NCBI GenBank assembly: GCA_944322325.1
Contig: CALUOQ010000013.1
Coordinates: 1-64,000 of the forward strand
DNA from: an uncultured Alloprevotella sp.
GTDB lineage: Bacteria; Bacteroidota; Bacteroidia; Bacteroidales; Bacteroidaceae
Direction of reading: 5' to 3'
Length of the DNA: 64,000 nucleotides
A program made the translations under genes and the position numbers. This document shows positions 1 through 64,000 of this stretch, piece by piece. Numbering within the stretch: position 1 is the stretch's first letter; the number at the start of each line of letters is the position of its first letter. The notes below the pieces were generated by a model. The model was not told the origin of the DNA and searched no databases. It was given only the letters and a program-made list of their open reading frames with translations.

Positions 1-50
1 TGCGGGGATGTTTCGTTGTTAGGGTGGTAGGGAGGAGGAATAGTAATGTG

Positions 51-103
51 CCCAATGGGACTAATGGGGCCAATGGGTCTAATGGGGCTGGACTAATGGG
101 GCT
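51..103. repeat. Short degenerate repeat, phrase AATGGGnCT
   Basis: The phrase AATGGG followed by a short pyrimidine/purine linker recurs about six times with a spacing near nine bases (cccaatggga, ctaatggggc, caatgggtct and so on). It lies just before the IS66 tnpB start. It may be a simple-sequence tract at the insertion border; no coding or regulatory role is visible. Confidence 0.55.
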
Positions 104-185
104 GATGAGTTTTTATCGTAACCATCCGAAAAGAGGCGTGTTTTTCCATTCGACTTTTGGTTGGACCTTTGCGCTCAAAAAAGGC

Positions 186-554
186 ATGTTCAATCTGAAT
201 GAAAACAACCGCTTTGTGATGAGCCGCAATCCCATGGACCTGCGAAAGGGAGTGGACAGCCTGTGCGGGACAGTCCGCAGTTGCGCACCGGACCCCTTGA
301 ACGGTGAAGTATATGTATCCTCCAACCGCGGCTGCACCGCATTGAAGCTTCTGCATTGGGAGCGTGGCGGATATACGTTATACTACAGGCGCCTGTCCGT
401 GGGCCGTTTCCATCAGGGGATATTCCTGCGCGAGGGCGTAGGCTTCCGTTCCATGCGCCGGGACGAGCTTGTCCTTCTGATGGAAGGCATCTCCCCCGGA
501 GTAGCCCGCCGGAAAAGATACCTGAGGACTCCCTTCCCGGCGGGAGCGTGGTGA
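186..554 (+). CDS. IS66 family accessory protein TnpB (Orf2)
   Basis: This 122-residue protein matches the small IS66 Orf2/TnpB family in length and motifs: an N-terminal MFNLNENNRF, then MDLRKGVDSLCG near residue 20, and a C-terminal half with LKLLHWERGGYTLYYRRL and RRDELVLLMEGI. The family is needed for IS66 transposition, but its biochemical role is not settled. An upstream extension of the frame to position 24 reads through the AATGGG repeat and is low complexity, so the ATG at 186 is preferred. The gene looks intact, but its partner tnpC downstream is broken and no tnpA is visible upstream in the window, so the element is probably dead unless supplied in trans. Confidence 0.85.
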   Translation: MFNLNENNRFVMSRNPMDLRKGVDSLCGTVRSCAPDPLNGEVYVSSNRGCTALKLLHWERGGYTLYYRRLSVGRFHQGIFLREGVGFRSMRRDELVLLMEGISPGVARRKRYLRTPFPAGAW

Positions 555-640
555 GAAAAGTGGAGAAGAAAGTTCCTCCCAATCTCGGAACACCTCCATA
601 AATCCTTAGCTATCTCGCTAAATATCAGTATCTTTATGGC

Positions 641-1806
641 ATGGAAAGACGACCTACATATGAGGAACTCCAGGCCAATGTCCGGCGCATGGCCGAGCGG
701 ATAGCCTATCTCGAGCGCTTGCTCTGGGGAGGCAGGCGCGACAAGCGTGTCATGCAAGGGCCGATCCTCTTCGACGCGTTCTTCAACTAGACGGCCGAGG
801 CCAGGGAGGCCGCCATAGCCTCCACGGTGCGGGAAATCCGCAAAGAGGCGGAGAAACGGCGCGCCTCGGCGGGCCCGGACGTTATCTGTATGCCGGACTT
901 CCGGAAGAATGGCGGACGGAATACCCCCAAGGCATGGACCTTACCCGGTACGACATCATCGGCAGGGACGTGGAGCGCATCCTGCACCGCAGCCCGGCCC
1001 GTGTATGGGTGGAGTGCGTGGAGCGTCCCGTTCTGAGGAAGAAGGGGGAAAGTAACGCCCCCTCCCCGGTCATCCTACAGGCGTCCGCCCCATCCCGGTG
1101 CTTGGCGGAGGACATGTGGAGGCCGACTTCCAGGCCGGAGCGCTTGTCGACAAGTTCGTCTAACATATTCCCGAATACCGTCAGGTGAAGATGTACGCGG
1201 ATGCCGGGGTAGGGCTTTCCACTTCCACGCTCAATGACTGGGTGCACAGGGCTGCCGACAAGCTTTATCCGCTTTGTGAGACGCTCATCGACGCCCAAAG
1301 GAGCCATCCCCATCTTGCCGCGAAGGCGCTCGAATACATTGCCACATTATACATGCTGGAGGAGAACCTCAGAAGCCGCGGTGCTTCCGGGGAGGAAATC
1401 CGTGAGCAAAGACGCACCAGGGCGCTTCCGCTAATGGACGGCCATGGAAGCGTGGGTGGAAAGCGTGCAGCACCGGTGCACGCCCGACGACCCGCTGGGC
1501 AAGGCGCTGGAGTACGCCTACAAGCTGTGGCCGAGGATGAGGAGGTATGCCGACGACGGTCGGTACGAAATCGATAACAACCCCGTGGAACGGGGACAAA
1601 GGCCCACCGTCATGGGAAGAAAAAACTACCTCTTCAGCAAAAGCAATGAGGGGGCTGTGGACAATGCGGTCATATACTCACTGCTGGGAAGCTGCGAAAT
1701 CGCCGTAGTAAACCCGCTCAAATGGATGGAACATGTGCTCGGCAGGCTCAGACCCGACAACACTGAGGACGAACTTGCAAAGTCGCTCCCTTGCAACTTT
1801 TCCTGA
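641..1806 (+). pseudogene. IS66 transposase TnpC, decayed
   Basis: TnpC homology is spread over several frames. It starts at ATG 641 with a leucine-rich N-terminus (EELQANVRRMAERIAYLERLL) and meets an in-frame TAG at 788-790. It shifts frame near 930 (the MDLTRYDIIGRDVERILHR block), shifts again before about 1100, meets a TAA near 1160, and shifts near 1440. The C-terminal block with YEIDNNPVERGQRPTVMGRK, NYLFSKSNEG and the family tail LPCNF is open to the TGA at 1804-1806. The segment between the HPHLAAK and LEYIATLYMLEENLR motifs is fused directly, so roughly the hundred residues that carry the DDE catalytic core in IS66 transposases are missing. The element is non-autonomous. A GCTTAC at 1855-1860 could be the right terminal repeat, but the left end lies outside or is lost. 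Confidence 0.88.
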
Positions 1807-2168
1807 AATACGGCGATTTTCAGATGGTTACGATGCGCTCGCCACCCGCAATCTGCTTACTTCTCACCAAATGTCGTTTGCCCTCGGTAGTAAGTAGTTT
1901 TGGTGGCTGACAATGACTTGAGCGCCGATGTGTGGCATTCGGTTGGCTTTGCATCGGTCGAAGGGCTCAATGACGCACAGCTCAACAAGGTGGAAACGTT
2001 TAAGCCCATTATGCCGAGGGACGGTCTGGTGCGTGTTTCGGACAAAATGATGCCGCGCAGTGAAGTTTCTGTGCTGGACGCATTTTCTTTCGTTCGGAAA
2101 ACACTAACTTTGTGATTGAAAGGTTTTGGGCCTTTGTCAAACGATTGTCGTACATAAAATAGAATACC
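1807..2168. other. Intergenic stretch after IS66, before the DUF4301 gene
   Basis: About 360 bases. The first 50 probably hold the right end of the IS66 element. A 71-codon plus-strand reading (1900-2115) has no recognisable motif and no clear start signal; it could be a gene remnant and is not called. The end of the stretch holds the promoter of the next gene. Confidence 0.5.
2105..2112 (+). promoter_or_regulatory. Bacteroidetes -7 box (TAACTTTG) for the DUF4301 gene
   Basis: Exact match to TAnnTTTG, 57 bases before the start codon at 2169. No convincing -33 TTTG was found. Confidence 0.5.
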
Positions 2169-3689
2169 ATGGTAACAGATGCAGATCGGAAACAATTATC
2201 CGAGAAAGGAATCAGCGAAGCACAGTTAGGCGAACAGTTGTCCTGTTTCAAGACCGGCTTCCCCTATTTGAAGTTGAGTGCGGCCGCTTCGGTGGACAAG
2301 GGTATCCTTGTGCCGTCGGACGAGGAGCGCGCAGCCTATACGGCGGCGTGGGACGTTTATGTGGGCAAAGGCAGCAAGGTGCTTAAGTTCGTACCCGCTT
2401 CGGGAGCAGCCAGCCGCATGTTCAAAGATTTGTTCGCTTTCGCCGATGCGTCGTACGATGTCCCGCAGACGGACTTCGAGAAACACTTTTTCGAGCACAT
2501 TCATGACTTCGCGTTTTTCGAGGACCTGGATGTCGCGTGCACGAAGTGCTGCGACGCAGGTGTCGACGCTTTGGTCGAGGCCGGGCGGTATAAGGACGTC
2601 GTCCGCACCCTGCTGGGAAAGGACGGTTTGAATTACGGCCAGTTGCCCAAAGGCCTCTTGAAGTTCCACCGTTACCCCGAGGGCGCGCGCACGCCGCTCG
2701 AGGAACATTTGGTCGAAGGGGCCCTGTATGCGCAGAATGCCGACAAAACCGTCCCGATACACTTCACCGTTTCGCCGGAGCACCGCCCGCTTTTCGAGCA
2801 GTTGATTAAGGAGAAGGCCGAGCAGTATGCCCGCAAGTACGGCGTGCGCTACGACATTACCCTCTCGGAGCAGAAGCCCTCTACCGACACTGTGGCCGTG
2901 ACGCCCGAGAACGAGCTTTTCCGCGACGACAGCGGTCGCATCCTGTTCCGTCCCGGCGGTCACGGTGCGCTCATCGAGAACCTGAACGACCTGAGTGCCG
3001 ACGTGATTTTCATCAAGAATATCGACAATGTCGTACCCGACCGTCTGAAGGGCGACACGGTGACTTACAAGAAACTCTTGGCGGGCGTGCTCGTCAGCCT
3101 CCAGCAGCAAGCGTTCGCCTACCTGCGTAAGTTGGACAGCGGTCTGTACTCCATGGACGAGTTACTGGAGATGTTGCAGTTCGTACAGAAAAAACTGTTC
3201 TGCAAGAACCCCGAGACGAAATTCTTGGAGGACACGGAGCTGGCTATTTACCTGCGGCGTAAGCTCAACCGCCCGATGCGCGTCTGCGGCATGGTGCGCA
3301 ATGTCGGCGAGCCCGGTGGCGGCCCGTTCCTGGCCTACAACGCCGATGGCACCATCTCGTTGCAGATTCTCGAAAGTTCGCAAATCGACATGAACGACCC
3401 CGAGAAGAAGCGCATGTTCGAGCAAGGAACGCACTTCAACCCCGTGGATCTGGTTTGCGCCGTCCGCGACTATCAGGGCCGTCCGTTCCACCTGCCCGAC
3501 TTCGTCGACAAGTCTACCGGCTTCATTTCCCATAAGTCGAAAAACGGCCGTGCGCTCAAGGCCCTCGAACTTCCCGGTTTGTGGAATGGCGCTATGAGCG
3601 ATTGGAGCACCGTCTTTGTCGAGGTGCCGCTCTCCACGTTCAACCCCGTTAAGACTGTCAACGACCTCCTGCGCGAGCAGCATCGCTAA
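2169..3689 (+). CDS. DUF4301 family protein
   Basis: The 506-residue protein matches the Bacteroidetes DUF4301 family in length and in the N-terminal segment FVPASGAASRMFKDL (residues 74-88). That loop resembles the glycine-rich nucleotide-binding loop of sugar nucleotidyltransferases, but this functional link is inference. No signal peptide or membrane segment is visible, so it should be cytoplasmic. It has its own -7 box, stands alone, and ends in a strong bidirectional terminator shared with the convergent trpB2. The family has no established function known to me. Confidence 0.85.
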   Translation: MVTDADRKQLSEKGISEAQLGEQLSCFKTGFPYLKLSAAASVDKGILVPSDEERAAYTAAWDVYVGKGSKVLKFVPASGAASRMFKDLFAFADASYDVPQTDFEKHFFEHIHDFAFFEDLDVACTKCCDAGVDALVEAGRYKDVVRTLLGKDGLNYGQLPKGLLKFHRYPEGARTPLEEHLVEGALYAQNADKTVPIHFTVSPEHRPLFEQLIKEKAEQYARKYGVRYDITLSEQKPSTDTVAVTPENELFRDDSGRILFRPGGHGALIENLNDLSADVIFIKNIDNVVPDRLKGDTVTYKKLLAGVLVSLQQQAFAYLRKLDSGLYSMDELLEMLQFVQKKLFCKNPETKFLEDTELAIYLRRKLNRPMRVCGMVRNVGEPGGGPFLAYNADGTISLQILESSQIDMNDPEKKRMFEQGTHFNPVDLVCAVRDYQGRPFHLPDFVDKSTGFISHKSKNGRALKALELPGLWNGAMSDWSTVFVEVPLSTFNPVKTVNDLLREQHR

Positions 3690-3720
3690 GGCTGCGGAAT
3701 CCATCCGTCCGGACGCATAA

Positions 3721-3764
3721 AAAACGCTCCGCCACTTCCTTCGGGAATGTGGCGGAGCGTTTTT
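3721..3764. terminator. Bidirectional terminator between DUF4301 gene and trpB2
   Basis: Arms aaaacgctccgccac (3721-3735) and gtggcggagcgttttt (3749-3764) form a 15-bp stem with A-run and T-run flanks, so it can end transcripts from both convergent genes. Confidence 0.9.
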
Positions 3765-3791
3765 TGTATGGTGTCGCCGTGCGGGCGGTGC

Positions 3792-5159
3792 TTATTGCAG
3801 CGGTTCTACGTCCGCCAGGAACTTCTCAATGTCGCTGTCGCTGGGGGCGTAGTCCACCAAGTCGCCGGCGAGGTAACGGTCGTAGCTGGCCATGTCGATG
3901 AGCCCGTGGCCGGACAGGTTGAAGAGCAGCACTTTTTGTTCGCCGTTTTCCTTGCATTTCAGGGCCTCCTGAACGGTCGCCGCGATGGCGTGGCACGATT
4001 CCGGGGCGGGCACGATGCCCTCAGCCTGGGCGAAGAGCACGCCTGCGCGGAAGCTTTCGGTCTGCTGGATGTCGACACCGTGCAGATAGCCGTCCTTCAT
4101 CAGTTGCGAGATGATGACGCCGGCGCCGTGGTAGCGCAGGCCGCCGGCGTGGATGTTGGCCGGCATGAAGTTGTGGCCGAGGGTGTACATCGGCAGCAAG
4201 GGCGTGTAGCCGCTCTCGTCGCCGAAGTCGTATTCGAACTTGCCGCGCGTCAGTTTCGGGCACGAGGCCGGTTCGGCGGCGATGAACTCCGTCGTCCGGC
4301 CGTCCTGTAGGTTGTGGCGCATGAAGGGGAAAGCGATGCCCGAGAAGTTCGAACCACCGCCGAAGCAGGCTATCACCTTGTCGGGATATTCGCCAGCCAT
4401 CTCCATCTGCTTTTCCGCCTCGAGGCCGATAATGGTCTGGTGCAGTGCCACGTGGTTCATCACCGAGCCCAGCGCGTACTTGCAGTGTGGCGTCGTGCGC
4501 GCCAGTTCGATGGCTTCCGATATGGCCGTGCCCAGCGAGCCGTTGCATTGCGGGTCGCGCGTCAGGATGTCCTTGCCGGCGCGGGTCGACATGGACGGGC
4601 TGGCCGTCACTTGTGCGCCAAACGTCTGCATGAGCGAGCGGCGGTAGGGTTTCTGTTCATAACTGATTTTCACCATGTACACGGCCAGTTCCAGCCCGAA
4701 CACGCTACAAGCGTAGGCCAGGGCCGTGCCCCACTGTCCGGCGCCGGTCTCCGTGGTCACGTTGGTCGTGCCCTCCTTTTTGCAGTAGTAGGCCTGCGCC
4801 AGGGCCGAGTTGAGCTTGTGCGAGCCCACGGGGCTTACGCTTTCGTTTTTGAAGTAGATGTGCGCCGGGGTGTCGAGCGCCTTTTCCAGCCCGTAGGCCC
4901 GCACCAGCGGAGTGGAGCGGTAGTACTTGTACATGTCGCGCACCTCTTCGGGGATGTCTATCCACGCGTGCGTCTGGTCCAGCTCCTGGCGGGCGCACTC
5001 CTCGTTGAAGATGGGGAAGAGGTCTTCTGCCTTCAAGGCCTCGTGCGTGGCGGGGTTCAGCAGGGGCATGGGTTTGTTCGGCATGTCGGCCTGTATGTTG
5101 TACCACTGCGTGGGTATTTCGCTTTCAGGTAGGATGAATCGTTTGGTCTTTGTCGTCAT
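3792..5159 (-). CDS. TrpB2-type tryptophan synthase beta chain
   Basis: A 455-residue PLP enzyme of the TrpB2 subfamily, longer than the roughly 400 residues of classical TrpB. It joins indole with serine to give tryptophan. The PLP lysine is K115 in SVSPVGSHKLNSALAQ, ETGAGQWG (residues 137-144) is the substrate loop, and GGGSNFSG (267-274) is the phosphate-binding loop. No trpA or other trp gene lies nearby. TrpB2 proteins often lack a TrpA partner and are thought to salvage free indole, which fits a gut bacterium. It sits 64 bp after comEC on the same strand but has its own -7 box, so it may be transcribed both alone and with rpe-comEC. Confidence 0.93.
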   Translation of the reverse strand: MTTKTKRFILPESEIPTQWYNIQADMPNKPMPLLNPATHEALKAEDLFPIFNEECARQELDQTHAWIDIPEEVRDMYKYYRSTPLVRAYGLEKALDTPAHIYFKNESVSPVGSHKLNSALAQAYYCKKEGTTNVTTETGAGQWGTALAYACSVFGLELAVYMVKISYEQKPYRRSLMQTFGAQVTASPSMSTRAGKDILTRDPQCNGSLGTAISEAIELARTTPHCKYALGSVMNHVALHQTIIGLEAEKQMEMAGEYPDKVIACFGGGSNFSGIAFPFMRHNLQDGRTTEFIAAEPASCPKLTRGKFEYDFGDESGYTPLLPMYTLGHNFMPANIHAGGLRYHGAGVIISQLMKDGYLHGVDIQQTESFRAGVLFAQAEGIVPAPESCHAIAATVQEALKCKENGEQKVLLFNLSGHGLIDMASYDRYLAGDLVDYAPSDSDIEKFLADVEPLQ

Positions 5160-5184
5160 GTTTTCCTATTTTGAAATTCTCGAG

Positions 5185-5192
5185 CAAAAGTA
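5185..5192 (-). promoter_or_regulatory. -7 box (TACTTTTG, minus strand) for trpB2
   Basis: Plus-strand CAAAAGTA reads TACTTTTG on the minus strand, about 26 bases before the ATG at 5159. It lies in the gap after comEC. Confidence 0.5.
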
Positions 5193-5223
5193 CGAAAAAA
5201 ATGGCAGGCGTGCTGACCCATGT

Positions 5224-6972
5224 TCAGAATTTTGCGGCCGGGCTGTGTGCGTAAAGCTCGGCGCACACGGCCAGCGTGAAACACGCCGTCAGGGCGTAGA
5301 CGTACGCCCGGCGGCGTGTGGCCAGTGCGGCCACGGTCAGTACCAGTCCGCCGTACGTCAGTGCCACGCCCGTCGGCGAGGGCGCGTAGTGAATCGCGGC
5401 GCCCGGCCATTGGGCGATGGCGGCGAGCAGGGTGTTCATGGTGTGCGTCGTGATGTCGAGCACGTGGCCGAGCAGCGTCTGCACTCCCTCGAAGGGGAGG
5501 AGGAAGAAGGCGAGTGCCGCACAAAGGATAACGAACGACGCCGGCACCGCTACGGCGTTGGCCACGAGGAAGTACGCGGCCACCGTGTGGAAGTAGTACG
5601 CCACGAGCGGCAGCACCGCCACCTGCGCGCTGACCGGTACGGTCACCCACGTCGTCAGCAGGCGGCCTGCGAGGCTGTGCCCGCGTGGGGTCAGGAGCGG
5701 CAACAGCAGGAGCAGGGCCGCCATCGACAGAAACGAGAGCTGGAAACTGACGTCCATGAGGGCCTGCGGCCACACCAGCAGGATGACCAGCGCGGCCGTG
5801 GCCAGGCTGTTGACGGCCGAGTAGCCGCGCTGCAACAGCTCCGAGACGACGAGCACGGAGTACATCACCGTGGCGCGCACCAGGGCCACAGGCAGGCCCG
5901 CCAGCAGGGCAAAGGCCCACAGGCCCAACAGCATGGCGATGCCTACCGCGAGCCGCAGCGCGGGATGCCAGCAGCGGCGCAGCACGCCCGTCAGCACGAG
6001 CGAGAACAGGATGGTCAGGTGCAGGCCCGAGAGCGACAGCACATGGCTCGCCCCCGTCTGTGCGTAGACGTCGCGCACGTCGCGGTCGAGGTGGCGGTTG
6101 TCGTTGAGCGTCATGGCCGCCACGACGCCGAGCTCGCTGCCCGTCAGGTGCGGGGCGTAGCGTTCCGCCATCCGGTCGCGCAGGGCGATGGCCCTGACGC
6201 GCAGCCGCTCTCCGGGCGGCAACAAGTGTAGTCCCTGTTCGTCCTGTCGCTGCGATAGAAAATCCTGTCGCTGCGATAGAAAATTCTGTCGCTGCGTTAG
6301 GAATTTCTGTCGCTGCGACAGTTTTTCCGGGCGTAGTCCCCGTTCGTCCCCGGGGGCTGACAGGTTGACCCAGCGCCATGGCGGACAGTAGGCCTGCCCC
6401 GCGATGCCCTGCCGGCGCAGGTAGGCGGCGTAGTCGAACGTCGAGGTGCTCCCCGCGAAGTTGTGGGGCGCCTCAATGCGGGTGCGGACGAGCAGCGTCT
6501 GGCCCACCCTGAGGCGTCCGGGACGGTCGTCGCCGCGTGTGGGCAGGGTGAGGCGCACGTGGCGGTGGCGCCAAGGGCCGTCCGCGAGGCTGACGGTCGC
6601 CGTGACCGAGCGCTGGCCCGCGCGCGGCGTTTCGACGATGACAGCGCGCGTCGTCACGTCGTGCAGCGCCGGCCATCGCACCGCCGTCCGGTCGCGGTCA
6701 GCGACCAGCAGGGCACATCCCGTAAAGAAGAAAAAGAGGAGTACAAAAAGCCCGAACAGGGCGGGCCGCCTGGCCGACGGGCCGGGGTGGACAAGGGCCG
6801 ACGCCGTGGCGCCGAGGCAGGCCATGACGGCGCCTAATAGTAGCGGCCATGTGTGGAACGACAGGTGGGCGTAGAGCACGTCGCCCGCCGCGATGCCCAC
6901 CATGAGCGGCAGGGCCATCCACAGCACGGGATGGTTCCGCAGCAGGCCGCCCGGCGTGTTCAGCGCGTGCAA
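5224..6972 (-). CDS. ComEC/Rec2 family DNA-uptake channel protein
   Basis: A 582-residue polytopic inner-membrane protein. Hydrophobic helices and a DUF4131-like domain occupy about residues 14-200, and the Competence domain with many membrane segments runs from about 285 to the end (SHVLSLSGLHLTILFSLVL is the family hallmark). It is expected to carry single-stranded DNA across the inner membrane. The C-terminal metallo-beta-lactamase domain of the long form is absent. Residues 219-244 are four near-perfect heptads of the type FLSQRQD, encoded by a 21-bp tandem repeat that also occurs elsewhere in the window. They sit in the periplasmic region before the Competence domain, and the reading frame is kept. 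The start overlaps the end of rpe by 13 bp, so the two are co-transcribed. Confidence 0.9.
   Translation of the reverse strand: MHALNTPGGLLRNHPVLWMALPLMVGIAAGDVLYAHLSFHTWPLLLGAVMACLGATASALVHPGPSARRPALFGLFVLLFFFFTGCALLVADRDRTAVRWPALHDVTTRAVIVETPRAGQRSVTATVSLADGPWRHRHVRLTLPTRGDDRPGRLRVGQTLLVRTRIEAPHNFAGSTSTFDYAAYLRRQGIAGQAYCPPWRWVNLSAPGDERGLRPEKLSQRQKFLTQRQNFLSQRQDFLSQRQDEQGLHLLPPGERLRVRAIALRDRMAERYAPHLTGSELGVVAAMTLNDNRHLDRDVRDVYAQTGASHVLSLSGLHLTILFSLVLTGVLRRCWHPALRLAVGIAMLLGLWAFALLAGLPVALVRATVMYSVLVVSELLQRGYSAVNSLATAALVILLVWPQALMDVSFQLSFLSMAALLLLLPLLTPRGHSLAGRLLTTWVTVPVSAQVAVLPLVAYYFHTVAAYFLVANAVAVPASFVILCAALAFFLLPFEGVQTLLGHVLDITTHTMNTLLAAIAQWPGAAIHYAPSPTGVALTYGGLVLTVAALATRRRAYVYALTACFTLAVCAELYAHSPAAKF
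6226..6345. repeat. 21-bp-period array A, inside comEC
   Basis: Four units share the block tgtcgctgcg with CTGCG cores at 6250, 6271, 6292 and 6313, an exact 21-bp period. They are flanked by inverted-orientation units: GTGTAG near 6226 and GCGTAGTCCCCG near 6331. The last unit shares about 20 identical bases (aatttctgtcgctgcgacag) with array B at 16391-16410. The array is translated as heptads in comEC. Confidence 0.85.
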
Positions 6973-7622
6973 AGCGTCTTGAGCACTTCCACCTCGGCTG
7001 CCGGGTCCGCTGCGCCGAACACGGCGCTGCCGGCCACGAGCACGTCGGCGCCGGCTTCCGTCAGCAGGGGCGCGGTCTGGCGGTTCACGCCGCCGTCGAT
7101 TTCGATGAGGGCCCGTGAACCCGTAGCGTCCAGCAGGCGGCGCAGGCGGCGCGTCTTGTCGAGCGTGTGCTCGATGAAGCGCTGGCCGCCGAATCCCGGG
7201 TTCACCGACATGAGCATCACCACGTCGAGGTCCGCCGCGATTTCCTCGAGCAGACTGACGGGCGTGTGCGGGTTGAGCGTGACGCCGGCCATCATGCCCT
7301 CGTCCTTGATTTGCTGCACCACGCGGTGCAGGTGCGTGCAGGCTTCGTAGTGCACGTTCATCACGCGGGCACCGAGCGCCCGTACCTGCTTGACGAATTT
7401 TTCCGGTTCCACTATCATCAGGTGGACGTCCAGCGGCTTGCGCGCGCTGCGCGCCATGGCCTCCATCACGGGGAAGCCGAACGAAATGTTGGGGACAAAG
7501 ACGCCGTCCATGACGTCAAGGTGCAGCCAGTCGCAGGCGCTGGCGTTCATGCGCTCCACGTCGCGCGCCAGGTGGCCGAAGTCGGCCGACAGCAGCGACG
7601 GGGCAATCAGGGGAGTGGTCAT
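6960..7622 (-). CDS. rpe: Ribulose-phosphate 3-epimerase
   Basis: A 220-residue TIM-barrel enzyme that interconverts ribulose 5-phosphate and xylulose 5-phosphate in the pentose phosphate pathway. Visible motifs are the N-terminal IAPSLLSADFG, the metal and catalytic stretch WLHLDVMDGVFVPN, a VHLMI strand, VNPGFGGQ before the phosphate site, and EIDGGVN near the C-terminus. The start at 7622 fits the family length. A longer frame to 7781 reads through the upstream repeats and carries no family sequence. The gene heads an rpe-comEC unit and has a clean -7 box upstream. Confidence 0.96.
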   Translation of the reverse strand: MTTPLIAPSLLSADFGHLARDVERMNASACDWLHLDVMDGVFVPNISFGFPVMEAMARSARKPLDVHLMIVEPEKFVKQVRALGARVMNVHYEACTHLHRVVQQIKDEGMMAGVTLNPHTPVSLLEEIAADLDVVMLMSVNPGFGGQRFIEHTLDKTRRLRRLLDATGSRALIEIDGGVNRQTAPLLTEAGADVLVAGSAVFGAADPAAEVEVLKTLCTR

Positions 7623-7649
7623 CGTGTCGGTGAAGTTTGAAAACGGAGG

Positions 7650-7657
7650 CAAAGGTA
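7650..7657 (-). promoter_or_regulatory. -7 box (TACCTTTG, minus strand) for rpe-comEC
   Basis: Plus-strand CAAAGGTA reads as an exact TAnnTTTG, 28 bases before the rpe ATG. This also argues against the longer rpe frame, whose start would lie upstream of the promoter. Confidence 0.55.
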
Positions 7658-7763
7658 CGCTTTTCCCGAGGAATTGGGACCAGCACCGGGGCCCTTTCTC
7701 AAAACGGAGGTTTGGGCTTCCCTTTGTGGGAGTGGGAGGTGGCGTCACGTGTGGGGGAAGTAG

Positions 7764-7871
7764 AGTGACGCTACGTGTCATTTTTGTGTCTTGACTTGTC
7801 TTCGCAAAGCGTAGCCAAGTGTCAAATCGCGGTCAGATTCGCTTTTCGCAAGTGACGCTACGTGTCATTTT
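7764..7871. repeat. Direct repeat agtgacgctacgtgtcattt between rpe and the transglutaminase gene
   Basis: The 21-base sequence starting agtgacgctacgtgtcattt occurs at 7764-7784 and again at 7851-7871. Between the copies lies an inverted relative (GCGTAG at 7809-7814, with CTTGTC and CAAGTGTC around it). The core CTACG resembles the 21-bp arrays elsewhere, but the spacing of the copies here (87 bases) is not a multiple of 21. Confidence 0.7.
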
Positions 7872-7881
7872 CCCGGGTGGC

Positions 7882-10041
7882 CTATTCCAGTCCGCTGCCG
7901 CTCCACTGCACGTGGGGGAAGCGTTGCCGTCCTTCGGCGTCGAGGGTGAAGGGCAGTTCCTCGCGCCCCTCCGTCAGGTCGGTGAGGCGGTAGAGTCCGC
8001 CGACCTCCAGTTCGGCTTCGAGGTAGTCGTACGTGGCGGGGCGCATCCACTCCGTGCGCCATCCGCGGCGGTCGTCCCATCTCATCAGGCGGTAGTGGTG
8101 TCCGTGGACCACGGTGTTGGCCGCGCTTTTGGGGGCGAAGCGCAGGGCGTCGACCCACTGCGGCTCGGCCAGGACCAGCGTCACGTCGGGCCAGCGGTCG
8201 GGGGCCGTCTGCACATTGCCGTCGTACTCGCGGCGCCAGCCGCATTTTTCCAGCGGCTCGGCCATCAGGCGCACCCAGCCCGTGTCGCGGCGGGCGGTGT
8301 CGGCCGGCGTGTGGGCGACGAGGGGCGTCGGCGCGATAACGTTGGTGTAGTCCCGGTCACGGCGGGCGAGGAATTGCAGTTCGGCCAGGTGCATGTGGGG
8401 ATGGCTCTTGGGCGTGCGTACCCGGTAGTAGCGGTATGGGCGCTTGGCGTGCAGGGGGACGTCCGCCCAGTAGGGGCCCTCGATGGCGCCGATGCGGGCC
8501 AAGGTGTCGGCTTGGGCAAAGTTACGCTGGTCGCTGCCCAGCACGACGACGTCCTCCATGCGGCGCGCCTGGGCCACGAGGTCCGATTTCCACGGGAACT
8601 TGCGTGTCAGGATGGCTTTCACTTTCTGCCCCGTAGGTGCGGGCAGGGTGTCCACGCGCAGCCCGCCGGGGCGGGTGCTGTCGGCGGCTACCCACAGGGG
8701 GCGGCCCGCCGGGCGCAGGCGCCCCATGGCGTCGGCACAGGTGGGAAAGTACAGGTTGTCGGGCACCACGTGGTCGAAGGTGGCCTGTCGCGCCGCGGAG
8801 TCGATGCGGCTCCACGTTACGGCCTGCAGGCCCGCTTCACCCCGGAACGTGGCCAGGTAGAGCATCCGGCGCTTGGCGGGCACCGTGGGCGGCACGTCGA
8901 GTGTCAGGCTCCCCACGGCCCCGTAGAGGGCCGTCACGTCCTCGATGCAGGGGTCTGCCATTTCGGGCGGCAGGGGCTCGCCGGGCGCGCGGAGCGCGTA
9001 GGGATTGTCCGGCCACGGCGCGAAGTGCAGACGGTACAGGTTCAGGCTGCCCGGAAACTTGCCGGAGGCGGCCACGGGCAGGTTGCTCTCGGGGCTGAAG
9101 GGGCGCCACGCCCCGTCGGGCATACGCACGGCCACCATGAAGTGGTGGCCCTCCCACAGGCGGTAGGCCGAGTTGTACTCCACCGCGACGGGTACGCCCG
9201 CCGCGCGTAGCGCCAGGGCACCGTAGTGGGCCACGTCGATGCAGTCGTGCAGTCCGCCGAACATCAGTTCAGGCAGGCTGCAGTTGCCCTCGAACGGGTA
9301 TTTGCCGCCGGTGCGCCGCAGCCACGACACGTACTGGTTGTAGCGCTGCGCCACGTCGACGAGGCTCTGCGCCGTGTCGGCCCGCAGGATGGGAGCGAAG
9401 AGGCTGTCCGTCCGCGCCGGGTCGTCCGTCATCGGGTAGAAGCCGATGGCGCGATAGGGCAGGACGTATTCGCAGAAGTCGTCCCACTTGAGCGAGCGGG
9501 CCCAGGGAGAGCGCTGGCGCAGGCGCATGGCGTGTTCCACCTGCCGGCGCACGTAGTCGCCCGTCAGGCTGGCGGCGTCGGGCAGTTCCTCGATGTGCAT
9601 CGCTGGCGGCGTCAGCCTCAGGGCCTGCGTGCGTTTGCGCAGGGCCGCGGCGGTGTCGTTGAGGGCCTTGCGCAGCGGCTGGCGGCGCTGGTCCGCCGCG
9701 CTGTGGCCGGTGGTCAGCTTCAGGTAGGCCGTCGTGGCCACCGTCCACAGACTGTCCAGCCGCGGGTCGTAGCGCTCGACGTATCCCGCCCGCTTGTGCC
9801 AGCGCATGTGGGCTACAAGGTAGCAGGCAGCGTCGTATTTCTCGCGCGAGGGGCCGCGGCGGTAGTCCTCCAGCACCCGTTCGAGCGAGGCGCGGTTGAC
9901 GCCCGCGCCCTGAAGCCCTTGTTCCACCGCTTCGGGCGGCACATCGGCGCGGGCGCCGGGCAGGGTCAGCAGACTGAGCGACAGCAGCAAAAGGGCCGCC
10001 CCCGTGCGGGGGCGGCGTCCTGTCAGTTTCAATGGATTCAT
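7882..10041 (-). CDS. Secreted transglutaminase-like domain protein
   Basis: A 719-residue protein with an N-terminal hydrophobic signal segment (ALLLLSLSLLTLPGARA, about residues 16-32). The middle holds a transglutaminase-like core: GLHDCIDVAHYGALALRAAG (candidate catalytic C267), then WEGHHFMVAVRMPDGAW, giving candidate H299/H300 and D309. The C-terminal third is beta-rich and looks like a carbohydrate- or protein-binding module (YWADVPLHAKRPYRYYRVRTP and a later second half), which is inference. Such proteins in Bacteroidetes often act on peptides or as cysteine proteases in the periplasm or outside. A real enzyme activity is not shown. The gene is separated by 32 bp from the small paralogs upstream and may be read with them. 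Confidence 0.75.
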   Translation of the reverse strand: MNPLKLTGRRPRTGAALLLLSLSLLTLPGARADVPPEAVEQGLQGAGVNRASLERVLEDYRRGPSREKYDAACYLVAHMRWHKRAGYVERYDPRLDSLWTVATTAYLKLTTGHSAADQRRQPLRKALNDTAAALRKRTQALRLTPPAMHIEELPDAASLTGDYVRRQVEHAMRLRQRSPWARSLKWDDFCEYVLPYRAIGFYPMTDDPARTDSLFAPILRADTAQSLVDVAQRYNQYVSWLRRTGGKYPFEGNCSLPELMFGGLHDCIDVAHYGALALRAAGVPVAVEYNSAYRLWEGHHFMVAVRMPDGAWRPFSPESNLPVAASGKFPGSLNLYRLHFAPWPDNPYALRAPGEPLPPEMADPCIEDVTALYGAVGSLTLDVPPTVPAKRRMLYLATFRGEAGLQAVTWSRIDSAARQATFDHVVPDNLYFPTCADAMGRLRPAGRPLWVAADSTRPGGLRVDTLPAPTGQKVKAILTRKFPWKSDLVAQARRMEDVVVLGSDQRNFAQADTLARIGAIEGPYWADVPLHAKRPYRYYRVRTPKSHPHMHLAELQFLARRDRDYTNVIAPTPLVAHTPADTARRDTGWVRLMAEPLEKCGWRREYDGNVQTAPDRWPDVTLVLAEPQWVDALRFAPKSAANTVVHGHHYRLMRWDDRRGWRTEWMRPATYDYLEAELEVGGLYRLTDLTEGREELPFTLDAEGRQRFPHVQWSGSGLE

Positions 10042-10073
10042 GCAAGTTTGGGTTTACGAATTTTGTGTACAGT

Positions 10074-10793
10074 TCATTCCTTGCGCACGGGGAATACGTA
10101 GATGCCGTCGCCCTGCGCGGCCTTTGGGCGCCCCTGGTCCAGCCAGAGGCGGTAGACGTACTTGCTGACGACGAACTGGAAGCCCATGTCGTTCTTCAGG
10201 CGTCGCTTGGTGACCTTTCGGACGAGGCGCTTCATGCGCTTGGGGTTGGTGATGGCGGAGTTTTCGAAGAGGGCGTCGACGTAGGCGGGAATGTCGCCGC
10301 CGTACTCGCGGTCGATGGTGGCGTATAGGTAGGGCAGGGCCGTGGCGGTGTCGCGGAAGGCGGTGAGCTGGCGGACGAGCTTGGCTTTTTCGGCGGCTTC
10401 GTCGTAACGGCCGGAGGTGAAGAGCTGCTGTTGTACTTTCTGAAATTTGAGGGCGCGGCGACGCGGGGCATTTACACTGGCAGGTGGCCCTCCGACGGAG
10501 GAACCCGATATGCCGTAAGGGCCTATATTGCTCTTGGATGCGTATGCCGCTCCGAAATTAACACGATCAATGCACACGTCCATGCCTACGTAATAAGCGT
10601 AGCAACTGTCGAAAATGCATTTGTCATGAATGAGGTCTGTATGGGCAGACTTGGTGTAAACGTAACGGATGTTGTTGCTTGCGTGGGGTACGATAGTGAG
10701 TCCTGTCGCGGACACGGGGATGCTCAATGAAACGATGAATAGCAAGCCCACAGCTACCGTCATTTGTAATACGTATATAAACAGTTTTTTCAT
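10074..10793 (-). CDS. Small secreted protein, S46-peptidase-like helical segment (copy 1)
   Basis: A 239-residue protein with a signal segment at residues 1-30 (MKKLFIYVLQMTVAVGLLFI onwards), a motif HDKCIFDSCY with two cysteines, then a helical C-terminal half with LPYLYATIDREYGG and IPAYVDALFENSAI. That half resembles, from memory of the family, the helical region of S46 dipeptidyl-peptidases (Dpp7/Dpp11). The S46 trypsin-like catalytic domain is absent, so peptidase activity is not expected. The 3' half is almost identical to the next gene while the 5' half is diverged. It lies 61 bp downstream of that paralog, on the same strand, so the pair is probably one transcript. The function is unknown. 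Confidence 0.75.
   Translation of the reverse strand: MKKLFIYVLQMTVAVGLLFIVSLSIPVSATGLTIVPHASNNIRYVYTKSAHTDLIHDKCIFDSCYAYYVGMDVCIDRVNFGAAYASKSNIGPYGISGSSVGGPPASVNAPRRRALKFQKVQQQLFTSGRYDEAAEKAKLVRQLTAFRDTATALPYLYATIDREYGGDIPAYVDALFENSAITNPKRMKRLVRKVTKRRLKNDMGFQFVVSKYVYRLWLDQGRPKAAQGDGIYVFPVRKE
10079..10409. repeat. Duplicated segment, copy 1 (partner 10860-11190)
   Basis: About 330 bases at a constant offset of 781 from the partner segment, with only scattered single-base changes. It covers the shared C-terminal part of the two small secreted proteins and stops abruptly at the 5' side. Confidence 0.9.
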
Positions 10794-10854
10794 GCTTTCA
10801 GGTATTTATAAGTCGTTGTATTTTTGTCGGTGCAGTGTGTGTCGCGTGTCCCGT

Positions 10855-11583
10855 TCACTCCTTGCGCATGGGGAATACGTAGATGCCGTCGCCCTGCGCG
10901 GCCTTTGGGCGCCCCTGGTCCAGCCAGAGGCGGTAGACGTACTTGCTGACGACGAACTGGAAGCCCATGTCGTTCTTCAGGCGCCGCTTGGTCACCTTGC
11001 GGACGAGGCGCTTCATGCGCTTGGGGTTGGTGATGGCGGAGTTCTCGAAGAGGGCGTCGACGTAGGCGGGTATGTTGCCGCCATACTCGCGGTCGATGGT
11101 AGCATAGAGGTAGGGCAGGGCCGTGGCCGTGTCGCGGAAGGCGGTGAGCTGGCGGACGAGCTTGGCTTTCTCGGCAGCCTCGTCGTAGCGACTGGAGGAA
11201 AGGATGCCTTGTTGGTAATCTTGGAACTCTCGGGCGACCCTTTGTAGTGTTCTAACGTTGTCGCGCTGACCAAAATATACCGCACTGGGATTCATCCATA
11301 CGGTGTGGGCCATAAACGTAGCGCCATAGCGCGTTCGACCTACTCTGTCGTTCAATCTCACAAAGAAAGTGTAGCAGCTGTCGAAGACACACTCGTCGTG
11401 AACAAAGTCGGGCGACGCTTGCAGCGCGGTTGTTGAAGTGGAGCGTGCGCCGTCGGGGGTGGAGGCTTGGCCGAGCTGCGGGAATCCCCAGCCGGCGAGC
11501 AGGCTTATGGCAACGAGACTCCATAGTCGGTTCAGGCTAAGCGTAGCCGGGGCGCTGCGGGAAAGGAGTGGTTTACTTTTCAT
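10855..11583 (-). CDS. Small secreted protein, S46-peptidase-like helical segment (copy 2)
   Basis: A 242-residue paralog of the gene at 10074. The ATG at 11583 opens a signal-peptide-like N-terminus (LSLNRLWSLVAISLLAGWGF). The frame continues upstream to 11691, but that extension is low in hydrophobicity and starts on top of the promoter. The motif HDECVFDSCY matches HDKCIFDSCY of copy 1. The last 110 or so residues differ from copy 1 at only about two positions (IPAYVDALFENSAI, then YVFPMRKE against YVFPVRKE). No catalytic residues are recognised. It is the first gene of the pair and has a -7 box about 110 bases upstream. Confidence 0.75.
   Translation of the reverse strand: MKSKPLLSRSAPATLSLNRLWSLVAISLLAGWGFPQLGQASTPDGARSTSTTALQASPDFVHDECVFDSCYTFFVRLNDRVGRTRYGATFMAHTVWMNPSAVYFGQRDNVRTLQRVAREFQDYQQGILSSSRYDEAAEKAKLVRQLTAFRDTATALPYLYATIDREYGGNIPAYVDALFENSAITNPKRMKRLVRKVTKRRLKNDMGFQFVVSKYVYRLWLDQGRPKAAQGDGIYVFPMRKE
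10860..11190. repeat. Duplicated segment, copy 2 (partner 10079-10409)
   Basis: Partner of the 330-base duplicated block. Homogeneity here against clear divergence in the 5' halves suggests recent gene conversion or a recent partial duplication. Confidence 0.9.
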
Positions 11584-11694
11584 CGTTTGAGATGTTTTGA
11601 GGGTAAACATTTGCGCTTCCGGCTGCGGCCGGCGGTCGGCGAGTGGCGGTGCGTCCTTACCGGCTGTGTGGCCGCAAGGGTCGGTAGACATTTA

Positions 11695-11702
11695 CAAAGT
11701 TA
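11695..11702 (-). promoter_or_regulatory. -7 box (TAACTTTG, minus strand) for the S46-like pair
   Basis: Plus-strand CAAAGTTA. It implies a leader of about 100 bases before the ATG at 11583. Confidence 0.45.
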
Positions 11703-11872
11703 GGGATAAAAGGAACAAGTCGGTTGCTGCGCGGAGCGGATTTATACAAAATTAGCGCAACAGGGGTATAAAAGCACGAAAAGCTCCCATTCAGCACCGC
11801 GGCAAGCGGGCCCGGCAGGCCGACTATGGGGAAAGAGCGGGCCGGACCGGCGGCTGTTTCCCGAAATGTGCT

Positions 11873-11880
11873 TACCTTTG
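11873..11880 (+). promoter_or_regulatory. -7 box (TACCTTTG) for the GH29 gene
   Basis: Exact TAnnTTTG, 28 bases before the ATG at 11908. Confidence 0.55.
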
Positions 11881-11907
11881 TCCGTAAGTAACCCAAACAA
11901 CTCAACA

Positions 11908-13296
11908 ATGAGGACATTCAGGACATGGATGGCGGCGGGCCTGATGGGTTGCGCCGCTACGCTGGGCGTCCGGGCGCAGGACGTGCAGGGATTCGTACAC
12001 GAGCAGTCGGACGCGTCGGGCTACGTGTGGCCCGAGGACCGACAAGTGAGGGAGAAGCTGGCTGAGTGGCAGGACCAGAAGTTCGGCGTGCTGTTCCACT
12101 GGGGACTCTATTCCGTGCCGGGCATCGTGGAGTCGTGGTCCATCTGCTCGGAGGACGAGGAGTGGATACCGCGCGATACGACGATGAGCTACGACGAGTA
12201 CAAGCGCTGGTACTGGGGGCTGAAGGACCGGTTCAACCCCACCGGCTTCGCCCCCGAGCAGTGGGCCGCGGTGATGAAGGACGCGGGCATGAGGTACATG
12301 ATCTTCACGACCAAGCACCACGACGGCTTCTGCATGTACGACTCGAAATACACGGACTTCTCCATCGCCCGCGGGCCTTTCCGCACGAATGCGCGGCGCG
12401 ACGTGGCGCGCCACGTGTTCGACGCCTTCCGCGAGGCGGGCTTCATGGTGGGTGCCTACTTCTCGAAGCCGGACTGGCACTGCCCCTGGTATTGGCACCC
12501 GTACTTCGCCACGCCTACGCGTCGGCATAATTACAAGAAGGAGCGCCACCCCGACTGGTGGCAACGCTACCAGACGTTCACCGAGAATCAGCTCCTCGAA
12601 CTCACGGCGGGCTACGGGCCGTTCGACATCCTGTGGCTTGATGGCGGATGGGTGACGGGTGAGGACGTGCATCTGGACAACGTGCTGGCCCGGGCCCGAC
12701 AGACCAGCCCGGGACTGATATCCGTGGACCGCACCATACGCGGGCGCAACGAGAACTACCAGACGCCCGAACGCAGCATACCGGACCGTCAGCTCAGCTA
12801 CCCGTGGGAAAGCTGTCTGACGCTGAGCAACGATTGGGGCTGGACGCCCAACGCGCCCTACAAGGCGCCTGAGCGCGTCATCGCCGCTCTCGTCGAGGTC
12901 ACGGCCAAAGGCGGCTGCCTTTTGCTCGGCGTGGGGCCCACGCCCGAGGGAACCATCGAACAGCCGGTCGTCGAGCGGCTACACCGTGTGGGCGAGTGGC
13001 TGCGCCAGAACGGCGAGGCCATCTACGCCACGCGCCCCACGCCCCACTACCACGACGGCCATGTCTGGTTCACGGCCAACAAGGACGGCCGCACGCTGTA
13101 CGCCATCTATACCGTGGAGGAGGGCGAAGCGCTCCCCGCCGAAATCGGCTGGACGAAGAACCTGCCCAAGGGGAAGATGTACCTGTTGCAGACGGGCAAG
13201 CGCGTGAAGTATGCCGTCGACGGCGAGCGCGTGACGGTCAGCCTGCCGCAGGGGCTGCGCAGCGAGAGCCTCGTGTTCCGTTTCGAAGCGGAGTAG
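11908..13296 (+). CDS. Alpha-L-fucosidase, glycoside hydrolase family 29
   Basis: A 462-residue secreted enzyme that removes alpha-linked L-fucose from glycans by a retaining mechanism. The signal peptide ends near residue 23 (LGVRAQ). The GH29 barrel shows FGVLFHWGLYSVPG (59-72), TTKHHDGFCMYDSKYTDF (134-151) with the conserved histidine pair 137-138, and GPFDILWLDGGW (237-248), where D245 is the expected nucleophile. The ATG at 11908 is chosen because the signal peptide begins there and the -7 box lies just upstream. The protein ends soon after the barrel and a short beta-sandwich. It stands alone, between the S46-like pair and a convergent TonB-dependent receptor. Host mucin or dietary fucosides are likely substrates by family; linkage cannot be read from sequence. 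Confidence 0.93.
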   Translation: MRTFRTWMAAGLMGCAATLGVRAQDVQGFVHEQSDASGYVWPEDRQVREKLAEWQDQKFGVLFHWGLYSVPGIVESWSICSEDEEWIPRDTTMSYDEYKRWYWGLKDRFNPTGFAPEQWAAVMKDAGMRYMIFTTKHHDGFCMYDSKYTDFSIARGPFRTNARRDVARHVFDAFREAGFMVGAYFSKPDWHCPWYWHPYFATPTRRHNYKKERHPDWWQRYQTFTENQLLELTAGYGPFDILWLDGGWVTGEDVHLDNVLARARQTSPGLISVDRTIRGRNENYQTPERSIPDRQLSYPWESCLTLSNDWGWTPNAPYKAPERVIAALVEVTAKGGCLLLGVGPTPEGTIEQPVVERLHRVGEWLRQNGEAIYATRPTPHYHDGHVWFTANKDGRTLYAIYTVEEGEALPAEIGWTKNLPKGKMYLLQTGKRVKYAVDGERVTVSLPQGLRSESLVFRFEAE

Positions 13297-13320
13297 AGGC
13301 GCAAGGTATGGAACAAAGTG

Positions 13321-13350
13321 AGCGCCGGAGCAGTCACAGCTGCTCCGGCG
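13321..13350. terminator. Hairpin between the convergent GH29 and TonB receptor genes
   Basis: Arms gcgccggagcag (13321-13332) and ctgctccggcgc (13339-13350) with a 6-base loop. The T-run is weak, so it may be a terminator or simply a transcript-stabilising stem. Confidence 0.6.
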
Positions 13351-13390
13351 CTCCTCGTCTATGAAAACTCCCTTGCGGAAAAGGGCGGAA

Positions 13391-16180
13391 TCAGAAAGCA
13401 ATCTTCAGACCGGCGTTCACGCGGACACCGTAGTACTCGGCCTGCATCGTGCGGTCTTTCGAGCCCTGATAGTAGCGCAGGGGCTGGTTGAGCAGGTTGG
13501 TGGCTTCGGCGTAGACGGTGGTCTTGAACGTCTTGCCGAAGGTGTAGCTGGCGTTGACGTCCATGTAGTTCACCTTGTCGTAGTAGCGGTCCTCGAAAGA
13601 CTCGTCGCCCACCTCGTCGATGAAGTCGCTGGCGAAATTGTAGCTCCAGCGGACGTTGAAACCGGCCTTCTCAAAGTAAAGCGAGAGGTTGGCGGTGTGT
13701 TCGGGCGAGCCCGGGAGGCGCAGGTCGTCGTTCTCGCGGCCCTCGAAGTTGAAGTGGCTGACCTTGCTGTAGGTCCAGGTGTAGTTTCCGTAAAGTCCCA
13801 GGCACTGGAGGGCGGGGTGGATGAATCCGAAGTCGCGCTGGTAGGCCACCTCAACGCCGAAGAGGTTGGCGTCGCCGGCATTGAACGGGCGTTTCATCTC
13901 GTCGTAGAGCGTACCGTTGTACGTGTAGTCGTTCTGGCGGAAGTCGACGATGAAGTCGTTGACCTTCTTGTAGAAGACACCGGCGCTGACCAGCCCGATG
14001 CTCTTGAAATAGTACTCGGCGTTGAGGTCGAGGTTGTACGAGAGGGTCGGCTTCAGGTCGGGGTTGCCGAAGGCGATTTCGTCCTTGTCGATGATGACGT
14101 TGGGGACGAGGTTGGCGTACTTCGGACGGGAGAGGGTGTTAGTAAAAGCGGCGCGGATTTTCAGGTCGTCGCTCACGTTGAACTTGGCCAGGAAAGCCGG
14201 GAGTACGTTGAGATAGCTCTTGCCCTGCTTGCCGGTGGGGGTGAGGCTTTCGTCGGCGCCGCTCTCCTTCCCGTCGTCGTAAATCCAGCCACTGTAGTCC
14301 ACGCGGGTGTTTTCGAGGCGCAGGCCGGCCATGAGCTGCCATTTCTTGCCGATTTGTTGGTCGAAGCGCAGGTAGCCGGCGCTGACGGTTTCGGTAGCGT
14401 CGAAGTTCTCGGCCTCTTCGTCGAGCTTCTCTTCTTTCTCGAACCGGTCGGCGTCGTTCACGTTGAGGTCGCCGATGTACTCCTTGTCGACGTAGTTGCC
14501 CACCTTGTAGCGGTCGCCGGCCAAATAGCCGTCGCGGTCCTGGTTGCTGAGGTGGCCGAACGCGTCGTCGATGAAGGCGTCCTCGTCGACGGGCTTGTAG
14601 TCGTAGAAGTCGACCTCCTTGTACTTGTCCTTGCTGACCACCTTCGCGCCGAACTTCAGCTTGTTGGCGTAGCGGCCCTGCATGAGCGGGAGCTCGAAGT
14701 TGGCGGCAAACTTAAGGTCTTTCTCCTTAATATCCTCGAAGCTCTCGGTCAGCTCGTCGAACTCGTAGCCGTTGCTGTTGCTGCGGTTGAGCAGGAGGTC
14801 GCCCGGGTTGACAGCAGCCATGTAGGGGCGGCGGATGTCGCTGAAGTCGGTGGTCATGTCGACGCCCTCCTTCTTGAAGGCGAGGTAGCGCTCGTGCGGG
14901 CGTTCCTCGCCGGCTTGCGAGTAGGAGGCTTTCCAGTCGAACTTCAGGCGGCCGAAGAGGTGGTCGCCGCTCAGGGCGTAGTCCATGGTGCGCTGGCGCT
15001 CCAGGCGGGCGTAGCGCTCGTCGGGCCCGCCGGCCTTGCTTTCGTAGACGACGTCGTAGTTCTCGTCGTTCCACTCGTAGGTGGAGCGGTAGCGGTTTTC
15101 CCAGTCGTTGCGGTTGTTGAAGATGCCCTTGAAGTCGATTTTGTGGTTGGCGTTGATTTTCCAGTCGAGAGCGAGGGAGTAGCTCTGGCGCTCGCGGGTG
15201 ACGTAGTACTGGCGCATCTCGTATTCGTCGATGTACACGTTGTCGTCGTCATCGCGCTTGTAGGCCATCTCGACGTCGTCGCTGCCGGCGGGGTTGTTCT
15301 GGTAGGAGGCGGCCAGCATGAGGCCCAGTTTGTCGTTGAAGAAGCGGTCGCCGTAGCTGAAGCCGAGGTTCAGGCCCAGCGTGTTGCGCACCCAGTTGTA
15401 GCCGCTACCGACGGTGGCGGTGAAGAGGCGGCGCGAGGGCGAGTTTTTGGTGACGAGGTTGATGGAGCCGCCGATGGCGTCGGCGTCCATGTCGGGGGTG
15501 ACCACCTTGTTGACCTCGATGGTCTGAATCATGTCGGCGGGAATGAGGTCGAGCTGTACATTACGCGTCTCGCCCTCGGCCGAGGGGATGCGGCTGCCGT
15601 TGATGGTGACGGAGGTGAGGTCGGCGCCCGTGCCGCGCACCTGGCCGAAGCGGGCCTCGCCCTGGTCGTACTGCACGTTGATGCCCGGGATGCGCTTCAG
15701 CGCATCGCCGATGTTCGAGTCGGGGAACTTGCCCACCTGGTCGGCCGACACGATGTTCGTGATGCCGAGGTTGTTTTTCTGCATACTCAGTGCGCGGCGC
15801 TGACCGCTGAAGGCGCCGCCCACGACGGCTTCCTTGAGCTTGAGCGCCTCGACCAGGGTCACGTCCTTGCTGACGGTTTTGCCCTCGCTTACGGTAAGGG
15901 TCATTTCGACGGGCTTGTATCCCACGTAGCTGACGCGCACCTTATATGTGCCCGGAGCCAGGTTCGAGAACGTGTAGTAGCCGTTCACGTCGCTCGTCAC
16001 GCCGGTGTGCAGCGATTCGATGTAGATGTTGGCCCCCGGGAGGGTCTGTGCGGAGGCGTCGACAATGCGGCCGCGGATGGCACCCCGGCGCTCGGCGCCC
16101 ATGTCGTCGTTGGCCATCAACGCACCTCCCGACAGGGAGAAGAGCGTCGTGAGGAGAACTGTTTTTGTGACTTGTCGCAT
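13391..16180 (-). CDS. TonB-dependent outer-membrane receptor with carboxypeptidase-regulatory-like N-domain
   Basis: A 929-residue outer-membrane transporter. A signal peptide (TVLLTTLFSLSGGALMA) is followed by a carboxypeptidase-regulatory-like domain from about residue 34 to 110 (GRIVDASAQTLPGANIYI, GYYTFSNLAPGTYKVRVSYV). Then come the plug (about 140-250, DALKRIPGINVQYDQG, DADAIGGSINLVTKN) and a 22-strand barrel ending in aromatic F (NAGLKIAF). It lacks a SusD partner, so it resembles single-component receptors rather than SusC. The frame runs 2.5 kb further upstream, but the ATG at 16180 is right because the signal peptide starts there and a -7 box lies just before it. The divergent S9 peptidase suggests possible peptide uptake; that is inference. 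Confidence 0.92.
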   Translation of the reverse strand: MRQVTKTVLLTTLFSLSGGALMANDDMGAERRGAIRGRIVDASAQTLPGANIYIESLHTGVTSDVNGYYTFSNLAPGTYKVRVSYVGYKPVEMTLTVSEGKTVSKDVTLVEALKLKEAVVGGAFSGQRRALSMQKNNLGITNIVSADQVGKFPDSNIGDALKRIPGINVQYDQGEARFGQVRGTGADLTSVTINGSRIPSAEGETRNVQLDLIPADMIQTIEVNKVVTPDMDADAIGGSINLVTKNSPSRRLFTATVGSGYNWVRNTLGLNLGFSYGDRFFNDKLGLMLAASYQNNPAGSDDVEMAYKRDDDDNVYIDEYEMRQYYVTRERQSYSLALDWKINANHKIDFKGIFNNRNDWENRYRSTYEWNDENYDVVYESKAGGPDERYARLERQRTMDYALSGDHLFGRLKFDWKASYSQAGEERPHERYLAFKKEGVDMTTDFSDIRRPYMAAVNPGDLLLNRSNSNGYEFDELTESFEDIKEKDLKFAANFELPLMQGRYANKLKFGAKVVSKDKYKEVDFYDYKPVDEDAFIDDAFGHLSNQDRDGYLAGDRYKVGNYVDKEYIGDLNVNDADRFEKEEKLDEEAENFDATETVSAGYLRFDQQIGKKWQLMAGLRLENTRVDYSGWIYDDGKESGADESLTPTGKQGKSYLNVLPAFLAKFNVSDDLKIRAAFTNTLSRPKYANLVPNVIIDKDEIAFGNPDLKPTLSYNLDLNAEYYFKSIGLVSAGVFYKKVNDFIVDFRQNDYTYNGTLYDEMKRPFNAGDANLFGVEVAYQRDFGFIHPALQCLGLYGNYTWTYSKVSHFNFEGRENDDLRLPGSPEHTANLSLYFEKAGFNVRWSYNFASDFIDEVGDESFEDRYYDKVNYMDVNASYTFGKTFKTTVYAEATNLLNQPLRYYQGSKDRTMQAEYYGVRVNAGLKIAF

Positions 16181-16207
16181 GTTGATAAGTGTAATTGTTA
16201 TCCGGTG

Positions 16208-16215
16208 CAAAAGTA
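16208..16215 (-). promoter_or_regulatory. -7 box (TACTTTTG, minus strand) for the TonB receptor
   Basis: Plus-strand CAAAAGTA, 28 bases before the ATG at 16180. Confidence 0.55.
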
Positions 16216-16346
16216 CGGCGGCTTTGTTGCAAAACTTTGGCGAAATTATTAACAAACGGTTACGGATTTTGGGGGCCTTTGGGGATTGACGCCGCAGTTT
16301 GTTAATGAACAGGGCGTCTGTCGGTGTCGCCAGCCTCGTAGCGCGG

Positions 16347-16432
16347 GCAAAAACAAGTGCTACGTCCGTAAAAACAAGTACTACGATAGAAATTTCTGTC
16401 GCTGCGACAGGAAAAACGGGGACTACGCCCGT
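16347..16432. repeat. 21-bp-period array B (intergenic)
   Basis: Four variant units with cores ctacg, ctacg, ctgcg and ctacg at 16360, 16381, 16402 and 16423, an exact 21-bp period. Unit 1 contains aaaaacaagtgctacg, identical (in reverse complement) to array D in the GH2 gene. Unit 3 shares 20 bases with array A in comEC. Unit 4 (acggggactacgccc) matches the flank of array A. Two unit flavours are therefore mixed in one array. Confidence 0.85.
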
Positions 16433-16543
16433 TGGCCCGAAGTGGAGCGATGGAAAACACGGGCGGGCGGAACCGCGTGCCGGGCTTTGCCATGTGGGGA
16501 AAAATGACTTTCTTTGTCGACTACATATATAAGCATATCCTAC

Positions 16544-18406
16544 ATGACAACAACGAACAGCGCCCCTTTCGTACCCCGCATCCCGGTGGAGGACTTTTTC
16601 CGCAATTCCGAACGCACGGGCTATCAGATTTCGCCCGACGGCCGTTATTTCTCCTACTTCGCGCCCTACGCCGACCGGCAGAACCTCTTCGTGCAGCCCG
16701 TCGACGGCGGCGAGGCCGTGCGCCTTACGTCGGAGACGGAGCGCAGCCTGGCCGGCAGCATCTGGGCCAACGAGCACCGCCTGCTCTTCATGAAGGACAC
16801 GGGCGGCGACGAGAACTACAAGCTCTTCGGCGTGGACCTCGACGGCACCGACCTGCGCGCCTACACCGACTTCGAGGGCGTCAGGACGCAGCTCATCGAC
16901 CCGCTCAACCACGTGGACGACGAGGTCATTGTCGGACTGAACCGCCGCAACCCGGAGGTGTTCGACCCCTACCGCCTGCGCCTCTCGACGGGCGAGCTGA
17001 CGCTGCTGGCTGAGAACCCGGGCAACGTGCAGGGCTGGATGACGGACCACGCCGGCCGCCTGCGTGCCGCCACGGCCATCGTGGACGGCGTCAATACGCA
17101 GCTCCTCTATCGCGACACGGAGGACGAGCCGTTCCGCGTCGTGCTGACCACGAATTTCAAGGAGACCGTCAGTTTCGTCGACTTCACTCCCGACAACCGG
17201 CTGGTCTACGCCCTGACCAACCTGGGGCGCGACACGGCAGCCCTCGTGCTGATGGACCCACGCACCTGCCAGGAATTGGAAGTGCTGTTTGAGCATCCGC
17301 ATTACGACGTGGCGAGCATCAGCTACTCCGAACGGCGGCAGAAATTGCTGTCGGCCTGCTGTGTGGGCCACAAGGGTGTGATACGCCATTACTTCGATGC
17401 CGAGGAGGAGGCCATTCGCGCCCGGCTCACGCCGCGCTTTGCAGGCTACGAGTTCGGCACAGCCGACTGGGACCGCAGCGAGCGGAAGCGGCTCATTTAT
17501 TCGGCAAACGACCGCACGCGCGGCCGATACACCTTTTACGACGCCGACACTGACCGCCTCGAACCCGTGGCCGAACTGGCGCCGTGGCTCGACGAGGGCG
17601 CGATGGCCGCCATGCATCCCGTGACGTACACCACGCGCGACGGCCTCACTATCGAGGCTTACCTGACCCTCCCCGCTGGGCTGACGCCCGACACCGCTCG
17701 CCGTGTGCCCGTCGTTGTCCATCCCCACGGCGGCCCTTGGGCGCGCGACACGTGGGGCTACAATCCCGAGGTTCAGTTTCTGGCCAATCGCGGCTACGCC
17801 GTTTTCCAGATGAACTTCCGCGCCTCGACGGGCTACGGGCGCCGGTTCAACGAAGCGGGGTTCAAACAGTGGGGCCGCGCCATGCAGGACGACATCACGG
17901 ACGGCGTGCGCTGGCTTGTCGGCAAGGGCATCGCCGACCCGGCCCGCGTGGCTATCTATGGCGCCAGCTACGGCGGATATGCGGCCTTGGCGGGCGTCAC
18001 GTTTACGCCCGACCTGTATTGCTGTGCCGTAGACTACGTGGGGGTGTCGAACCTGTTGACATTCATGCGGACCGTCCCGCCCTACTGGAAGCCTATGCTC
18101 GACATGATGTACGAAATGGTGGGTGACCCCGTGGCCGACCGCGAGATGATGGAAGCCTGCTCGCCTGCCCTCCACGCCGACCGCATCGTGGCGCCCCTGC
18201 TCATCGCACAAGGGGCCAACGACCCTCGCGTCAACAAGGCCGAGAGCGACCAGATGGTCGAAGCGCTGAGGGCGCGCGGCGTCGAGGTGGAGTACATGGT
18301 CAAGGACAACGAGGGCCATGGATTCAGCAATCAGGAAAACAAGTTCGACTTCTATCGCGCCATGGAGCGCTTTCTGGAGCGCTATCTGGGCCCGGCGGTC
18401 GGCTGA
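16544..18406 (+). CDS. S9 family peptidase (prolyl oligopeptidase/acylaminoacyl-peptidase type)
   Basis: A 620-residue cytoplasmic serine peptidase. An N-terminal seven-bladed beta-propeller (about residues 20-340, ISPDGRYFSYFA, FTPDNRLVYAL) shields a C-terminal alpha/beta-hydrolase domain. The expected triad is S475 in GASYGGY, D560 in GANDPRV and H592 in NEGHGFS, and HPHGGPW (393-399) is the oxyanion motif. No signal peptide is visible from ATG 16544; the frame extends 10 codons further to a TTG without adding one. It probably cleaves short imported peptides. The 3' end overlaps the convergent DUF5690 gene by 25 bp. Confidence 0.92.
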   Translation: MTTTNSAPFVPRIPVEDFFRNSERTGYQISPDGRYFSYFAPYADRQNLFVQPVDGGEAVRLTSETERSLAGSIWANEHRLLFMKDTGGDENYKLFGVDLDGTDLRAYTDFEGVRTQLIDPLNHVDDEVIVGLNRRNPEVFDPYRLRLSTGELTLLAENPGNVQGWMTDHAGRLRAATAIVDGVNTQLLYRDTEDEPFRVVLTTNFKETVSFVDFTPDNRLVYALTNLGRDTAALVLMDPRTCQELEVLFEHPHYDVASISYSERRQKLLSACCVGHKGVIRHYFDAEEEAIRARLTPRFAGYEFGTADWDRSERKRLIYSANDRTRGRYTFYDADTDRLEPVAELAPWLDEGAMAAMHPVTYTTRDGLTIEAYLTLPAGLTPDTARRVPVVVHPHGGPWARDTWGYNPEVQFLANRGYAVFQMNFRASTGYGRRFNEAGFKQWGRAMQDDITDGVRWLVGKGIADPARVAIYGASYGGYAALAGVTFTPDLYCCAVDYVGVSNLLTFMRTVPPYWKPMLDMMYEMVGDPVADREMMEACSPALHADRIVAPLLIAQGANDPRVNKAESDQMVEALRARGVEVEYMVKDNEGHGFSNQENKFDFYRAMERFLERYLGPAVG

Positions 18407-19737
18407 GCGTCCTGTACCGCCGGGGCCGGGCATGCCTGCGGCCGGGCAGATCCGCGTCCGGCGTGCGGGAAGTAGCGGAGCTCCTTCTGCCGGAAGTAGA
18501 AGTACATCAGCACGGAGAGGCCCACGATGAGGGCACCGGTCGCGTAGGCTGCGTAGGTGATGAACGTCAGCCAGTTGACCTCGCGGGCCAGAAAACTCTT
18601 GGTCAGCAGCACACCGACGCTGCCCAGATAGCCGAAGGAGTCCGACACGCAGATGAGGAAGGCTATACTGCCGCGGTAGCGGAACAGCGCTATCCATCGC
18701 TCGAAGAACATGGTGTGGAAGCAGATGTAGCACAAGTAAAGGCCAAAACCGGAGGCGATCATCCAGACGGCGGGAGCCAGCTGGGCATGAGCGAACAAGT
18801 AGGTCGTAGTCAGCAGGACGCCTCCACTGAAAATGAAGATGCCGATATTTCCGTAGAAGGCCGTACGGTTGTCGGTGACCTTAATCATCGAGGCTACGAG
18901 GCTGAGCACGAGGACGGCGACGCAGATTTCGCTTGTGGCAAGGATGCTCGAGTCGTTGGCGTAGCCCAGTTGTTTCCAAAGCTCCACGGCGAAATTGTCG
19001 CGCAGGTCGCGGAACACGGTCAGCGTCGAGTAGACAACGGTGGACAGCAGCACGCCGAGCCCGAACGTGCGGAAAAAGCGCCGGCGCTCGGCGCCGTCCA
19101 TCGGTGCCCGCTCGTGGCGCAGCGTCTTGTCGGCCTCGCTGGGCGCGGGGATGCGGTGGAGCAGACTGACACCCAGCAGCAGGAGCGGGACGAAGATGCC
19201 GCCGACGGCGAAAGGCATCCAGAACTCCGAAACGTGGAAGTGGACAACCAGAAACTTGCCGACGGCCTTGGTGATGCCGGACGCCGTGATGAAGCTGATA
19301 CAGAGGCCGGCGCCCAGCAGTTCGGTGTTGCGCCGTCCCTCCAGGAAAGAAATGACGATGCCGAATATCATGCCCAGCGGCAGGCCGTTGACCACGAGGA
19401 ACGGCAGGTTGTACGGATGGGGCACGAGGGCGAAACCAAGCAGGGCTGCCCAGGCTACGCCGATGAGGCCGAGGATGTAGCGGATGCGCTGTGCGGGGCG
19501 CAGCTCCGATACGACCTTGATGCCCAAGAACTTCGAGCCAGTGTAGCCGACGACCTGTGAGATGAGTGCGATGACCTTGTAGTCGATGCCCCAGTAGCTG
19601 AGGCCTTCGAAAGTGGCGGCCGAGAGCGGCTTGCGGAAGGCATACATACTCATGTAGGTGAGCAGGGCGCCGCCGATGCAGAGCACGGTCAGTCTGAAAC
19701 GGGATGACGTCTGCGGAGAGGTGGGGAAAGTGTTCAT
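18382..19737 (-). CDS. DUF5690 family polytopic membrane protein (MFS-like)
   Basis: A 451-residue protein with about twelve hydrophobic segments in an MFS-like arrangement; the N-terminal block YMSMYAFRKPLSAATFEG is a family signature. It matches the Bacteroidetes family DUF5690, predicted transporters of unknown substrate. It ends in a low-complexity tail (PHAGRGSARPQACPAPAVQ) that overlaps the S9 gene. The ATG at 19737 lies 10 bp after the dehydrogenase stop, so the two form an operon. If the dehydrogenase is of the phosphonate-associated type, this transporter might import a phosphonate or its product; that is inference. Confidence 0.8.
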   Translation of the reverse strand: MNTFPTSPQTSSRFRLTVLCIGGALLTYMSMYAFRKPLSAATFEGLSYWGIDYKVIALISQVVGYTGSKFLGIKVVSELRPAQRIRYILGLIGVAWAALLGFALVPHPYNLPFLVVNGLPLGMIFGIVISFLEGRRNTELLGAGLCISFITASGITKAVGKFLVVHFHVSEFWMPFAVGGIFVPLLLLGVSLLHRIPAPSEADKTLRHERAPMDGAERRRFFRTFGLGVLLSTVVYSTLTVFRDLRDNFAVELWKQLGYANDSSILATSEICVAVLVLSLVASMIKVTDNRTAFYGNIGIFIFSGGVLLTTTYLFAHAQLAPAVWMIASGFGLYLCYICFHTMFFERWIALFRYRGSIAFLICVSDSFGYLGSVGVLLTKSFLAREVNWLTFITYAAYATGALIVGLSVLMYFYFRQKELRYFPHAGRGSARPQACPAPAVQDAQPTAGPR

Positions 19738-19747
19738 GTTCGTCGGA

Positions 19748-20806
19748 TTAAAAATAGATGGCAACGCGGTAGGGGTTCTCCTTGAGCGCAAAAGCAAAAG
19801 CAGCATCGGCTTCGGCAAGCGTGAAATGGCCCTTGACGAGCGTGTCGAACGGGAAATCGGTGTGATACGCTTTGATGAACGAAACAGCGTATTGGAAGTC
19901 ATCCGCGTTGTAGTTGTGAAGGCCACGGATGCAGGACAAGTTGCGGATGACGCGCTCGGAGTCGATATGAACCTTATTCTGCGGAAACACTCCGCCGACC
20001 CACACCGCCGTTCCGCCGACGGCGAGCCGTTCAACGCCTTGTTCCATAGCGCGCAGGTTGCCGCTGAAGTCGATGGCGATATCCGTTTTTTCATCAATTG
20101 CGTCGAAGGAACCGGCCGGGACCAGGCGCGTGGCGCCGAACCTGGCGGCAGTATTCAGTCGATGGGGAGCGATGTCAACGGCTGTAATTTCTGCCGCACC
20201 GGCCGTCCGGGCCATGGCGCAGGCTACGACACCCAGCATTCCAACTCCCCAAATGGTGACGCGTCTCCCGGCGATCGGTCCGGCCAGACGCAGAGCGCCG
20301 GCGGCTGTAGCCATGGCGCAGTTGATGGTAGCGGCGACAGGCAGGGCTACGTCCGTACTCAGAGGGAGTATCGGAGTGTGGCGTCGGAGAATGACGTACT
20401 CGCCGAGGCCGCCGTGCAGCGTGGAGTCGGCCGTGAGCCGCTCATGGCCGTATTTGAATAGGTCGGGCGATTTCTGCGGGATGCCGCGGTGCGAGAGTTC
20501 GCTGTCGGGGGAGGCGGCATAGATGGCCCATGTCACGCGGTCGCCGACATGAAGCGTTTCCCCACGGGCGTCGCGGGTCGGAGTGCCGGGGCCGAAAGCG
20601 GCGATGCGGCCCACGATTTCATGACCGAGGATGGTCGGTGTTTTTTCGATGCGTCGGCCGACATAAGTAGCCAGGTCGCTTCGGCAGAGAGTTGTGCATT
20701 CGGTGCGGACAAGGACTTCGCCTGCTTTGAGCGCAGGGATTTCCACTTCTTTCAGCGTCAGGGGAACCCCTGCCTTTTCGAAAATGGTGATTTTAGCTGT
20801 AGGCAT
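19748..20806 (-). CDS. Zinc-type medium-chain dehydrogenase, HpnZ-like
   Basis: A 352-residue MDR-fold dehydrogenase. The catalytic-zinc end is present: TLCRSDLATY (C41) and GHEIVG (H62-E63). The Rossmann part has WGVGMLGVVACAMARTAGA. The block GIPQKSPDLFKYGHE resembles the phosphonate-associated subfamily (HpnZ/TIGR03366 type, by memory). The lobe that normally binds structural zinc through Cys-x2-Cys-x2-Cys-x7-Cys has serine at all four sites (S99, S102, S105, S113) with the spacing kept, so structural zinc is probably lost. It leads an operon with DUF5690 and is divergent from an HTH protein. The substrate is unknown. Confidence 0.82.
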   Translation of the reverse strand: MPTAKITIFEKAGVPLTLKEVEIPALKAGEVLVRTECTTLCRSDLATYVGRRIEKTPTILGHEIVGRIAAFGPGTPTRDARGETLHVGDRVTWAIYAASPDSELSHRGIPQKSPDLFKYGHERLTADSTLHGGLGEYVILRRHTPILPLSTDVALPVAATINCAMATAAGALRLAGPIAGRRVTIWGVGMLGVVACAMARTAGAAEITAVDIAPHRLNTAARFGATRLVPAGSFDAIDEKTDIAIDFSGNLRAMEQGVERLAVGGTAVWVGGVFPQNKVHIDSERVIRNLSCIRGLHNYNADDFQYAVSFIKAYHTDFPFDTLVKGHFTLAEADAAFAFALKENPYRVAIYF

Positions 20807-20987
20807 GTTGTTAGGTTTTACTTCCGGCTGCAAAGGTCCGCTTTCGGAACGGCTCAACGGCACGTTAATCATTAATAATACGCTACCTACAATAAATTCC
20901 CGATTAATTATTCTGAATGACACAGTATTTACATGTTCTTGTAGCAGCTTTGTAACAAGAGGATGGGAATTTTGTGCGCCAAAGGTA

Positions 20988-21905
20988 ATGCAAATGAGAG
21001 ACGAAGAAAAACTCGTGGCGATTTATGAACGCTTGAAGGTTTTGCGCGAGGGCGGTGCGAAGATGAAAGACCTGGCGAGGGCCGTAGGGCTGGCGCCGAG
21101 TGTGCTTTCGGTGCTTTATACGACCGTGTTGCCGGTTTTTTCTGCCCAGCTTTCGCGGATGGGTTTCGACGCTGCGCTGGATGCGGCTTTGCGTGAGGTG
21201 AACAATTTGTCACGCAAGCGGCTGATGGAGCAACTTGACAGTCTTTATGCGGGTTTGAATACTTATGCGAACTACGGGATCTGCACCCGCGACATACATC
21301 CGTTCCTGCGTTTTCTGGACGGCGAAGCCCGGCTCTCGGTAACCAAGGCCGCCGCGTTCGAGGGCGTTTATATGTCATACAGTTGCTCTTCTTCCGTGCG
21401 GGCGCTGAAAGCGGAACCTTATTACATAAGGCAGGAAAAGGACTCTCGGACGCTGATTGTCGGACGGAAAAGTGTACACGACTCTATTCGCGAGGGTATT
21501 GGCATTATTCAGGAGCAGCAATGTCTTTATTTGTTCTTCAATGCGTTCAAGGAGCCCAGCCTTTCTTTGGTTTCCGTTTACCTTCAGTTGCCTTTTCTGG
21601 AAGAAGTTGATTTGTTGAAGGGACTTTATCTGGTCCTGGACTACAATAAAAACCCCATCGCGCGGCGTATCGTTTTTGTGAAGCAATCGGAGGAGTACGA
21701 ACCCGAACTCTTTGCCCGAATGCCCGCCCGGCTGATTATGAAAGGGGAGTTTTCGGAGGAAGAACAGCAGATTTATAATTATGTGTGTGGCCGGGCGGAT
21801 TTGCTGAAGATGTGCACCTTGCCTTCGCCGAAGCTCGATTTGCGCGACTTGGAGGCCGAGAAAAAATTGTTGGACTCCGAGTCGATGTTCAACGGTGAGC
21901 CCTGA
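20988..21905 (+). CDS. HTH-domain protein, probable regulator of the divergent dehydrogenase operon
   Basis: A 305-residue soluble protein. A predicted helix-turn-helix lies at about residues 25-43 (KMKDLARAVGLAPSVLSVL). The remainder is not recognised; it contains EPYYIRQEKDSRTLIVGRKS and an acidic C-terminus. Divergent placement 182 bp from the dehydrogenase start suggests a local regulator. Two ATGs at 20988 and 20994 are possible starts; a far upstream frame lacks support. It ends at a strong hairpin. Confidence 0.7.
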   Translation: MQMRDEEKLVAIYERLKVLREGGAKMKDLARAVGLAPSVLSVLYTTVLPVFSAQLSRMGFDAALDAALREVNNLSRKRLMEQLDSLYAGLNTYANYGICTRDIHPFLRFLDGEARLSVTKAAAFEGVYMSYSCSSSVRALKAEPYYIRQEKDSRTLIVGRKSVHDSIREGIGIIQEQQCLYLFFNAFKEPSLSLVSVYLQLPFLEEVDLLKGLYLVLDYNKNPIARRIVFVKQSEEYEPELFARMPARLIMKGEFSEEEQQIYNYVCGRADLLKMCTLPSPKLDLRDLEAEKKLLDSESMFNGEP

Positions 21906-21908
21906 AAC

Positions 21909-21956
21909 GTCAAGCCGCCCGCGCGTTCCGATAAGAGGACGCGCGGGCGGCTTGAC
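21909..21956. terminator. Bidirectional hairpin between the HTH gene and purT
   Basis: Perfect 18-bp arms, gtcaagccgcccgcgcgt (21909-21926) and acgcgcgggcggcttgac (21939-21956), in the gap of two convergent genes. There is no long T-run on either side. Confidence 0.75.
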
Positions 21957-21974
21957 ATAAATGTGCGTATGGCG

Positions 21975-23141
21975 TCAGTACACCTCGACTTTCGAGGCCA
22001 GGCGCTTGCACTTGTCGCGCAGGGCGTCGAGATCGCCGTCGAGCGGTCCGTGGCAGACGACGACGCCCATGCGGCGGTTGAGGCGTGTGGTGGGTTTGCC
22101 GAAGATGCGGAGGTCGGCGTTTTCCTCGGCGGTGACAAACTCCAGCCCGCGGTAGCGCGGCGGTTCCTGTGACGCGATGGGCGAGAGGATAACGGCGCTG
22201 GCGCCCATGCGCAGCGCCTTGATGGGGGCTATCGGCAGGCCGAGCACGGCGCGCAGGTGGAGCTCGAACTCATTGAGGTTTTGCGTGCCGGCGAGGGTGA
22301 CCATGCCCGTGTCGTGGGGGCGGGGCGACAGCTCGGAGAAGTAGACGCCGTTTTCGTGGCTGAGGAAAAACTCCACACCCCAGAGTCCGGCGCCGGTGAG
22401 GGCGGCGGTCACCTTTTCGGCCATACGTTCGGCCTCGCGCAGATGCTCGGGAGCGATGTGTGCCGGTTGGAAACTTTCGCGGTAGTCGCCGCCTTTCTGC
22501 ACGTGGCCTATGGGCGGGCAGAAGAGAGTCGGCCCGTTTTTTTGCGTCACGGTGAGCAGCGTGATTTCGCTGTCGAAACGGATGAATTCCTCAATGATGA
22601 GTTCCTTGATGTCGCCGCGGCTGCCGCTGATACCGTATTCCCAGGCGTGCTGTAGCTCGTCCGGACTGTTCACGAGCGACTGTCCTTTGCCCGAGGACGA
22701 CATGAGGGGTTTCACCACGCAGGGGTAGCCGATGTGCTCGGCGGCTTCCTTGAGTTCGTCGAACGTCTTGGCATAGAAATACTTTGCGGTCTTCAGTCCG
22801 AGCTCCTTGGCCGCGAGGTCGCGGATAGCCTTGCGGTTCATGGTGAAGTTGACGGCGCGTGCGCTCGGTACCACCTGTATGCCTTCCTGCTCGAACGCGT
22901 AGAGGCGCTCGGTGCGGATGGCTTCGATTTCAGGCACGATGAGGTCGGGCCGGTGCTTGGCCACGGCGCGCTCTAAGGCTTCGCCGTCCAACATAGGGAA
23001 AACTTCGGCTTCGTCGGCCACCTGCATGGCCGGAGCGCCCGCATAAGCGTCGCAGGCAATGACATATTGTCCCAAGCGCTGGGCGGCGATGACAAATTCC
23101 TTGCCCAGCTCGCCCGAACCAAGTAACATGATTTTTTTCAT
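21975..23141 (-). CDS. purT: Formate-dependent phosphoribosylglycinamide formyltransferase
   Basis: A 388-residue ATP-grasp enzyme that makes formyl-GAR from GAR, formate and ATP in purine synthesis, an alternative to folate-dependent PurN. The start [20 protein letters not shown] is the family's nucleotide-fold N-terminus. The ATP-grasp part has [17 protein letters not shown], and the substrate end shows [20 protein letters not shown] with PHDTGMVTL. The length is typical. It has its own -7 box and a 12-bp palindrome in its leader. The small ORF and sigma gene lie upstream on the same strand. Confidence 0.95.
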
Positions 23142-23180
23142 TCCGTATGGTTTTTATAGGAACACTTTGCTGTCAGCCGG

Positions 23181-23192
23181 TGTCGGCCGACA
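23181..23192. promoter_or_regulatory. 12-bp palindrome TGTCGGCCGACA in the purT leader
   Basis: Perfect palindrome just downstream of the -7 box of purT on the minus strand, close to the expected transcript start. It could be an operator; alone it is weak evidence. Confidence 0.3.
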
Positions 23193-23200
23193 GACGTATG

Positions 23201-23208
23201 CAAAGTTA
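23201..23208 (-). promoter_or_regulatory. -7 box (TAACTTTG, minus strand) for purT
   Basis: Plus-strand CAAAGTTA, 60 bases before the ATG at 23141. Confidence 0.5.
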
Positions 23209-23261
23209 CGCTTTTCCGTGGAAAGGGGTGCGGGAAACTTGAAAAAACGCGTGATAAACGG

Positions 23262-23414
23262 TCAGCAGCACGCTTGGAGAAACAGGGTCGGCGTTTCCGG
23301 TTCCTCCTCGTGTGTCTCGTTGTCGGCCTCGGGCTGGTAGTTGCGCGCGAAAGCGCGTACGAAGTCCAGCGTGGCTTTCTTGGGCCGTGTTCGCTCGGGT
23401 GTAAAGTTGTTCAT
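23262..23414 (-). CDS. Small protein of 50 residues after the sigma factor gene
   Basis: An open frame from ATG 23414 to TGA 23262-23264 encodes MNNFTPERTRPKKATLDFVR followed by AFARNYQPEADNETHEEEPE and a short cysteine-ending tail. It is charged, has no signal peptide and lies between the ECF sigma gene and purT on the same strand. Small ORFs with a central TLxFxRxFAR-type helix are common after genes of this kind in Bacteroidales by memory, which supports it being real. Its function is unknown, possibly linked to the sigma factor. Confidence 0.55.
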   Translation of the reverse strand: MNNFTPERTRPKKATLDFVRAFARNYQPEADNETHEEEPETPTLFLQACC

Positions 23415-23539
23415 AGGCACAAATGATTTTGCGGCATTCACGTTTATATTAACGCGGGTGCTTCTTAGTTATTGTGCCAAAGTGGGAAAATGTCGCTCCG
23501 GACGACTTACTGGTTTGGGCGCGGCGGCCCGGGAGAGGT

Positions 23540-24121
23540 TCAGAGCAGGTGGTGCTCGCCGGCCATGCGCCGCATGTTGAGCAGGGCGTAGCGCATACGC
23601 CCGAGGGCGGTGTTAATGCTGACGCCGGTGTAGTCGGCAATCTCCTTGAAGCTCATGTCGCGATAGAAGCGGAGGTAGACGACCTCGCGCTGGCTCTCCG
23701 GAAGCTGACCGACCAGTTTGACGACGTCGGTCAGGGTTTCACCTGTCACGATCTGCATTTCAACGCAGGCTTCGGCAAGGGCGGCGTTGTTGAACAGGTC
23801 GGTTGGCGTCTCGTCGTTCGACACGGTGTTTTCGTTGCGCTCGTATCGGAACTGGTCGACGATGAGGTTGTGCGCGATGCGGGTGAGCCACGCCGAAAAC
23901 TTGCCGGACTCGACGTAACGGCCCTGCTTGATGGTCACAATGGCCTTGACAAACGTTTCCTGGAACAAGTCGTCGGCCACGTCGTTGTTGCGCACGAAGT
24001 ATAGGATGTAGGTGTAAAGCCTTTTCTCGTAGCGGCTGAGCAGGGCATCGAACGCCTCATTGTTGCCTTCCGCGTAGAGCTTCACCAGCAGTTCGTCGGT
24101 GAATGAAGTGAAATCTGCCAT
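23540..24121 (-). CDS. RNA polymerase sigma-70 family factor, ECF type
   Basis: A 193-residue sigma factor. Region 2 is visible at about residues 24-95 (YEKRLYTYILYFVRNNDVAD, DLFQETFVKAI, WLTRIAHNLIVDQFR) and region 4 at about 138-187 (LPESQREVVYLRFYRDMSF, KEIADYTGVSINTALGRMRY). The ATG at 24121 is chosen because the upstream 33 codons carry no family sequence and span the promoter. No anti-sigma FecR-like gene is adjacent, so it is not a typical surface-signalling factor. It probably directs a stress or growth regulon. Confidence 0.92.
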   Translation of the reverse strand: MADFTSFTDELLVKLYAEGNNEAFDALLSRYEKRLYTYILYFVRNNDVADDLFQETFVKAIVTIKQGRYVESGKFSAWLTRIAHNLIVDQFRYERNENTVSNDETPTDLFNNAALAEACVEMQIVTGETLTDVVKLVGQLPESQREVVYLRFYRDMSFKEIADYTGVSINTALGRMRYALLNMRRMAGEHHLL

Positions 24122-24190
24122 TACTGCAAGTTTTTTTATTCGGAGTAATGTCTTTCGATAGGCTTCGCGTTTTTTTGAGTTAGACAGTGG

Positions 24191-24198
24191 CAAAGATA
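24191..24198 (-). promoter_or_regulatory. -7 box (TATCTTTG, minus strand) for the sigma factor gene
   Basis: Plus-strand CAAAGATA, 70 bases before the ATG at 24121. It lies inside the longer upstream frame, arguing against that start. Confidence 0.5.
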
Positions 24199-24235
24199 GG
24201 TAATAATTGAAAATCGGCAAAGAGTTGCGGGATTT

Positions 24236-25321
24236 TTATCGGTTGCCCCTGGCGGGGGCGGCGTGGCTGGCGTACTCTCCCTCGCTCTTTTCGAGTAGGG
24301 GGAGGTAGGCTTCGACGGCCTGCTCGACGGTGCGGACAGCCTTCTCGAGCGGCCAGGGCAGGCGTCCGCCCGAGGCGTTGAGATGGCCGCCGCCGTTGAA
24401 GAACTCGGCCGCCATGCGGTTGCAGGGAAAGTCGTCCACGGAGCGCAGCGAGACGCGGATGATGTCGGTCTCGGTGTCCTCGCGCAAGGAGATGCTTAGC
24501 CTGGTGCCACGGACCTGGAGGGGCAGGTTGACGAAACCCTCGGCGTCGCCACGGATGTAGTTGAAGCGTGCCATGTCCTCGCGGGTCAGGGTGAAGAGCG
24601 TAGCGCGGCCGCCGGCCAGAAAGCGGAGCCGCTCGTAGAGCACGTAGCCCATGAGGCGCAGCCGGCTTTCGGTGTAGTTGTTGAATACGTTGCGGTAAAT
24701 TTTGTCCTTGTCGATGCCTTTGGTCAGCAGCCGGCTGATGATGAGGTATATTTCCGGGTCGTTGGAGTTGTAGGTGAAGCCGCCCGTGTCGGTCATCATG
24801 CCGGTGTAGAGGGCGGCCGCGGCGTCGCTCGTCATGGCGTCGAATCCGCCCAGCTGGTCGATGAGTCGGAATACGAGTTCGGACGTGGAGCTGCGCTCGG
24901 GGTGCGAGATGGTGAGCGCGGCGAACGACGTGTCGGGGTCGAGGTGGTGGTCGATGATCACCTTTTTCGCCTGCGACCGCGCTATGGTTTCGCCCATGTT
25001 CTCCAGCCGCGAGAGGGCGTTGAAGTCGAGACAGAAGATGAGGTCGGCCTCGCGGATGTAGCGCTGGGCGGTGTCGGGCTGCCGGTCGTAGAGTACGGTC
25101 ATGCCCGCGCCGGGCACGGTGCGCAGAAAGTCGGGGAAGGGGTTGGGCATGACGATGTTGGTCGTCTTGCGCAGGGAGCGCAGGTAGAGGGTCCACCCGA
25201 TGGCCGAGCCCAGGGCATCGCCGTCGGGGCTGCGGTGGCCGCAAACGACAATGCGCCGTGCCTCCTGGATGAGGCGCATCAGGGTAATGAGTTCTTTGTC
25301 CGTGAGGAGCGGTGTCAGCAT
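24236..25321 (-). CDS. nrnA: DHH-family phosphoesterase (NrnA/oligoribonuclease-PAP phosphatase type)
   Basis: A 361-residue enzyme with an N-terminal DHH domain and a C-terminal DHHA1 domain. Metal-binding motifs are GHRSPDGDALGS (H29, D33, D35), CLDFNALSR (D99) and VIIDHHLDPD (124-126); the DHHA1 domain ends with FNGGGHLNASGG. NrnA-type proteins degrade short RNA (nanoRNA) and can dephosphorylate pAp; which activity dominates here cannot be read. It is cytoplasmic and has its own -7 box. It lies upstream of the sigma gene on the same strand, with a 114-bp gap. Confidence 0.9.
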   Translation of the reverse strand: MLTPLLTDKELITLMRLIQEARRIVVCGHRSPDGDALGSAIGWTLYLRSLRKTTNIVMPNPFPDFLRTVPGAGMTVLYDRQPDTAQRYIREADLIFCLDFNALSRLENMGETIARSQAKKVIIDHHLDPDTSFAALTISHPERSSTSELVFRLIDQLGGFDAMTSDAAAALYTGMMTDTGGFTYNSNDPEIYLIISRLLTKGIDKDKIYRNVFNNYTESRLRLMGYVLYERLRFLAGGRATLFTLTREDMARFNYIRGDAEGFVNLPLQVRGTRLSISLREDTETDIIRVSLRSVDDFPCNRMAAEFFNGGGHLNASGGRLPWPLEKAVRTVEQAVEAYLPLLEKSEGEYASHAAPARGNR

Positions 25322-25346
25322 AGTCGAAAATGAATGAGACGAGGCG

Positions 25347-25354
25347 CAAATTTA
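25347..25354 (-). promoter_or_regulatory. -7 box (TAAATTTG, minus strand) for the DHH gene
   Basis: Plus-strand CAAATTTA, 26 bases before the ATG at 25321. Confidence 0.5.
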
Positions 25355-25462
25355 CGAAAATCTGCCGAACGGCGCGCGGCCGGCGGCTTTCATCTTAAGC
25401 CGGAGGCGGGTGTGGCTCGGGGGCGGGGATGGAAAAACACCGGGCGCGGGCTGCCGAAAAGC

Positions 25463-25560
25463 AAGCGTAGTCATCCGAAAAACGGGCGCAGCGATAGTTT
25501 TTCCTATCGCTACGCCCGTCGATTCTGTCGCTGCGCCAGGATTTGTCGGCGCGGCGACTG
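25463..25560. repeat. 21-bp-period array C, with an orientation switch
   Basis: Cores CGTAG (25466) and CGCAG (25487) are 21 bp apart in one orientation. CTACG (25510), CTGCG (25531) and CGGCG (25552) are 21 bp apart in the other. The switch makes a near-palindrome, acgggcgcagcgatag / ctatcgctacgcccgt, centred at about 25500, which could fold as a hairpin downstream of the gene at 25565 on the minus strand. The array lies between that gene and nrnA. Confidence 0.8.
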
Positions 25561-25564
25561 GGAC

Positions 25565-26224
25565 TCACGGTTCGAGAACCAGTTGCTGGGTCACTTTGTC
25601 CTTCGTGACTTTCATCTGGAGCGGATTGGGGTTGTCGGTGTTCTTTTCTCCGTACTGGAACTCCATGAAACCGGTCCCTTTGCCAGACTGGTGCCAGTCG
25701 CACATTTCGGCCTTTGCGACTTCGTAAGTGCGGTTCAGTGCGTCGGTGATGTTCATGCCGTCGACGATGATGGTCTCGTCCTTGTAGGGTGCGTCGCCGA
25801 GGAAGTGCAGGCATTTGTTGTAAAAGCTGAGTTGGGCCGGCGACATGTTGCGGTAGCCGCAGTATTCGCACGCGGGGTCGACATGGTCGAGGTAGTTGCG
25901 GAACTCGTAGCGGAAGGTGCGCAGGCAAATCAGGTAGAGCAGGTATTCGCCGTAGTCGTAGCCGTCGCGGAAGTCTATCTGCTTGCCGTTGCGGGTGAAC
26001 GTGTAGTATTTGTCGGTGTAGTACTTCTTTCCCTGTTTGTTGGTTTTGAGGCCACGCTGTACGTACGTGGCTTCTATCCCCTCGTGGGGGCAGACTTCGA
26101 CTCTTTCTACTTTTTCGACTTCCTCTTTCTTGACGATTTCGTTCCTGTGGCTGTTGTTTGTCGTGCAGATCCACAGTGTGGAGAGCACGAGCGCACCGAT
26201 GATGAGGCAGATGGTTATAAGCAT
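25565..26224 (-). CDS. Unknown protein with N-terminal membrane anchor
   Basis: A 219-residue protein. Residues 1-20 (MLITICLIIGALVLSTLWIC) form a membrane anchor or signal, followed by a charged linker (EEVEKVERVEV). The rest is soluble and contains a C-x2-C motif (DPACEYCGYRNM) and the stretch KYYTFTRNGKQIDFRDGYDY. I do not recognise a family. The C-x2-C with an upstream CPHEG could bind metal, which is speculation. Array C begins 5 bp after its stop. Confidence 0.65.
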   Translation of the reverse strand: MLITICLIIGALVLSTLWICTTNNSHRNEIVKKEEVEKVERVEVCPHEGIEATYVQRGLKTNKQGKKYYTDKYYTFTRNGKQIDFRDGYDYGEYLLYLICLRTFRYEFRNYLDHVDPACEYCGYRNMSPAQLSFYNKCLHFLGDAPYKDETIIVDGMNITDALNRTYEVAKAEMCDWHQSGKGTGFMEFQYGEKNTDNPNPLQMKVTKDKVTQQLVLEP

Positions 26225-26710
26225 AAGGCATGACGTTTTTACGGTGAGTAATGAAGTTGGGTTGCTCCACGGCGTGGGGCATGGGGACTGGGCGTCCGGA
26301 CCGGCTGTCGGCAGGCCGGCGCTCCGCGGGCCGTGTATGGCCGCGCGGCGGACCGCCGGTGGCCGGTGGCCGGCTTCAGTTGCCGGAATGTTCGGAAGCG
26401 GGTACGGCCTCTGCTTAGGAAACCGTCGCCCGAAACGGGGATATACGTTTCCATGTTCCTGCTGATTTCAAAAGTGTCGCCCAGTCTCCTTTTGGCGGCG
26501 TTCGACTAAGGGTTTCAAGAAAAGCGTGAGACTGTGTTCGGCCTATCGCACATCGGGGTGTCGGCCCTTCCTCTTGAAGTCATCGCAGGGATAGGAATGC
26601 AGGGTAAGCAAAAACGTCTTCTTGGTCCGCAGCCAGATGGCTTCGGGACTATGCAAAGATACCCCGAATAATTTGAGGAATCCAGACGGAGGAGGACAAA
26701 ATTCGGAAAA
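26225..26710. other. Intergenic stretch with possible gene relic
   Basis: About 490 bases before the terminator of the heparinase-like gene. On the minus strand, roughly 26515-26650, a frame reads like coding sequence (PEAIWLRTKKTFLLTLHSYP and CDDFKRKGRHPDV) but has a stop soon after and no start. It may be a remnant of a lost gene; no family is recognised. Confidence 0.4.
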
Positions 26711-26756
26711 AGCGTAAAAGGGGCAAAAAGTGCCGACTTTTCGTCCCTTTTACGCT
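26711..26756 (-). terminator. Terminator of the heparinase-like gene
   Basis: Arms agcgtaaaaggg (26711-26722) and cccttttacgct (26745-26756) lie 34 bases past the minus-strand stop. On the minus strand the stem is followed by tttttccgaattttg. Confidence 0.8.
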
Positions 26757-26790
26757 GTGACAGGAAGTGCTTGCGGTGTGCCTGACTGTT

Positions 26791-28725
26791 TCAGCGGCGG
26801 CTTATGCTGAAGGAGTACCGCCCTTTGGTCTCGAGGCGCTTGGCCTTGAAGGAGAGGCGGTATATCTGTTTGCCCCAGACGCGGGACAGGCGCGGGTCGG
26901 GCAGGGCGACGGTGTCTACGCTCAAGTCGAGGCGGCTGGCGTCGTAGCGCAGCTCGGCCCCGACGCTGTCCACGCGGATGCCGACGCGGCCGGGGCGCGA
27001 CGTGTCCACCTCGCCCCAAGTCATGAAGTTGACCACGTTGGGCGCCACGGTCTCGGTGAGCACGAAGTCGTCGGTCACGTCGACGCGGTCCTTGCGGACG
27101 CGGTAAGCACGGGTCCAGCGCTCCACCTTGGCTTCGGGCGGATAGGCCGTGGCGATGTTCGTCTCGAAGCGGCCGGGCTGTGCCTCGACATCGGAGGCCT
27201 TGTACTTACGGCCGTTGCGCTGGGCCACGCCGTTAATGAGGGGCAGGTTGTGATAGTTGCTTTGCATGGTCCAGATGGTGTAGCGCTCGCTGCTGAAGGT
27301 CTGGCGCGTGTAGGTGCCGACGCCGGCGTCGATCATCACGGGCGTCTGGTCTATCCACAGGGAGAAGGTGCCCACGTCGTTGTGGTTGTGGCTTTCGTCG
27401 TTGTGTCCGCCCTTGGTGGCGAGGAAAAGGCCCCCGGGCGTCGTGAGGTAGCAGAACTGCGTCTCGTCGTACCACGTGAAAGGCGGCGTGGTGTGGCCGG
27501 GCGTGGCCTCGCGCAGCTCCTTGTCGACAGCTATGGCGGCCAGCGTGCGCCCCACGTCGCGACCGCAGTTGGGCGCGGCCGGTGCCTTGCGCATCAGGGC
27601 GGCGAAGCCCTTGAGCTCGTCGCTGCCGACAGCCTTGCCGAAGCGGTAGATGAGCGGGGCGTCGCCGTCGCCCTTGGCCGAGGCGTCGGCGAAGTTCACG
27701 ACCCAGCCGTTGCCGACGTACGAGCGCGAGATGTATTCGCCCATGTGGCGGACGAGGGGTTCGTCCCATACGTTCACCTTGCCGTCCGTAGCCTGGGCCA
27801 GGAGTTCGAGGTAGTCGAGCGTCTTGCCGGCGGCGTGGCCCCAGTACGAGGGGCCTTCCTCGCAACCGCCGTCGGCCTTGATGTAGTTCAGGAACTTGTC
27901 CACGGACTCCATCGTCAGCCGTACGCCGCGTGCCAGCCGGTCGCGGTCGTCCTCCATGAGCAGGAAGGTGGCCAGCACGTTGCTGTTGCACCATGGATTC
28001 CAGTTGTTGAGCATCTGCCCGCGGTAGTTGCGCCCCATCCACCAGAAGGCGTCATTCTCGACGTAGGGGTCCATGATGCGCACCTGGAGCTCGTGGCGCA
28101 GGCGGCGGGAGATTTCGGGGTCGACGCGGTCGAAGGCTTCGTGCATGAAGTAGTAGGTCCACGAGAGCAGCGCCCCCATGTCGCCCGAGACAAGGTCAAT
28201 GACGGGATAGTCGTACGCCGGCAGGGCGCGGTGCGTGGGTTGCACGACGAGGTGGGCGGCCAGGGCCCACGACGTCATCTCGCAGGCTTGGAACACGCCG
28301 TTGATGAGTTGGTCCGTAAAGCGCCCCTTGCCCTCGGCCAGCTCGGCCAGCAGCAGGTCGGCGATGGCGCGGTTGTTGCTCTCGAGGGGCGATTCCATGA
28401 CGTCGCGGTTGCCCGAGCGTTCGAACTCCAGGTAGTCCGTCGCCCGCACCACGCGCCACTCGTAGTCGAGTCGCTTTTCGCCCCGGCGGATGTAGTCGTC
28501 GCGGTACTCGCCCAGGAAGTCCGCCCAGCCCTGACGGTCGGCATAGGCGGGGTAGGGCACCCAGGCGCGGTCGGCTACGAGGGCGGCTTTCAGGGTTTCG
28601 AGGTCGGCCCGTCCGGTCAGCAGGTTGCGCTCCGTGTAGGCCGAAGCCGTCGTGGCGCTTAGCACGAAAGCAAGCGCGGCGCACAGCCTGAGCAGCGCCG
28701 TGCGGCAGGAGGTTTTCACACTCAT
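26791..28725 (-). CDS. Heparinase II/III-like secreted protein
   Basis: A 644-residue secreted protein. The signal peptide is in the first 30 or so residues (LCAALAFVLSATTASA). An alpha-toroid follows at about residues 60-360 (GRNYRGQMLNNWNPWCNSNV, DGGCEEGPSYWGHAAGKTLD). The C-terminal beta part holds the heparinase II/III hallmark GGHNDESHNHNDVGTFSLW, with the histidines expected at the active site. Members cleave uronic-acid-containing polysaccharides or act as oligosaccharide lyases; the polysaccharide cannot be named. The ATG at 28725 is preferred over one 30 bases upstream because the signal peptide then has normal length. It stands alone with its own promoter and terminator. Confidence 0.85.
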   Translation of the reverse strand: MSVKTSCRTALLRLCAALAFVLSATTASAYTERNLLTGRADLETLKAALVADRAWVPYPAYADRQGWADFLGEYRDDYIRRGEKRLDYEWRVVRATDYLEFERSGNRDVMESPLESNNRAIADLLLAELAEGKGRFTDQLINGVFQACEMTSWALAAHLVVQPTHRALPAYDYPVIDLVSGDMGALLSWTYYFMHEAFDRVDPEISRRLRHELQVRIMDPYVENDAFWWMGRNYRGQMLNNWNPWCNSNVLATFLLMEDDRDRLARGVRLTMESVDKFLNYIKADGGCEEGPSYWGHAAGKTLDYLELLAQATDGKVNVWDEPLVRHMGEYISRSYVGNGWVVNFADASAKGDGDAPLIYRFGKAVGSDELKGFAALMRKAPAAPNCGRDVGRTLAAIAVDKELREATPGHTTPPFTWYDETQFCYLTTPGGLFLATKGGHNDESHNHNDVGTFSLWIDQTPVMIDAGVGTYTRQTFSSERYTIWTMQSNYHNLPLINGVAQRNGRKYKASDVEAQPGRFETNIATAYPPEAKVERWTRAYRVRKDRVDVTDDFVLTETVAPNVVNFMTWGEVDTSRPGRVGIRVDSVGAELRYDASRLDLSVDTVALPDPRLSRVWGKQIYRLSFKAKRLETKGRYSFSISRR

Positions 28726-29128
28726 AGTTTTTCTTGTGGTTAGGGTTGTCAGCATATTTTATTATAGGTAGGTGAACGTATGTCGGCGGCAAAGGTATCC
28801 GTTTTTCCCGTACGCGCCGCCCGCGGCGCCCGAAAACCGCTCAGTCCGGTTGCGACCTGCTGCTCGCAGTCCACGAAAAATTCCTCAGGTACGAGGACGG
28901 TTTTCTCCATATTTGAAGAAAAATTTCCGCAGCAGACGAAATCAAAAATGGACTGCGTGCCGGAGGCCTGGCCACGCGGGAGAGCTCTCGGTCTGCGCCC
29001 GGGTCGAGGTGCGGGGCGGAGGAAACAGGCTAAGTGCGGCGACGGATGAAAATTCCATGCCGATTTAATTGGCTATAACTGTTTTTTGTTATTTTTTGCA
29101 GGACAAAAACCAACTAAAAGCAACTGTT
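28726..29128. other. Divergent promoter region, heparinase-like gene and lipoprotein gene
   Basis: About 400 bases. It contains the minus-strand -7 box at 28790-28797 and, near 29090-29098, a one-base-longer TA-T-run-G that may serve the lipoprotein gene. A 54-codon minus-strand frame spans the -7 box and is not accepted as a gene. Confidence 0.55.
28790..28797 (-). promoter_or_regulatory. -7 box (TACCTTTG, minus strand) for the heparinase-like gene
   Basis: Plus-strand CAAAGGTA, about 65 bases before the ATG at 28725. Confidence 0.5.
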
Positions 29129-30061
29129 ATGATGAAAAACTGGTTGATGGGCGGCGCGGCCGCCGTGTGTCTCGCTCTGTGCCTTACGTCCTGTAGCGAC
29201 AGCGAAGACGAAGAGAAAGTGTACGCCGTGGCTCCGCAGTGGGCCGGGAAGATTACGTTTACGCCCTCCGAGGATATCCGTCCGGGCGAGAAGGTGACGG
29301 CGAGCATCCTGCTGCCCACGGGCGGCGAGAACATCGCCACAGCTTCCTATACCTGGAACGATTACATCGACGGTACCAACGACGGCACGCAGTCCACCTA
29401 TACGTTGTTCACCACCGGTCGGCGCGGAGGAACGTACATCGTGTCTTTCGAGGCCCGCTATACGTTCTCGATGCTCGACGCGACGGGCAACTCGATGTGC
29501 GTGCTGCGTCAGGACACCGTGTGTGCCGTAGAGTCGTGCGACGCGTTCGGTTCGAACTGGACGGACAACGTCGCCCGCACGTGCCAGATATACCCGAGCC
29601 TCAAGCCCAGCGACGACGATCCCAACGTGTACACCGGACGGGTGATGGACTGGCTCAGCCAGAGTTCCACGGGCACCATCGTGCGTGACTTCTACTTCCA
29701 GAATGACCGCCTGGCGCGGATAAAGGAAGAAGAGACGCTGAAGAGCTCGACGGCCCGGAGCTATGTGGACAAGCTGGCTCAGTTGCGCGAGAAGGCTGAA
29801 GAGGAATTGTTCCAGGTTCCGACGAGGGAATACTACGTGTCGGAAAGCGCGCCCGGCGACACTGTAGACATCGATTTCAACCAAAGCGGCAACGAGTGGA
29901 AGGACGAGCTGGGTGCCCAGCTGAGCGCCGGTACTGTCCGCGTTTACAGCGAGTTGCATTCGAAGTACGGCGTGAACACCATCATGCGCATCAGCGTGGC
30001 CAACTGCGGCAACGGCGACAACGAGGTCCGCTTTACCCGCGAATACAAGCCGGCCCGCTAA
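29129..30061 (+). CDS. Surface lipoprotein of unknown function (tandem paralog 1)
   Basis: A 310-residue lipoprotein: hydrophobic segment LMGGAAAVCLALCLTSC, then an acidic run (SDSEDEE) right after the cysteine, which in Bacteroidetes marks export to the cell surface. A beta-rich domain begins FTPSEDIRPGEKVTASI and LPTGGENIATASYTWNDY, which recur in the next gene. No enzyme motif is recognised. ATG 29129 and 29132 are both possible starts. It ends at a hairpin 26 bp downstream. Confidence 0.8.
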   Translation: MMKNWLMGGAAAVCLALCLTSCSDSEDEEKVYAVAPQWAGKITFTPSEDIRPGEKVTASILLPTGGENIATASYTWNDYIDGTNDGTQSTYTLFTTGRRGGTYIVSFEARYTFSMLDATGNSMCVLRQDTVCAVESCDAFGSNWTDNVARTCQIYPSLKPSDDDPNVYTGRVMDWLSQSSTGTIVRDFYFQNDRLARIKEEETLKSSTARSYVDKLAQLREKAEEELFQVPTREYYVSESAPGDTVDIDFNQSGNEWKDELGAQLSAGTVRVYSELHSKYGVNTIMRISVANCGNGDNEVRFTREYKPAR

Positions 30062-30086
30062 GCGGACGGCAACCGACAGTCATTGC

Positions 30087-30131
30087 GCCCCGGCCACGGC
30101 ATCCACCCGAAGGTGGAGCCGCGGCCGGGGC
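30087..30131 (+). terminator. Hairpin after lipoprotein paralog 1
   Basis: Arms gccccggccacggc (30087-30100) and gccgcggccggggc (30118-30131), followed by ttcttcgt. Confidence 0.7.
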
Positions 30132-30217
30132 TTCTTCGTGGTTGTAACGGGCCTGTCGGGGCGGAGTAGAAAATGAAGTTGGCGGGATGCGAGGACATGG
30201 CGTACCGTTTTTTGTCG

Positions 30218-30225
30218 TATATTTG
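30218..30225 (+). promoter_or_regulatory. -7 box (TATATTTG) for lipoprotein paralog 2
   Basis: Exact TAnnTTTG, 32 bases before the ATG at 30257. Together with the hairpin upstream it shows that the two paralogs are separate transcription units. Confidence 0.5.
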
Positions 30226-30256
30226 CGCGTCAAGAATTTCTAAAGCAGTGATAAAA

Positions 30257-31165
30257 ATGAAAAATCGGATGATGGGCGGCATGGCCGCCGTGTGTCTGGC
30301 CCTGAGCCTGACGGCTTGTAGTGACGACGACGTGCTGTACGGCGTGGCTCCGACGATGAACGGCCGGCTCAGCCTGTCGCGTACGGAGGACATACGCCCC
30401 GGCGAAGCGTTGACGGCAAGTATCCCCCTGCCCACCGGAGGCGAGAACATTTACGAGGCTACCTATACGTGGAATAACTTCTATGAGGGCGAGGAGCGTG
30501 ACGGCGTGTCCTATTATGCCTTCCACGCGCCTGAGGAGCCGGGTACTTACACCCTGGCGTTCGGCGCCCGTTACATCTTTTCCTCCCCCACAACATCGGG
30601 CGACATCTACAATACGCAAGGAATCGAGCTGGACTACACCGTGGTGAGCTGCGATATTTTCAGCTCAAAGTGGGCGGACAGCGCCGAACGCACGTGTGAA
30701 ATCTATCCCGGCCTTGAGGCCTCGGCGGACAGTGTCGGCACGTACGTAGGGCACTTCCCGGACGTCCTGCAGACGAACACCACGGACGAGGTGGAGCGCT
30801 CGTACGTGTTCACGGGCGACCGGCTGACTGAAGTCCGCGAGGTGCTGGATTTTTCGGCCGCCAGTGCCGTGTCTTACGGCCGCAAGCTTGCCCTCATGCG
30901 CCGTCTGGCTTTGCGCGAGCTCGGCATGACTTCCGTGCGTGAGTACTACGTGACTGTCGACGACCCCGACACGCCCGTCAGCTTTGACGCCGACGCTGCG
31001 GACGACAGTTGGATGGCAGACTTGGGTGCTAAGGCTATCGCCGGCACGCACCGCATTTACTGCGAGCTCCGCTCGGCCGGTACACAGCTCGTCATCAGCA
31101 TGGCCCAGCGCGGTGAGGGCTTCAACGAGGTGCGCTTCGAACGTGTTTACAGCCCTATGCAGTAA
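30257..31165 (+). CDS. Surface lipoprotein of unknown function (tandem paralog 2)
   Basis: A 302-residue paralog of the gene at 29129. The lipobox region AAVCLALSLTAC is followed by SDDD, a surface-export pattern. The motif LSRTEDIRPGEALTASI and LPTGGENIYEATYTWNNF match paralog 1 closely. The C-terminal parts also align (DAADDSWMADLGAKAIAG against QSGNEWKDELGAQLSAG). Identity is moderate, so the duplication is old. No function can be assigned; adhesion or glycan binding is possible but unsupported. Confidence 0.8.
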   Translation: MKNRMMGGMAAVCLALSLTACSDDDVLYGVAPTMNGRLSLSRTEDIRPGEALTASIPLPTGGENIYEATYTWNNFYEGEERDGVSYYAFHAPEEPGTYTLAFGARYIFSSPTTSGDIYNTQGIELDYTVVSCDIFSSKWADSAERTCEIYPGLEASADSVGTYVGHFPDVLQTNTTDEVERSYVFTGDRLTEVREVLDFSAASAVSYGRKLALMRRLALRELGMTSVREYYVTVDDPDTPVSFDADAADDSWMADLGAKAIAGTHRIYCELRSAGTQLVISMAQRGEGFNEVRFERVYSPMQ

Positions 31166-31189
31166 AGCTGCCGTAAGTCTCTGCATATG

Positions 31190-31239
31190 AAGTTCCGCTC
31201 TTGGCGTGTCCAGCCTTGCTGGTCGCCGGTGCGGAACTT
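31190..31239 (+). terminator. Hairpin after lipoprotein paralog 2
   Basis: Arms aagttccgc (31190-31198) and gcggaactt (31231-31239), followed by tctttgtgtg. Confidence 0.55.
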
Positions 31240-31321
31240 TCTTTGTGTGTACAACGGCAGGCGAATGATTTTTTAACACGACGAAATTGCCGAGTGCCGT
31301 ACGAGTAGTATGGAAAACCGC

Positions 31322-31329
31322 TATTTTTG
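31322..31329 (+). promoter_or_regulatory. -7 box (TATTTTTG) for the C10 protease gene
   Basis: Exact TAnnTTTG, 25 bases before the ATG at 31354. Confidence 0.5.
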
Positions 31330-31353
31330 CCTTGTTTTATAAGGATTATAATT

Positions 31354-33840
31354 ATGTGTAAACGTTTACTTACTGTGTTTGCGGTAGCGTGGGGTACTCT
31401 CAGCCTGTCGGCCGGGCCGCGTTCGACTGCTGAGGCCGAGCAGCTTGCTGCCAATTTTTTCGAGAAACACGCTGTGAAAGCGCGCGGCGCTGCGGAGACC
31501 GGAGGGGTGACGCTGGCAGCCACGTCGGCCGATCTGTCGACCGCGTCGCGGACCGTACGCCAGGCTTCTGTGCCGGCTTACTACGTGTACAATCAGGCGG
31601 ACAACGGTTTCGTCATCATCTCGGGCGACGACCGTATGCCCGAAGTGCTGGGCTATTCGTTCGAGGGTGAGTTCGCCCTCAGCGAGGTGCCCGACAACAT
31701 GCGTGCCTGGCTGCAGCTCTACGAACTGAAGCGGGACGAACTCGACGCCCCGGGTGCCGTAGTTGAACCCTCGTCCGCCCCGACGGCGGACGAGGGCCTT
31801 GCCCCGTCGGTCGAGCCGTTGCTGGGCGACATCAATTACAATCAGAACGACCCGTACAACCGCAAGTGTCCTACGGTAAACGGCCAGCGGTGTGTGACGG
31901 GATGCGTGGCTACGGCAATGGCTCAAGTCATGCGTTACTATAAGTATCCCGAGAAAGGCACTCGTGTCAAAGGATATACGACGCAGACCCATGGCATTCA
32001 GCTTACATATAACTACGTGCGCACCACGTTCGACTGGGACAATATGTTGCCCGCCTACACGTCGGGGCAGTACAACGCGACGGAAGCCGACGCTGTGGCC
32101 GAGCTGATGTTGGCCTGCGGAGTGGCCGCCAGTATGAATTATACACCCTCGGAGTCAGGCGCTGTGACGACGACAGCCTTGGCGGGCATGATGGATTATC
32201 TGAGCTATAACCCATACGCATACATGGCCTCGGCCTTCTGTTATTCGCTGGAGGAATGGCAGAACCTGATAAAGAGCGAGCTGAGCGCCCGGCGGCCTGT
32301 CTTGTTTAGCGCGGCCGATGAGGTGCCGAGCGGTCATGCTTTCGTCATAGACGGCTACGACGAGACGGGGCTTTTCCATATCAATTGGGGATGGTCCGGG
32401 TCGAGCAACGGTTATTACCTGGTGACGAAGTTGAAACCGGGTGTGTCCGGAATTGGCGGCAGCGACGGGTCGGGTTATCAGTTCGAGCAAATGATGGCCG
32501 TGGGACTGGCTCCGTCTACGCAACTCTCGGAAGTGCGGTCGTATTTCGAAATGGGGCGTCTCGACATTGATGCGCAGAACCTCAAGGCTACGGCCAACGC
32601 GATTTACAACCGGGCCAATGAGTTTACAGGCCGCATGGCCATCATTGCTGATTTGAACGGCGAGCAAAAGCCGATTAGCAATATCGTCTCGTTGTCCGGT
32701 TTGGCGATTACTTATGGGTACACGAGTTATGGTTTCAACTTGAACGTGCCCTCCGGGATGGCTGATGGTGTCTACGAAGTGTACGTGGGCACAAGGCTGA
32801 ACGAAGGCCGTACTTGGGACCGCGTACGTACGGAGTATGGTATAAGCCCAGAGCATTTCCTCGTCGTCGAGAACGGCAAGGCGCGCTTTGTCGAAGAAGA
32901 CGACGGCACCATTGTGCCGGAAATCACGGTGACGCCGGCCGGCGAACTGCACAGCAACCGTTCAGAGCTGTTTACGATTGTCATCAAGAATCCCCGTCCC
33001 GAGCATGAATTTACGGGCCGCATCGAACTGGCTGTGCTTGATGAGAATCAGAATCAGCTTAAGAGTCAGCGCATCGAGCAGGTTTACGTCGGTCCCGGCG
33101 AAACGGACACTATCGTCTGCGCGGTGAAGATGCCGGAATACGTGGGCAAGGCTTTTATCCGCCCGATATGGATGTACAGCTATACCAATCATTATGTGGG
33201 CGAACCGCTCGAAGTGACTATTGGTGAACAAGGGACGCCAGCCCAAGTGGTGCGCGCCATTCGCTGCAAGCTGGCCGACTCGCGGGTAGCGACAGGGTCA
33301 AACATCGTATGTACCGGGCAGATAGGCATCAGCGGGGCCGGCGATTACTTCGACGGTTCTCTTGTCGCCTACCTCTACCGCAATGGTTCGTCGAGCGCGG
33401 CGGTGCAGACGCAGCGTTTCCCTGTCAACTTGCAGAAAGGCGAGGTGCAGGACTTCAGCGTCACGCTGAACGCGGACGTCACCCCCGGTTCCTACTCGTT
33501 CCGTCTCTACGCTTACGATGCGTCGAAAAGCTCTCCGCTCACCCAGCTTTGGACCTCGTCCGTGCTCGTCACGGTCATTGTGGGTATCCCCTCGGTCGAG
33601 TCTGGCGACGGTCTGCAAATTGAGGTGGAAAAAGGCGCGTCCGTGGTCAGCTTGACGAGCGATCAGCCCATGCGCAGTGTCCACCTGTACAGCGCTCAGG
33701 GCGCTTTGCTGCGACAAACTACGCTTTCTGGCAGCGACAGGGCTTACAACCTCGACGTGGCGGACCTCTCCGCGGGGACTTATATTGTGCAGGTCACTCT
33801 TGCTGACGGCACCGTCCAGCAAGCGAAGTTTGCTCGTTGA
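31354..33840 (+). CDS. C10 family cysteine protease (streptopain type) with type IX secretion tail
   Basis: An 828-residue secreted protease. Signal peptide (residues 1-20), a propeptide inhibitor-like domain to about residue 150 (PAYYVYNQADNGFVIISGDD), then the C10 catalytic domain. C184 in RCVTGCVATAMAQVMRYYKY is the nucleophile, H328 in PSGHAFVIDGYD the partner histidine, and W345 lies in FHINWGWSG. About 350 residues of beta-rich modules follow, and the last 75 or so (SVHLYSAQGALLRQTTLS, LSAGTYIVQV) form a type IX secretion sorting domain. The protein is thus expected to cross the outer membrane by the Por/T9SS system and stay on the surface or be released. Relatives include streptopain and Porphyromonas/Prevotella interpain-like proteases, which cleave host proteins. 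A small lipoprotein gene follows by 32 bp. Confidence 0.93.
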   Translation: MCKRLLTVFAVAWGTLSLSAGPRSTAEAEQLAANFFEKHAVKARGAAETGGVTLAATSADLSTASRTVRQASVPAYYVYNQADNGFVIISGDDRMPEVLGYSFEGEFALSEVPDNMRAWLQLYELKRDELDAPGAVVEPSSAPTADEGLAPSVEPLLGDINYNQNDPYNRKCPTVNGQRCVTGCVATAMAQVMRYYKYPEKGTRVKGYTTQTHGIQLTYNYVRTTFDWDNMLPAYTSGQYNATEADAVAELMLACGVAASMNYTPSESGAVTTTALAGMMDYLSYNPYAYMASAFCYSLEEWQNLIKSELSARRPVLFSAADEVPSGHAFVIDGYDETGLFHINWGWSGSSNGYYLVTKLKPGVSGIGGSDGSGYQFEQMMAVGLAPSTQLSEVRSYFEMGRLDIDAQNLKATANAIYNRANEFTGRMAIIADLNGEQKPISNIVSLSGLAITYGYTSYGFNLNVPSGMADGVYEVYVGTRLNEGRTWDRVRTEYGISPEHFLVVENGKARFVEEDDGTIVPEITVTPAGELHSNRSELFTIVIKNPRPEHEFTGRIELAVLDENQNQLKSQRIEQVYVGPGETDTIVCAVKMPEYVGKAFIRPIWMYSYTNHYVGEPLEVTIGEQGTPAQVVRAIRCKLADSRVATGSNIVCTGQIGISGAGDYFDGSLVAYLYRNGSSSAAVQTQRFPVNLQKGEVQDFSVTLNADVTPGSYSFRLYAYDASKSSPLTQLWTSSVLVTVIVGIPSVESGDGLQIEVEKGASVVSLTSDQPMRSVHLYSAQGALLRQTTLSGSDRAYNLDVADLSAGTYIVQVTLADGTVQQAKFAR

Positions 33841-33872
33841 CCTCTTGTTGTATAACCCGTTACATGTGAGCA

Positions 33873-34433
33873 ATGAAACATAATCGAATTTTTCAGAAAG
33901 GAACTCTTGCCGCAGCAGGTGGTCTTTTGCTCTGTGCAGCTGCGGCTGCGGGGTGCGCGTCCCATCGGGGCGACGCTTCTTCCGAGCCGGCAGTTTCGGC
34001 CGGTAGCCCGTCAGTGCCGCCCGGCGGGACGATCGCGGGTGGCAGTCCCCAGGTGGCGTCACCTCCAGTCATCATTTACAAGACGCGGAAGGACTATTCG
34101 CACAACGTGCCCGTGATAATGGACGCGTCGCGCCGTCGCATCGTTTCGTACCCGGCTCCTTCCGACTTGCGGCGGGGCAAGGAGCTCGCCTTGCCTACTC
34201 TGCTCGAGGGCGGTTTCTGGCTTGACAACCGGGGCATCAACGAGCATGTGGCCTTCCTCACTTATACATACGAGGAGTACAGCCGCCTGCCTAAAGCCCC
34301 GTCGATGGACGAACTCATGGCGCACCTGCTCGACAAGCAGCCACTGGTTGATTTCCGTGTGTGTGGCCGTCGGGCGGATTACGACGACATTGTGAGCGAA
34401 CTCAACGCGCTGATTCGCCGTAACGGCTGGTAG
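33873..34433 (+). CDS. Conserved Bacteroidales lipoprotein, function unknown
   Basis: A 186-residue lipoprotein. Signal segment LAAAGGLLLCAAAAAGC gives the lipid cysteine C27. A proline- and glycine-rich linker (about 40-65) leads to a compact domain with YKTRKDYSHNVPVIMD, LPTLLEGGFWLDNRGINEHV and AFLTYTYEEYSRLPKAPSMD. The domain resembles a conserved Bacteroidales hypothetical family of no known role. It is 32 bp after the C10 protease and ends in a strong terminator, so the two are likely one operon; it might assist or inhibit the protease, which is inference. Confidence 0.75.
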   Translation: MKHNRIFQKGTLAAAGGLLLCAAAAAGCASHRGDASSEPAVSAGSPSVPPGGTIAGGSPQVASPPVIIYKTRKDYSHNVPVIMDASRRRIVSYPAPSDLRRGKELALPTLLEGGFWLDNRGINEHVAFLTYTYEEYSRLPKAPSMDELMAHLLDKQPLVDFRVCGRRADYDDIVSELNALIRRNGW

Positions 34434-34471
34434 CGCGTTCCCGGTGAGGGCTTCGCCCGAAAGAAAAATAT

Positions 34472-34515
34472 GCCCGCCGGCCTTTCCTCCAGTTACGGGG
34501 GATGGGCCGGCGGGC
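34472..34515. terminator. Bidirectional terminator between the lipoprotein and GH2 genes
   Basis: Arms gcccgccggcc (34472-34482) and ggccggcgggc (34505-34515) lie between the plus-strand stop at 34433 and the minus-strand stop at 34550. Confidence 0.75.
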
Positions 34516-34549
34516 TTCGTTGTTGTTTCAGGTCTCTGAAATGGTTTTG

Positions 34550-37500
34550 TTATTGGATGTTGAGCGAAATGCGTCCGTAGCAAGGCAAGGCTTCAAGGCA
34601 CTTGCAGTAGTTGCCCCAGGCTATTTCGGGATAGTCCCATCGGTTGTTGACATAAAGGAACAGGCTTTCGTCAGCCTTTCGGCTGAGGCGACAGGCCACC
34701 GAAGCGGTCGGGTCGGTCACGGTCAGGCGGTGCGTCTTGCCATCGCCTTGCTGGCTTAACTGATAGACGTAGATGTTTTCCTTCATACCCTTGGCGGCCT
34801 GCGTCAGGGGGCGTTTGCAGTTGGCGCCGGCATCGGCCCAGTAATAGTAATTGTGTGTGTCGAGGGGCCAAGGCTGGTCGGGACGCTCGCCATAAGCCGG
34901 GACGTTTGCGTTGTAGAGCGGGAAACGGCCCTCGTTGCCGGCAAATTCGCCTTCGGGGTAGTAGTTCCAATATCCGTCGCGTTCCCACGAGACGGTGTCG
35001 TACACGTCAGCGGGCAGACGGAATCCCAGTCCCGTTTCGCGCAGGTAGCCGTTGGGCAGGCCGTCGGTGGTGTAGCTGATGTCGAGCTGTCCCGTCGGTT
35101 TGATGCAGATGGTGTAGTCCACGTGTACATCGCCGTAGTGGCCGGACAGGCGGACACAGACGTCGTCACCGGTTTTCTTCCAGTCGAAACTTTCTTTCTC
35201 CCACGAGTCGGGGTCGACCGTGTATGAGCTGGCCATCTTGCGCACTTCGGCGCCCGAGAGGTGATTCAGGTTGACCTGCATGTGGGCGAGCGGGCCGCGC
35301 TCGATGACGACTTCGTTGCCGGATTTTGCATTTGTGATAAGCCCTGTGTTTTTGTCGAAAGGGATGGTGAAACCAGGTCCGGCGACGGTCAAAACGGTCG
35401 CAGCGTCCGTGACGACGAGCGCAGCGCCAGAAACGACGGGCGTAGCACTTGTTTTTCGCGTCTGGCCGATGGTGGGCTGATAGGCATCGATGAGCTGGCC
35501 GTCGCGGTCGAGAAACTCGATGAACACGGATTTGCCGTCCGTCCAGTCGCAGGCCGGCAGGGTGAGCGTTCCTTTCCGGTGGGGCTCCGTCGGGGTGAGT
35601 GTGGCGGCGGCAGTGTGGCCGTCGTAGGTGAAGCGGGCCGTGATTTCACGGAGGTTGGTGTGGTCGAAGCGGTTGTACACCGTCAGGACTATCGGTGAGC
35701 CTGCTGTGGCGTCGATATAGTCATTCACAAAGAGGCGCACCGGCGAGTAGGCTTTCTTCGTCGACCAGAATTCGGGTTTTGGCCGTCGCCATACGTCGAC
35801 GATGCCCCACTCGCCGTAGCCGACGCATTTGCCCTGCACGTCGGCAGGTTTGGCCGTGTGGGCGAAAGTCTTCCAATAGGCCGTGCCGACTTTCGGTTCG
35901 GGCAGGGCGAACGTCTCGTCGACGTAGCCCCAGATGGCGCCACCCAGTCCGCCGGGGGCGTCGAACAGTCCGCTCCACATGCGGTCGAGCGATTGCCCCC
36001 AGAACTCGCGGATGCCGGGGTCTTCCTGAAGGGTGGAGTAGGTGTAGCAGGCAGGATGGGCCCACTCGTCGAAGAGGGCGGGGATGCCGTGACCTTGGAA
36101 GCCACGGGTCGACATGCCCCACTGGTCGAGGTTGCCGTTGTAGTCCTGATAGTGCATACTGAGGATGTCGAAAATTTTCTGTTTGCGGTCCACCGAGCCG
36201 GGATAGCTGAATATGACCGGGCGGGTGGAGTCGTTCGCCTTCACCCAGTCGTAGCTGAGCTGGAAGTTGGTACCGTAGGTGCTTTCGTTGCCGATGCTCC
36301 ACATGATGATGCTCGGGTGCGTACGGCTGCTTTTCACCATTTCCTGACATTGCCCCACGTATTGTGCAGTGTGGGTAAGGTCGTTGTGGGAAGCGCCCGG
36401 CGCGTAATTTTTCTGGCGGTAGGTGTTGACGAAGCAGACGGCTGTTTCGCTTTCGACGTAGATGCCGTAACGGTCGCAGAAGTCGAGGAAGCGCTCGTTG
36501 GGCGGGTAGTGCGACGTGCGGACGAAGTTCATGTTGGCTTCCTTGAAGAGGCGGGCGTCGAGGCTGTCGATTTCGCGTGTGGTGGTGCGGCCGAGAGTGG
36601 GATGGAGGTCGTGCCGGCAAGCGCCGCGCAGTTTGACGGGGCGGCCGTTGACCAGGAGGCGGGCACCTTGCACCTCGATTTCGCGGAAGCCGACCTGCCG
36701 GCGGAGGGTATAGCTGTCGCCCCCGGAGGCAGTGGTCGTCAGAATGAGGGTATAGAGGTTGGGATGTTCGGCGTCCCATTTGGCCGGGCTGTCGACGTTC
36801 AGCGTGAGCGTATCCCGACTACCGGGGGCAAGGGTAAACTGAGGGGTCGCCAACGGAACGGGCTTGCCCTGCGGGTCGAGCAATTCGACGCGCACTTTGG
36901 CCGGGCGTTTGCCGTCGACGTTGCAGCTGAGCCGCAGTTCGGCGTTTTGGTAGACGGAATCGAGGTCCGTTTCGACGTTGAGGTCGTACAGGTGGGTTGA
37001 GGGCAGGCTGTAGACCGTGACGTCGCGCAGGATTCCGCCGATAGGATGGTGGGCGTATCCTGCGGCGTAGGAGATGTCGTCGATGCGGTCCACGACTTCA
37101 AGCGCGACGCGGTTGTCCCGGCCCGGCGTGACGAGGTCGGTGATGTCGGTTTCCCAACGGGTGAAACCACCGCGGTGCTCGCGGACGAAGCGGCCGTTCA
37201 CGTAGAGCTTGGCCCGGCTGTAGACCCCGTCGAAGCGCAGTATGGTGCGACGGTCCTTGAAGTCGGCCGGCAGGCGAAAGCTTCGTTCGTAATAGAAGGG
37301 CTTGTCGTGTTGGATGGCATAGCCTTGCATCGCTACTTCGCCGGGTACTTGGACCGTGGTCCAGCGGCTGTCAGCCGTAGGGCGGAAGCGCCATTCGCCG
37401 TTGAGCGATACGACCGGTGTCCGCACGCCGTTTACCGACTCGGGAAGCACGTACGTGCGTGGGCCCGCAGGGTCGTACGTCTGTCCCAGTGCCTGCATTC

Positions 37501-37573
37501 CGCTCCAGCTTAGTGCGAGAGCGGCAATCAGTATCCGGGAACGGGATTTTGCTGTACAAGGAAACTTTTGCAT
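34550..37573 (-). CDS. Glycoside hydrolase family 2 enzyme (beta-galactosidase-like)
   Basis: A 1007-residue secreted enzyme. Signal peptide about residues 1-31; sugar-binding domain (60-200, NGEWRFRP, FDGVYSRAKLYVNGRFV); immunoglobulin-like domain; then the TIM barrel, with the acid/base E430 in MWSIGNES and the nucleophile E503 in LFDEWAH. HDLHPTLGRT (321-330) replaces the usual HDHHP-type motif. Residues about 705-729 (TRKTSATPVVSGAALVVTD, AATVL) are encoded by the 21-bp array D and lie between the barrel and the C-terminal beta domain. GH2 covers beta-galactosidase, glucuronidase and mannosidase, so the sugar is not fixed. The AraC gene upstream on the same strand may control it. Confidence 0.9.
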   Translation of the reverse strand: MQKFPCTAKSRSRILIAALALSWSGMQALGQTYDPAGPRTYVLPESVNGVRTPVVSLNGEWRFRPTADSRWTTVQVPGEVAMQGYAIQHDKPFYYERSFRLPADFKDRRTILRFDGVYSRAKLYVNGRFVREHRGGFTRWETDITDLVTPGRDNRVALEVVDRIDDISYAAGYAHHPIGGILRDVTVYSLPSTHLYDLNVETDLDSVYQNAELRLSCNVDGKRPAKVRVELLDPQGKPVPLATPQFTLAPGSRDTLTLNVDSPAKWDAEHPNLYTLILTTTASGGDSYTLRRQVGFREIEVQGARLLVNGRPVKLRGACRHDLHPTLGRTTTREIDSLDARLFKEANMNFVRTSHYPPNERFLDFCDRYGIYVESETAVCFVNTYRQKNYAPGASHNDLTHTAQYVGQCQEMVKSSRTHPSIIMWSIGNESTYGTNFQLSYDWVKANDSTRPVIFSYPGSVDRKQKIFDILSMHYQDYNGNLDQWGMSTRGFQGHGIPALFDEWAHPACYTYSTLQEDPGIREFWGQSLDRMWSGLFDAPGGLGGAIWGYVDETFALPEPKVGTAYWKTFAHTAKPADVQGKCVGYGEWGIVDVWRRPKPEFWSTKKAYSPVRLFVNDYIDATAGSPIVLTVYNRFDHTNLREITARFTYDGHTAAATLTPTEPHRKGTLTLPACDWTDGKSVFIEFLDRDGQLIDAYQPTIGQTRKTSATPVVSGAALVVTDAATVLTVAGPGFTIPFDKNTGLITNAKSGNEVVIERGPLAHMQVNLNHLSGAEVRKMASSYTVDPDSWEKESFDWKKTGDDVCVRLSGHYGDVHVDYTICIKPTGQLDISYTTDGLPNGYLRETGLGFRLPADVYDTVSWERDGYWNYYPEGEFAGNEGRFPLYNANVPAYGERPDQPWPLDTHNYYYWADAGANCKRPLTQAAKGMKENIYVYQLSQQGDGKTHRLTVTDPTASVACRLSRKADESLFLYVNNRWDYPEIAWGNYCKCLEALPCYGRISLNIQ
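35387..35459. repeat. 21-bp-period array D, inside the GH2 gene
   Basis: Cores CGCAG (35399), CGCAG (35420) and CGTAG (35441) are exactly 21 bp apart, in the inverse orientation relative to array B. The reverse complement contains aaaaacaagtgctacg, as in array B unit 1. Translated as heptads with the pattern (S/D)AAxVV. Confidence 0.8.
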
Positions 37574-37601
37574 GTGGTCTGAGCTTATTTTTAACTACAT
37601 G

Positions 37602-37609
37602 CAAAGTTA
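37602..37609 (-). promoter_or_regulatory. -7 box (TAACTTTG, minus strand) for the GH2 gene
   Basis: Plus-strand CAAAGTTA, 29 bases before the ATG at 37573. Confidence 0.55.
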
Positions 37610-37708
37610 GCAAGGCTTTTCTGTCTTTTGTCAGAGCGCCGTTGTCCGAAATTGTTCAAATCGGCTTTTCGCCTATTGCTTTTTTATGGAAACGGAACAC
37701 GCTCAGGG

Positions 37709-38587
37709 TCATTTGTTGAGTTCATGGGGCAGACAGCCTTCGTAGCGTTTGAACATACGCGAGAAGTGGGCTTGCGAACGAAAGCCGCACTGGAAGCAAA
37801 TTTCCTTGATGGAAAGCGTCGTTTGGCGAATCAGTTCGGCCGCTTTGCTGATTCGTGTCCGGTTGAGGAAGTCGTTGGGATTCGTGTGGAGGTAGAGCGT
37901 GAAGAGGCGGCGCAGGTAGCGTTCACTGATGCCGGACTGAGTGGCCATCGTGCGGACACTGAGTGGCTGGGCGTAGTTGGAGCGCACGTTGTTGACGGCC
38001 TGCTTCAGTGCGTCGGGATAGTCCTGCGGCAGGAAGTTTTCTTCCAGATACCGGCAAAGGTGTAGCTGAAGCTCCGCATAGTGGAGCATGACCAGCTGTT
38101 CGTGGAGGGGGCGCTTGGCCGTCAGTTCGGAGATGATTTGCCGGATGGTTTGTGTCAGTGACGTGTTGTCAATGATTCGGATGACTGTATCCGAGGTGTC
38201 TTCGGAAAATGCGGCAGGAAGAAACGAAGTGAGTGAGGAAATGAGGCTGGGAAGAAATTCGAGTTGCATCAGGGTGCATCCCCGCGAGCCGCTTTCGAAA
38301 AAATGGGGAACCAGTGAGGGAATAATCATCATCTCGCCGTGGCGGAACTTCAGCCGTCTGCCGCCGACCTCAAGAAAGCAATTGCCGCGGTAGACATAGT
38401 TGATTTCAATGCGCAGGTGCTGATGGGGACCGTAAGTCTCGTGCGGCGTGAAGGAGATAAAGCGGAACACGTCGGCCAGACGCTTGTGTTCGATATTGTC
38501 GGAGAGTTGCGACAATATTTGGGCGAGGGACTGGGGCGTAGTCACTTTCTGGTTTTTCGGTTCTTTGAGGTCAGTGTGAGCGGACAT
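37709..38587 (-). CDS. AraC family transcriptional regulator
   Basis: A 292-residue regulator. The N-terminal cupin-type sensor (about residues 55-100, HQHLRIEINYVYRGNCFLEV, FRHGEMMIIPSLVPHFFE) binds a small ligand. The C-terminal two helix-turn-helix units run about 193-290 (LSVRTMATQSGISERYLRRL and IKEICFQCGFRSQAHFSRMF, with KRYEGCLPHEL at the end). It lies 135 bp upstream of the GH2 gene on the same strand and both have their own -7 box, so it may activate GH2 in response to a sugar. A longer upstream start is not needed, as the -7 box is only 133 bases away. Confidence 0.93.
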   Translation of the reverse strand: MSAHTDLKEPKNQKVTTPQSLAQILSQLSDNIEHKRLADVFRFISFTPHETYGPHQHLRIEINYVYRGNCFLEVGGRRLKFRHGEMMIIPSLVPHFFESGSRGCTLMQLEFLPSLISSLTSFLPAAFSEDTSDTVIRIIDNTSLTQTIRQIISELTAKRPLHEQLVMLHYAELQLHLCRYLEENFLPQDYPDALKQAVNNVRSNYAQPLSVRTMATQSGISERYLRRLFTLYLHTNPNDFLNRTRISKAAELIRQTTLSIKEICFQCGFRSQAHFSRMFKRYEGCLPHELNK

Positions 38588-38720
38588 GGCAGATTTTTAT
38601 AAGGTGCAGTGAAACTGCGTTTTTTGAGGATGCCTGATGTGACGCTTCGGGAGGAAGTGTCGCATGGCACATAGACGGTCCCTTTAGGCGGAGCGCCGGG
38701 AGGACGAACTTGCGATTTTA

Positions 38721-38728
38721 CAAAAATA
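38721..38728 (-). promoter_or_regulatory. -7 box (TATTTTTG, minus strand) for the AraC gene
   Basis: Plus-strand CAAAAATA, about 135 bases before the ATG at 38587. Confidence 0.4.
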
Positions 38729-38856
38729 AGGGTTGCGTCCATCAGAAGAGCAACGCCGAGACGTAAAATTTGTTAATTCATGTCGATTTTGCGGATTGCA
38801 GTATGCCGCACGAGGGTACTGCGCGGAAATACGGTTAAGGTACAGGGATAAGAAAA

Positions 38857-38896
38857 GTCCCTCTCCGCAGACAGGGACGAGCGTGCGGAGAGGGAC
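38857..38896 (-). terminator. Terminator of the RND efflux operon
   Basis: Arms gtccctctccgca (38857-38869) and tgcggagagggac (38884-38896). On the minus strand the second arm is followed by ttttctt. Confidence 0.8.
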
Positions 38897-38923
38897 ATGG
38901 AGGATTCCTGGGTGTTTGGAACG

Positions 38924-40249
38924 TTATTCCAGATAGTGCGTGATGTGGCCGCTGATTTGCAGCAGGGAAATTTCGCAGACCTTGGTGTCGTATTCGGCTG
39001 TCAGGAGACGGTCTTCGGCGTCGAGCAGACTGTTCTGGGCTTCACGCATTTCGATACCGGCCAAGTCGCCAAGCAGGAAACGCTCGTAGGCGATGGCATG
39101 GTTTTCGCGGGCTACGATAAGATTCTGGCGTTCAAGGTTGAGTAAGCGCTTGTTGTTCTGATAGGCTTGCCACAGGTCGGCCAACTGGGCGCGGAGGCTG
39201 ACTTCGAGGTCCTGACGTTCCCAGGCAGCGCTCTCGGCGGCGAGTTTGGCGTTTGCGCGTTCCCGGCGTCGATTGCCGTCGAAGAGATTGAAACCGATAG
39301 TGGCTCCGAAGTTGAGGCCCAAGTTGTTGCGCTTGGACGTGGAACCGAAGCCGTAGCGGTTGTGCGTATAGCCGTAGCCGGCGTTGAGGCGCAGGTAGGG
39401 GTAGTCGCGCGAGCGGACGGCCTTGAGGTCGATGGCGGCAAGGCGTTGGTTGTGGGCGGCGTTGAGCAACTGGCTGTTGCTCCGCAACATGCCGGCGAGC
39501 AGAGAGTCGTAGTCGAGCTCCATGTCGAGGCGGATGACGGTGTCGGAGACGGTGATTTGCCGCGTGATGCTGTTGGAAGCCATGAGTTCGTTGAGCCGTA
39601 TGCGCGAGGTGGCGAGCACTTCGATTTGCTTGAGACACTCGGCGCTGTCGGCATTGAAGTCGACGCCGGCTTGGCGGTAGTCGAGGCGTGAGTTGTCGCC
39701 GATAAGGTAGCGCTCCTCGGCAATACGCAAACGCTCCTTGGACAGCTTGACGGCGTAGAGCAGGTTCTTGTAACGGATTTCCTGCTGAACGAGGTTGAAG
39801 TATTCGCTGGCCAGATTGGCCATGTAGTCCTCGATGGCCATGCGCGTGGCCGTTTCGCCCTGACGTTGCAGCTCGCGCAGGCGGCTGATGTTGGTCTGTA
39901 TCTTGAAGCCGTCGAACACGGTCCATTCGGCGTCGACGCCGGCCGTGAAGGTGTGGTCGAGGGCGCCGCGGTTATGCGTGACGCTGCCCGTGAGACGGTC
40001 GGTGGACTTCGAGTTGTCGAGGTTGCCCGTATAGCCCACGGAGAGGTCGACGGTGGGCAGGGCGCCGGCGTTGGCCAAGGTATTGTTGTTGGCTGCGGTT
40101 TGCTCGTCGTTGCGGACCACTTTCAACGAATAGTTGTTTTGCAATCCTTCCTGAAGAAAGTCGCGCAGGGTGCTGTTTTGTGCCTCTGTGGGTTCGCTCC
40201 AGGCGAGGAGCAAGAGCAGGATCAGGGGCAGGAGGTGGGGTTTCTTCAT
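38924..40249 (-). CDS. TolC-family outer-membrane efflux channel
   Basis: A 441-residue protein with a signal peptide (PHLLPLILLLLLAWSEPTEA). Two long coiled-coil repeats of the TolC fold are visible (RDFLQEGLQNNYSLKVVRND and later LEVSLRAQLADLWQAYQNNK). It forms the trimeric duct that joins the RND pump to the outside. Its start overlaps the pump stop by four bases (ATGA), so they are translated together. It closes the operon MFP-RND-TolC and ends in a terminator. Confidence 0.93.
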   Translation of the reverse strand: MKKPHLLPLILLLLLAWSEPTEAQNSTLRDFLQEGLQNNYSLKVVRNDEQTAANNNTLANAGALPTVDLSVGYTGNLDNSKSTDRLTGSVTHNRGALDHTFTAGVDAEWTVFDGFKIQTNISRLRELQRQGETATRMAIEDYMANLASEYFNLVQQEIRYKNLLYAVKLSKERLRIAEERYLIGDNSRLDYRQAGVDFNADSAECLKQIEVLATSRIRLNELMASNSITRQITVSDTVIRLDMELDYDSLLAGMLRSNSQLLNAAHNQRLAAIDLKAVRSRDYPYLRLNAGYGYTHNRYGFGSTSKRNNLGLNFGATIGFNLFDGNRRRERANAKLAAESAAWERQDLEVSLRAQLADLWQAYQNNKRLLNLERQNLIVARENHAIAYERFLLGDLAGIEMREAQNSLLDAEDRLLTAEYDTKVCEISLLQISGHITHYLE

Positions 40250-43200
40250 GCTTTTGCTTGTTTGGCTGCCTTTTTGGACAGGTCGGTGGATAGGTAGGTG
40301 TAGATGGCGGGAACGATGAAGAGGGTGAGGAACGTCGATATGATCATTCCGCCTACTACGGCAATGCCCATGGCGTTGCGTCCCCTGGCTCCCTCTCCGT
40401 TGGCGTAGACCAAGGGAACGAGGCCGAGGATGGTGGCTGCACTGGTCATGAGGATGGGGCGCAGGCGCTGGGCGGCCGCGTCGCGGATGGCCTGTAGCTT
40501 GGCTTCGCCGGCTTTCTGTTTTTGGTTGGCAAACTCGACGATGAGGATGCCGTTTTTGGCGACGAGCCCGATGAGCATGATGATGCCGATTTGGCTGTAG
40601 ATGTTCATGGTCTGGTCGCTGAGTGCCATGAAGATGAGGGCGCCGCAGATGGCCAGCGGCACGGTCAGCATGATGACGAAGGGATCCTTGAAGCTCTCGA
40701 ACTGGGCGGCGAGGATAAGGTAAATGAGGACTAGCGCAAGCGAGAAGGCGAAGATAAGGCTCGAAGCGCTCTCGCTGAAGTCCTTTGACTCGCCGGCCAG
40801 AGCGGTGCGGAAAGTGTCGTCGAGTGTGTTTTGGGCTATCTTGTCCATTTCCTCAATGCCTTGGCCTATGGTCTTACCTTCGGCCAGACCCGCCGATACG
40901 GTGGCCGAGACGAAGCGGTTGTAACGGTAGAGCTTCGGGGGGGCGATGTTTTCCTCGAGGTCGACGAGGTTGTCCATCTGTACCATGGTGCCGTCGTCGC
41001 TGCGGACGTACAGGGACTTCAGGTGCATAGGCGTGTTGCGCTGCTGCCGGTTGATTTCACCCACAATTTCGTATTGCTTGCCGTTGAGGTAGAGGTAGCC
41101 CATGCGCTGTCCGCTCAAACCGTACTGGAGGGTTTGGGCGATGTCCTGCGTACTGACTCCCATGAGGTTCGCTTTTTCACGGTTGATGTGGATGCGTACT
41201 TCGGGGTTGCTGAATTTGAGGTCGACGTCTGCCATTTGGAAGGTGGGATTCTCGTAGACTTGGGCCATGAATTTGGGCAGTACTTCCTGAAGCTTCTCGA
41301 TGTTGGTCGCCTGAATGACATACTGTACGGGCATGGCTCCGCGCTGGTTGCCGAACGACGAGCGCTGTTGCACAAAGGAACGGGCGTCGGTTTTGCTCTT
41401 GATGGCTTGTGACAGCTTTTCGGCAACCTCCATTTGCGAATAGTCGCGTTCCTTGATGTCTTTCAGGGTGATTTGGATGTTACCCGTGCCGTCGGACACT
41501 CGTGCCGTGATGAACTCGGCGTCGGGCATGAGAGAGTCGGCCAAGCGGTTGATGTCTTCGGTGTAGTCGCGCATGTACTCGTACGAGACACCTTCGGGAC
41601 CAGTGGTGCGGATGGTGATGCTGGAACGGTCCTCGAGGGGGGCCATCTCGCTGGGGATGGTCTGCCAGAGCCAAACGATGACGCCCACGGAGACGGCCAT
41701 GATGGCGATGGCCCACGCGCGGTGTTGCAGGAAGGCGTTCAGGCTACGGGCGTACAGACGGTTCATGCCGGCAAAGAAGGGTTCCGTCTTGGTGTAGAAC
41801 CAACTTTGCTTCTCGCGGTGTACGAGGATTTTTGTGGCGAGCATGGGGGTGAACGTCAGGGCTGCAAAAGCCGAGATGAGCACCGAGCCGGCGACGACAA
41901 AGCTGAACTCGCGGAAAAGGCGACCCGTGGTACCCTCCATGAATACGATCGGGAAAAACACGGATACGAGCGTAATGGTGGTCGAGACGACAGCAAAGAA
42001 AATTTCCTTGGCACCCTCAATGCCTGCCTCCTTGGGTGGCATGCCTTGTTCGATGCGGATGTATATGTTTTCTGTCATGACGATGGCGTCGTCCACCACG
42101 AGCCCGACGGCCAAGACGATGGCCAGCATGGAGAGCACGTTGATGGAGAAGCCCGCGACATACATGACGAAGAAAGCGCCGATGAGCGATACGGGGATGA
42201 CGATGCACGGGACGAGCGTCACGCGCCAGTCGCGCAGGAAAAGAAAGATGATGATGATGACGAGTACAAACGCTTCGTACACCGTGTCTTTCACTTCGTT
42301 GATGGAAGCGCGGATGAAGCGCGTATTGTCGAAACCATATGAGTACTGGACGTCGTCCGGGAGGTCTTTCTTCATCTGTTCCATACGCTCGTAGACGGCC
42401 TCGGCGATGTTGATGTGGTTGGCTCCCGGCTGCGGAATGACGACCACGCCGACCATGGGCACGCCGTTCATTTTCATGTAGCTTTTCAGATTGCGGGCGC
42501 TGAGTTCTGCCTGTCCGATGTCGCTGAGGCGAACGATTCTTCCGTTGGTCTCCTTGATAACCAGGTTATTGAATTCCTCAGTCGTGTGCATTTGACCGAG
42601 GGTACGAATGGTCAGTTCGACTGTGTTGCCCTCGATGCTGCCCGAGGGAAGCTCGATGTTCTCGCGGTCGAGCGCATTCTTTACGTCAAGCGGAGTGATG
42701 CCGTAACCTGACATCTTGACGGGGTCGAGCCACAAGCGCATACAATAGCGCTTTTCACCCCAGATGGATACGCTGCTCACTTCGGGGATGGTCTGGAGTT
42801 GTTCCTTGACGGTGAGGTCTGCGATTTCGCTGAGTTCCAGCAGGGAGCGCTTGTCGCTTTGGATGGCAACCATAAGGATGGGTTGGGCGTCGGCGTCGGC
42901 TTTGGAGACGGTCGGCGGGTCGCAGTCGCGCGGCAGATTGCGCTGTGCGCGCGACACTTTGTCGCGTACGTCGTTGGCGGCGGTTTCGAGGTCTACGGAG
43001 AGTTCGAACTCAACCGTAATGCGGCTCTGTCCTTGCTGGCTGACACTGGTGAGCGAACGGATGCCTGGGATACCGTTGATGTTCTGTTCGAGCGGTTCTG
43101 TTATCTGATTCTCAATGACGTCGGCATTGGCTCCGGAGTAGGAGCACTGCACTGAAATGATGGGATTGTCGACGGACGGATATTCCCTGACGCCGAGGCT

Positions 43201-43290
43201 CAGGTAGCCGATACAACCGAACAGCAGAATGACCAGCGTCAGCACAGTGGCCAACACCGGGCGGCGGATGCTTAGTTCTGAAATGTTCAT
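40246..43290 (-). CDS. RND multidrug efflux transporter (AcrB/HAE1 type)
   Basis: A 1014-residue inner-membrane pump of the typical length, with twelve membrane helices and two large periplasmic loops. N-terminal MNISELSIRRPVLATVLTLV is the family start. The proton-relay aspartates are D400-D401 in LAVGLVVDDAIVMTENIY. Helix repeats include SINVLSMLAIVLAVGLV and, in the second half, GIIMLIGLVAKNGILIVEFA. It takes substrates from the periplasm or inner leaflet and pumps them through the TolC channel. Drugs, bile acids or detergents are plausible; the substrate is not readable. Confidence 0.95.
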   Translation of the reverse strand: MNISELSIRRPVLATVLTLVILLFGCIGYLSLGVREYPSVDNPIISVQCSYSGANADVIENQITEPLEQNINGIPGIRSLTSVSQQGQSRITVEFELSVDLETAANDVRDKVSRAQRNLPRDCDPPTVSKADADAQPILMVAIQSDKRSLLELSEIADLTVKEQLQTIPEVSSVSIWGEKRYCMRLWLDPVKMSGYGITPLDVKNALDRENIELPSGSIEGNTVELTIRTLGQMHTTEEFNNLVIKETNGRIVRLSDIGQAELSARNLKSYMKMNGVPMVGVVVIPQPGANHINIAEAVYERMEQMKKDLPDDVQYSYGFDNTRFIRASINEVKDTVYEAFVLVIIIIFLFLRDWRVTLVPCIVIPVSLIGAFFVMYVAGFSINVLSMLAIVLAVGLVVDDAIVMTENIYIRIEQGMPPKEAGIEGAKEIFFAVVSTTITLVSVFFPIVFMEGTTGRLFREFSFVVAGSVLISAFAALTFTPMLATKILVHREKQSWFYTKTEPFFAGMNRLYARSLNAFLQHRAWAIAIMAVSVGVIVWLWQTIPSEMAPLEDRSSITIRTTGPEGVSYEYMRDYTEDINRLADSLMPDAEFITARVSDGTGNIQITLKDIKERDYSQMEVAEKLSQAIKSKTDARSFVQQRSSFGNQRGAMPVQYVIQATNIEKLQEVLPKFMAQVYENPTFQMADVDLKFSNPEVRIHINREKANLMGVSTQDIAQTLQYGLSGQRMGYLYLNGKQYEIVGEINRQQRNTPMHLKSLYVRSDDGTMVQMDNLVDLEENIAPPKLYRYNRFVSATVSAGLAEGKTIGQGIEEMDKIAQNTLDDTFRTALAGESKDFSESASSLIFAFSLALVLIYLILAAQFESFKDPFVIMLTVPLAICGALIFMALSDQTMNIYSQIGIIMLIGLVAKNGILIVEFANQKQKAGEAKLQAIRDAAAQRLRPILMTSAATILGLVPLVYANGEGARGRNAMGIAVVGGMIISTFLTLFIVPAIYTYLSTDLSKKAAKQAKA

Positions 43291-43311
43291 ACTTGGGCTG
43301 GGCTTTCAGGA

Positions 43312-44388
43312 TTAATCGACACTATCGAGGATGACTTTCTGCCCCGTGCGCAACTGCATGGTTCCACTCACGATAACCGTGTCGCCGGGTTGCACGCCTT
43401 TCAGTACTTGTACTTGTGAAGCCGTGCGGAGACCTTTTACGATTTCGGCCGGTTGTGCGATGCCGTTTTTGTAAAGGAATACTTTGTCCTTGCCCATTTC
43501 CGAGATGATGGCTTCGCTCGGAACCGCGATGGCGTCCTTATATTCGTGGGCATTCAGACTGACGTTTACGTAACGGCCCGGCATCAGTTTGCCGTTGCTG
43601 TTGGCATATTGGGCGCGAATGGTGTAAGTATGAGTCTCCGGGTCTACTTTAGAGTCTGTGGCGTAGACCTTTGCGGAAAGGGTATCCATCTGTCCCTCAA
43701 CGGTAAAATGAAGTGATGCGCCCGGTTTGAGCAGTCCGGCGTAACGTTCAGGCACGGAAAACTCTACTTTCAGCGGACGGATTTTAGTTAAGGTAGCGAT
43801 GACGGTTGTCGGTGAGGCGTAGGCGCCCTGACTGACTTGGCGCAAGCCGATGATACCCTCAAACGGAGCTTTCAGTTCAGTTTGGTCAATGTTGGCTTTA
43901 ATCATGTCGATTTCAGCGCGTAGGGTGGCAAGATTGGTTTGGGCTTCCTGGAAAGCCTCACGGCTGACGGCTTCCTTGGCCAGCAGTGCATTCTGACGGA
44001 ATACGCGGTCGCTGGCCAGACGGAGTTGCGATTCCAGTTTGCGGAGTTCTGCCTGTAGCGGAGCGTCGTTTACTTTGGCCAACAATTGTCCTTCGTGGAC
44101 CGTAGCGCCTTCCCTAAAATGAATTTCTGTGATTTTTCCGGACGTTTCGAACGAAAGCTGAACTTCTTCATCGGGAAGGAGGCTACCACTGACCGACAGA
44201 CCGTCGTTCAAGGTCTGTCGCTTGACGGTCACGGCCCGGACGTTTAGCGAATTTTCCTTTTTTTTCGTAGGTTTCGTGTTGCCTTCGGAAAGTTCTTTGT
44301 TTTCGTGCGGAACGAATGTGTGTATTCCCAATCCTGTTAAGCCGACGACGATGACGCCGACTATTCCCCATCTGACGTATTTGTTCAT
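43312..44388 (-). CDS. RND efflux membrane-fusion protein (AcrA/HlyD type)
   Basis: A 358-residue periplasmic adaptor. Membrane anchor at residues 5-25 (VRWGIVGVIVVGLTGLGI), lipoyl halves (VSGSLLPDEEVQLSFETSGK and FEGIIGLRQVSQGAY), an alpha-hairpin between them (about 105-160) and a beta-barrel domain (VYATDSKVDPETHTYTIRA). It links the pump to the TolC channel. It is the first gene of the operon, 21 bp before the pump. A TACTTTTA at 44423-44430 on the minus strand is a one-mismatch -7 box. Confidence 0.94.
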   Translation of the reverse strand: MNKYVRWGIVGVIVVGLTGLGIHTFVPHENKELSEGNTKPTKKKENSLNVRAVTVKRQTLNDGLSVSGSLLPDEEVQLSFETSGKITEIHFREGATVHEGQLLAKVNDAPLQAELRKLESQLRLASDRVFRQNALLAKEAVSREAFQEAQTNLATLRAEIDMIKANIDQTELKAPFEGIIGLRQVSQGAYASPTTVIATLTKIRPLKVEFSVPERYAGLLKPGASLHFTVEGQMDTLSAKVYATDSKVDPETHTYTIRAQYANSNGKLMPGRYVNVSLNAHEYKDAIAVPSEAIISEMGKDKVFLYKNGIAQPAEIVKGLRTASQVQVLKGVQPGDTVIVSGTMQLRTGQKVILDSVD

Positions 44389-44646
44389 ATCTGCTTTTTT
44401 GGTTTGCTTTTTTAGTTGGACGTAAAAGTATAAAAAGGATTAATTGGTTGTGCGATTTTTTTCGGAAAAAGTGTGCGTGACGTGGAATTTTGGGAAAATT
44501 AGGTATGAAATCCGGTGGAATGTATGCTTTTGAGTGATGAACTCCGTCCGCAAACGGTATTTATGGTATAGGTCTTTTATCCTATAATAGTTGTGTTTCT
44601 CTCGGAAAAGACGGGTGGAATACCGGGTTATTTGATGGGAAATCAT

Positions 44647-44654
44647 TACTTTTG
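44647..44654 (+). promoter_or_regulatory. -7 box (TACTTTTG) for the radical SAM gene
   Basis: Exact TAnnTTTG, 28 bases before the GTG at 44682. Confidence 0.5.
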
Positions 44655-44681
44655 CCTCGTTAATTTTACTTACAGATTCAA

Positions 44682-45620
44682 GTGCGCCCAGACTATTTGT
44701 ACACCGATACGAGCCAACTTATGCAGAAGTATTTCGGCGGAAAGGTGCAGAAGATTTCTATAAATGCGGGTGCGACTTGTCCCAATCGCGACGGAACGGT
44801 CGGTCGTGGAGGCTGTACATACTGTAATAACCGCGCTTTCAGTCCGGAATACTGTACGCCGCAAAAGAGTATCACGACGCAATTGGAGGAAGGTAAACGC
44901 TTTTTTGCGCGAAAAAGTCCGTCAATGCGTTACTTGGCTTATTTCCAGTCTTATACCAATACTTATGGCCCCTTGGAAGTGCTCCGTGCGCGGTTTGAGG
45001 AGGCTTTGTCCGTGGATAGTGTCTTGGGCCTTGTGATTGCGACCCGACCAGACTGTATGACGCCGGACCTTTACGATTATCTGGCAGCGTTGTCGCACTC
45101 TGCTTTTGTCATGTTGGAGTTTGGCATTGAGAGTACCTGCGACCGGACTTTGAAGCGCATCAATCGCGGGCACGACTTCGCGACGGCGTGTTTGGCTATT
45201 CGGGAGGCTGCCGCACGGGGAATTCTGGTCGGAGGACACGTGATATTGGGGCTTCCCGGAGAGACGCGTGAGGAAATTCTGGCACAAGCCCCAACTCTTT
45301 CCGCCTTGCCGCTCGATGTGTTGAAACTTCACCAGTTGCAGCTGATAAAAGGTACGGCTATGGCCGAAGAGTTCAGAAACGCTCCTGAACATTTCCATTT
45401 CTATAGTGTGGATGAATACATCGATTTGGTCGTAGACTATTTGCAGCTTTTGCGGCCTACGATTGCCGTCGAGCGTTTTACGGCGCAATCGCCCAAGGAA
45501 TTGCTCGTTGCGCCTGACTGGGGTTTGAAGAATTATGAGTTCGTAGAAAAACTGAAACGCAGAATGCGTCAGTTAGGCGTCCGTCAAGGCGATAAATTCG
45601 TTATGGCGCCCTATATATAA
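44682..45620 (+). CDS. TIGR01212 family radical SAM protein (YhcC type)
   Basis: A 312-residue radical SAM enzyme. The cluster site is C33 with C45-x2-C48 in CPNRDGTVGRGGCTYCNN, an elongated C-x11-C-x2-C typical of this YhcC family rather than the usual C-x3-C-x2-C. EFGIESTCDRTLKRINRG and GGHVILGLPGETREEIL are the SAM-binding regions. The start is GTG, placed by the family N-terminus (DYLYTDTSQLMQKYFGGKVQ). The substrate is unknown; the family is widespread and has been linked to metabolite or RNA modification without a firm role. The next gene starts 4 bp after the stop. Confidence 0.9.
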   Translation: MRPDYLYTDTSQLMQKYFGGKVQKISINAGATCPNRDGTVGRGGCTYCNNRAFSPEYCTPQKSITTQLEEGKRFFARKSPSMRYLAYFQSYTNTYGPLEVLRARFEEALSVDSVLGLVIATRPDCMTPDLYDYLAALSHSAFVMLEFGIESTCDRTLKRINRGHDFATACLAIREAAARGILVGGHVILGLPGETREEILAQAPTLSALPLDVLKLHQLQLIKGTAMAEEFRNAPEHFHFYSVDEYIDLVVDYLQLLRPTIAVERFTAQSPKELLVAPDWGLKNYEFVEKLKRRMRQLGVRQGDKFVMAPYI

Positions 45621-45624
45621 TATA

Positions 45625-46755
45625 ATGTGTAAATCGAGGAGTGAAGACTGCCCGCGATGCCATAGAGACAAATTGAGAACGATGGAATACTTTGTGATAT
45701 TGACCCCGAAATGTGGAGGAGGTTTTTCAGAACGTCTGGACGACTTGACCCGGCAGTGGCAAGCGTGGCTGGACGCGCACCAGTGTAGCAAGTCGCAATT
45801 ATTGGCGACACGCGTTTACCTGAGCGATGCCATCAACCAGTGGCCGGCGGTGGAGAACCACTCTTTGTATATACAGTTTCTGTCGGTCGGAGCGGTTTCG
45901 TATGTTGAGCAACCTCCTTTGTCTGGATGCAAGATTGCGCTGGCGCTGCTCGTCTCTACTCGGAACTGGAGTCATGCCGGTACGTCGGAGCGTCATGTCC
46001 TGAGTTTGGGGGAGCTTCGGTTGTTGTTCCATTCCGTGCGTTATGTTTCAGCGGATGTTTCCGGTCTGGGTACTTACGAGCAGACAGAACGGGCATTCAA
46101 AGAACATGTTGGCTGGCTCCAGCAGTATGGATTAAACCTGAAGGACCATTGCCAGCGGACATGGATTTACGTTCGGGACATCGATCGCCATTATGCGCCG
46201 ATGGTAAAGGCGCGCAATGCGTTTTTTGAGGAAAACGATCTGACTCCTCGTACGCATTTTATCGCCTCGACGGGAATTGAGGGGTATAGTCTCAGTCCCG
46301 CGGCAACTGTAGCTGTCGACTTCTTTTCTGTGTCTGGACTGGACGACGGCCGTATTCTGTATTTACAGGCGCCGGAGTTCCTGAATCCGACTTACGAGTA
46401 TGGTGTGGCTTTCGAGCGCGGTACGCGCCTGAGTTTGCCTCATGGTGATTTGTTCCTTATTTCCGGGACGGCCAGTATTGATAAGCATGGTGTTTGTCTT
46501 TACCCCGGTGATGTCGTCCGTCAGCTGGACCGTCTGTTCCTGAATATAGATGCGTTACTCCGTTCTGGTGAAGCGGAAATGCGGCATTTGCGAAGCATGA
46601 CGGTGTATTTGCGCGACGTGTCGGATTACGAGACTGTCGAGCGTTATATGCAAGCGCATTTCCCCTCGGTGCCATATGTGATTACCTCAGCTCGGGTCTG
46701 CCGGCCCGAGTGGTTGGTCGAAGTTGAAGCGGTTGGTTGGAAGGCCATCGAATAG
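45625..46755 (+). CDS. Chorismatase-like/Rid-family protein
   Basis: A protein of 376 residues from ATG 45625, or 357 from ATG 45682. The later start (MEYFVILTPKCGGGFSERL) drops a cysteine-rich lead (CKSRSEDCPRCHRD) and is at least as likely. Two Rid-type domains: the first at about 20-130, the second at about 190-376. The second shows YVRDIDRHYAPMVKARNAFF, THFIASTGIEGYS, FLISGTASIDKHG, GDVVRQLDRLFLNIDALL, MTVYLRDVSDYETV and VCRPEWLVEVEAVG, a pattern resembling chorismatases (FkbO, Hyg5, XanB2), which turn chorismate into hydroxybenzoates or related acids. That suggests a chorismate-consuming enzyme, but a plain Rid-like role cannot be excluded. It is 4 bp after the radical SAM gene, so translationally coupled. 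Confidence 0.75.
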   Translation: MCKSRSEDCPRCHRDKLRTMEYFVILTPKCGGGFSERLDDLTRQWQAWLDAHQCSKSQLLATRVYLSDAINQWPAVENHSLYIQFLSVGAVSYVEQPPLSGCKIALALLVSTRNWSHAGTSERHVLSLGELRLLFHSVRYVSADVSGLGTYEQTERAFKEHVGWLQQYGLNLKDHCQRTWIYVRDIDRHYAPMVKARNAFFEENDLTPRTHFIASTGIEGYSLSPAATVAVDFFSVSGLDDGRILYLQAPEFLNPTYEYGVAFERGTRLSLPHGDLFLISGTASIDKHGVCLYPGDVVRQLDRLFLNIDALLRSGEAEMRHLRSMTVYLRDVSDYETVERYMQAHFPSVPYVITSARVCRPEWLVEVEAVGWKAIE

Positions 46756-46938
46756 CGGTGAAGTAGTTTGCAATAGCCTTTGTTCAGTCGCCTTGCGCTT
46801 TTCGTTCTTAAAAAAGGAATGCCCGGGAGCAAAGTTTGCCTGAAGCGTTTTAACAATTGAGCTTGCCGCATGTATGAAAAAAAGTTAATCACCTTAAGAA
46901 TACTTGTGCGCTTAACAAGTAGACCAATAAAAAACTAT

Positions 46939-46946
46939 TAATTTTG
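46939..46946 (+). promoter_or_regulatory. -7 box (TAATTTTG) for the FAS1/SusCD locus
   Basis: Exact TAnnTTTG, 59 bases before the start of the first FAS1 gene, in a 249-bp gap that otherwise holds nothing. Very likely the promoter of the whole locus, since no hairpin interrupts the next 16 kb. Confidence 0.55.
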
Positions 46947-47004
46947 CCTCATTCAATTGGAGTGAAAAAGAAGAGAATCAATAAATAACTTAATAAATGG
47001 ATTG

Positions 47005-50000
47005 ATGCGTATGAAAAACCGTTTATTCAGAATGGGGAAAGCGCTGATCGGAACCGCGTGTCTATTAACGACATGCGGTGTGGCGTATTCCTGTTCAGAT
47101 GACTACGATTTGCCAGACACGAAGCCTGAGTTCTTAGGTTCGAGTATCTACGATGAACTGAAGAATCGTGGGAACTTTACGACAGTCGTTCGCCTGATTG
47201 ACGACTTGGGTTACACCGATGTCTTGTCGCGTACGGGTAGTAGAACGCTTTTCGTGGCCGACGATGAGGCTTACGACAAGTTCTTCTCTACGACGACGTG
47301 GACGGACGGTAATGGCAATCCCGTGCGTAATTACAACCAGTTGAGCCTCGCGCAGAAGAAAATTCTGGTGAACAACTGTATGTTGAACAACGCCTATCTG
47401 CTTGAGATGATGCCGAATCTCTCCGGTAGCTCAACCGTGACGAAGGATGTCGGTCTGCGTCAAGGCACCACGGCGGCTGTGACGGACTCTATTGCTTGGT
47501 TTGCAGCTTCGGAATTGCCAGTGACTTATAGCAATACCGAGCGCGACTACTGGAAAGACCTCCGCGACCGCAAGGAAGCCAGTGGCGAAAAGGTGCTTAT
47601 CGCGATGGACAACACCTCGACGCTGATGACGCACTTCATGCTGGGCCAGATGAACATGCAGGGCATTACGACGGACGACATCTCCTTCGTGTTGAACTTG
47701 CCCGATAGCCTCGCGTGGCGTACCGGTCAGCGTCGTAACTTTATTTACGACGCTGAAGTGCGTACGGGCCGCGACGCCAACGGCGCTTACCAGAGTGACG
47801 TGACCTGCTTGAATGGTTACTTCAACGTGCTCGACAAGGTGATGCTCGTGCCCTCCAACATGGCCGAGGCTATCCGCCAGAACAGCAATACGAAGCTCTA
47901 CAGCCACATCCTCGACCGCTTTAGCGCTCCGTTCCCCGATGGGACGTTGCAGGATGAGTACGAGTCTGTTTACGGTCAGGGCTCCTCTGGTGATACGCTT
48001 TACGTGAAGCGTTATTTCTCCAACCGTTCTCAGGGTGAGAATGCCTTGAACACGGCGCCGGACGGAACGTCGGTTACTTCCGACGTCGGTCTGCTTTCCT
48101 ACGACCCGGGGTGGAACCTATATAATAATGGTAGTGACGCCGCCGAGCGCGACATGGCCGCCATGTTCGTGCCCAATGACTCCGCAGTCCGCGATTACTT
48201 CCTCAACCTCGGTGGTCGTATGTTTATCGAGCGTTACAATCCCGACTACGTTCCGGGTACGCCCGTCAATGACGACGAAGAGCTGTTGCGCTTGATTGAC
48301 CAGATTCCCAAGAACCGTCTTCAGCCGCTCATCAACAACTTGATGAAGTCTTCGTTCAACGCTAGCGTGCCGAGTAAGTATCTTTCCATCATGAACGATG
48401 CTCGCGACCCGATGTTCGTCGGTATGTCTCAGGAGGATTACAAGGCTGGCATCGAGAAGTGTATCTTGGCCAACAACGGTGTGGTTTACGTGATGAAGGG
48501 TGTGACGGCTCCGGCTGCCTATTCCGCAGTTTCCGGTCCGGCGCTGGTAAGCGACCAAGCTGAAATCATCAACTCCATCATCACGGCCGACGACAACTAT
48601 ATCCAAGGTAGTGCGTACAACTCCGCCCCGATGAAGCAGTACTTCAGTACGTATCTGCGCGCCATGCAGTCGTACTTTACGCTGTTCATCCCCACCGACG
48701 AAGCGCTCGGCTCGACCGGTTATGTCGATCCCGCCGTGTACAATGCGCCTACGGCCCGCCGGTATTGGCAGCTGACGTACAATCCGCCTTCGGTAACGAC
48801 GACTACGTCCATCCTTCCGGTCGACATGTACGCTTTCAACTTCGACCCCACTACCGGTCAGCAGCCCGGTATTGATGCGTCCAAGGGTAATGCCGTCCGC
48901 TCGCTGTCCACGCAGGCTTTGACGAGTGGTTATGGTATCACCAAGCGCTACATCGCCATGGAGCTGATGAACCAGCACATCATCGTGCACGACAGCACTG
49001 AGTCTAAGGATTATGTATCCGGCGATGCCCAGTACTACCTGGCCCGCAACGGCGCTCCCGTGTTTGTAGAAAGCAAGGGCGAAGCCGATGGTACCGGCAT
49101 GGTTGTCAAGGGCGGTTTCCAGCTGATGATGGAAAAGGCTGGCGTAGAGCAGCAGTGCAACGTTGTGGAAACTTACAACATGACGGCTGAGAACAATAAT
49201 GGTTATGGTAACGGTATGACTTATTTCATCGACCGCGCCATGCAGCCGACCATGACCAACGTTCGTGCCACACTGACCGGAAACGCCGAGTTCTCCAAAT
49301 TCTATAATCTGTTGGCCGGTTACGACCTGTCGGCCGATCCTAATAATCCGGACCCGACCCTGAGCTTCGACATCGGTACGATTGTAGACGACGCCGGTTT
49401 CACTGAGGGAATGCCTGCCGCCGATGCTATCGACGAACGCAATAAGTATCAAGTCTTTAGCTCTGCGCAGTCCTATGCGTATGTGCGTTTCTTCAACAAC
49501 TATCGTTATACCGTTTATGTGCCTACCAACGAGGCCATCGACTATGCGGTGAATACGTTGGGCCTGCCGACGTGGAGCCGTATCCGCAGCTATCTGGATA
49601 CGTACTGCAACGCCGAGGATCCCAATATCAGCGAGGAGACGCTTGCCGCCAACAAGAAAATCGCACAGGCCATGGTGACCTGTCTGGTCAACTTCCTGCG
49701 TTATCACTTCCAGGACGGTTCCATCTTCTTGGAGAAGCACGTGACCGAATCTACCGATGAAACCGAGACTTCTTGCGTGGACAGCGAAAGCAACGTCTAC
49801 CTGAAGGCTTATCATATCGACCAGGCTCCCAACTCCTTGTCGCTCACCGATGAAGGAGGCGTGCGCCATAGTGTGAACCCCAGTCTGTGCAACTTCCTGG
49901 CCCGCGACATGGAAACATTCGTTGATAGAGCGAATGCCGTGACGACCAATCCTACGCAGGCTTACGCCGTGACTTCTTCTTCGTATTCCGTGCTTCATGC

Positions 50001-50133
50001 CTTGTCGCACAATCCTTCTGCCAACCAGCCGGGATGCCTGCTCTTCAAGGAGTTGGAAAACGGAAAGATTTTCAATGTCAACACGGGCGAGCAGGCCACA
50101 GCGTTTGTGAAGAAGTACCGTATCAGAAAATAA
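47005..50133 (+). CDS. Surface lipoprotein with fasciclin (FAS1) domains
   Basis: A 1042-residue lipoprotein (from ATG 47005; 47011 is also possible). The hydrophobic segment LIGTACLLTTCGVAYSC ends at the lipid cysteine C30, followed by SDDYD, a surface-export pattern. FAS1 signature strands recur at about residue 80 (SRTLFVADDEAYDKFF), 382 (AAMFVPNDSAV), 558 (SYFTLFIPTDEAL) and 834 (YRYTVYVPTNEAIDYAV), so about four FAS1-like modules fill the protein. FAS1 domains usually mediate adhesion or carbohydrate/protein binding. It is first in the locus and 12 bp before SusC, so it is probably the accessory ligand-binding lipoprotein in place of SusE/F. Confidence 0.85.
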   Translation: MRMKNRLFRMGKALIGTACLLTTCGVAYSCSDDYDLPDTKPEFLGSSIYDELKNRGNFTTVVRLIDDLGYTDVLSRTGSRTLFVADDEAYDKFFSTTTWTDGNGNPVRNYNQLSLAQKKILVNNCMLNNAYLLEMMPNLSGSSTVTKDVGLRQGTTAAVTDSIAWFAASELPVTYSNTERDYWKDLRDRKEASGEKVLIAMDNTSTLMTHFMLGQMNMQGITTDDISFVLNLPDSLAWRTGQRRNFIYDAEVRTGRDANGAYQSDVTCLNGYFNVLDKVMLVPSNMAEAIRQNSNTKLYSHILDRFSAPFPDGTLQDEYESVYGQGSSGDTLYVKRYFSNRSQGENALNTAPDGTSVTSDVGLLSYDPGWNLYNNGSDAAERDMAAMFVPNDSAVRDYFLNLGGRMFIERYNPDYVPGTPVNDDEELLRLIDQIPKNRLQPLINNLMKSSFNASVPSKYLSIMNDARDPMFVGMSQEDYKAGIEKCILANNGVVYVMKGVTAPAAYSAVSGPALVSDQAEIINSIITADDNYIQGSAYNSAPMKQYFSTYLRAMQSYFTLFIPTDEALGSTGYVDPAVYNAPTARRYWQLTYNPPSVTTTTSILPVDMYAFNFDPTTGQQPGIDASKGNAVRSLSTQALTSGYGITKRYIAMELMNQHIIVHDSTESKDYVSGDAQYYLARNGAPVFVESKGEADGTGMVVKGGFQLMMEKAGVEQQCNVVETYNMTAENNNGYGNGMTYFIDRAMQPTMTNVRATLTGNAEFSKFYNLLAGYDLSADPNNPDPTLSFDIGTIVDDAGFTEGMPAADAIDERNKYQVFSSAQSYAYVRFFNNYRYTVYVPTNEAIDYAVNTLGLPTWSRIRSYLDTYCNAEDPNISEETLAANKKIAQAMVTCLVNFLRYHFQDGSIFLEKHVTESTDETETSCVDSESNVYLKAYHIDQAPNSLSLTDEGGVRHSVNPSLCNFLARDMETFVDRANAVTTNPTQAYAVTSSSYSVLHALSHNPSANQPGCLLFKELENGKIFNVNTGEQATAFVKKYRIRK

Positions 50134-50145
50134 TTTGCTAGTATC

Positions 50146-53100
50146 ATGAATAACGTGAAGTATCTATTGACTCTTGTCCTGTGCTTCTGCTTTACGGCAG
50201 TATTGGCGCAGCGAAGAATCTCGGGCCACGTTTGGAGTAGCGAGGGACCGGTGATTATGGCAAACGTAATCGAAGTGGATAAGGACAACCGTAACGTGTC
50301 GGCCACCCAGACCGACGCCAGCGGTAACTTCTCCATGACGATTAAGAATGCCGCCAACAAATTAAGGATATCCTATATCGGTTATGTCACCAAAGAGTTG
50401 CCCATCGGCGGAACGTCCGTGTTCCGCGTCGAGCTGAAGAGCAAGGGCGCTTTGAACGAAGCCGTCGTTTCGGCCGAGCGCCGCGTAACGACCAATGGTT
50501 TCTCCATCCCTGAGCGCGAAATCTCTGTGGCTCAACAGTCTCTGAACATGGATGAGATGGAAGGACTTTCGTTCGAAACGGCAGGCGAGGCCTTGCAGGG
50601 CCAGATTGCCGGTTTGGACATCGTTGCCAACTCCGGTAACCTCGGTGCCGGAACCAGCATGCGTTTGCGTGGTGTGTCCTCCATCAATGGCGATCAGGAG
50701 CCCTTGATCGTCGTCGACAACTACATCTTGGAGGACTATAACTCCGACGAGCTCGACTTCAGTGACATGGAGAACTCTGAGCAGTTCGCCACCTTGCTTC
50801 AGGTCAACCCTGACGACATCCAGAGTATCAATGTGTTGAAGGACGCTGCTGCTACGGCCATCTGGGGTTCGCGCGGTGCCAACGGTGTGATCGAAATCAA
50901 GACCCGTCGTGGTAAGCGCGGTAAAACCAAGGTGAACTTCTCCTATCGTTTCTCCGGTTCCTGGCAGCCCGAAGGCATGAAGATGCTCGACGGTGACGGC
51001 TACACCATGATGTTGAAGGAAGCCTACTTCAACCCGAACCAGAGCGACGTGGCTTCCGGTATCATCGAGTTGATGTACCGTCCGGACTACACCGCTTATT
51101 ATGGCAACTTCAGCCAGAACACCGACTGGGTCGACGAAGTGACGCAGTTCGGTCAGAAACACAATTACGGTATCTCCATCGAGGGTGGTGGCGAGAAGGC
51201 CACGTTCCGCGTGTCCGGTAGCTACGACCACGAGACCGGTACCATCATCGAGCAGTCGCTCGACCGTTTCACCTCCCGTCTGGCTTTGGACTACTATGTG
51301 TCCGACCGCATCAAGTTCTCCTCCAACTTCGCCTTGACATACACGAAGAACAACAAGAACCTTGAGGAGGGCAATGTTTCCATCCTCTCCCGTGCCTATC
51401 AGGCTATGCCTAACATGGCCGTCTACCGCCAGGAGTGGGATCCCGTCAGCCGCACCTATGTGTCGTCCGACCAGTTCTACCAGATGTATCCCAGTGCGTC
51501 CGCAGCCGGTCTGGTGTCGCCGACGTCCGGCCTGTCGTCCTACTATCTGAGCGACATGGTCAGCAACGGTAACCCTGTGGCATGGGCCCGTCTGGCTTGG
51601 GCACAGCAGTCCACCTATACCATCAACCCGCAGTTCCAGCTCGAGTACAAGCTCTTGGGCAAGGATGAAGAGGAAACTCAGCTTAACTATACGGGTGAAG
51701 TGTATATGAACTCCTATACGGAGACCTATAATACCTATAAGCCCGGTGCGTTGAACTCCGCCACGTGGCAGGATAAGATCAACAAGACCTCCAACAAGGA
51801 GTACAAGTCGTTGGATTTCCAGACTCGTCACACGTTGATTTTCCGTCCATGGTTCGGCACGCCCGACCACAGCCTGCAAGTACTCGGTCGCTTCGAGATG
51901 CGTACGACCGACAACTCCCAGCAGTACATGGAGTCCACCGGCGTAGTCGGCGGCATCACCGACCCCAACGTTGAGGCTTATCTGAACTCGCTTTCCACTT
52001 CTACGGGCAAGGGCCACAGCATGAGCGTTACCGGTTCGTTGCACTATGCCTACAAGTCGAAGTACATGTTCGACTTCACCATCCGTGGTGACGGTAGCAC
52101 GAAGTTCGGTAGCGGCAACAAGTGGGGTTTCTTCCCCGGTATCTCCGGTCGTTGGAACATCAGTGACGAGTCCTTCTTCCGCCCCCTGCGTGGTGATGAC
52201 GGCAAGTACGTCAGCATGTTGGGCGTCAGCGGCGGTTGGGGTGTCGGCGGTAACGCTTCGTTCGGCGACAACCTCATGTACAACAACTACGCTTCTATCG
52301 GTTCCTACCTCGGTAGTACCGCCATCGCCCCGAGCAACCTTCGCCTCACCCTCATCCAGTGGGAGAAGACCAAGTCTTGGAACATCGGCGTCAAGTTGGG
52401 CCTTTTCAAGGACCTTCTTAACTTCGACCTCAATGTGTACGACCGTCGTACGTCCGACTTGCTTATGAGTAACGTCGGCATCCCGTCGTCCACGGGTTTC
52501 TCCGCGCTCGACTGGGCCAACGTCGGTTCACTCCGCAACAACGGTTGGGAACTCTACTTCAACACCGGCCGCATCTTCAATGTCGGCAAGTTCTCCATGG
52601 TCGTCAAGTTCAATCTTGCGCAGAACGTCAACCGCATCACCAGCATGGACGAGACCGTTCTCGCCAGCATGAACCCCGACTTCGAGAATAAGAATGAAGA
52701 GTGGATGAGCCGCGTACAGATTGGCAATGCACTCGGTGGCATCTACGGTTTCCGCAACTTGGGCGTATATCGTTACGACTATGAACACAGCGGTTACTTT
52801 GCTGACGAGGAGGACAATACCAAGTACGGTACGTACGAGGAATGGCTGAACGATCCTACTTCCGCTCCTCCCACGGCAGCCATTGCCGCCGCCGTCGGTC
52901 AGAACGCCACTACGCCTGTGGCCCGTGACGCTCAGGGCAACATCATCTACGACCAGGATGGCGACCCGAAGCACATGATGTTCAACTACGGTGGTGTCAA
53001 CTATGCGTTCCAGGGCGGTGATGTCATTTACGAGGATATCAACCACGACGGTCAGATCGACGAACTTGATATTGTCTACCTCGGCAACTCCAACCCGAAG

Positions 53101-53598
53101 CTGAATGGTGGTTTCGGTTTCGACTTCTACTACGACAAGTGGACGCTCAAGGCCAACTTCAACTTCCGTATCGGCAACAAGATTGTCAACATGGCCCGTA
53201 TGAAGGCTGAGGACATGCGTACCAACAAGAACCAGAGCGCGGCTGTCAACTGGCGCTGGCGCAAAAACGGCGACATCACGGAGATTCCGCGCGCCATGAA
53301 CGCAACGGCTGCCAATTCTGCCACGTACAACTCGTTGGCCAACGACCGTTATGTGGAGAAGGGCGACTTCGTCCGCCTGCAGTACCTGCAGCTGACCTAT
53401 CGCTTCGACCCGGGCAAGCTGAAACGTTTCGGCATCAACCGCCTGAACCTTGCCGCCTCTGCCAACAACCTGTGGTTCTGGACGCGTTACAAAGGCGTCG
53501 ATCCCGAGCACTCGCAGAGTGGTTACTCTCCTTGTATCGACAATTCCGAGACCCCGCGTTCGCGTTCGTTTACGGTTAGTTTGAATATCGGATTTTAA
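50146..53598 (+). CDS. SusC/RagA family TonB-linked outer-membrane protein (first pair)
   Basis: An 1150-residue transporter. Signal peptide (LLTLVLCFCFTAVLAQ), carboxypeptidase-like domain (about 22-105, ASGNFSMTIKNAANKLRISY), plug (about 130-260, AGEALQGQIAGLDIVANSGN, DDIQSINVLKDAAATAIWGS), barrel ending with SFTVSLNIGF. It forms the lidded pore with the next SusD protein and imports a ligand with TonB energy. It is shorter than many SusC proteins, with no additional N-terminal signalling domain (STN), so no anti-sigma signalling is expected. Confidence 0.95.
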   Translation: MNNVKYLLTLVLCFCFTAVLAQRRISGHVWSSEGPVIMANVIEVDKDNRNVSATQTDASGNFSMTIKNAANKLRISYIGYVTKELPIGGTSVFRVELKSKGALNEAVVSAERRVTTNGFSIPEREISVAQQSLNMDEMEGLSFETAGEALQGQIAGLDIVANSGNLGAGTSMRLRGVSSINGDQEPLIVVDNYILEDYNSDELDFSDMENSEQFATLLQVNPDDIQSINVLKDAAATAIWGSRGANGVIEIKTRRGKRGKTKVNFSYRFSGSWQPEGMKMLDGDGYTMMLKEAYFNPNQSDVASGIIELMYRPDYTAYYGNFSQNTDWVDEVTQFGQKHNYGISIEGGGEKATFRVSGSYDHETGTIIEQSLDRFTSRLALDYYVSDRIKFSSNFALTYTKNNKNLEEGNVSILSRAYQAMPNMAVYRQEWDPVSRTYVSSDQFYQMYPSASAAGLVSPTSGLSSYYLSDMVSNGNPVAWARLAWAQQSTYTINPQFQLEYKLLGKDEEETQLNYTGEVYMNSYTETYNTYKPGALNSATWQDKINKTSNKEYKSLDFQTRHTLIFRPWFGTPDHSLQVLGRFEMRTTDNSQQYMESTGVVGGITDPNVEAYLNSLSTSTGKGHSMSVTGSLHYAYKSKYMFDFTIRGDGSTKFGSGNKWGFFPGISGRWNISDESFFRPLRGDDGKYVSMLGVSGGWGVGGNASFGDNLMYNNYASIGSYLGSTAIAPSNLRLTLIQWEKTKSWNIGVKLGLFKDLLNFDLNVYDRRTSDLLMSNVGIPSSTGFSALDWANVGSLRNNGWELYFNTGRIFNVGKFSMVVKFNLAQNVNRITSMDETVLASMNPDFENKNEEWMSRVQIGNALGGIYGFRNLGVYRYDYEHSGYFADEEDNTKYGTYEEWLNDPTSAPPTAAIAAAVGQNATTPVARDAQGNIIYDQDGDPKHMMFNYGGVNYAFQGGDVIYEDINHDGQIDELDIVYLGNSNPKLNGGFGFDFYYDKWTLKANFNFRIGNKIVNMARMKAEDMRTNKNQSAAVNWRWRKNGDITEIPRAMNATAANSATYNSLANDRYVEKGDFVRLQYLQLTYRFDPGKLKRFGINRLNLAASANNLWFWTRYKGVDPEHSQSGYSPCIDNSETPRSRSFTVSLNIGF

Positions 53599-53609
53599 TT
53601 AAACACGTC

Positions 53610-55415
53610 ATGAAAAGAAAAAACATATTGACAGCTATCGCTGGCAGCTGCCTCGTGTTGGGAGGCCTGACCTCGTGCGAGGACTTCCTGACGCTTTATC
53701 CGACGAACCAGATTACCGAGGAGCAATTCTGGGAGGATAAGGGTGACGTTGAGAGTGGCATGATGGCCTGCTACGTGCAAATGACGCGCAAGGGTCTCCA
53801 GCAGAAGGTTCTGCATTGGGGTGAGGGGCGTTCAGATAACAGCGTCGTGCAGGATCAGGGTAACTCCTCGATTGTCAACCTGAAGGCAGGTATTCTCGAG
53901 GACACGGAGGGCATGTTTTCCTGGTCTCCTTTCTACACTGCCATCAACTATTGCAACAAGGTAATTGAAAATGTGCCTGTCGTGGCCGAGCGCGACCCGA
54001 GCTTCAACGCGGGCGAGCAGCAGCAGTACATTGTCGAGGCCAAGACCCTCCGTGCGCTGAACTATTTCTATCTTGTCCGCGCTTTCCGCGATGTACCTCT
54101 CGTACTTCAGTCCATCAGCACCGATGCCGAAGCGTTCAACGCCCGGGTGCCCCAGACCCCCGGTCTGCAGGTGCTCGATACGCTGATTGCCGACCTCGAC
54201 ACCATCAAGGATATGGGCGCGCTTACCTACGCCTCCTCGTCCGAGCGTTGCGGTCGTGTCACTCGTCTGGCCACCTACACCCTGTTGGCCGACATGTACT
54301 TGTGGCGCGCCTGCATGTTGAAGGAAGCCGAGGCCAAGGGCTATCGTTTCGATTCCCTGAGTACCTCCATTACCGAGGCTACGGCCGACGAGCAGAGTGA
54401 GGCCGACCTGAACAAGGTCATTGAGTACTGCGACTATGTGATTGACGAGCTTCGCGAGCGTAAGCGTGCGTTTTCGTTCGGATTTGGCGAAGACGAGGAG
54501 AGCGATCAGCAGGAGGACATGTATCCGCTCATCCTGCAGGAGATGGCTTTCGATGGCGCCCTTGACGAGGTGTTCAGCCAGATTTTCGGCGCGAAGAATT
54601 CTGTCGAGAGTATCCTTGAGTTGCAGTTCGACGGAAGCAGTATTATCAACGATACTTGGACGGAATCGATGACTTCCACGAGCGATGGTATAGTCGGCAA
54701 GATGTACAGCATCAATCCTTCCTTGTATGCCAATATCGGTCAAGTCAACCCTGAAATTGGTTTCGGCAGCTGCGACATGCGTGCGCTCGAGAACACCCAG
54801 CTCCAAGGCAGCCAGAGCAACTACCTTTACTACAAGGGGACGCTGAGCAGTCTCAGCTTCGAGTCGATGACCAATATGAGTGAGGGAACGATGTCAAATG
54901 GTATCCGTGCCAACGCTAGCAATGCGTTCAATTGGATCATTTACCGCCTGAGTGATGTCCTGTTGATGAAGGCCGAGGCCATCGCCCGTCTGAGCGAGCC
55001 GTCCGAGGATCAGCTGAAAGAAGGCTACCTGATGACCAATGCCATTTTCCAGCGTTCCAATCCAACTTGTACCACGCAGAGCGAGTCCTCGGGTGGCAAT
55101 GCCCCCGTCAGCGATCGTTGTGACGAGAACTACTACAGTGGAAAGACGGCTGCCACGCTTCTGTCGTTGGTTTACCGCGAGCGTCAGCGCGAGTTCCTTG
55201 GTGAGTACAAACGCTGGTTCGATCTCGTCCGCTATGCAGAGGCCCAGAACTCCACGGAGGATGCCCTGAGCATGATGGGTGCCGACCGTGCGTTGCAGAC
55301 CCGTCTGCGTCGTCTCGATTCGTTCTACAATCCGGTTACCGAGGACGAGATGAAGATCAACTCCGCCCTCAAGCAGAACCCGGCTTGGAACGACGAAACG
55401 GTGGGGGCCAATTAA
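53610..55415 (+). CDS. SusD/RagB family lipoprotein (first pair)
   Basis: A 601-residue lipoprotein; LVLGGLTSCEDFLTLYPTNQ gives the lipid cysteine C23. The tetratricopeptide-like helical bundle has QYIVEAKTLRALNYFYLVRA (typical SusD signature) and the C-terminal part has GEYKRWFDLVRY. It is the lid of the SusC pore and captures the ligand outside. It lies 11 bp after its SusC. No CAZyme sits next to it. Confidence 0.95.
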   Translation: MKRKNILTAIAGSCLVLGGLTSCEDFLTLYPTNQITEEQFWEDKGDVESGMMACYVQMTRKGLQQKVLHWGEGRSDNSVVQDQGNSSIVNLKAGILEDTEGMFSWSPFYTAINYCNKVIENVPVVAERDPSFNAGEQQQYIVEAKTLRALNYFYLVRAFRDVPLVLQSISTDAEAFNARVPQTPGLQVLDTLIADLDTIKDMGALTYASSSERCGRVTRLATYTLLADMYLWRACMLKEAEAKGYRFDSLSTSITEATADEQSEADLNKVIEYCDYVIDELRERKRAFSFGFGEDEESDQQEDMYPLILQEMAFDGALDEVFSQIFGAKNSVESILELQFDGSSIINDTWTESMTSTSDGIVGKMYSINPSLYANIGQVNPEIGFGSCDMRALENTQLQGSQSNYLYYKGTLSSLSFESMTNMSEGTMSNGIRANASNAFNWIIYRLSDVLLMKAEAIARLSEPSEDQLKEGYLMTNAIFQRSNPTCTTQSESSGGNAPVSDRCDENYYSGKTAATLLSLVYRERQREFLGEYKRWFDLVRYAEAQNSTEDALSMMGADRALQTRLRRLDSFYNPVTEDEMKINSALKQNPAWNDETVGAN

Positions 55416-55445
55416 TCTGTCACAAATTAAAAAGAACATTTGAAT

Positions 55446-57572
55446 ATGAACAGCACATTGTTTCTTAGAAAGTTGTGTTCCGGTGCGGCTTTCGTGCTGC
55501 TGCTATTCGGGACCCTGTTCGGACTGAACAGTTGTAAGGACGAGGTGGACGCTTCCAATCTCGTGACGAAGACTGAAGCTACCGTGTGGGACTATATCGA
55601 CTCTGTGGCCATCTATTCGGACTATGCCGCCTTGCTTCGTGAGACGCATACCGGCGATACCGCAGACGCCAACTCCTCCTCTTTGGCCAGCTTTGTGTCG
55701 GGCTACGGTAACTTTACCGTGCTGGCTCCCGACAACGAGGCCATCGCCAACTATGTGATGGAAGCCACCGGTGGCGCGACCAGCGACTGGCATCAGTTGA
55801 GTGCTGAGGATAAACAGTATATTGCCGAGAACAGTATCATCGACCATGGCGACGAGCCGGCTTATGCGCAGGCTGACTTCCCCACGACGGGAACGTTCTC
55901 CCTCGGCACACTGGACAACCGTCTGCTGACCATCGAGTTGACCGACGACAACCAGTTCCTCATCGAGGGTACGGCGCATGTCGTTCGTCCGGACATCAAG
56001 CTGAAGAACGGTTACATTCATGGCGTCGATGCCGTCATCGCCCCTTCGCAGTCCACGATTGCCGACCTTATCGCTACGGCCGACAACATGCAGATTTTCA
56101 CAGTGCTGCTCCAGCGTACCGGTTGGGCCGACTCGTTGAGCATTCCTTACGAGGATCCGAACTTCTCGACTGACGGTTACCCTGAGAGTGCCAAGTACCA
56201 GTACAACCAGGATGCTGTGCCCTTGGTCGACGAGCGTTATCGCGGTTTCACCATCTTTGCAGAGACCGACTCTGTCTTCGTCAATAGCGATTGGGCGATT
56301 GCAGCCAGTTTCGATGAGGCCGGCGAGCTGACGAATCCTGACGAAGTGATTGCTCAGGTTGAGCGGCAGGCTGCAGCCGTGTACGGTTCGGCCAACACGG
56401 GCGATTACACCAATCCCGATAACCCCGTCAACCGGTTCGTGGCCTATCACCTGCTCGACGGTTCGATGGCCTACAACAAGCTCGTCATGCACATGAACGA
56501 GTTCGGTTACAGCGCCGGTACGGACCCCTTCAATCCGCAGCTCAACACGTTCAGTGTGGACGTGTGGGACTACTACACGACAATGGGCAAGACGCGCTGC
56601 CTCCTGAAGGTGACGCAGAACGGCGACCTCGAGGATGGCGTCTATCCGATTTACCTGAATACGGCCCGCGAGTACAACAACGGCCGCGACGGAAACTATA
56701 AGGTAACGGCCATCACGGTCCGCGGTCAGAAGATTTCTGCAACCAACGGCAAGTTCACCAACGGTGCGGTCAACGGTTTCTATTACCCCATCGACGGTAT
56801 CCTCGTGTACGACGAGACCGTGCGTGATAAAGTTCTCCGGGGACGTATCCGCTTCGACATCACGTCGCTGTGTCCGGAACTGTGGACGGGCAACCTCCGC
56901 GGCCGTACGCGCAATTACTTCACGAACGAGTACTTCAAGAACTTGATCAACGTGGCCGAGGACACCAAGATCTTCTACCTGAAGGTTTGGCAGAACGGTG
57001 ATGTGTGGTATGACTACCAGGGTGATGAGTACATGCTTCAGGGCATCTTCGACGTGACGTTCCGCCTGCCGCCGGTGCCGACTGCCGGTACGTACGAGGT
57101 CCGCATGGGCGTCTCCAACAATACCCTTCGCGGTATGGCACAGGTTTATTTCGGCGAAAATCCGAACAACTTGCCGCCAGTCGGCTTGCCCTATGACCTG
57201 CGCGTAAATCCGTCGGGTTATGCCGGATTCACGGACTACAAGGAGAGCAATCCTGAAGTCTATGCCGTCATCCCTTGGGAGACAGACAAGGACGACGAGG
57301 ACGAGAACCGCACTATTGAAAAGAACCTGCGCAATGCCGGTTACCTGAAGGGGCCGCAGTATTTCAACGGTTATGGCAATACGACGCCGGCCCGCGGCAA
57401 CTATGCCTGCTTGCGCCGTATCGTGACCACGCAGCACATGGAACCGGGCAAGACGTATTACATCCGCTACAAGACAGCGCTCGAAGCTACCGACGGCCAG
57501 TTCTTCATGGACTACTTCGAATACTGCCCCTCGTACATTTACAACGGAGCCGAGCCTGAGGACATCTGGTAA
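55446..57572 (+). CDS. FAS1-domain surface lipoprotein (second)
   Basis: A 708-residue lipoprotein. LLFGTLFGLNSCKDEVD gives C30 followed by KDE, close to the K-(D/E)2 surface-export signal of Bacteroides lipoproteins. FAS1-like strands at about residue 88 (NFTVLAPDNEAIANYV) and about 270 (FTIFAETDSVFVNSDW). The C-terminal 250 residues are beta-rich (TFRLPPVPTAGTYEVRMGVS). Start at ATG 55446 (an upstream TTG gives two more codons). It lies 30 bp after SusD and 29 bp before the next FAS1 gene. Confidence 0.82.
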   Translation: MNSTLFLRKLCSGAAFVLLLFGTLFGLNSCKDEVDASNLVTKTEATVWDYIDSVAIYSDYAALLRETHTGDTADANSSSLASFVSGYGNFTVLAPDNEAIANYVMEATGGATSDWHQLSAEDKQYIAENSIIDHGDEPAYAQADFPTTGTFSLGTLDNRLLTIELTDDNQFLIEGTAHVVRPDIKLKNGYIHGVDAVIAPSQSTIADLIATADNMQIFTVLLQRTGWADSLSIPYEDPNFSTDGYPESAKYQYNQDAVPLVDERYRGFTIFAETDSVFVNSDWAIAASFDEAGELTNPDEVIAQVERQAAAVYGSANTGDYTNPDNPVNRFVAYHLLDGSMAYNKLVMHMNEFGYSAGTDPFNPQLNTFSVDVWDYYTTMGKTRCLLKVTQNGDLEDGVYPIYLNTAREYNNGRDGNYKVTAITVRGQKISATNGKFTNGAVNGFYYPIDGILVYDETVRDKVLRGRIRFDITSLCPELWTGNLRGRTRNYFTNEYFKNLINVAEDTKIFYLKVWQNGDVWYDYQGDEYMLQGIFDVTFRLPPVPTAGTYEVRMGVSNNTLRGMAQVYFGENPNNLPPVGLPYDLRVNPSGYAGFTDYKESNPEVYAVIPWETDKDDEDENRTIEKNLRNAGYLKGPQYFNGYGNTTPARGNYACLRRIVTTQHMEPGKTYYIRYKTALEATDGQFFMDYFEYCPSYIYNGAEPEDIW

Positions 57573-57601
57573 GCGAAATCCTAATAAAAACCAATTGAGA
57601 T

Positions 57602-59449
57602 ATGAATCGCAATCTATTGTATAGCATAAAAGGAATGTTCGTTGCTGCTGCCGCACTGGTAGGCGTGGCGGCATGTACCGACGACGACCATTTTGACGTG
57701 CAGGTGTCCGGCACCGCCGCAGAGTCCGTGTGGGACAACATGCGCAATGCCGGTCAGCTGAACGATTTCCTGTCGGTACTTGAGCGTACGACGGTGATGC
57801 GCAGTGAGAACGACCAGGCTGCCACCATTACGTACGCCGACTTGTTGAAACAACCGCAGTATTTCACCATTTGGGCTCCCGAAGACGGAACGTACGACGT
57901 CAGCCGCTACAAGGCGCTGCTCGACTCCGCCGACAAGGCCAAGCAGGCCGGCAACATGGTGGCGTTCCGCGACTTCAACAACACGGTAGAGACGCAGTTC
58001 GTGCGCAACCACATCTCGCGTTCTTCTTTTGCCAACGCCACTGCACCCCTGCGTGTGCAGCTGATGAACAACAAGCGTGTGGTCTACGATCCCGCCGGGC
58101 AGACGTTCAACGAGGTGGCCCTCGACAATACGTTCGGTTTCCGTTCCGCCAACAACGGTATGTTGTACAAGCTGACGGGCATTTCGCCTTTTGCTTACAA
58201 CATTCTCGAATACCTGGAGGAAAATCCCGACTGGGCGGCCGTCAATGAGTTCGTGCACTGCGATGATACGCTGTACTTCAATGCCGGTGGTAGTGTGGAA
58301 GGCGCCCTCGTCGACGGCGAGATGGTGTACGTGGACTCCGCTTTCGTCACGATTTCCCCGATGGCGCGTTATCTGGGCAGTGCCTCGGCCGAGGACAGTA
58401 CGTATGTGGCTGTTATCCCGAACAACGAGGCTTGGGAGGCTGCTGTCGAGAAGCTGAAGCCGTATTTCAACTATGGAACGACTTATTACTATAACCTGGT
58501 GCAAACTGAGGAAGGTATCGGTCGCTTCAATACCAGCATCAACTACGGCGAGGAAATGACGATGGACGGCGAGATGACCCAGAGCGACTCCCTCCGCGAG
58601 TATGGAACGCGCCAGGCGTTGCTGAGTTCCATGGTGTTCAGCGCCACGAACTTCCCCGGTGTCGACGTGACCGACGGTGACCAGGTCGTCAACTATGCCC
58701 GTACGGCCGACTCGCTCATTTCTACGCGTGACATCTGTATTTACAACCAGACTCCGGGTCAGGTGAATGCGTTCTTCGGAACGGGTGAGCCCGTCAAGGC
58801 CTCCAACGGTTATATTTACACGGTGGACGACTTCAAGCTCGATCCCGTTTCGGCTATTCAGGACTTGTATCCTGTGGACTTCGACGTGGAAGACGGTGCC
58901 AACGATATCGGTTCCTCCAACGTAGCTTCGCGTATCGTGGTTACGCTGGATACCGTGACGCGTAATCCGGACGTGACCGGTACGGTTCACGATGAGTCGT
59001 ACGTGCGCTACGAGCGTGCCTCGACGAGCCGTATGACTATCGACTTCTCGTTGCCTAACGTATTGAGCGCCAAGTACGACATTTATGCCGTCATGTTGCC
59101 GAGCGAAATCAACCGCAACTACATCACTTCGGACAGTGTGCGCGAGGTCTGCACGTTCAACGCCGATCTTTATTCGGATTATGGCACCGAGAATCCTGCA
59201 CCTTCTGACCGTCTGGCTTCGGTTACGGACCTGGAGGTATCGCAAGACAGCGTGAGCCACATCCTTCTCTTCAAAGACTTCAAATTCGACAAGTCCTATT
59301 TCAACCTGACAATCAACACGTTCCCGCGCCTGCGCCTGACGTTGCCGGCCGGTAGTGCTGCCAATGCGTTGAATATCGACCGAATCTATCTCGTCCCGAA
59401 AGGCAACGATGTGGAAGGAGAAGTAGACGAAATCCCTGTTAACTTATAA
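57602..59449 (+). CDS. FAS1-domain-like surface lipoprotein (third)
   Basis: A 615-residue lipoprotein: FVAAAALVGVAACTDDDHFD gives C25 followed by an acidic run. FAS1-like strands at about residue 87 (YFTIWAPEDGTYDV) and about 265 (STYVAVIPNNEAWEAAVEKL). The C-terminal region is beta-rich and ends VDEIPVNL. It is 11 bp before the second SusC. With the gene before it, it forms a pair of FAS1 lipoproteins between the two SusCD pairs. Confidence 0.8.
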   Translation: MNRNLLYSIKGMFVAAAALVGVAACTDDDHFDVQVSGTAAESVWDNMRNAGQLNDFLSVLERTTVMRSENDQAATITYADLLKQPQYFTIWAPEDGTYDVSRYKALLDSADKAKQAGNMVAFRDFNNTVETQFVRNHISRSSFANATAPLRVQLMNNKRVVYDPAGQTFNEVALDNTFGFRSANNGMLYKLTGISPFAYNILEYLEENPDWAAVNEFVHCDDTLYFNAGGSVEGALVDGEMVYVDSAFVTISPMARYLGSASAEDSTYVAVIPNNEAWEAAVEKLKPYFNYGTTYYYNLVQTEEGIGRFNTSINYGEEMTMDGEMTQSDSLREYGTRQALLSSMVFSATNFPGVDVTDGDQVVNYARTADSLISTRDICIYNQTPGQVNAFFGTGEPVKASNGYIYTVDDFKLDPVSAIQDLYPVDFDVEDGANDIGSSNVASRIVVTLDTVTRNPDVTGTVHDESYVRYERASTSRMTIDFSLPNVLSAKYDIYAVMLPSEINRNYITSDSVREVCTFNADLYSDYGTENPAPSDRLASVTDLEVSQDSVSHILLFKDFKFDKSYFNLTINTFPRLRLTLPAGSAANALNIDRIYLVPKGNDVEGEVDEIPVNL

Positions 59450-59460
59450 ATTTCAGACTA

Positions 59461-62400
59461 ATGAGCAAGAAAAATAAAATAGGAAAGGTGCAAGGAACCT
59501 TGCGTGCAGGTCTCTGTCTCTTCATGCTGTCAGGAACTTGCGTGCTGCCTGCCCAGGCTCAGGCTCCCGACGCGCCGGACAACGCAGCCACGTCGACGGT
59601 TGCCCCCCGTTCGGCCTCGTCTTCCTCAAAATATGAAATGAAGGAGATCAGCGGTACCATTTATGACGCGGCCACCAAGCAGCCCATGGCCGGTGTGCGC
59701 GTGCAGGCTTTGGACAACCGCCTCTACACGGCCATGACCGACGAGAACGGTAAGTACACCGTGCGTGTGCCCGAGTTCGTGACGGCCCTTTACATCTCCT
59801 GCCCGGATTACAACGGCGTTCAGCTGCCCATCAAGGGGGCCAGCGGACAGGATGCCCAGTTGTACACGGACAAACTGAAGGCTTTCTATCAGGACGGTAC
59901 CTCGCTGTCCATGAATAAGAAGGCAGAAATCGACAATTCCAGCGCCTTGACCATTGAGGATGAGTTCGGCAACCTGCTGAACAGCTCCGTCCGCACCATC
60001 ACGCGCGGCGGTCTGCCTGCCCAGGGTGCGTCGATGTTCATCAACGGTCTCAACTCGCTCAACTCCATCGCCCAGCCGCTCGTTGTGGTTGACGGTGTGG
60101 AGTGGGACATGCAGTACGACCGTTCCTCCCTTCACGACGGGTACTACAATAACGTGTTCAACCTCATCGACGTGGAAGACATCGAGAGCGTAGAGGTGCT
60201 CAAGAACCAGACGGCGCTCTACGGTGCCAAGGCCGCCAATGGTGTCATCCTCATCAACACGAAGCGCGGTGAGAGCATGGCTACGCGCATCAATGTGCGT
60301 GTGTTCGGCGGTTACGAAGTGAACCCCGGCAAGCTCTCCATGATGAATTCCGAGCAGTACCGCAGCTATCTGGCCGAGTACATCGGAACGACCGACTACA
60401 TCTCGAAGAACCCGACGGCGTTCAACAACATCGCGTTCCTGAACGATGACCCCAACTATGCCTACTACAAGCTGTATCACAACAGCACCGACTGGCAAAA
60501 GGACCTCTACCGCAGTTCGTTCACGCAGAACTACAAGATCAACGTAGAGGGTGGTGACGACGTGGCCATGTACAACCTGTCGCTGGGATACTCGCAGGCA
60601 GACGCTACGGCTGAGGAGAACGACTTCAACCGTCTGAACATCCGCTTCAATACGGACATCTTGATGTTCGACAACCTGACGGCCCGCCTCGACCTTGCCT
60701 TCTCGCGTACGGCAGCCAATGTGCGCGACAACGGCTGGGCCCAGAACTACGACCAGCGCAACATTTCGTCGCCGGGCGTGCTGGGTCTGATTCAGGCTCC
60801 GTTCATCAGCCCGTATGCCTATTACATGGATGCCACGACGATGAAGTTGCAGCCGAGCGACGTGTTGGCCGGTAAGGAGAACACGACGAGCGACCCGACC
60901 AATCCGTTCAACTTTGCACGCGATTTCGACGCTCAGCCGTTGGCCAACCCCTACTGGATTCTGGAAAACGGTTCCGGCAACAACAAGAACTACATGGAGC
61001 AGACGTTCTTCAACATCAACTTTGCTCCGGAGTACACCATCGGCAAGTATTGGAAGATCAGCGACCACTTCAGCTACTCCATCGACCGCAGCAACGAGAA
61101 GTACTACATGCCCAAGAACGGTACACCCGATAAGTTCGTCGAGGGTATGGGTACCATCAACAGTGTGCTCGCTTCGCAGTTTGGCAAGGAAACGACGCTC
61201 TACAACGACTTCCGCATCAACTGGGACCAGGATTTCGGCGCCCACAGCGTGAGTGCGTTCGGCGGTTTCCGCATCGCGTCCTACACGTTCACGAACAGCT
61301 TCATCCGTGGTTATAACAACTCGAACGACAAGATGCCGAACATGTCCACGTCCCTCAACCCCCGTTCCTACGGTGGTGCCGTAGACCGCTGGACCAACTT
61401 GGCCTACTATCTCAACGCCGAGTACAACTACAAGAACCGCTACTTCCTGCAGGCTTCGACCACGATGGAAACGTCGTCGCGTTTTGGCCACAACGCCAAG
61501 GAAGGCATCAAGCTGGGCGGCGTGAAGTGGGGTCTCTTCCCCTCCGTACAGGCCGGATGGTTGATTTCGTCGGAGTCCTGGTTTAAGGTGAAGCCCATCA
61601 ACTACCTGAAGTTGCTGGTCGGCTACGAGGAGACGGGTAACGACAACATCGACTACTACACGAGCCGTACCTACTACTCGAACGTCGAGTTCTTCGGTGA
61701 GGCCACCGCTTTGCAGCTGGCCAACATTGCCAACTCCGAAATCCAGTGGGAGACCAACCGTCGCATCAACGTCGGACTGGAAGGTGCGTTGTTCAATAAC
61801 CGCCTGATGTTCGGTGTGGACTTCTACCGCAGCAAAATCTCGAACCTGCTCACGAAGAAAGCCATCAGTGACATCACGGGTCTGCCTTTCATCTGGTCGA
61901 ACGACGGTGCGATGACGAACATCGGCGTCGACGCCAGTGTGAGTGCCGTCCTGGTCAATACGAAAGACTGGCGTTGGCAGGTGAGCGCTTCTCTCGGTCA
62001 CTACAAGAACGAAATCACCGAGTTGCCCACCTCGAACACCATCATGCAGTATGCCCTCGACGAAAACGGCCGCGAGACGGGTACGCCCAAAGTCATTCAG
62101 GGTTACACCAGCTCCATCTACGGCACGGACAACATCGTGACGATGGTCGGTGAAGCCGCCGGCGTGTTCTGGGGCTACCAGACCGACGGAATCTTCACGA
62201 CGCAGGCTGAGGCCGACGAAGCCAATCTGCGCTACCCGACCGGTTTGACCAACGAGCCATCCCGTCCGTTCAAGGCCGGTGACGTCCGCTTCGTCGACCA
62301 GAACGGTGACGGATGGATCAGCGAGGCCGACATGGTGAAGATCGGTGATCCGAATCCCGACATCTACGGTAACTTCTCGACCAGCATCAGCTGGAGAGAC

Positions 62401-62853
62401 CTTACTTTGGACGCCGTGTTCAAGTACTCCTTGGGCAACGACATCTTCAACTACCAGCGCTCGCAGCTCGAGGCCGCCAACGGCAGCTGGAATCAGACGA
62501 CAGCCGTCGTGAACCGCTGGCGCTATGACGGCCAGGTGACCGACATGCCGCGCACCGTCAGCTCGTCGAGCTCGGAGTGGGTGAACAACGAACGCTTCTC
62601 CGACCGCTGGATTGAGGACGGTTCCTACCTGAAGCTGAAGAAACTCCGCCTGACTTACCGCATCCCCGTCAACGTCAGCTGGCTTCAGGGCTTGTCGGTA
62701 TGGGGCGAAGCCAACAACGTCTTCACCGTGTCGAAGTACTTGGGTCTCGATCCTGAAGTTTCGTGCGGCAACAGTGTCCTCATGCAGGGTATCGACGCCG
62801 GCTATCTGCCGCAGAGCCGCAACTTTAATCTGGGTGTAACCATTAATTTGTAA
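59461..62853 (+). CDS. SusC/RagA family TonB-linked outer-membrane protein (second pair)
   Basis: An 1130-residue transporter. Signal segment LCLFMLSGTCVLPAQAQ; carboxypeptidase-like domain about 60-150 (ISGTIYDAATKQPMAGVRVQ); plug with VVVDGVEWDMQY and VEDIESVEVLKNQTALYG; C-terminal strand NFNLGVTINL. It is clearly diverged from the first SusC (different plug and barrel), so it likely handles a different part or form of the ligand. It is 9 bp before its SusD. Confidence 0.94.
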   Translation: MSKKNKIGKVQGTLRAGLCLFMLSGTCVLPAQAQAPDAPDNAATSTVAPRSASSSSKYEMKEISGTIYDAATKQPMAGVRVQALDNRLYTAMTDENGKYTVRVPEFVTALYISCPDYNGVQLPIKGASGQDAQLYTDKLKAFYQDGTSLSMNKKAEIDNSSALTIEDEFGNLLNSSVRTITRGGLPAQGASMFINGLNSLNSIAQPLVVVDGVEWDMQYDRSSLHDGYYNNVFNLIDVEDIESVEVLKNQTALYGAKAANGVILINTKRGESMATRINVRVFGGYEVNPGKLSMMNSEQYRSYLAEYIGTTDYISKNPTAFNNIAFLNDDPNYAYYKLYHNSTDWQKDLYRSSFTQNYKINVEGGDDVAMYNLSLGYSQADATAEENDFNRLNIRFNTDILMFDNLTARLDLAFSRTAANVRDNGWAQNYDQRNISSPGVLGLIQAPFISPYAYYMDATTMKLQPSDVLAGKENTTSDPTNPFNFARDFDAQPLANPYWILENGSGNNKNYMEQTFFNINFAPEYTIGKYWKISDHFSYSIDRSNEKYYMPKNGTPDKFVEGMGTINSVLASQFGKETTLYNDFRINWDQDFGAHSVSAFGGFRIASYTFTNSFIRGYNNSNDKMPNMSTSLNPRSYGGAVDRWTNLAYYLNAEYNYKNRYFLQASTTMETSSRFGHNAKEGIKLGGVKWGLFPSVQAGWLISSESWFKVKPINYLKLLVGYEETGNDNIDYYTSRTYYSNVEFFGEATALQLANIANSEIQWETNRRINVGLEGALFNNRLMFGVDFYRSKISNLLTKKAISDITGLPFIWSNDGAMTNIGVDASVSAVLVNTKDWRWQVSASLGHYKNEITELPTSNTIMQYALDENGRETGTPKVIQGYTSSIYGTDNIVTMVGEAAGVFWGYQTDGIFTTQAEADEANLRYPTGLTNEPSRPFKAGDVRFVDQNGDGWISEADMVKIGDPNPDIYGNFSTSISWRDLTLDAVFKYSLGNDIFNYQRSQLEAANGSWNQTTAVVNRWRYDGQVTDMPRTVSSSSSEWVNNERFSDRWIEDGSYLKLKKLRLTYRIPVNVSWLQGLSVWGEANNVFTVSKYLGLDPEVSCGNSVLMQGIDAGYLPQSRNFNLGVTINL

Positions 62854-62862
62854 GAATCAGTT

Positions 62863-64000
62863 ATGAAAAAAACGTCAATCATAGGAGTAGCGTTTGCTTT
62901 CCTCGGTTTGGGCGCAGCAACGACTTCGTGCGAGGATATGCTGACCCCCGATATGACCAACCATGTGGAGGGTGACGCTGCGATAACCGATACCGTGTAC
63001 TATTTCCACGGCATCCTGAAGAGCGTCCAGAACCTCGCCGAGCGGACGGTCATCCTGGGTGAGGCCCGTGGCGACCTGACGACGACGGCCGCCTACGTGA
63101 GCGACTCGATTTACGACATCGCCACTTTCGCCAAGGCAGCCAACGGCTCCAACGGCCTGCTCGATCGTTCGGCCTACTACAAGGTCATCAACGAGTGCAA
63201 CCACTACATCGCGTTTGCCGACTCGATGGCTACGAACAACAGCCAGTACTACCTGCGTCGCGAACTGGCCCAAGTGCAGATGATCCGTGCCTGGACCTAC
63301 ATGCAGCTGGTCATCAACTACGGTTCGGTGCCTTTCATTACGGCACCGGTCGACAACGCCAACACCGGATGGGAGTACAGCGCCCCGAAGGCTACGCGCG
63401 AGAACCTGATCGACCTGCTGGGCGACGACCTGAAGATAGCCAAGGCATGGAGCGACGAGTATGGCTTGCCCAACTACCGTAGCTATAATACGTATAGCGG
63501 CACCAACATTCCCTCGCAGCTCTGCATGTTCCCGGCCGAGCTTGTGCTGGGCGACCTCTACCTGCTGCGTGGCGCCAGCCAGGCCGACTACGCTCAGGCT
63601 GCCCAGTACTACTTCGACTATATTTCGGACAACGAGCTGATGTGTACGGATGCCCGTACGGCCACCCATGCCCGCATGAACTACGGTACGCCCAATGAGT
63701 CGTATGGTCCTTCTTCCAGCGGTTGGGGCAGTGTATTCCAGTCGTATTCCTTGGGAGGTTCAAACGGTTTGGTCACGGTGATTCCGTCGTGTGCAGTGAG
63801 CACCATGGGTACGGTATTGACCGACGTGCAGCAGGTGTATGGCTTCGAGCTGACTTCCAGCCAGAACGCCTCGACCGAAGAGGGCGCCGAGGGCGAAGAG
63901 GACGTGACGACCATCACGGGTAGCATTGTTCCGGATCCCTCCGAGCAGTACCAGCAGATCGCTCCGTCATCTGCTTACCTGCAACTGAACGCCGCCCAGA
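62863..64000 (+). CDS. SusD/RagB family lipoprotein (second pair), cut by window end
   Basis: The frame opens at ATG 62863 (MKKTSIIGVAFAFLGLGAAT, then TSCEDML, lipid cysteine C23) and stays open to position 64000, giving at least 379 residues without a stop. QVQMIRAWTYMQLVINYGSV is the SusD-like helical signature. It contains an acidic insert (NASTEEGAEGEEDVTTI) near residue 340. The C-terminus lies outside the window. Confidence 0.9.
   Translation, partial: MKKTSIIGVAFAFLGLGAATTSCEDMLTPDMTNHVEGDAAITDTVYYFHGILKSVQNLAERTVILGEARGDLTTTAAYVSDSIYDIATFAKAANGSNGLLDRSAYYKVINECNHYIAFADSMATNNSQYYLRRELAQVQMIRAWTYMQLVINYGSVPFITAPVDNANTGWEYSAPKATRENLIDLLGDDLKIAKAWSDEYGLPNYRSYNTYSGTNIPSQLCMFPAELVLGDLYLLRGASQADYAQAAQYYFDYISDNELMCTDARTATHARMNYGTPNESYGPSSSGWGSVFQSYSLGGSNGLVTVIPSCAVSTMGTVLTDVQQVYGFELTSSQNASTEEGAEGEEDVTTITGSIVPDPSEQYQQIAPSSAYLQLNAAQ

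Follow-up and report, generated by a model that had tools for sequence, protein, structure and literature searches.

The window, a 64,000-nucleotide stretch of DNA from an uncultured Alloprevotella sp., carries four arrays of short palindromic units. Array 1 (6223..6342) comprises six 15-bp cores, at 6223, 6244, 6265, 6286, 6307 and 6328, with a period of 21 bp, and lies in frame inside comEC (5224..6972, minus strand; 582 aa; Pfam domains PF13567, aa 41-197, and PF03772, aa 287-550), where it corresponds to aa 210-250, between the DUF4131 and Competence domains. A 407-aa frame at 5156-6379 was also considered as ComEC and was dropped, since Pfam supports the frame at 5224-6972. Array 2 (16354..16431; four cores at 16354, 16375, 16396 and 16417) separates two divergently oriented genes, both supported by Pfam, for a TonB-dependent receptor (13391-16117, minus) and an S9 peptidase (16544-18406, plus). 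Array 3 (25462..25560; cores at 25462, 25483, 25504 and 25525, plus a weak one at 25546) lies between a DHH family gene (24236-25321, minus) and a gene without a Pfam match (25565-26224, minus), whose 3' end it adjoins. Array 4 (35395..35451; three cores at 35395, 35416 and 35437) forms an in-frame part of a glycoside hydrolase family 2 (GH2) gene (34550..37573, minus; Pfam PF02836, PF02837 and PF00703), at approximately aa 682-701 of the called 982 aa and past the last Pfam match. The original prediction had placed arrays at these four loci in a 21-bp register; both claims were borne out, with six, four, five (the last weak) and three cores, and the long words it described as common to distant loci are visible by eye. 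It is corrected for arrays 1 and 4, which are intragenic. Because the units differ, Tandem Repeats Finder detected array 1 only (3.7 copies, 91% matches). Rfam returned no matches to the window at the gathering threshold.

The genome scan proposed with the original prediction was run on 824 kb (30%) of the 2.72-Mb focal genome (G000), in which a DUF4301 protein matches Bacteroides at 72% and Prevotella at 58%, showing an affinity with Bacteroidales. This revealed 78 arrays compared with none in the reversed sequence, which extrapolates to approximately 250 in the whole genome; at a looser cut-off, C1 alone gave 42 arrays versus 8 in reversed sequence. The word CTRTCGCTGCGAYAG was found in 133 exact copies in the genome and in none when it was read backwards. 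Neither a core occurring at random everywhere nor conserved coding sequence, the two outcomes named as arguing against the prediction, was observed where tested.

Each array consists of 3-8 units, and each unit of a 15-bp core and a 6-bp A/T linker. The core is formed by two half-words, inverted and flanking CTA, TAG or CWG, which are drawn from a vocabulary of CTRTC, CAAGT, CGGGG/CTGGG, CGGGC and rarer words joined as inverted pairs. The two unit flavours described previously were seen, but they are combinations of half-words from this wider vocabulary. Within the 824 kb the step between units was 21 bp in 271 of 319 cases and 22 bp in 24, and all exact copies of four searched words (127/127) fell within arrays. 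Units of both orientations are present within arrays. One half-word, CAAGT, was preferred at the outer ends (69 among at most 156 end halves versus 84 among all inner halves in G000). Unit order in G000 was more palindromic than in permuted arrays (mean 5.37 versus 4.59; standard deviation of the permuted mean 0.12), with 48 of the 78 arrays exceeding their own permuted mean; the same test was negative in the related species G043 (4.46 versus 4.37). Inspection by eye identified no leader or tail with IS-like terminal inverted repeats, and the flanks of the listed arrays were mutually dissimilar. The arrays are not CRISPRs, as had been predicted: the cores are variable, and the 6-bp A/T linkers are common to different arrays.

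The arrays occur at a density of roughly one per 10 kb, mostly in gene gaps. Six of the 78 are inside called genes, two of which (comEC and GH2) are supported by Pfam, and seven of the remaining arrays overlap a gene end. The intergenic gap classes of the arrays approximate their share of gap length, divergent gaps holding 23 of 71 classified intergenic arrays in G000; these classes are approximate because the gene caller written for this analysis recovered 31 of 46 annotated genes, with none false, in 50 kb of Parabacteroides distasonis. Spacing in G000 was over-even, with an interval coefficient of variation (CV) of 0.64 compared with 0.84-1.21 under four null models, including one independent of gene calls, and no intervals below 2 kb compared with 7.2-22.8 expected. 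Evidence for even spacing was weak in G043 (CV, P = 0.02; short intervals, P = 0.13).

The arrays fold strongly as RNA (median z -6.5 versus mononucleotide shuffles), and an A-run before or a T-run after the array was found for 43 of 78 arrays compared with 97 of 1030 random pieces. Within tandem gaps, arrays were shifted towards the upstream stop codon, at a mean relative position of 0.33 (KS P = 0.0016; 31 counted of 34 listed). These features are consistent with transcription terminators acting in both directions, or with hairpins at RNA 3' ends, namely tandem stem-loops with A/T linkers. So are the excess of convergent over divergent arrays in Prevotella sp. oral taxon 299 (7/22 versus 3/22) and among eight non-coding arrays of P. 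distasonis compared with its annotation (four convergent, three tandem and one divergent), and a Bacteroides finegoldii array that begins directly after a stop codon. We nevertheless regard this explanation as unlikely. The divergent arrays of G000 argue against it, although small genes escape the gene caller and the divergent share may therefore be overestimated. Pfam supports the divergent setting of array 2 in the window, two arrays lie inside Pfam-supported genes, and RNA stems leave the exact period unexplained.

Evidence for spread came from comparison with relatives. Relative to G043, the comEC product of G000 contains a 35-aa insert equal to five units, which is absent from 27 of 27 readable relatives and represents the one clear in-frame insertion. 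An array is also present in G043 (L097:16833) at a site that is a mere 17-bp gap in G000 (C2:186381). The original prediction had offered two readings, a spreading repeat not described before and an array of binding sites. Each was partly supported: spread by these two cases and the words shared genome-wide, and a predicted DNA-level site array by a period of two helical turns in which the letters vary freely, the even spacing and the partly kept positions described below. Its claim that no known IS surrounds the arrays was examined at the level of Y1/RAYT genes (PF01797), of which none was found in G000 (draft, 90.7% complete) or G043 (draft, 86%), with matches in 28 of 58 genomes of the genus; RAYT mobilisation in the focal genome was therefore rejected.

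No copies of CTRTCGCTGCGAYAG were identified in 40 relatives, comprising 24 genomes from the genus and 16 from the order. Among 19 other species of the genus, a lenient period test detected arrays of period 21 or 22 in 11, with different words as judged by eye; in the pooled scan of these 19 species, distance 21 accounted for 58 hits and distance 22 for 14, with a maximum of 11 at any of 25 other distances. Prevotella sp. oral taxon 299 gave 22 hits at distance 22 in 350 kb and at most two at other distances. Arrays of period 22 were also found in P. distasonis, which carries several unrelated words within one genome, and one in B. finegoldii. By this test and by eye, species across the genus and further Bacteroidales appear to share the architecture while using different words, an observation that goes beyond the original prediction. 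In the sister species G015 and G016, one array stays paired despite changes on both arms. Perfect-hairpin counts for G043 were set aside as inflated by runs of N, and matches of a paired word to one Elusimicrobia contig and one viral contig were attributed to chance, neither lying inside an array by eye.

We also examined whether array positions are shared between G000 and G043, using 31 mapped gaps from this one species pair (30 once a doubly mapped gap was dropped) and treating runs of N in G043 as A. Arrays were seen by eye at the orthologous position for 12 of 14 array gaps and 4 of 16 control gaps (Fisher P = 0.0013), and a vocabulary-free score also separated the two groups (P = 0.0025). 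For the count by eye, array-gap misses were inspected first and then all regions of both groups via the vocabulary-free score; the initial count was 13/15, and C1:76747 was then removed, as its G043 array is the one also counted for control gap 376154. Two further cases are doubtful, namely C1:224248 (its G043 array is also used by control gap 106284) and C2:187720 (mirrored contig end), and their removal left 10/12 (P = 0.006). The strictest count, with two unusual cases also taken as absent, was 8/12 versus 4/16 (P = 0.053). An automatic detector gave 8/15 versus 4/16 (P = 0.15), and 8/9 versus 3/9 (P = 0.05) when restricted to gaps of 200-700 bp. An earlier orthologue-side test gave 7/8 versus 5/62 (P = 5e-6), with some gaps counted twice and gap length uncontrolled. 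In this small sample from one pair of related species, arrays tend to keep their places while their words change.

An alternative is that the arrays are selfish REP/MITE-like repeats, moved by a candidate enzyme and without host function; even spacing would then result from target immunity or loss of close pairs, and shared positions would be old insertions. Lineage-specific families, the preferred outer half-word, the in-frame comEC insertion, the presence/absence pair and the gap classes close to their share of gap length all fit this explanation. We consider it somewhat improbable given the lack of a Y1/RAYT gene in both incomplete drafts, the persistence of positions while words change, and the finding that the four searched words are never single, unlike ordinary REPs; no target-site duplication was noticed in a casual view of the arrays.

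Plasmid iterons resemble the arrays in having few units at about two-turn spacing, but they are direct repeats at one origin, whereas the arrays are inverted half-word pairs dispersed over the chromosome. Rickettsia palindromic elements are likewise inserted in frame into genes, but each is one longer element and lacks a 21-bp mosaic. The available text of three reports (PMC2817692, PMC3116915, PMC3733652) associates REP palindromes and BIMEs with RAYT transposases and describes many intergenic palindromic units per genome, in mosaic arrays of both orientations with lineage-specific sequence. The arrays likewise consist of palindromic units in high copy number that lie mostly between genes and often cluster as mosaics. 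They differ in their near-exact two-turn period and short half-words, in lacking a GTAG or CGTC tag shared by every word, in the missing Y1/RAYT gene, in that searched exact units never occur alone, and in that some arrays are in coding frame. The BrickBuilt MITE of Porphyromonas gingivalis (an element in 19 copies, with 23-nt direct repeats, a leader, a tail and IS5-like inverted ends, in the accessible part of PMC4596501, which also mentions 22-nt tandem repeats reported in strain W83) shares the Bacteroidales host, short tandem units and species limitation; the arrays have no visible leader or tail, units in both orientations and a far larger extrapolated number. The TAACTGA repeats of Beggiatoaceae and some Bacteroidetes are also abundant short sets found genome-wide and partly in reading frames, but, as far as described in PMC4679880, they are a single fixed heptamer, repeated directly and for the most part located immediately 5' of start codons.

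Lineage dialects, even spacing and words uniform within a genome could also suggest self-recognition marks for DNA uptake, spread via biased transformation like DUS and USS. To our knowledge no uptake receptor is known in Bacteroidales, which counts against such a role, and we consider it highly improbable. DUS dialects exist in Neisseriaceae, but DUS number thousands of single words in the consulted sections of PMC3630211, compared with approximately one array per 10 kb here.

We tentatively favour the explanation that the arrays are genome-wide mosaic palindrome elements, similar in kind to the BIMEs of enterobacteria and with lineage-specific words, that most likely act as DNA. The fixed period with varying letters counts for this reading, as do the confinement of the four searched words to arrays, the even spacing, the kept positions with changed words, the pairing retained between G015 and G016, and the preferred outer half-word and palindromic unit order in G000. 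A dimeric candidate protein would bind each inverted half-word pair, and a 21- or 22-bp repeat would set neighbouring dimers on the same helix face, two turns apart. The approximately 10-kb spacing, mainly in gene gaps, would suit an architectural or topological role. Within a lineage, words would spread and be replaced in concert while many array positions persist, and a copying or conversion process would keep the words uniform. Several points count against this reading: no binding protein for the arrays was found, the unrelated words of P. distasonis fit poorly with one binding protein, the strong RNA folds and A/T runs are as expected of terminators, palindromic order fails and even spacing is weak in G043, and position persistence comes from a small sample of one species pair.

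Kept positions with changing letters hint at a DNA-level marking system for which we found no description in the literature. In its broadest and more speculative form, which we consider unlikely, this would be a Bacteroidales-wide chromosome addressing system in which positions and the two-turn ruler are kept and the letters are free, with candidate machinery rewriting all arrays in concert to give species dialects at inherited places. Spacing and often place that are kept while sequence differs per species are hard to accommodate in known REP, MITE or terminator models, and could reveal Bacteroidales chromosome organisation or a novel mechanism by which short repeats are copied. Since carriers include sequenced Prevotella, Parabacteroides and Bacteroides strains, a laboratory search for the machinery is feasible. 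The arrays are also a source of in-frame protein insertions.

The window corresponds to contig 13 in a draft genome of 2.72 Mb (G000), and its four arrays consist of 15-bp cores each followed by a 6-bp A/T linker, with each core comprising two inverted half-words that flank a three-base centre. This centre was CTA, TAG, CAG or CTG in 335 of 345 listed centres of strong cores, and linkers joining strong cores were 86% A/T. The half-word vocabulary was small (CTRTC, CAAGT, CGGGG or CTGGG, and CGGGC), and half-words combined in many ways both inside cores and across linkers. The two unit flavours of the original prediction are two of these combinations. Analysis of the 824 kb (30% of the genome) with a chain detector built from the half-words of observed arrays revealed 38 arrays in stretch C1 (400 kb), 21 in C2 (200 kb), 15 in C3 (160 kb) and 4 in the window (64 kb). 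No arrays were detected by the same detector when the four sequences were reversed; a looser cut-off on C1 gave 42 arrays compared with 8 in reverse. The 78 G000 arrays contained 3 to 8 units, the step was exactly 21 bp in 271 of 319 cases, and for four word patterns all 127 exact copies in the 824 kb lay inside arrays. Right of the array at position 6473 of record L023 we observed an additional hairpin (GCGTCCGCCTGACTC...CGGTCAGGCGGACGC) with unit-like spacing and unrelated letters, and at the window start (44-88) lies a short tandem repeat with 2.5 copies of an 18-bp unit.

The exact word CTRTCGCTGCGAYAG, present in G000, was found in none of 40 relatives. A vocabulary-free search, which counts stretches matching themselves at a set distance, revealed 58 matches at distance 21 and 14 at 22 in 19 other species of the genus pooled, whereas none of 25 other distances had more than 11; this shows that the array architecture is not confined to G000. 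Taken singly, 11 of the 19 species had more matches at 21 and 22 together than at every other distance, a lenient criterion, as one species had a single match and a few matches look like coding repeats. By eye, the array words differ, with CTACCTCTGAGGTAG in G047, CTGCAGTGCTTGTAG in G019, CATCCCATGGATC in both G015 and G016, and 22-bp words in G072 and G009. The words of G043 were related to those of G000, and a detector built on half-words of G043 itself, with the cut-off lowered, identified 50 arrays in 231 kb versus 1 in reverse. Samples of G004, G008, G014 and G006, two of them below 9 kb, gave none or one match. A total of 197 kb from sixteen other families of the order gave a single match at 21, resembling coding repeats, and a single one at 22; G035, which belongs to one of the order's other families, carries at L183:11591 an apparent dyad array of 22-bp units whose word is different again. 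Matches to Y1 transposase genes were identified in 28 of 58 genus genomes and in neither G000 nor G043, the two species with the most arrays counted.

Our gene caller placed 6 of the 78 G000 arrays inside genes, with the reading frame kept open; two hosts, comEC and a GH2 gene, had Pfam support. The 71 classified intergenic arrays occupied 23 divergent, 36 tandem and 12 convergent gaps, near the gap-length shares of 36, 46 and 18%, these classes being approximate because the caller overlooks small genes (31 of 46 recovered in a check). Within tandem gaps, array position was biased toward the upstream stop. This proximity to gene 3' ends, the RNA folding of arrays and the A/T runs at their ends make a terminator function a serious rival; a two-helical-turn period with free letters is a requirement of cooperative DNA binding, not of RNA structure. 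Intervals between G000 arrays (n = 74) had a mean of 10.2 kb, a minimum of 2.29 kb and a CV of 0.64, compared with CVs of 1.21, 0.87, 0.84 and 0.96 under four nulls (the last without gene calls), indicating that arrays keep apart. No interval was below 2 kb, versus 22.8, 7.6, 7.2 and 13.0 expected under the same nulls. In G043 the CV was 0.44 compared with 0.61 for the null (P = 0.02); its deficit of short intervals was not significant (2 versus 4.3 expected, P = 0.13).

Array 1 (window 6223..6342, inside comEC at 5224..6972, minus strand) splits ComEC between the DUF4131 and Competence domains. The best ComEC match within the genus, that of G043 (52% identity across the Competence part), is 35 residues shorter at this site, equal to five units, and the insert was missing from ComEC of all 27 readable other species (29 aligned, two read in the wrong frame). 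One G043 array occupies a 200-bp gap, and the G000 counterpart is 17 bp long and arrayless. For the G000 gaps of 150 bp or more that were mapped onto G043 (15 with an array, 16 without), automatic detection gave a G043 array for 8/15 array gaps compared with 4/16 arrayless gaps (P = 0.15), and the vocabulary-free score distinguished the two groups (P = 0.0025). By eye, the counts were 13/15 compared with 4/16 control gaps; dropping one doubly mapped case gave 12/14 (P = 0.0013), and the strictest count, with all doubtful cases dropped and two unusual ones scored absent, gave 8/12 (P = 0.053). Array positions have thus likely, though not certainly, persisted between G000 and G043. For the sister species G015 and G016 (92.9% identity across 25.6 kb), both arrays found in the 40 kb of G015 compared were matched at the corresponding G016 place, and one retains a long hairpin via paired changes on both arms. 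At one G043 contig end (L097:18470-18868) the sequence folds back at an array into a mirror copy of itself, and the palindrome probably caused this as an artefact of assembly.

The even spacing and the persistence of array positions point towards a use, or a strong insertion rule. Word uniformity in G000 and change between species would need a copying or conversion process, and a selfish repeat is another serious rival. We favour BIME-like DNA arrays, given the period with free letters, the spacing and places, and word uniformity within G000 combined with change between species. Among described repeats of the order, BrickBuilt of P. gingivalis was the nearest one we found; full-text searches, some of them aimed at BrickBuilt, uptake signals and Rickettsia elements, returned no description of these arrays in a collection with few subscription papers and no preprints.

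Prevotella sp. oral taxon 299 (NC_022111.1, 350 kb) displayed 22 matches at distance 22 and at most 2 at others; our gene caller assigned 12 of the 22 to tandem gaps, 7 to convergent gaps and 3 to divergent ones. Parabacteroides distasonis (200 kb) had 8 matches at 22, 2 at 21 and 4 at 23. A coding repeat accounted for one match, and the other eight places carried several unrelated words, which speak against a single binding protein. Against the annotation, 4 of these eight lay in convergent gaps, 3 in tandem gaps and 1 in a divergent gap; the gene caller had misassigned one of the eight. The longest period-22 array seen in P. distasonis (L265:32831-32973) lies in a tandem gap between a DUF6078 gene (overlooked by the caller), whose stop it directly follows, and a downstream gene of the BT4734/BF3469 family. 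In Bacteroides finegoldii (100 kb) one array was identified, beginning directly after a stop codon. Three plasmid-labelled records (NZ_OY725757.1, NZ_OY725914.1 and NC_022111.1) resembled chromosome pieces, with features including rpoB, rpoC and ribosomal genes, ATP synthase genes and a 1.77-Mb circle.
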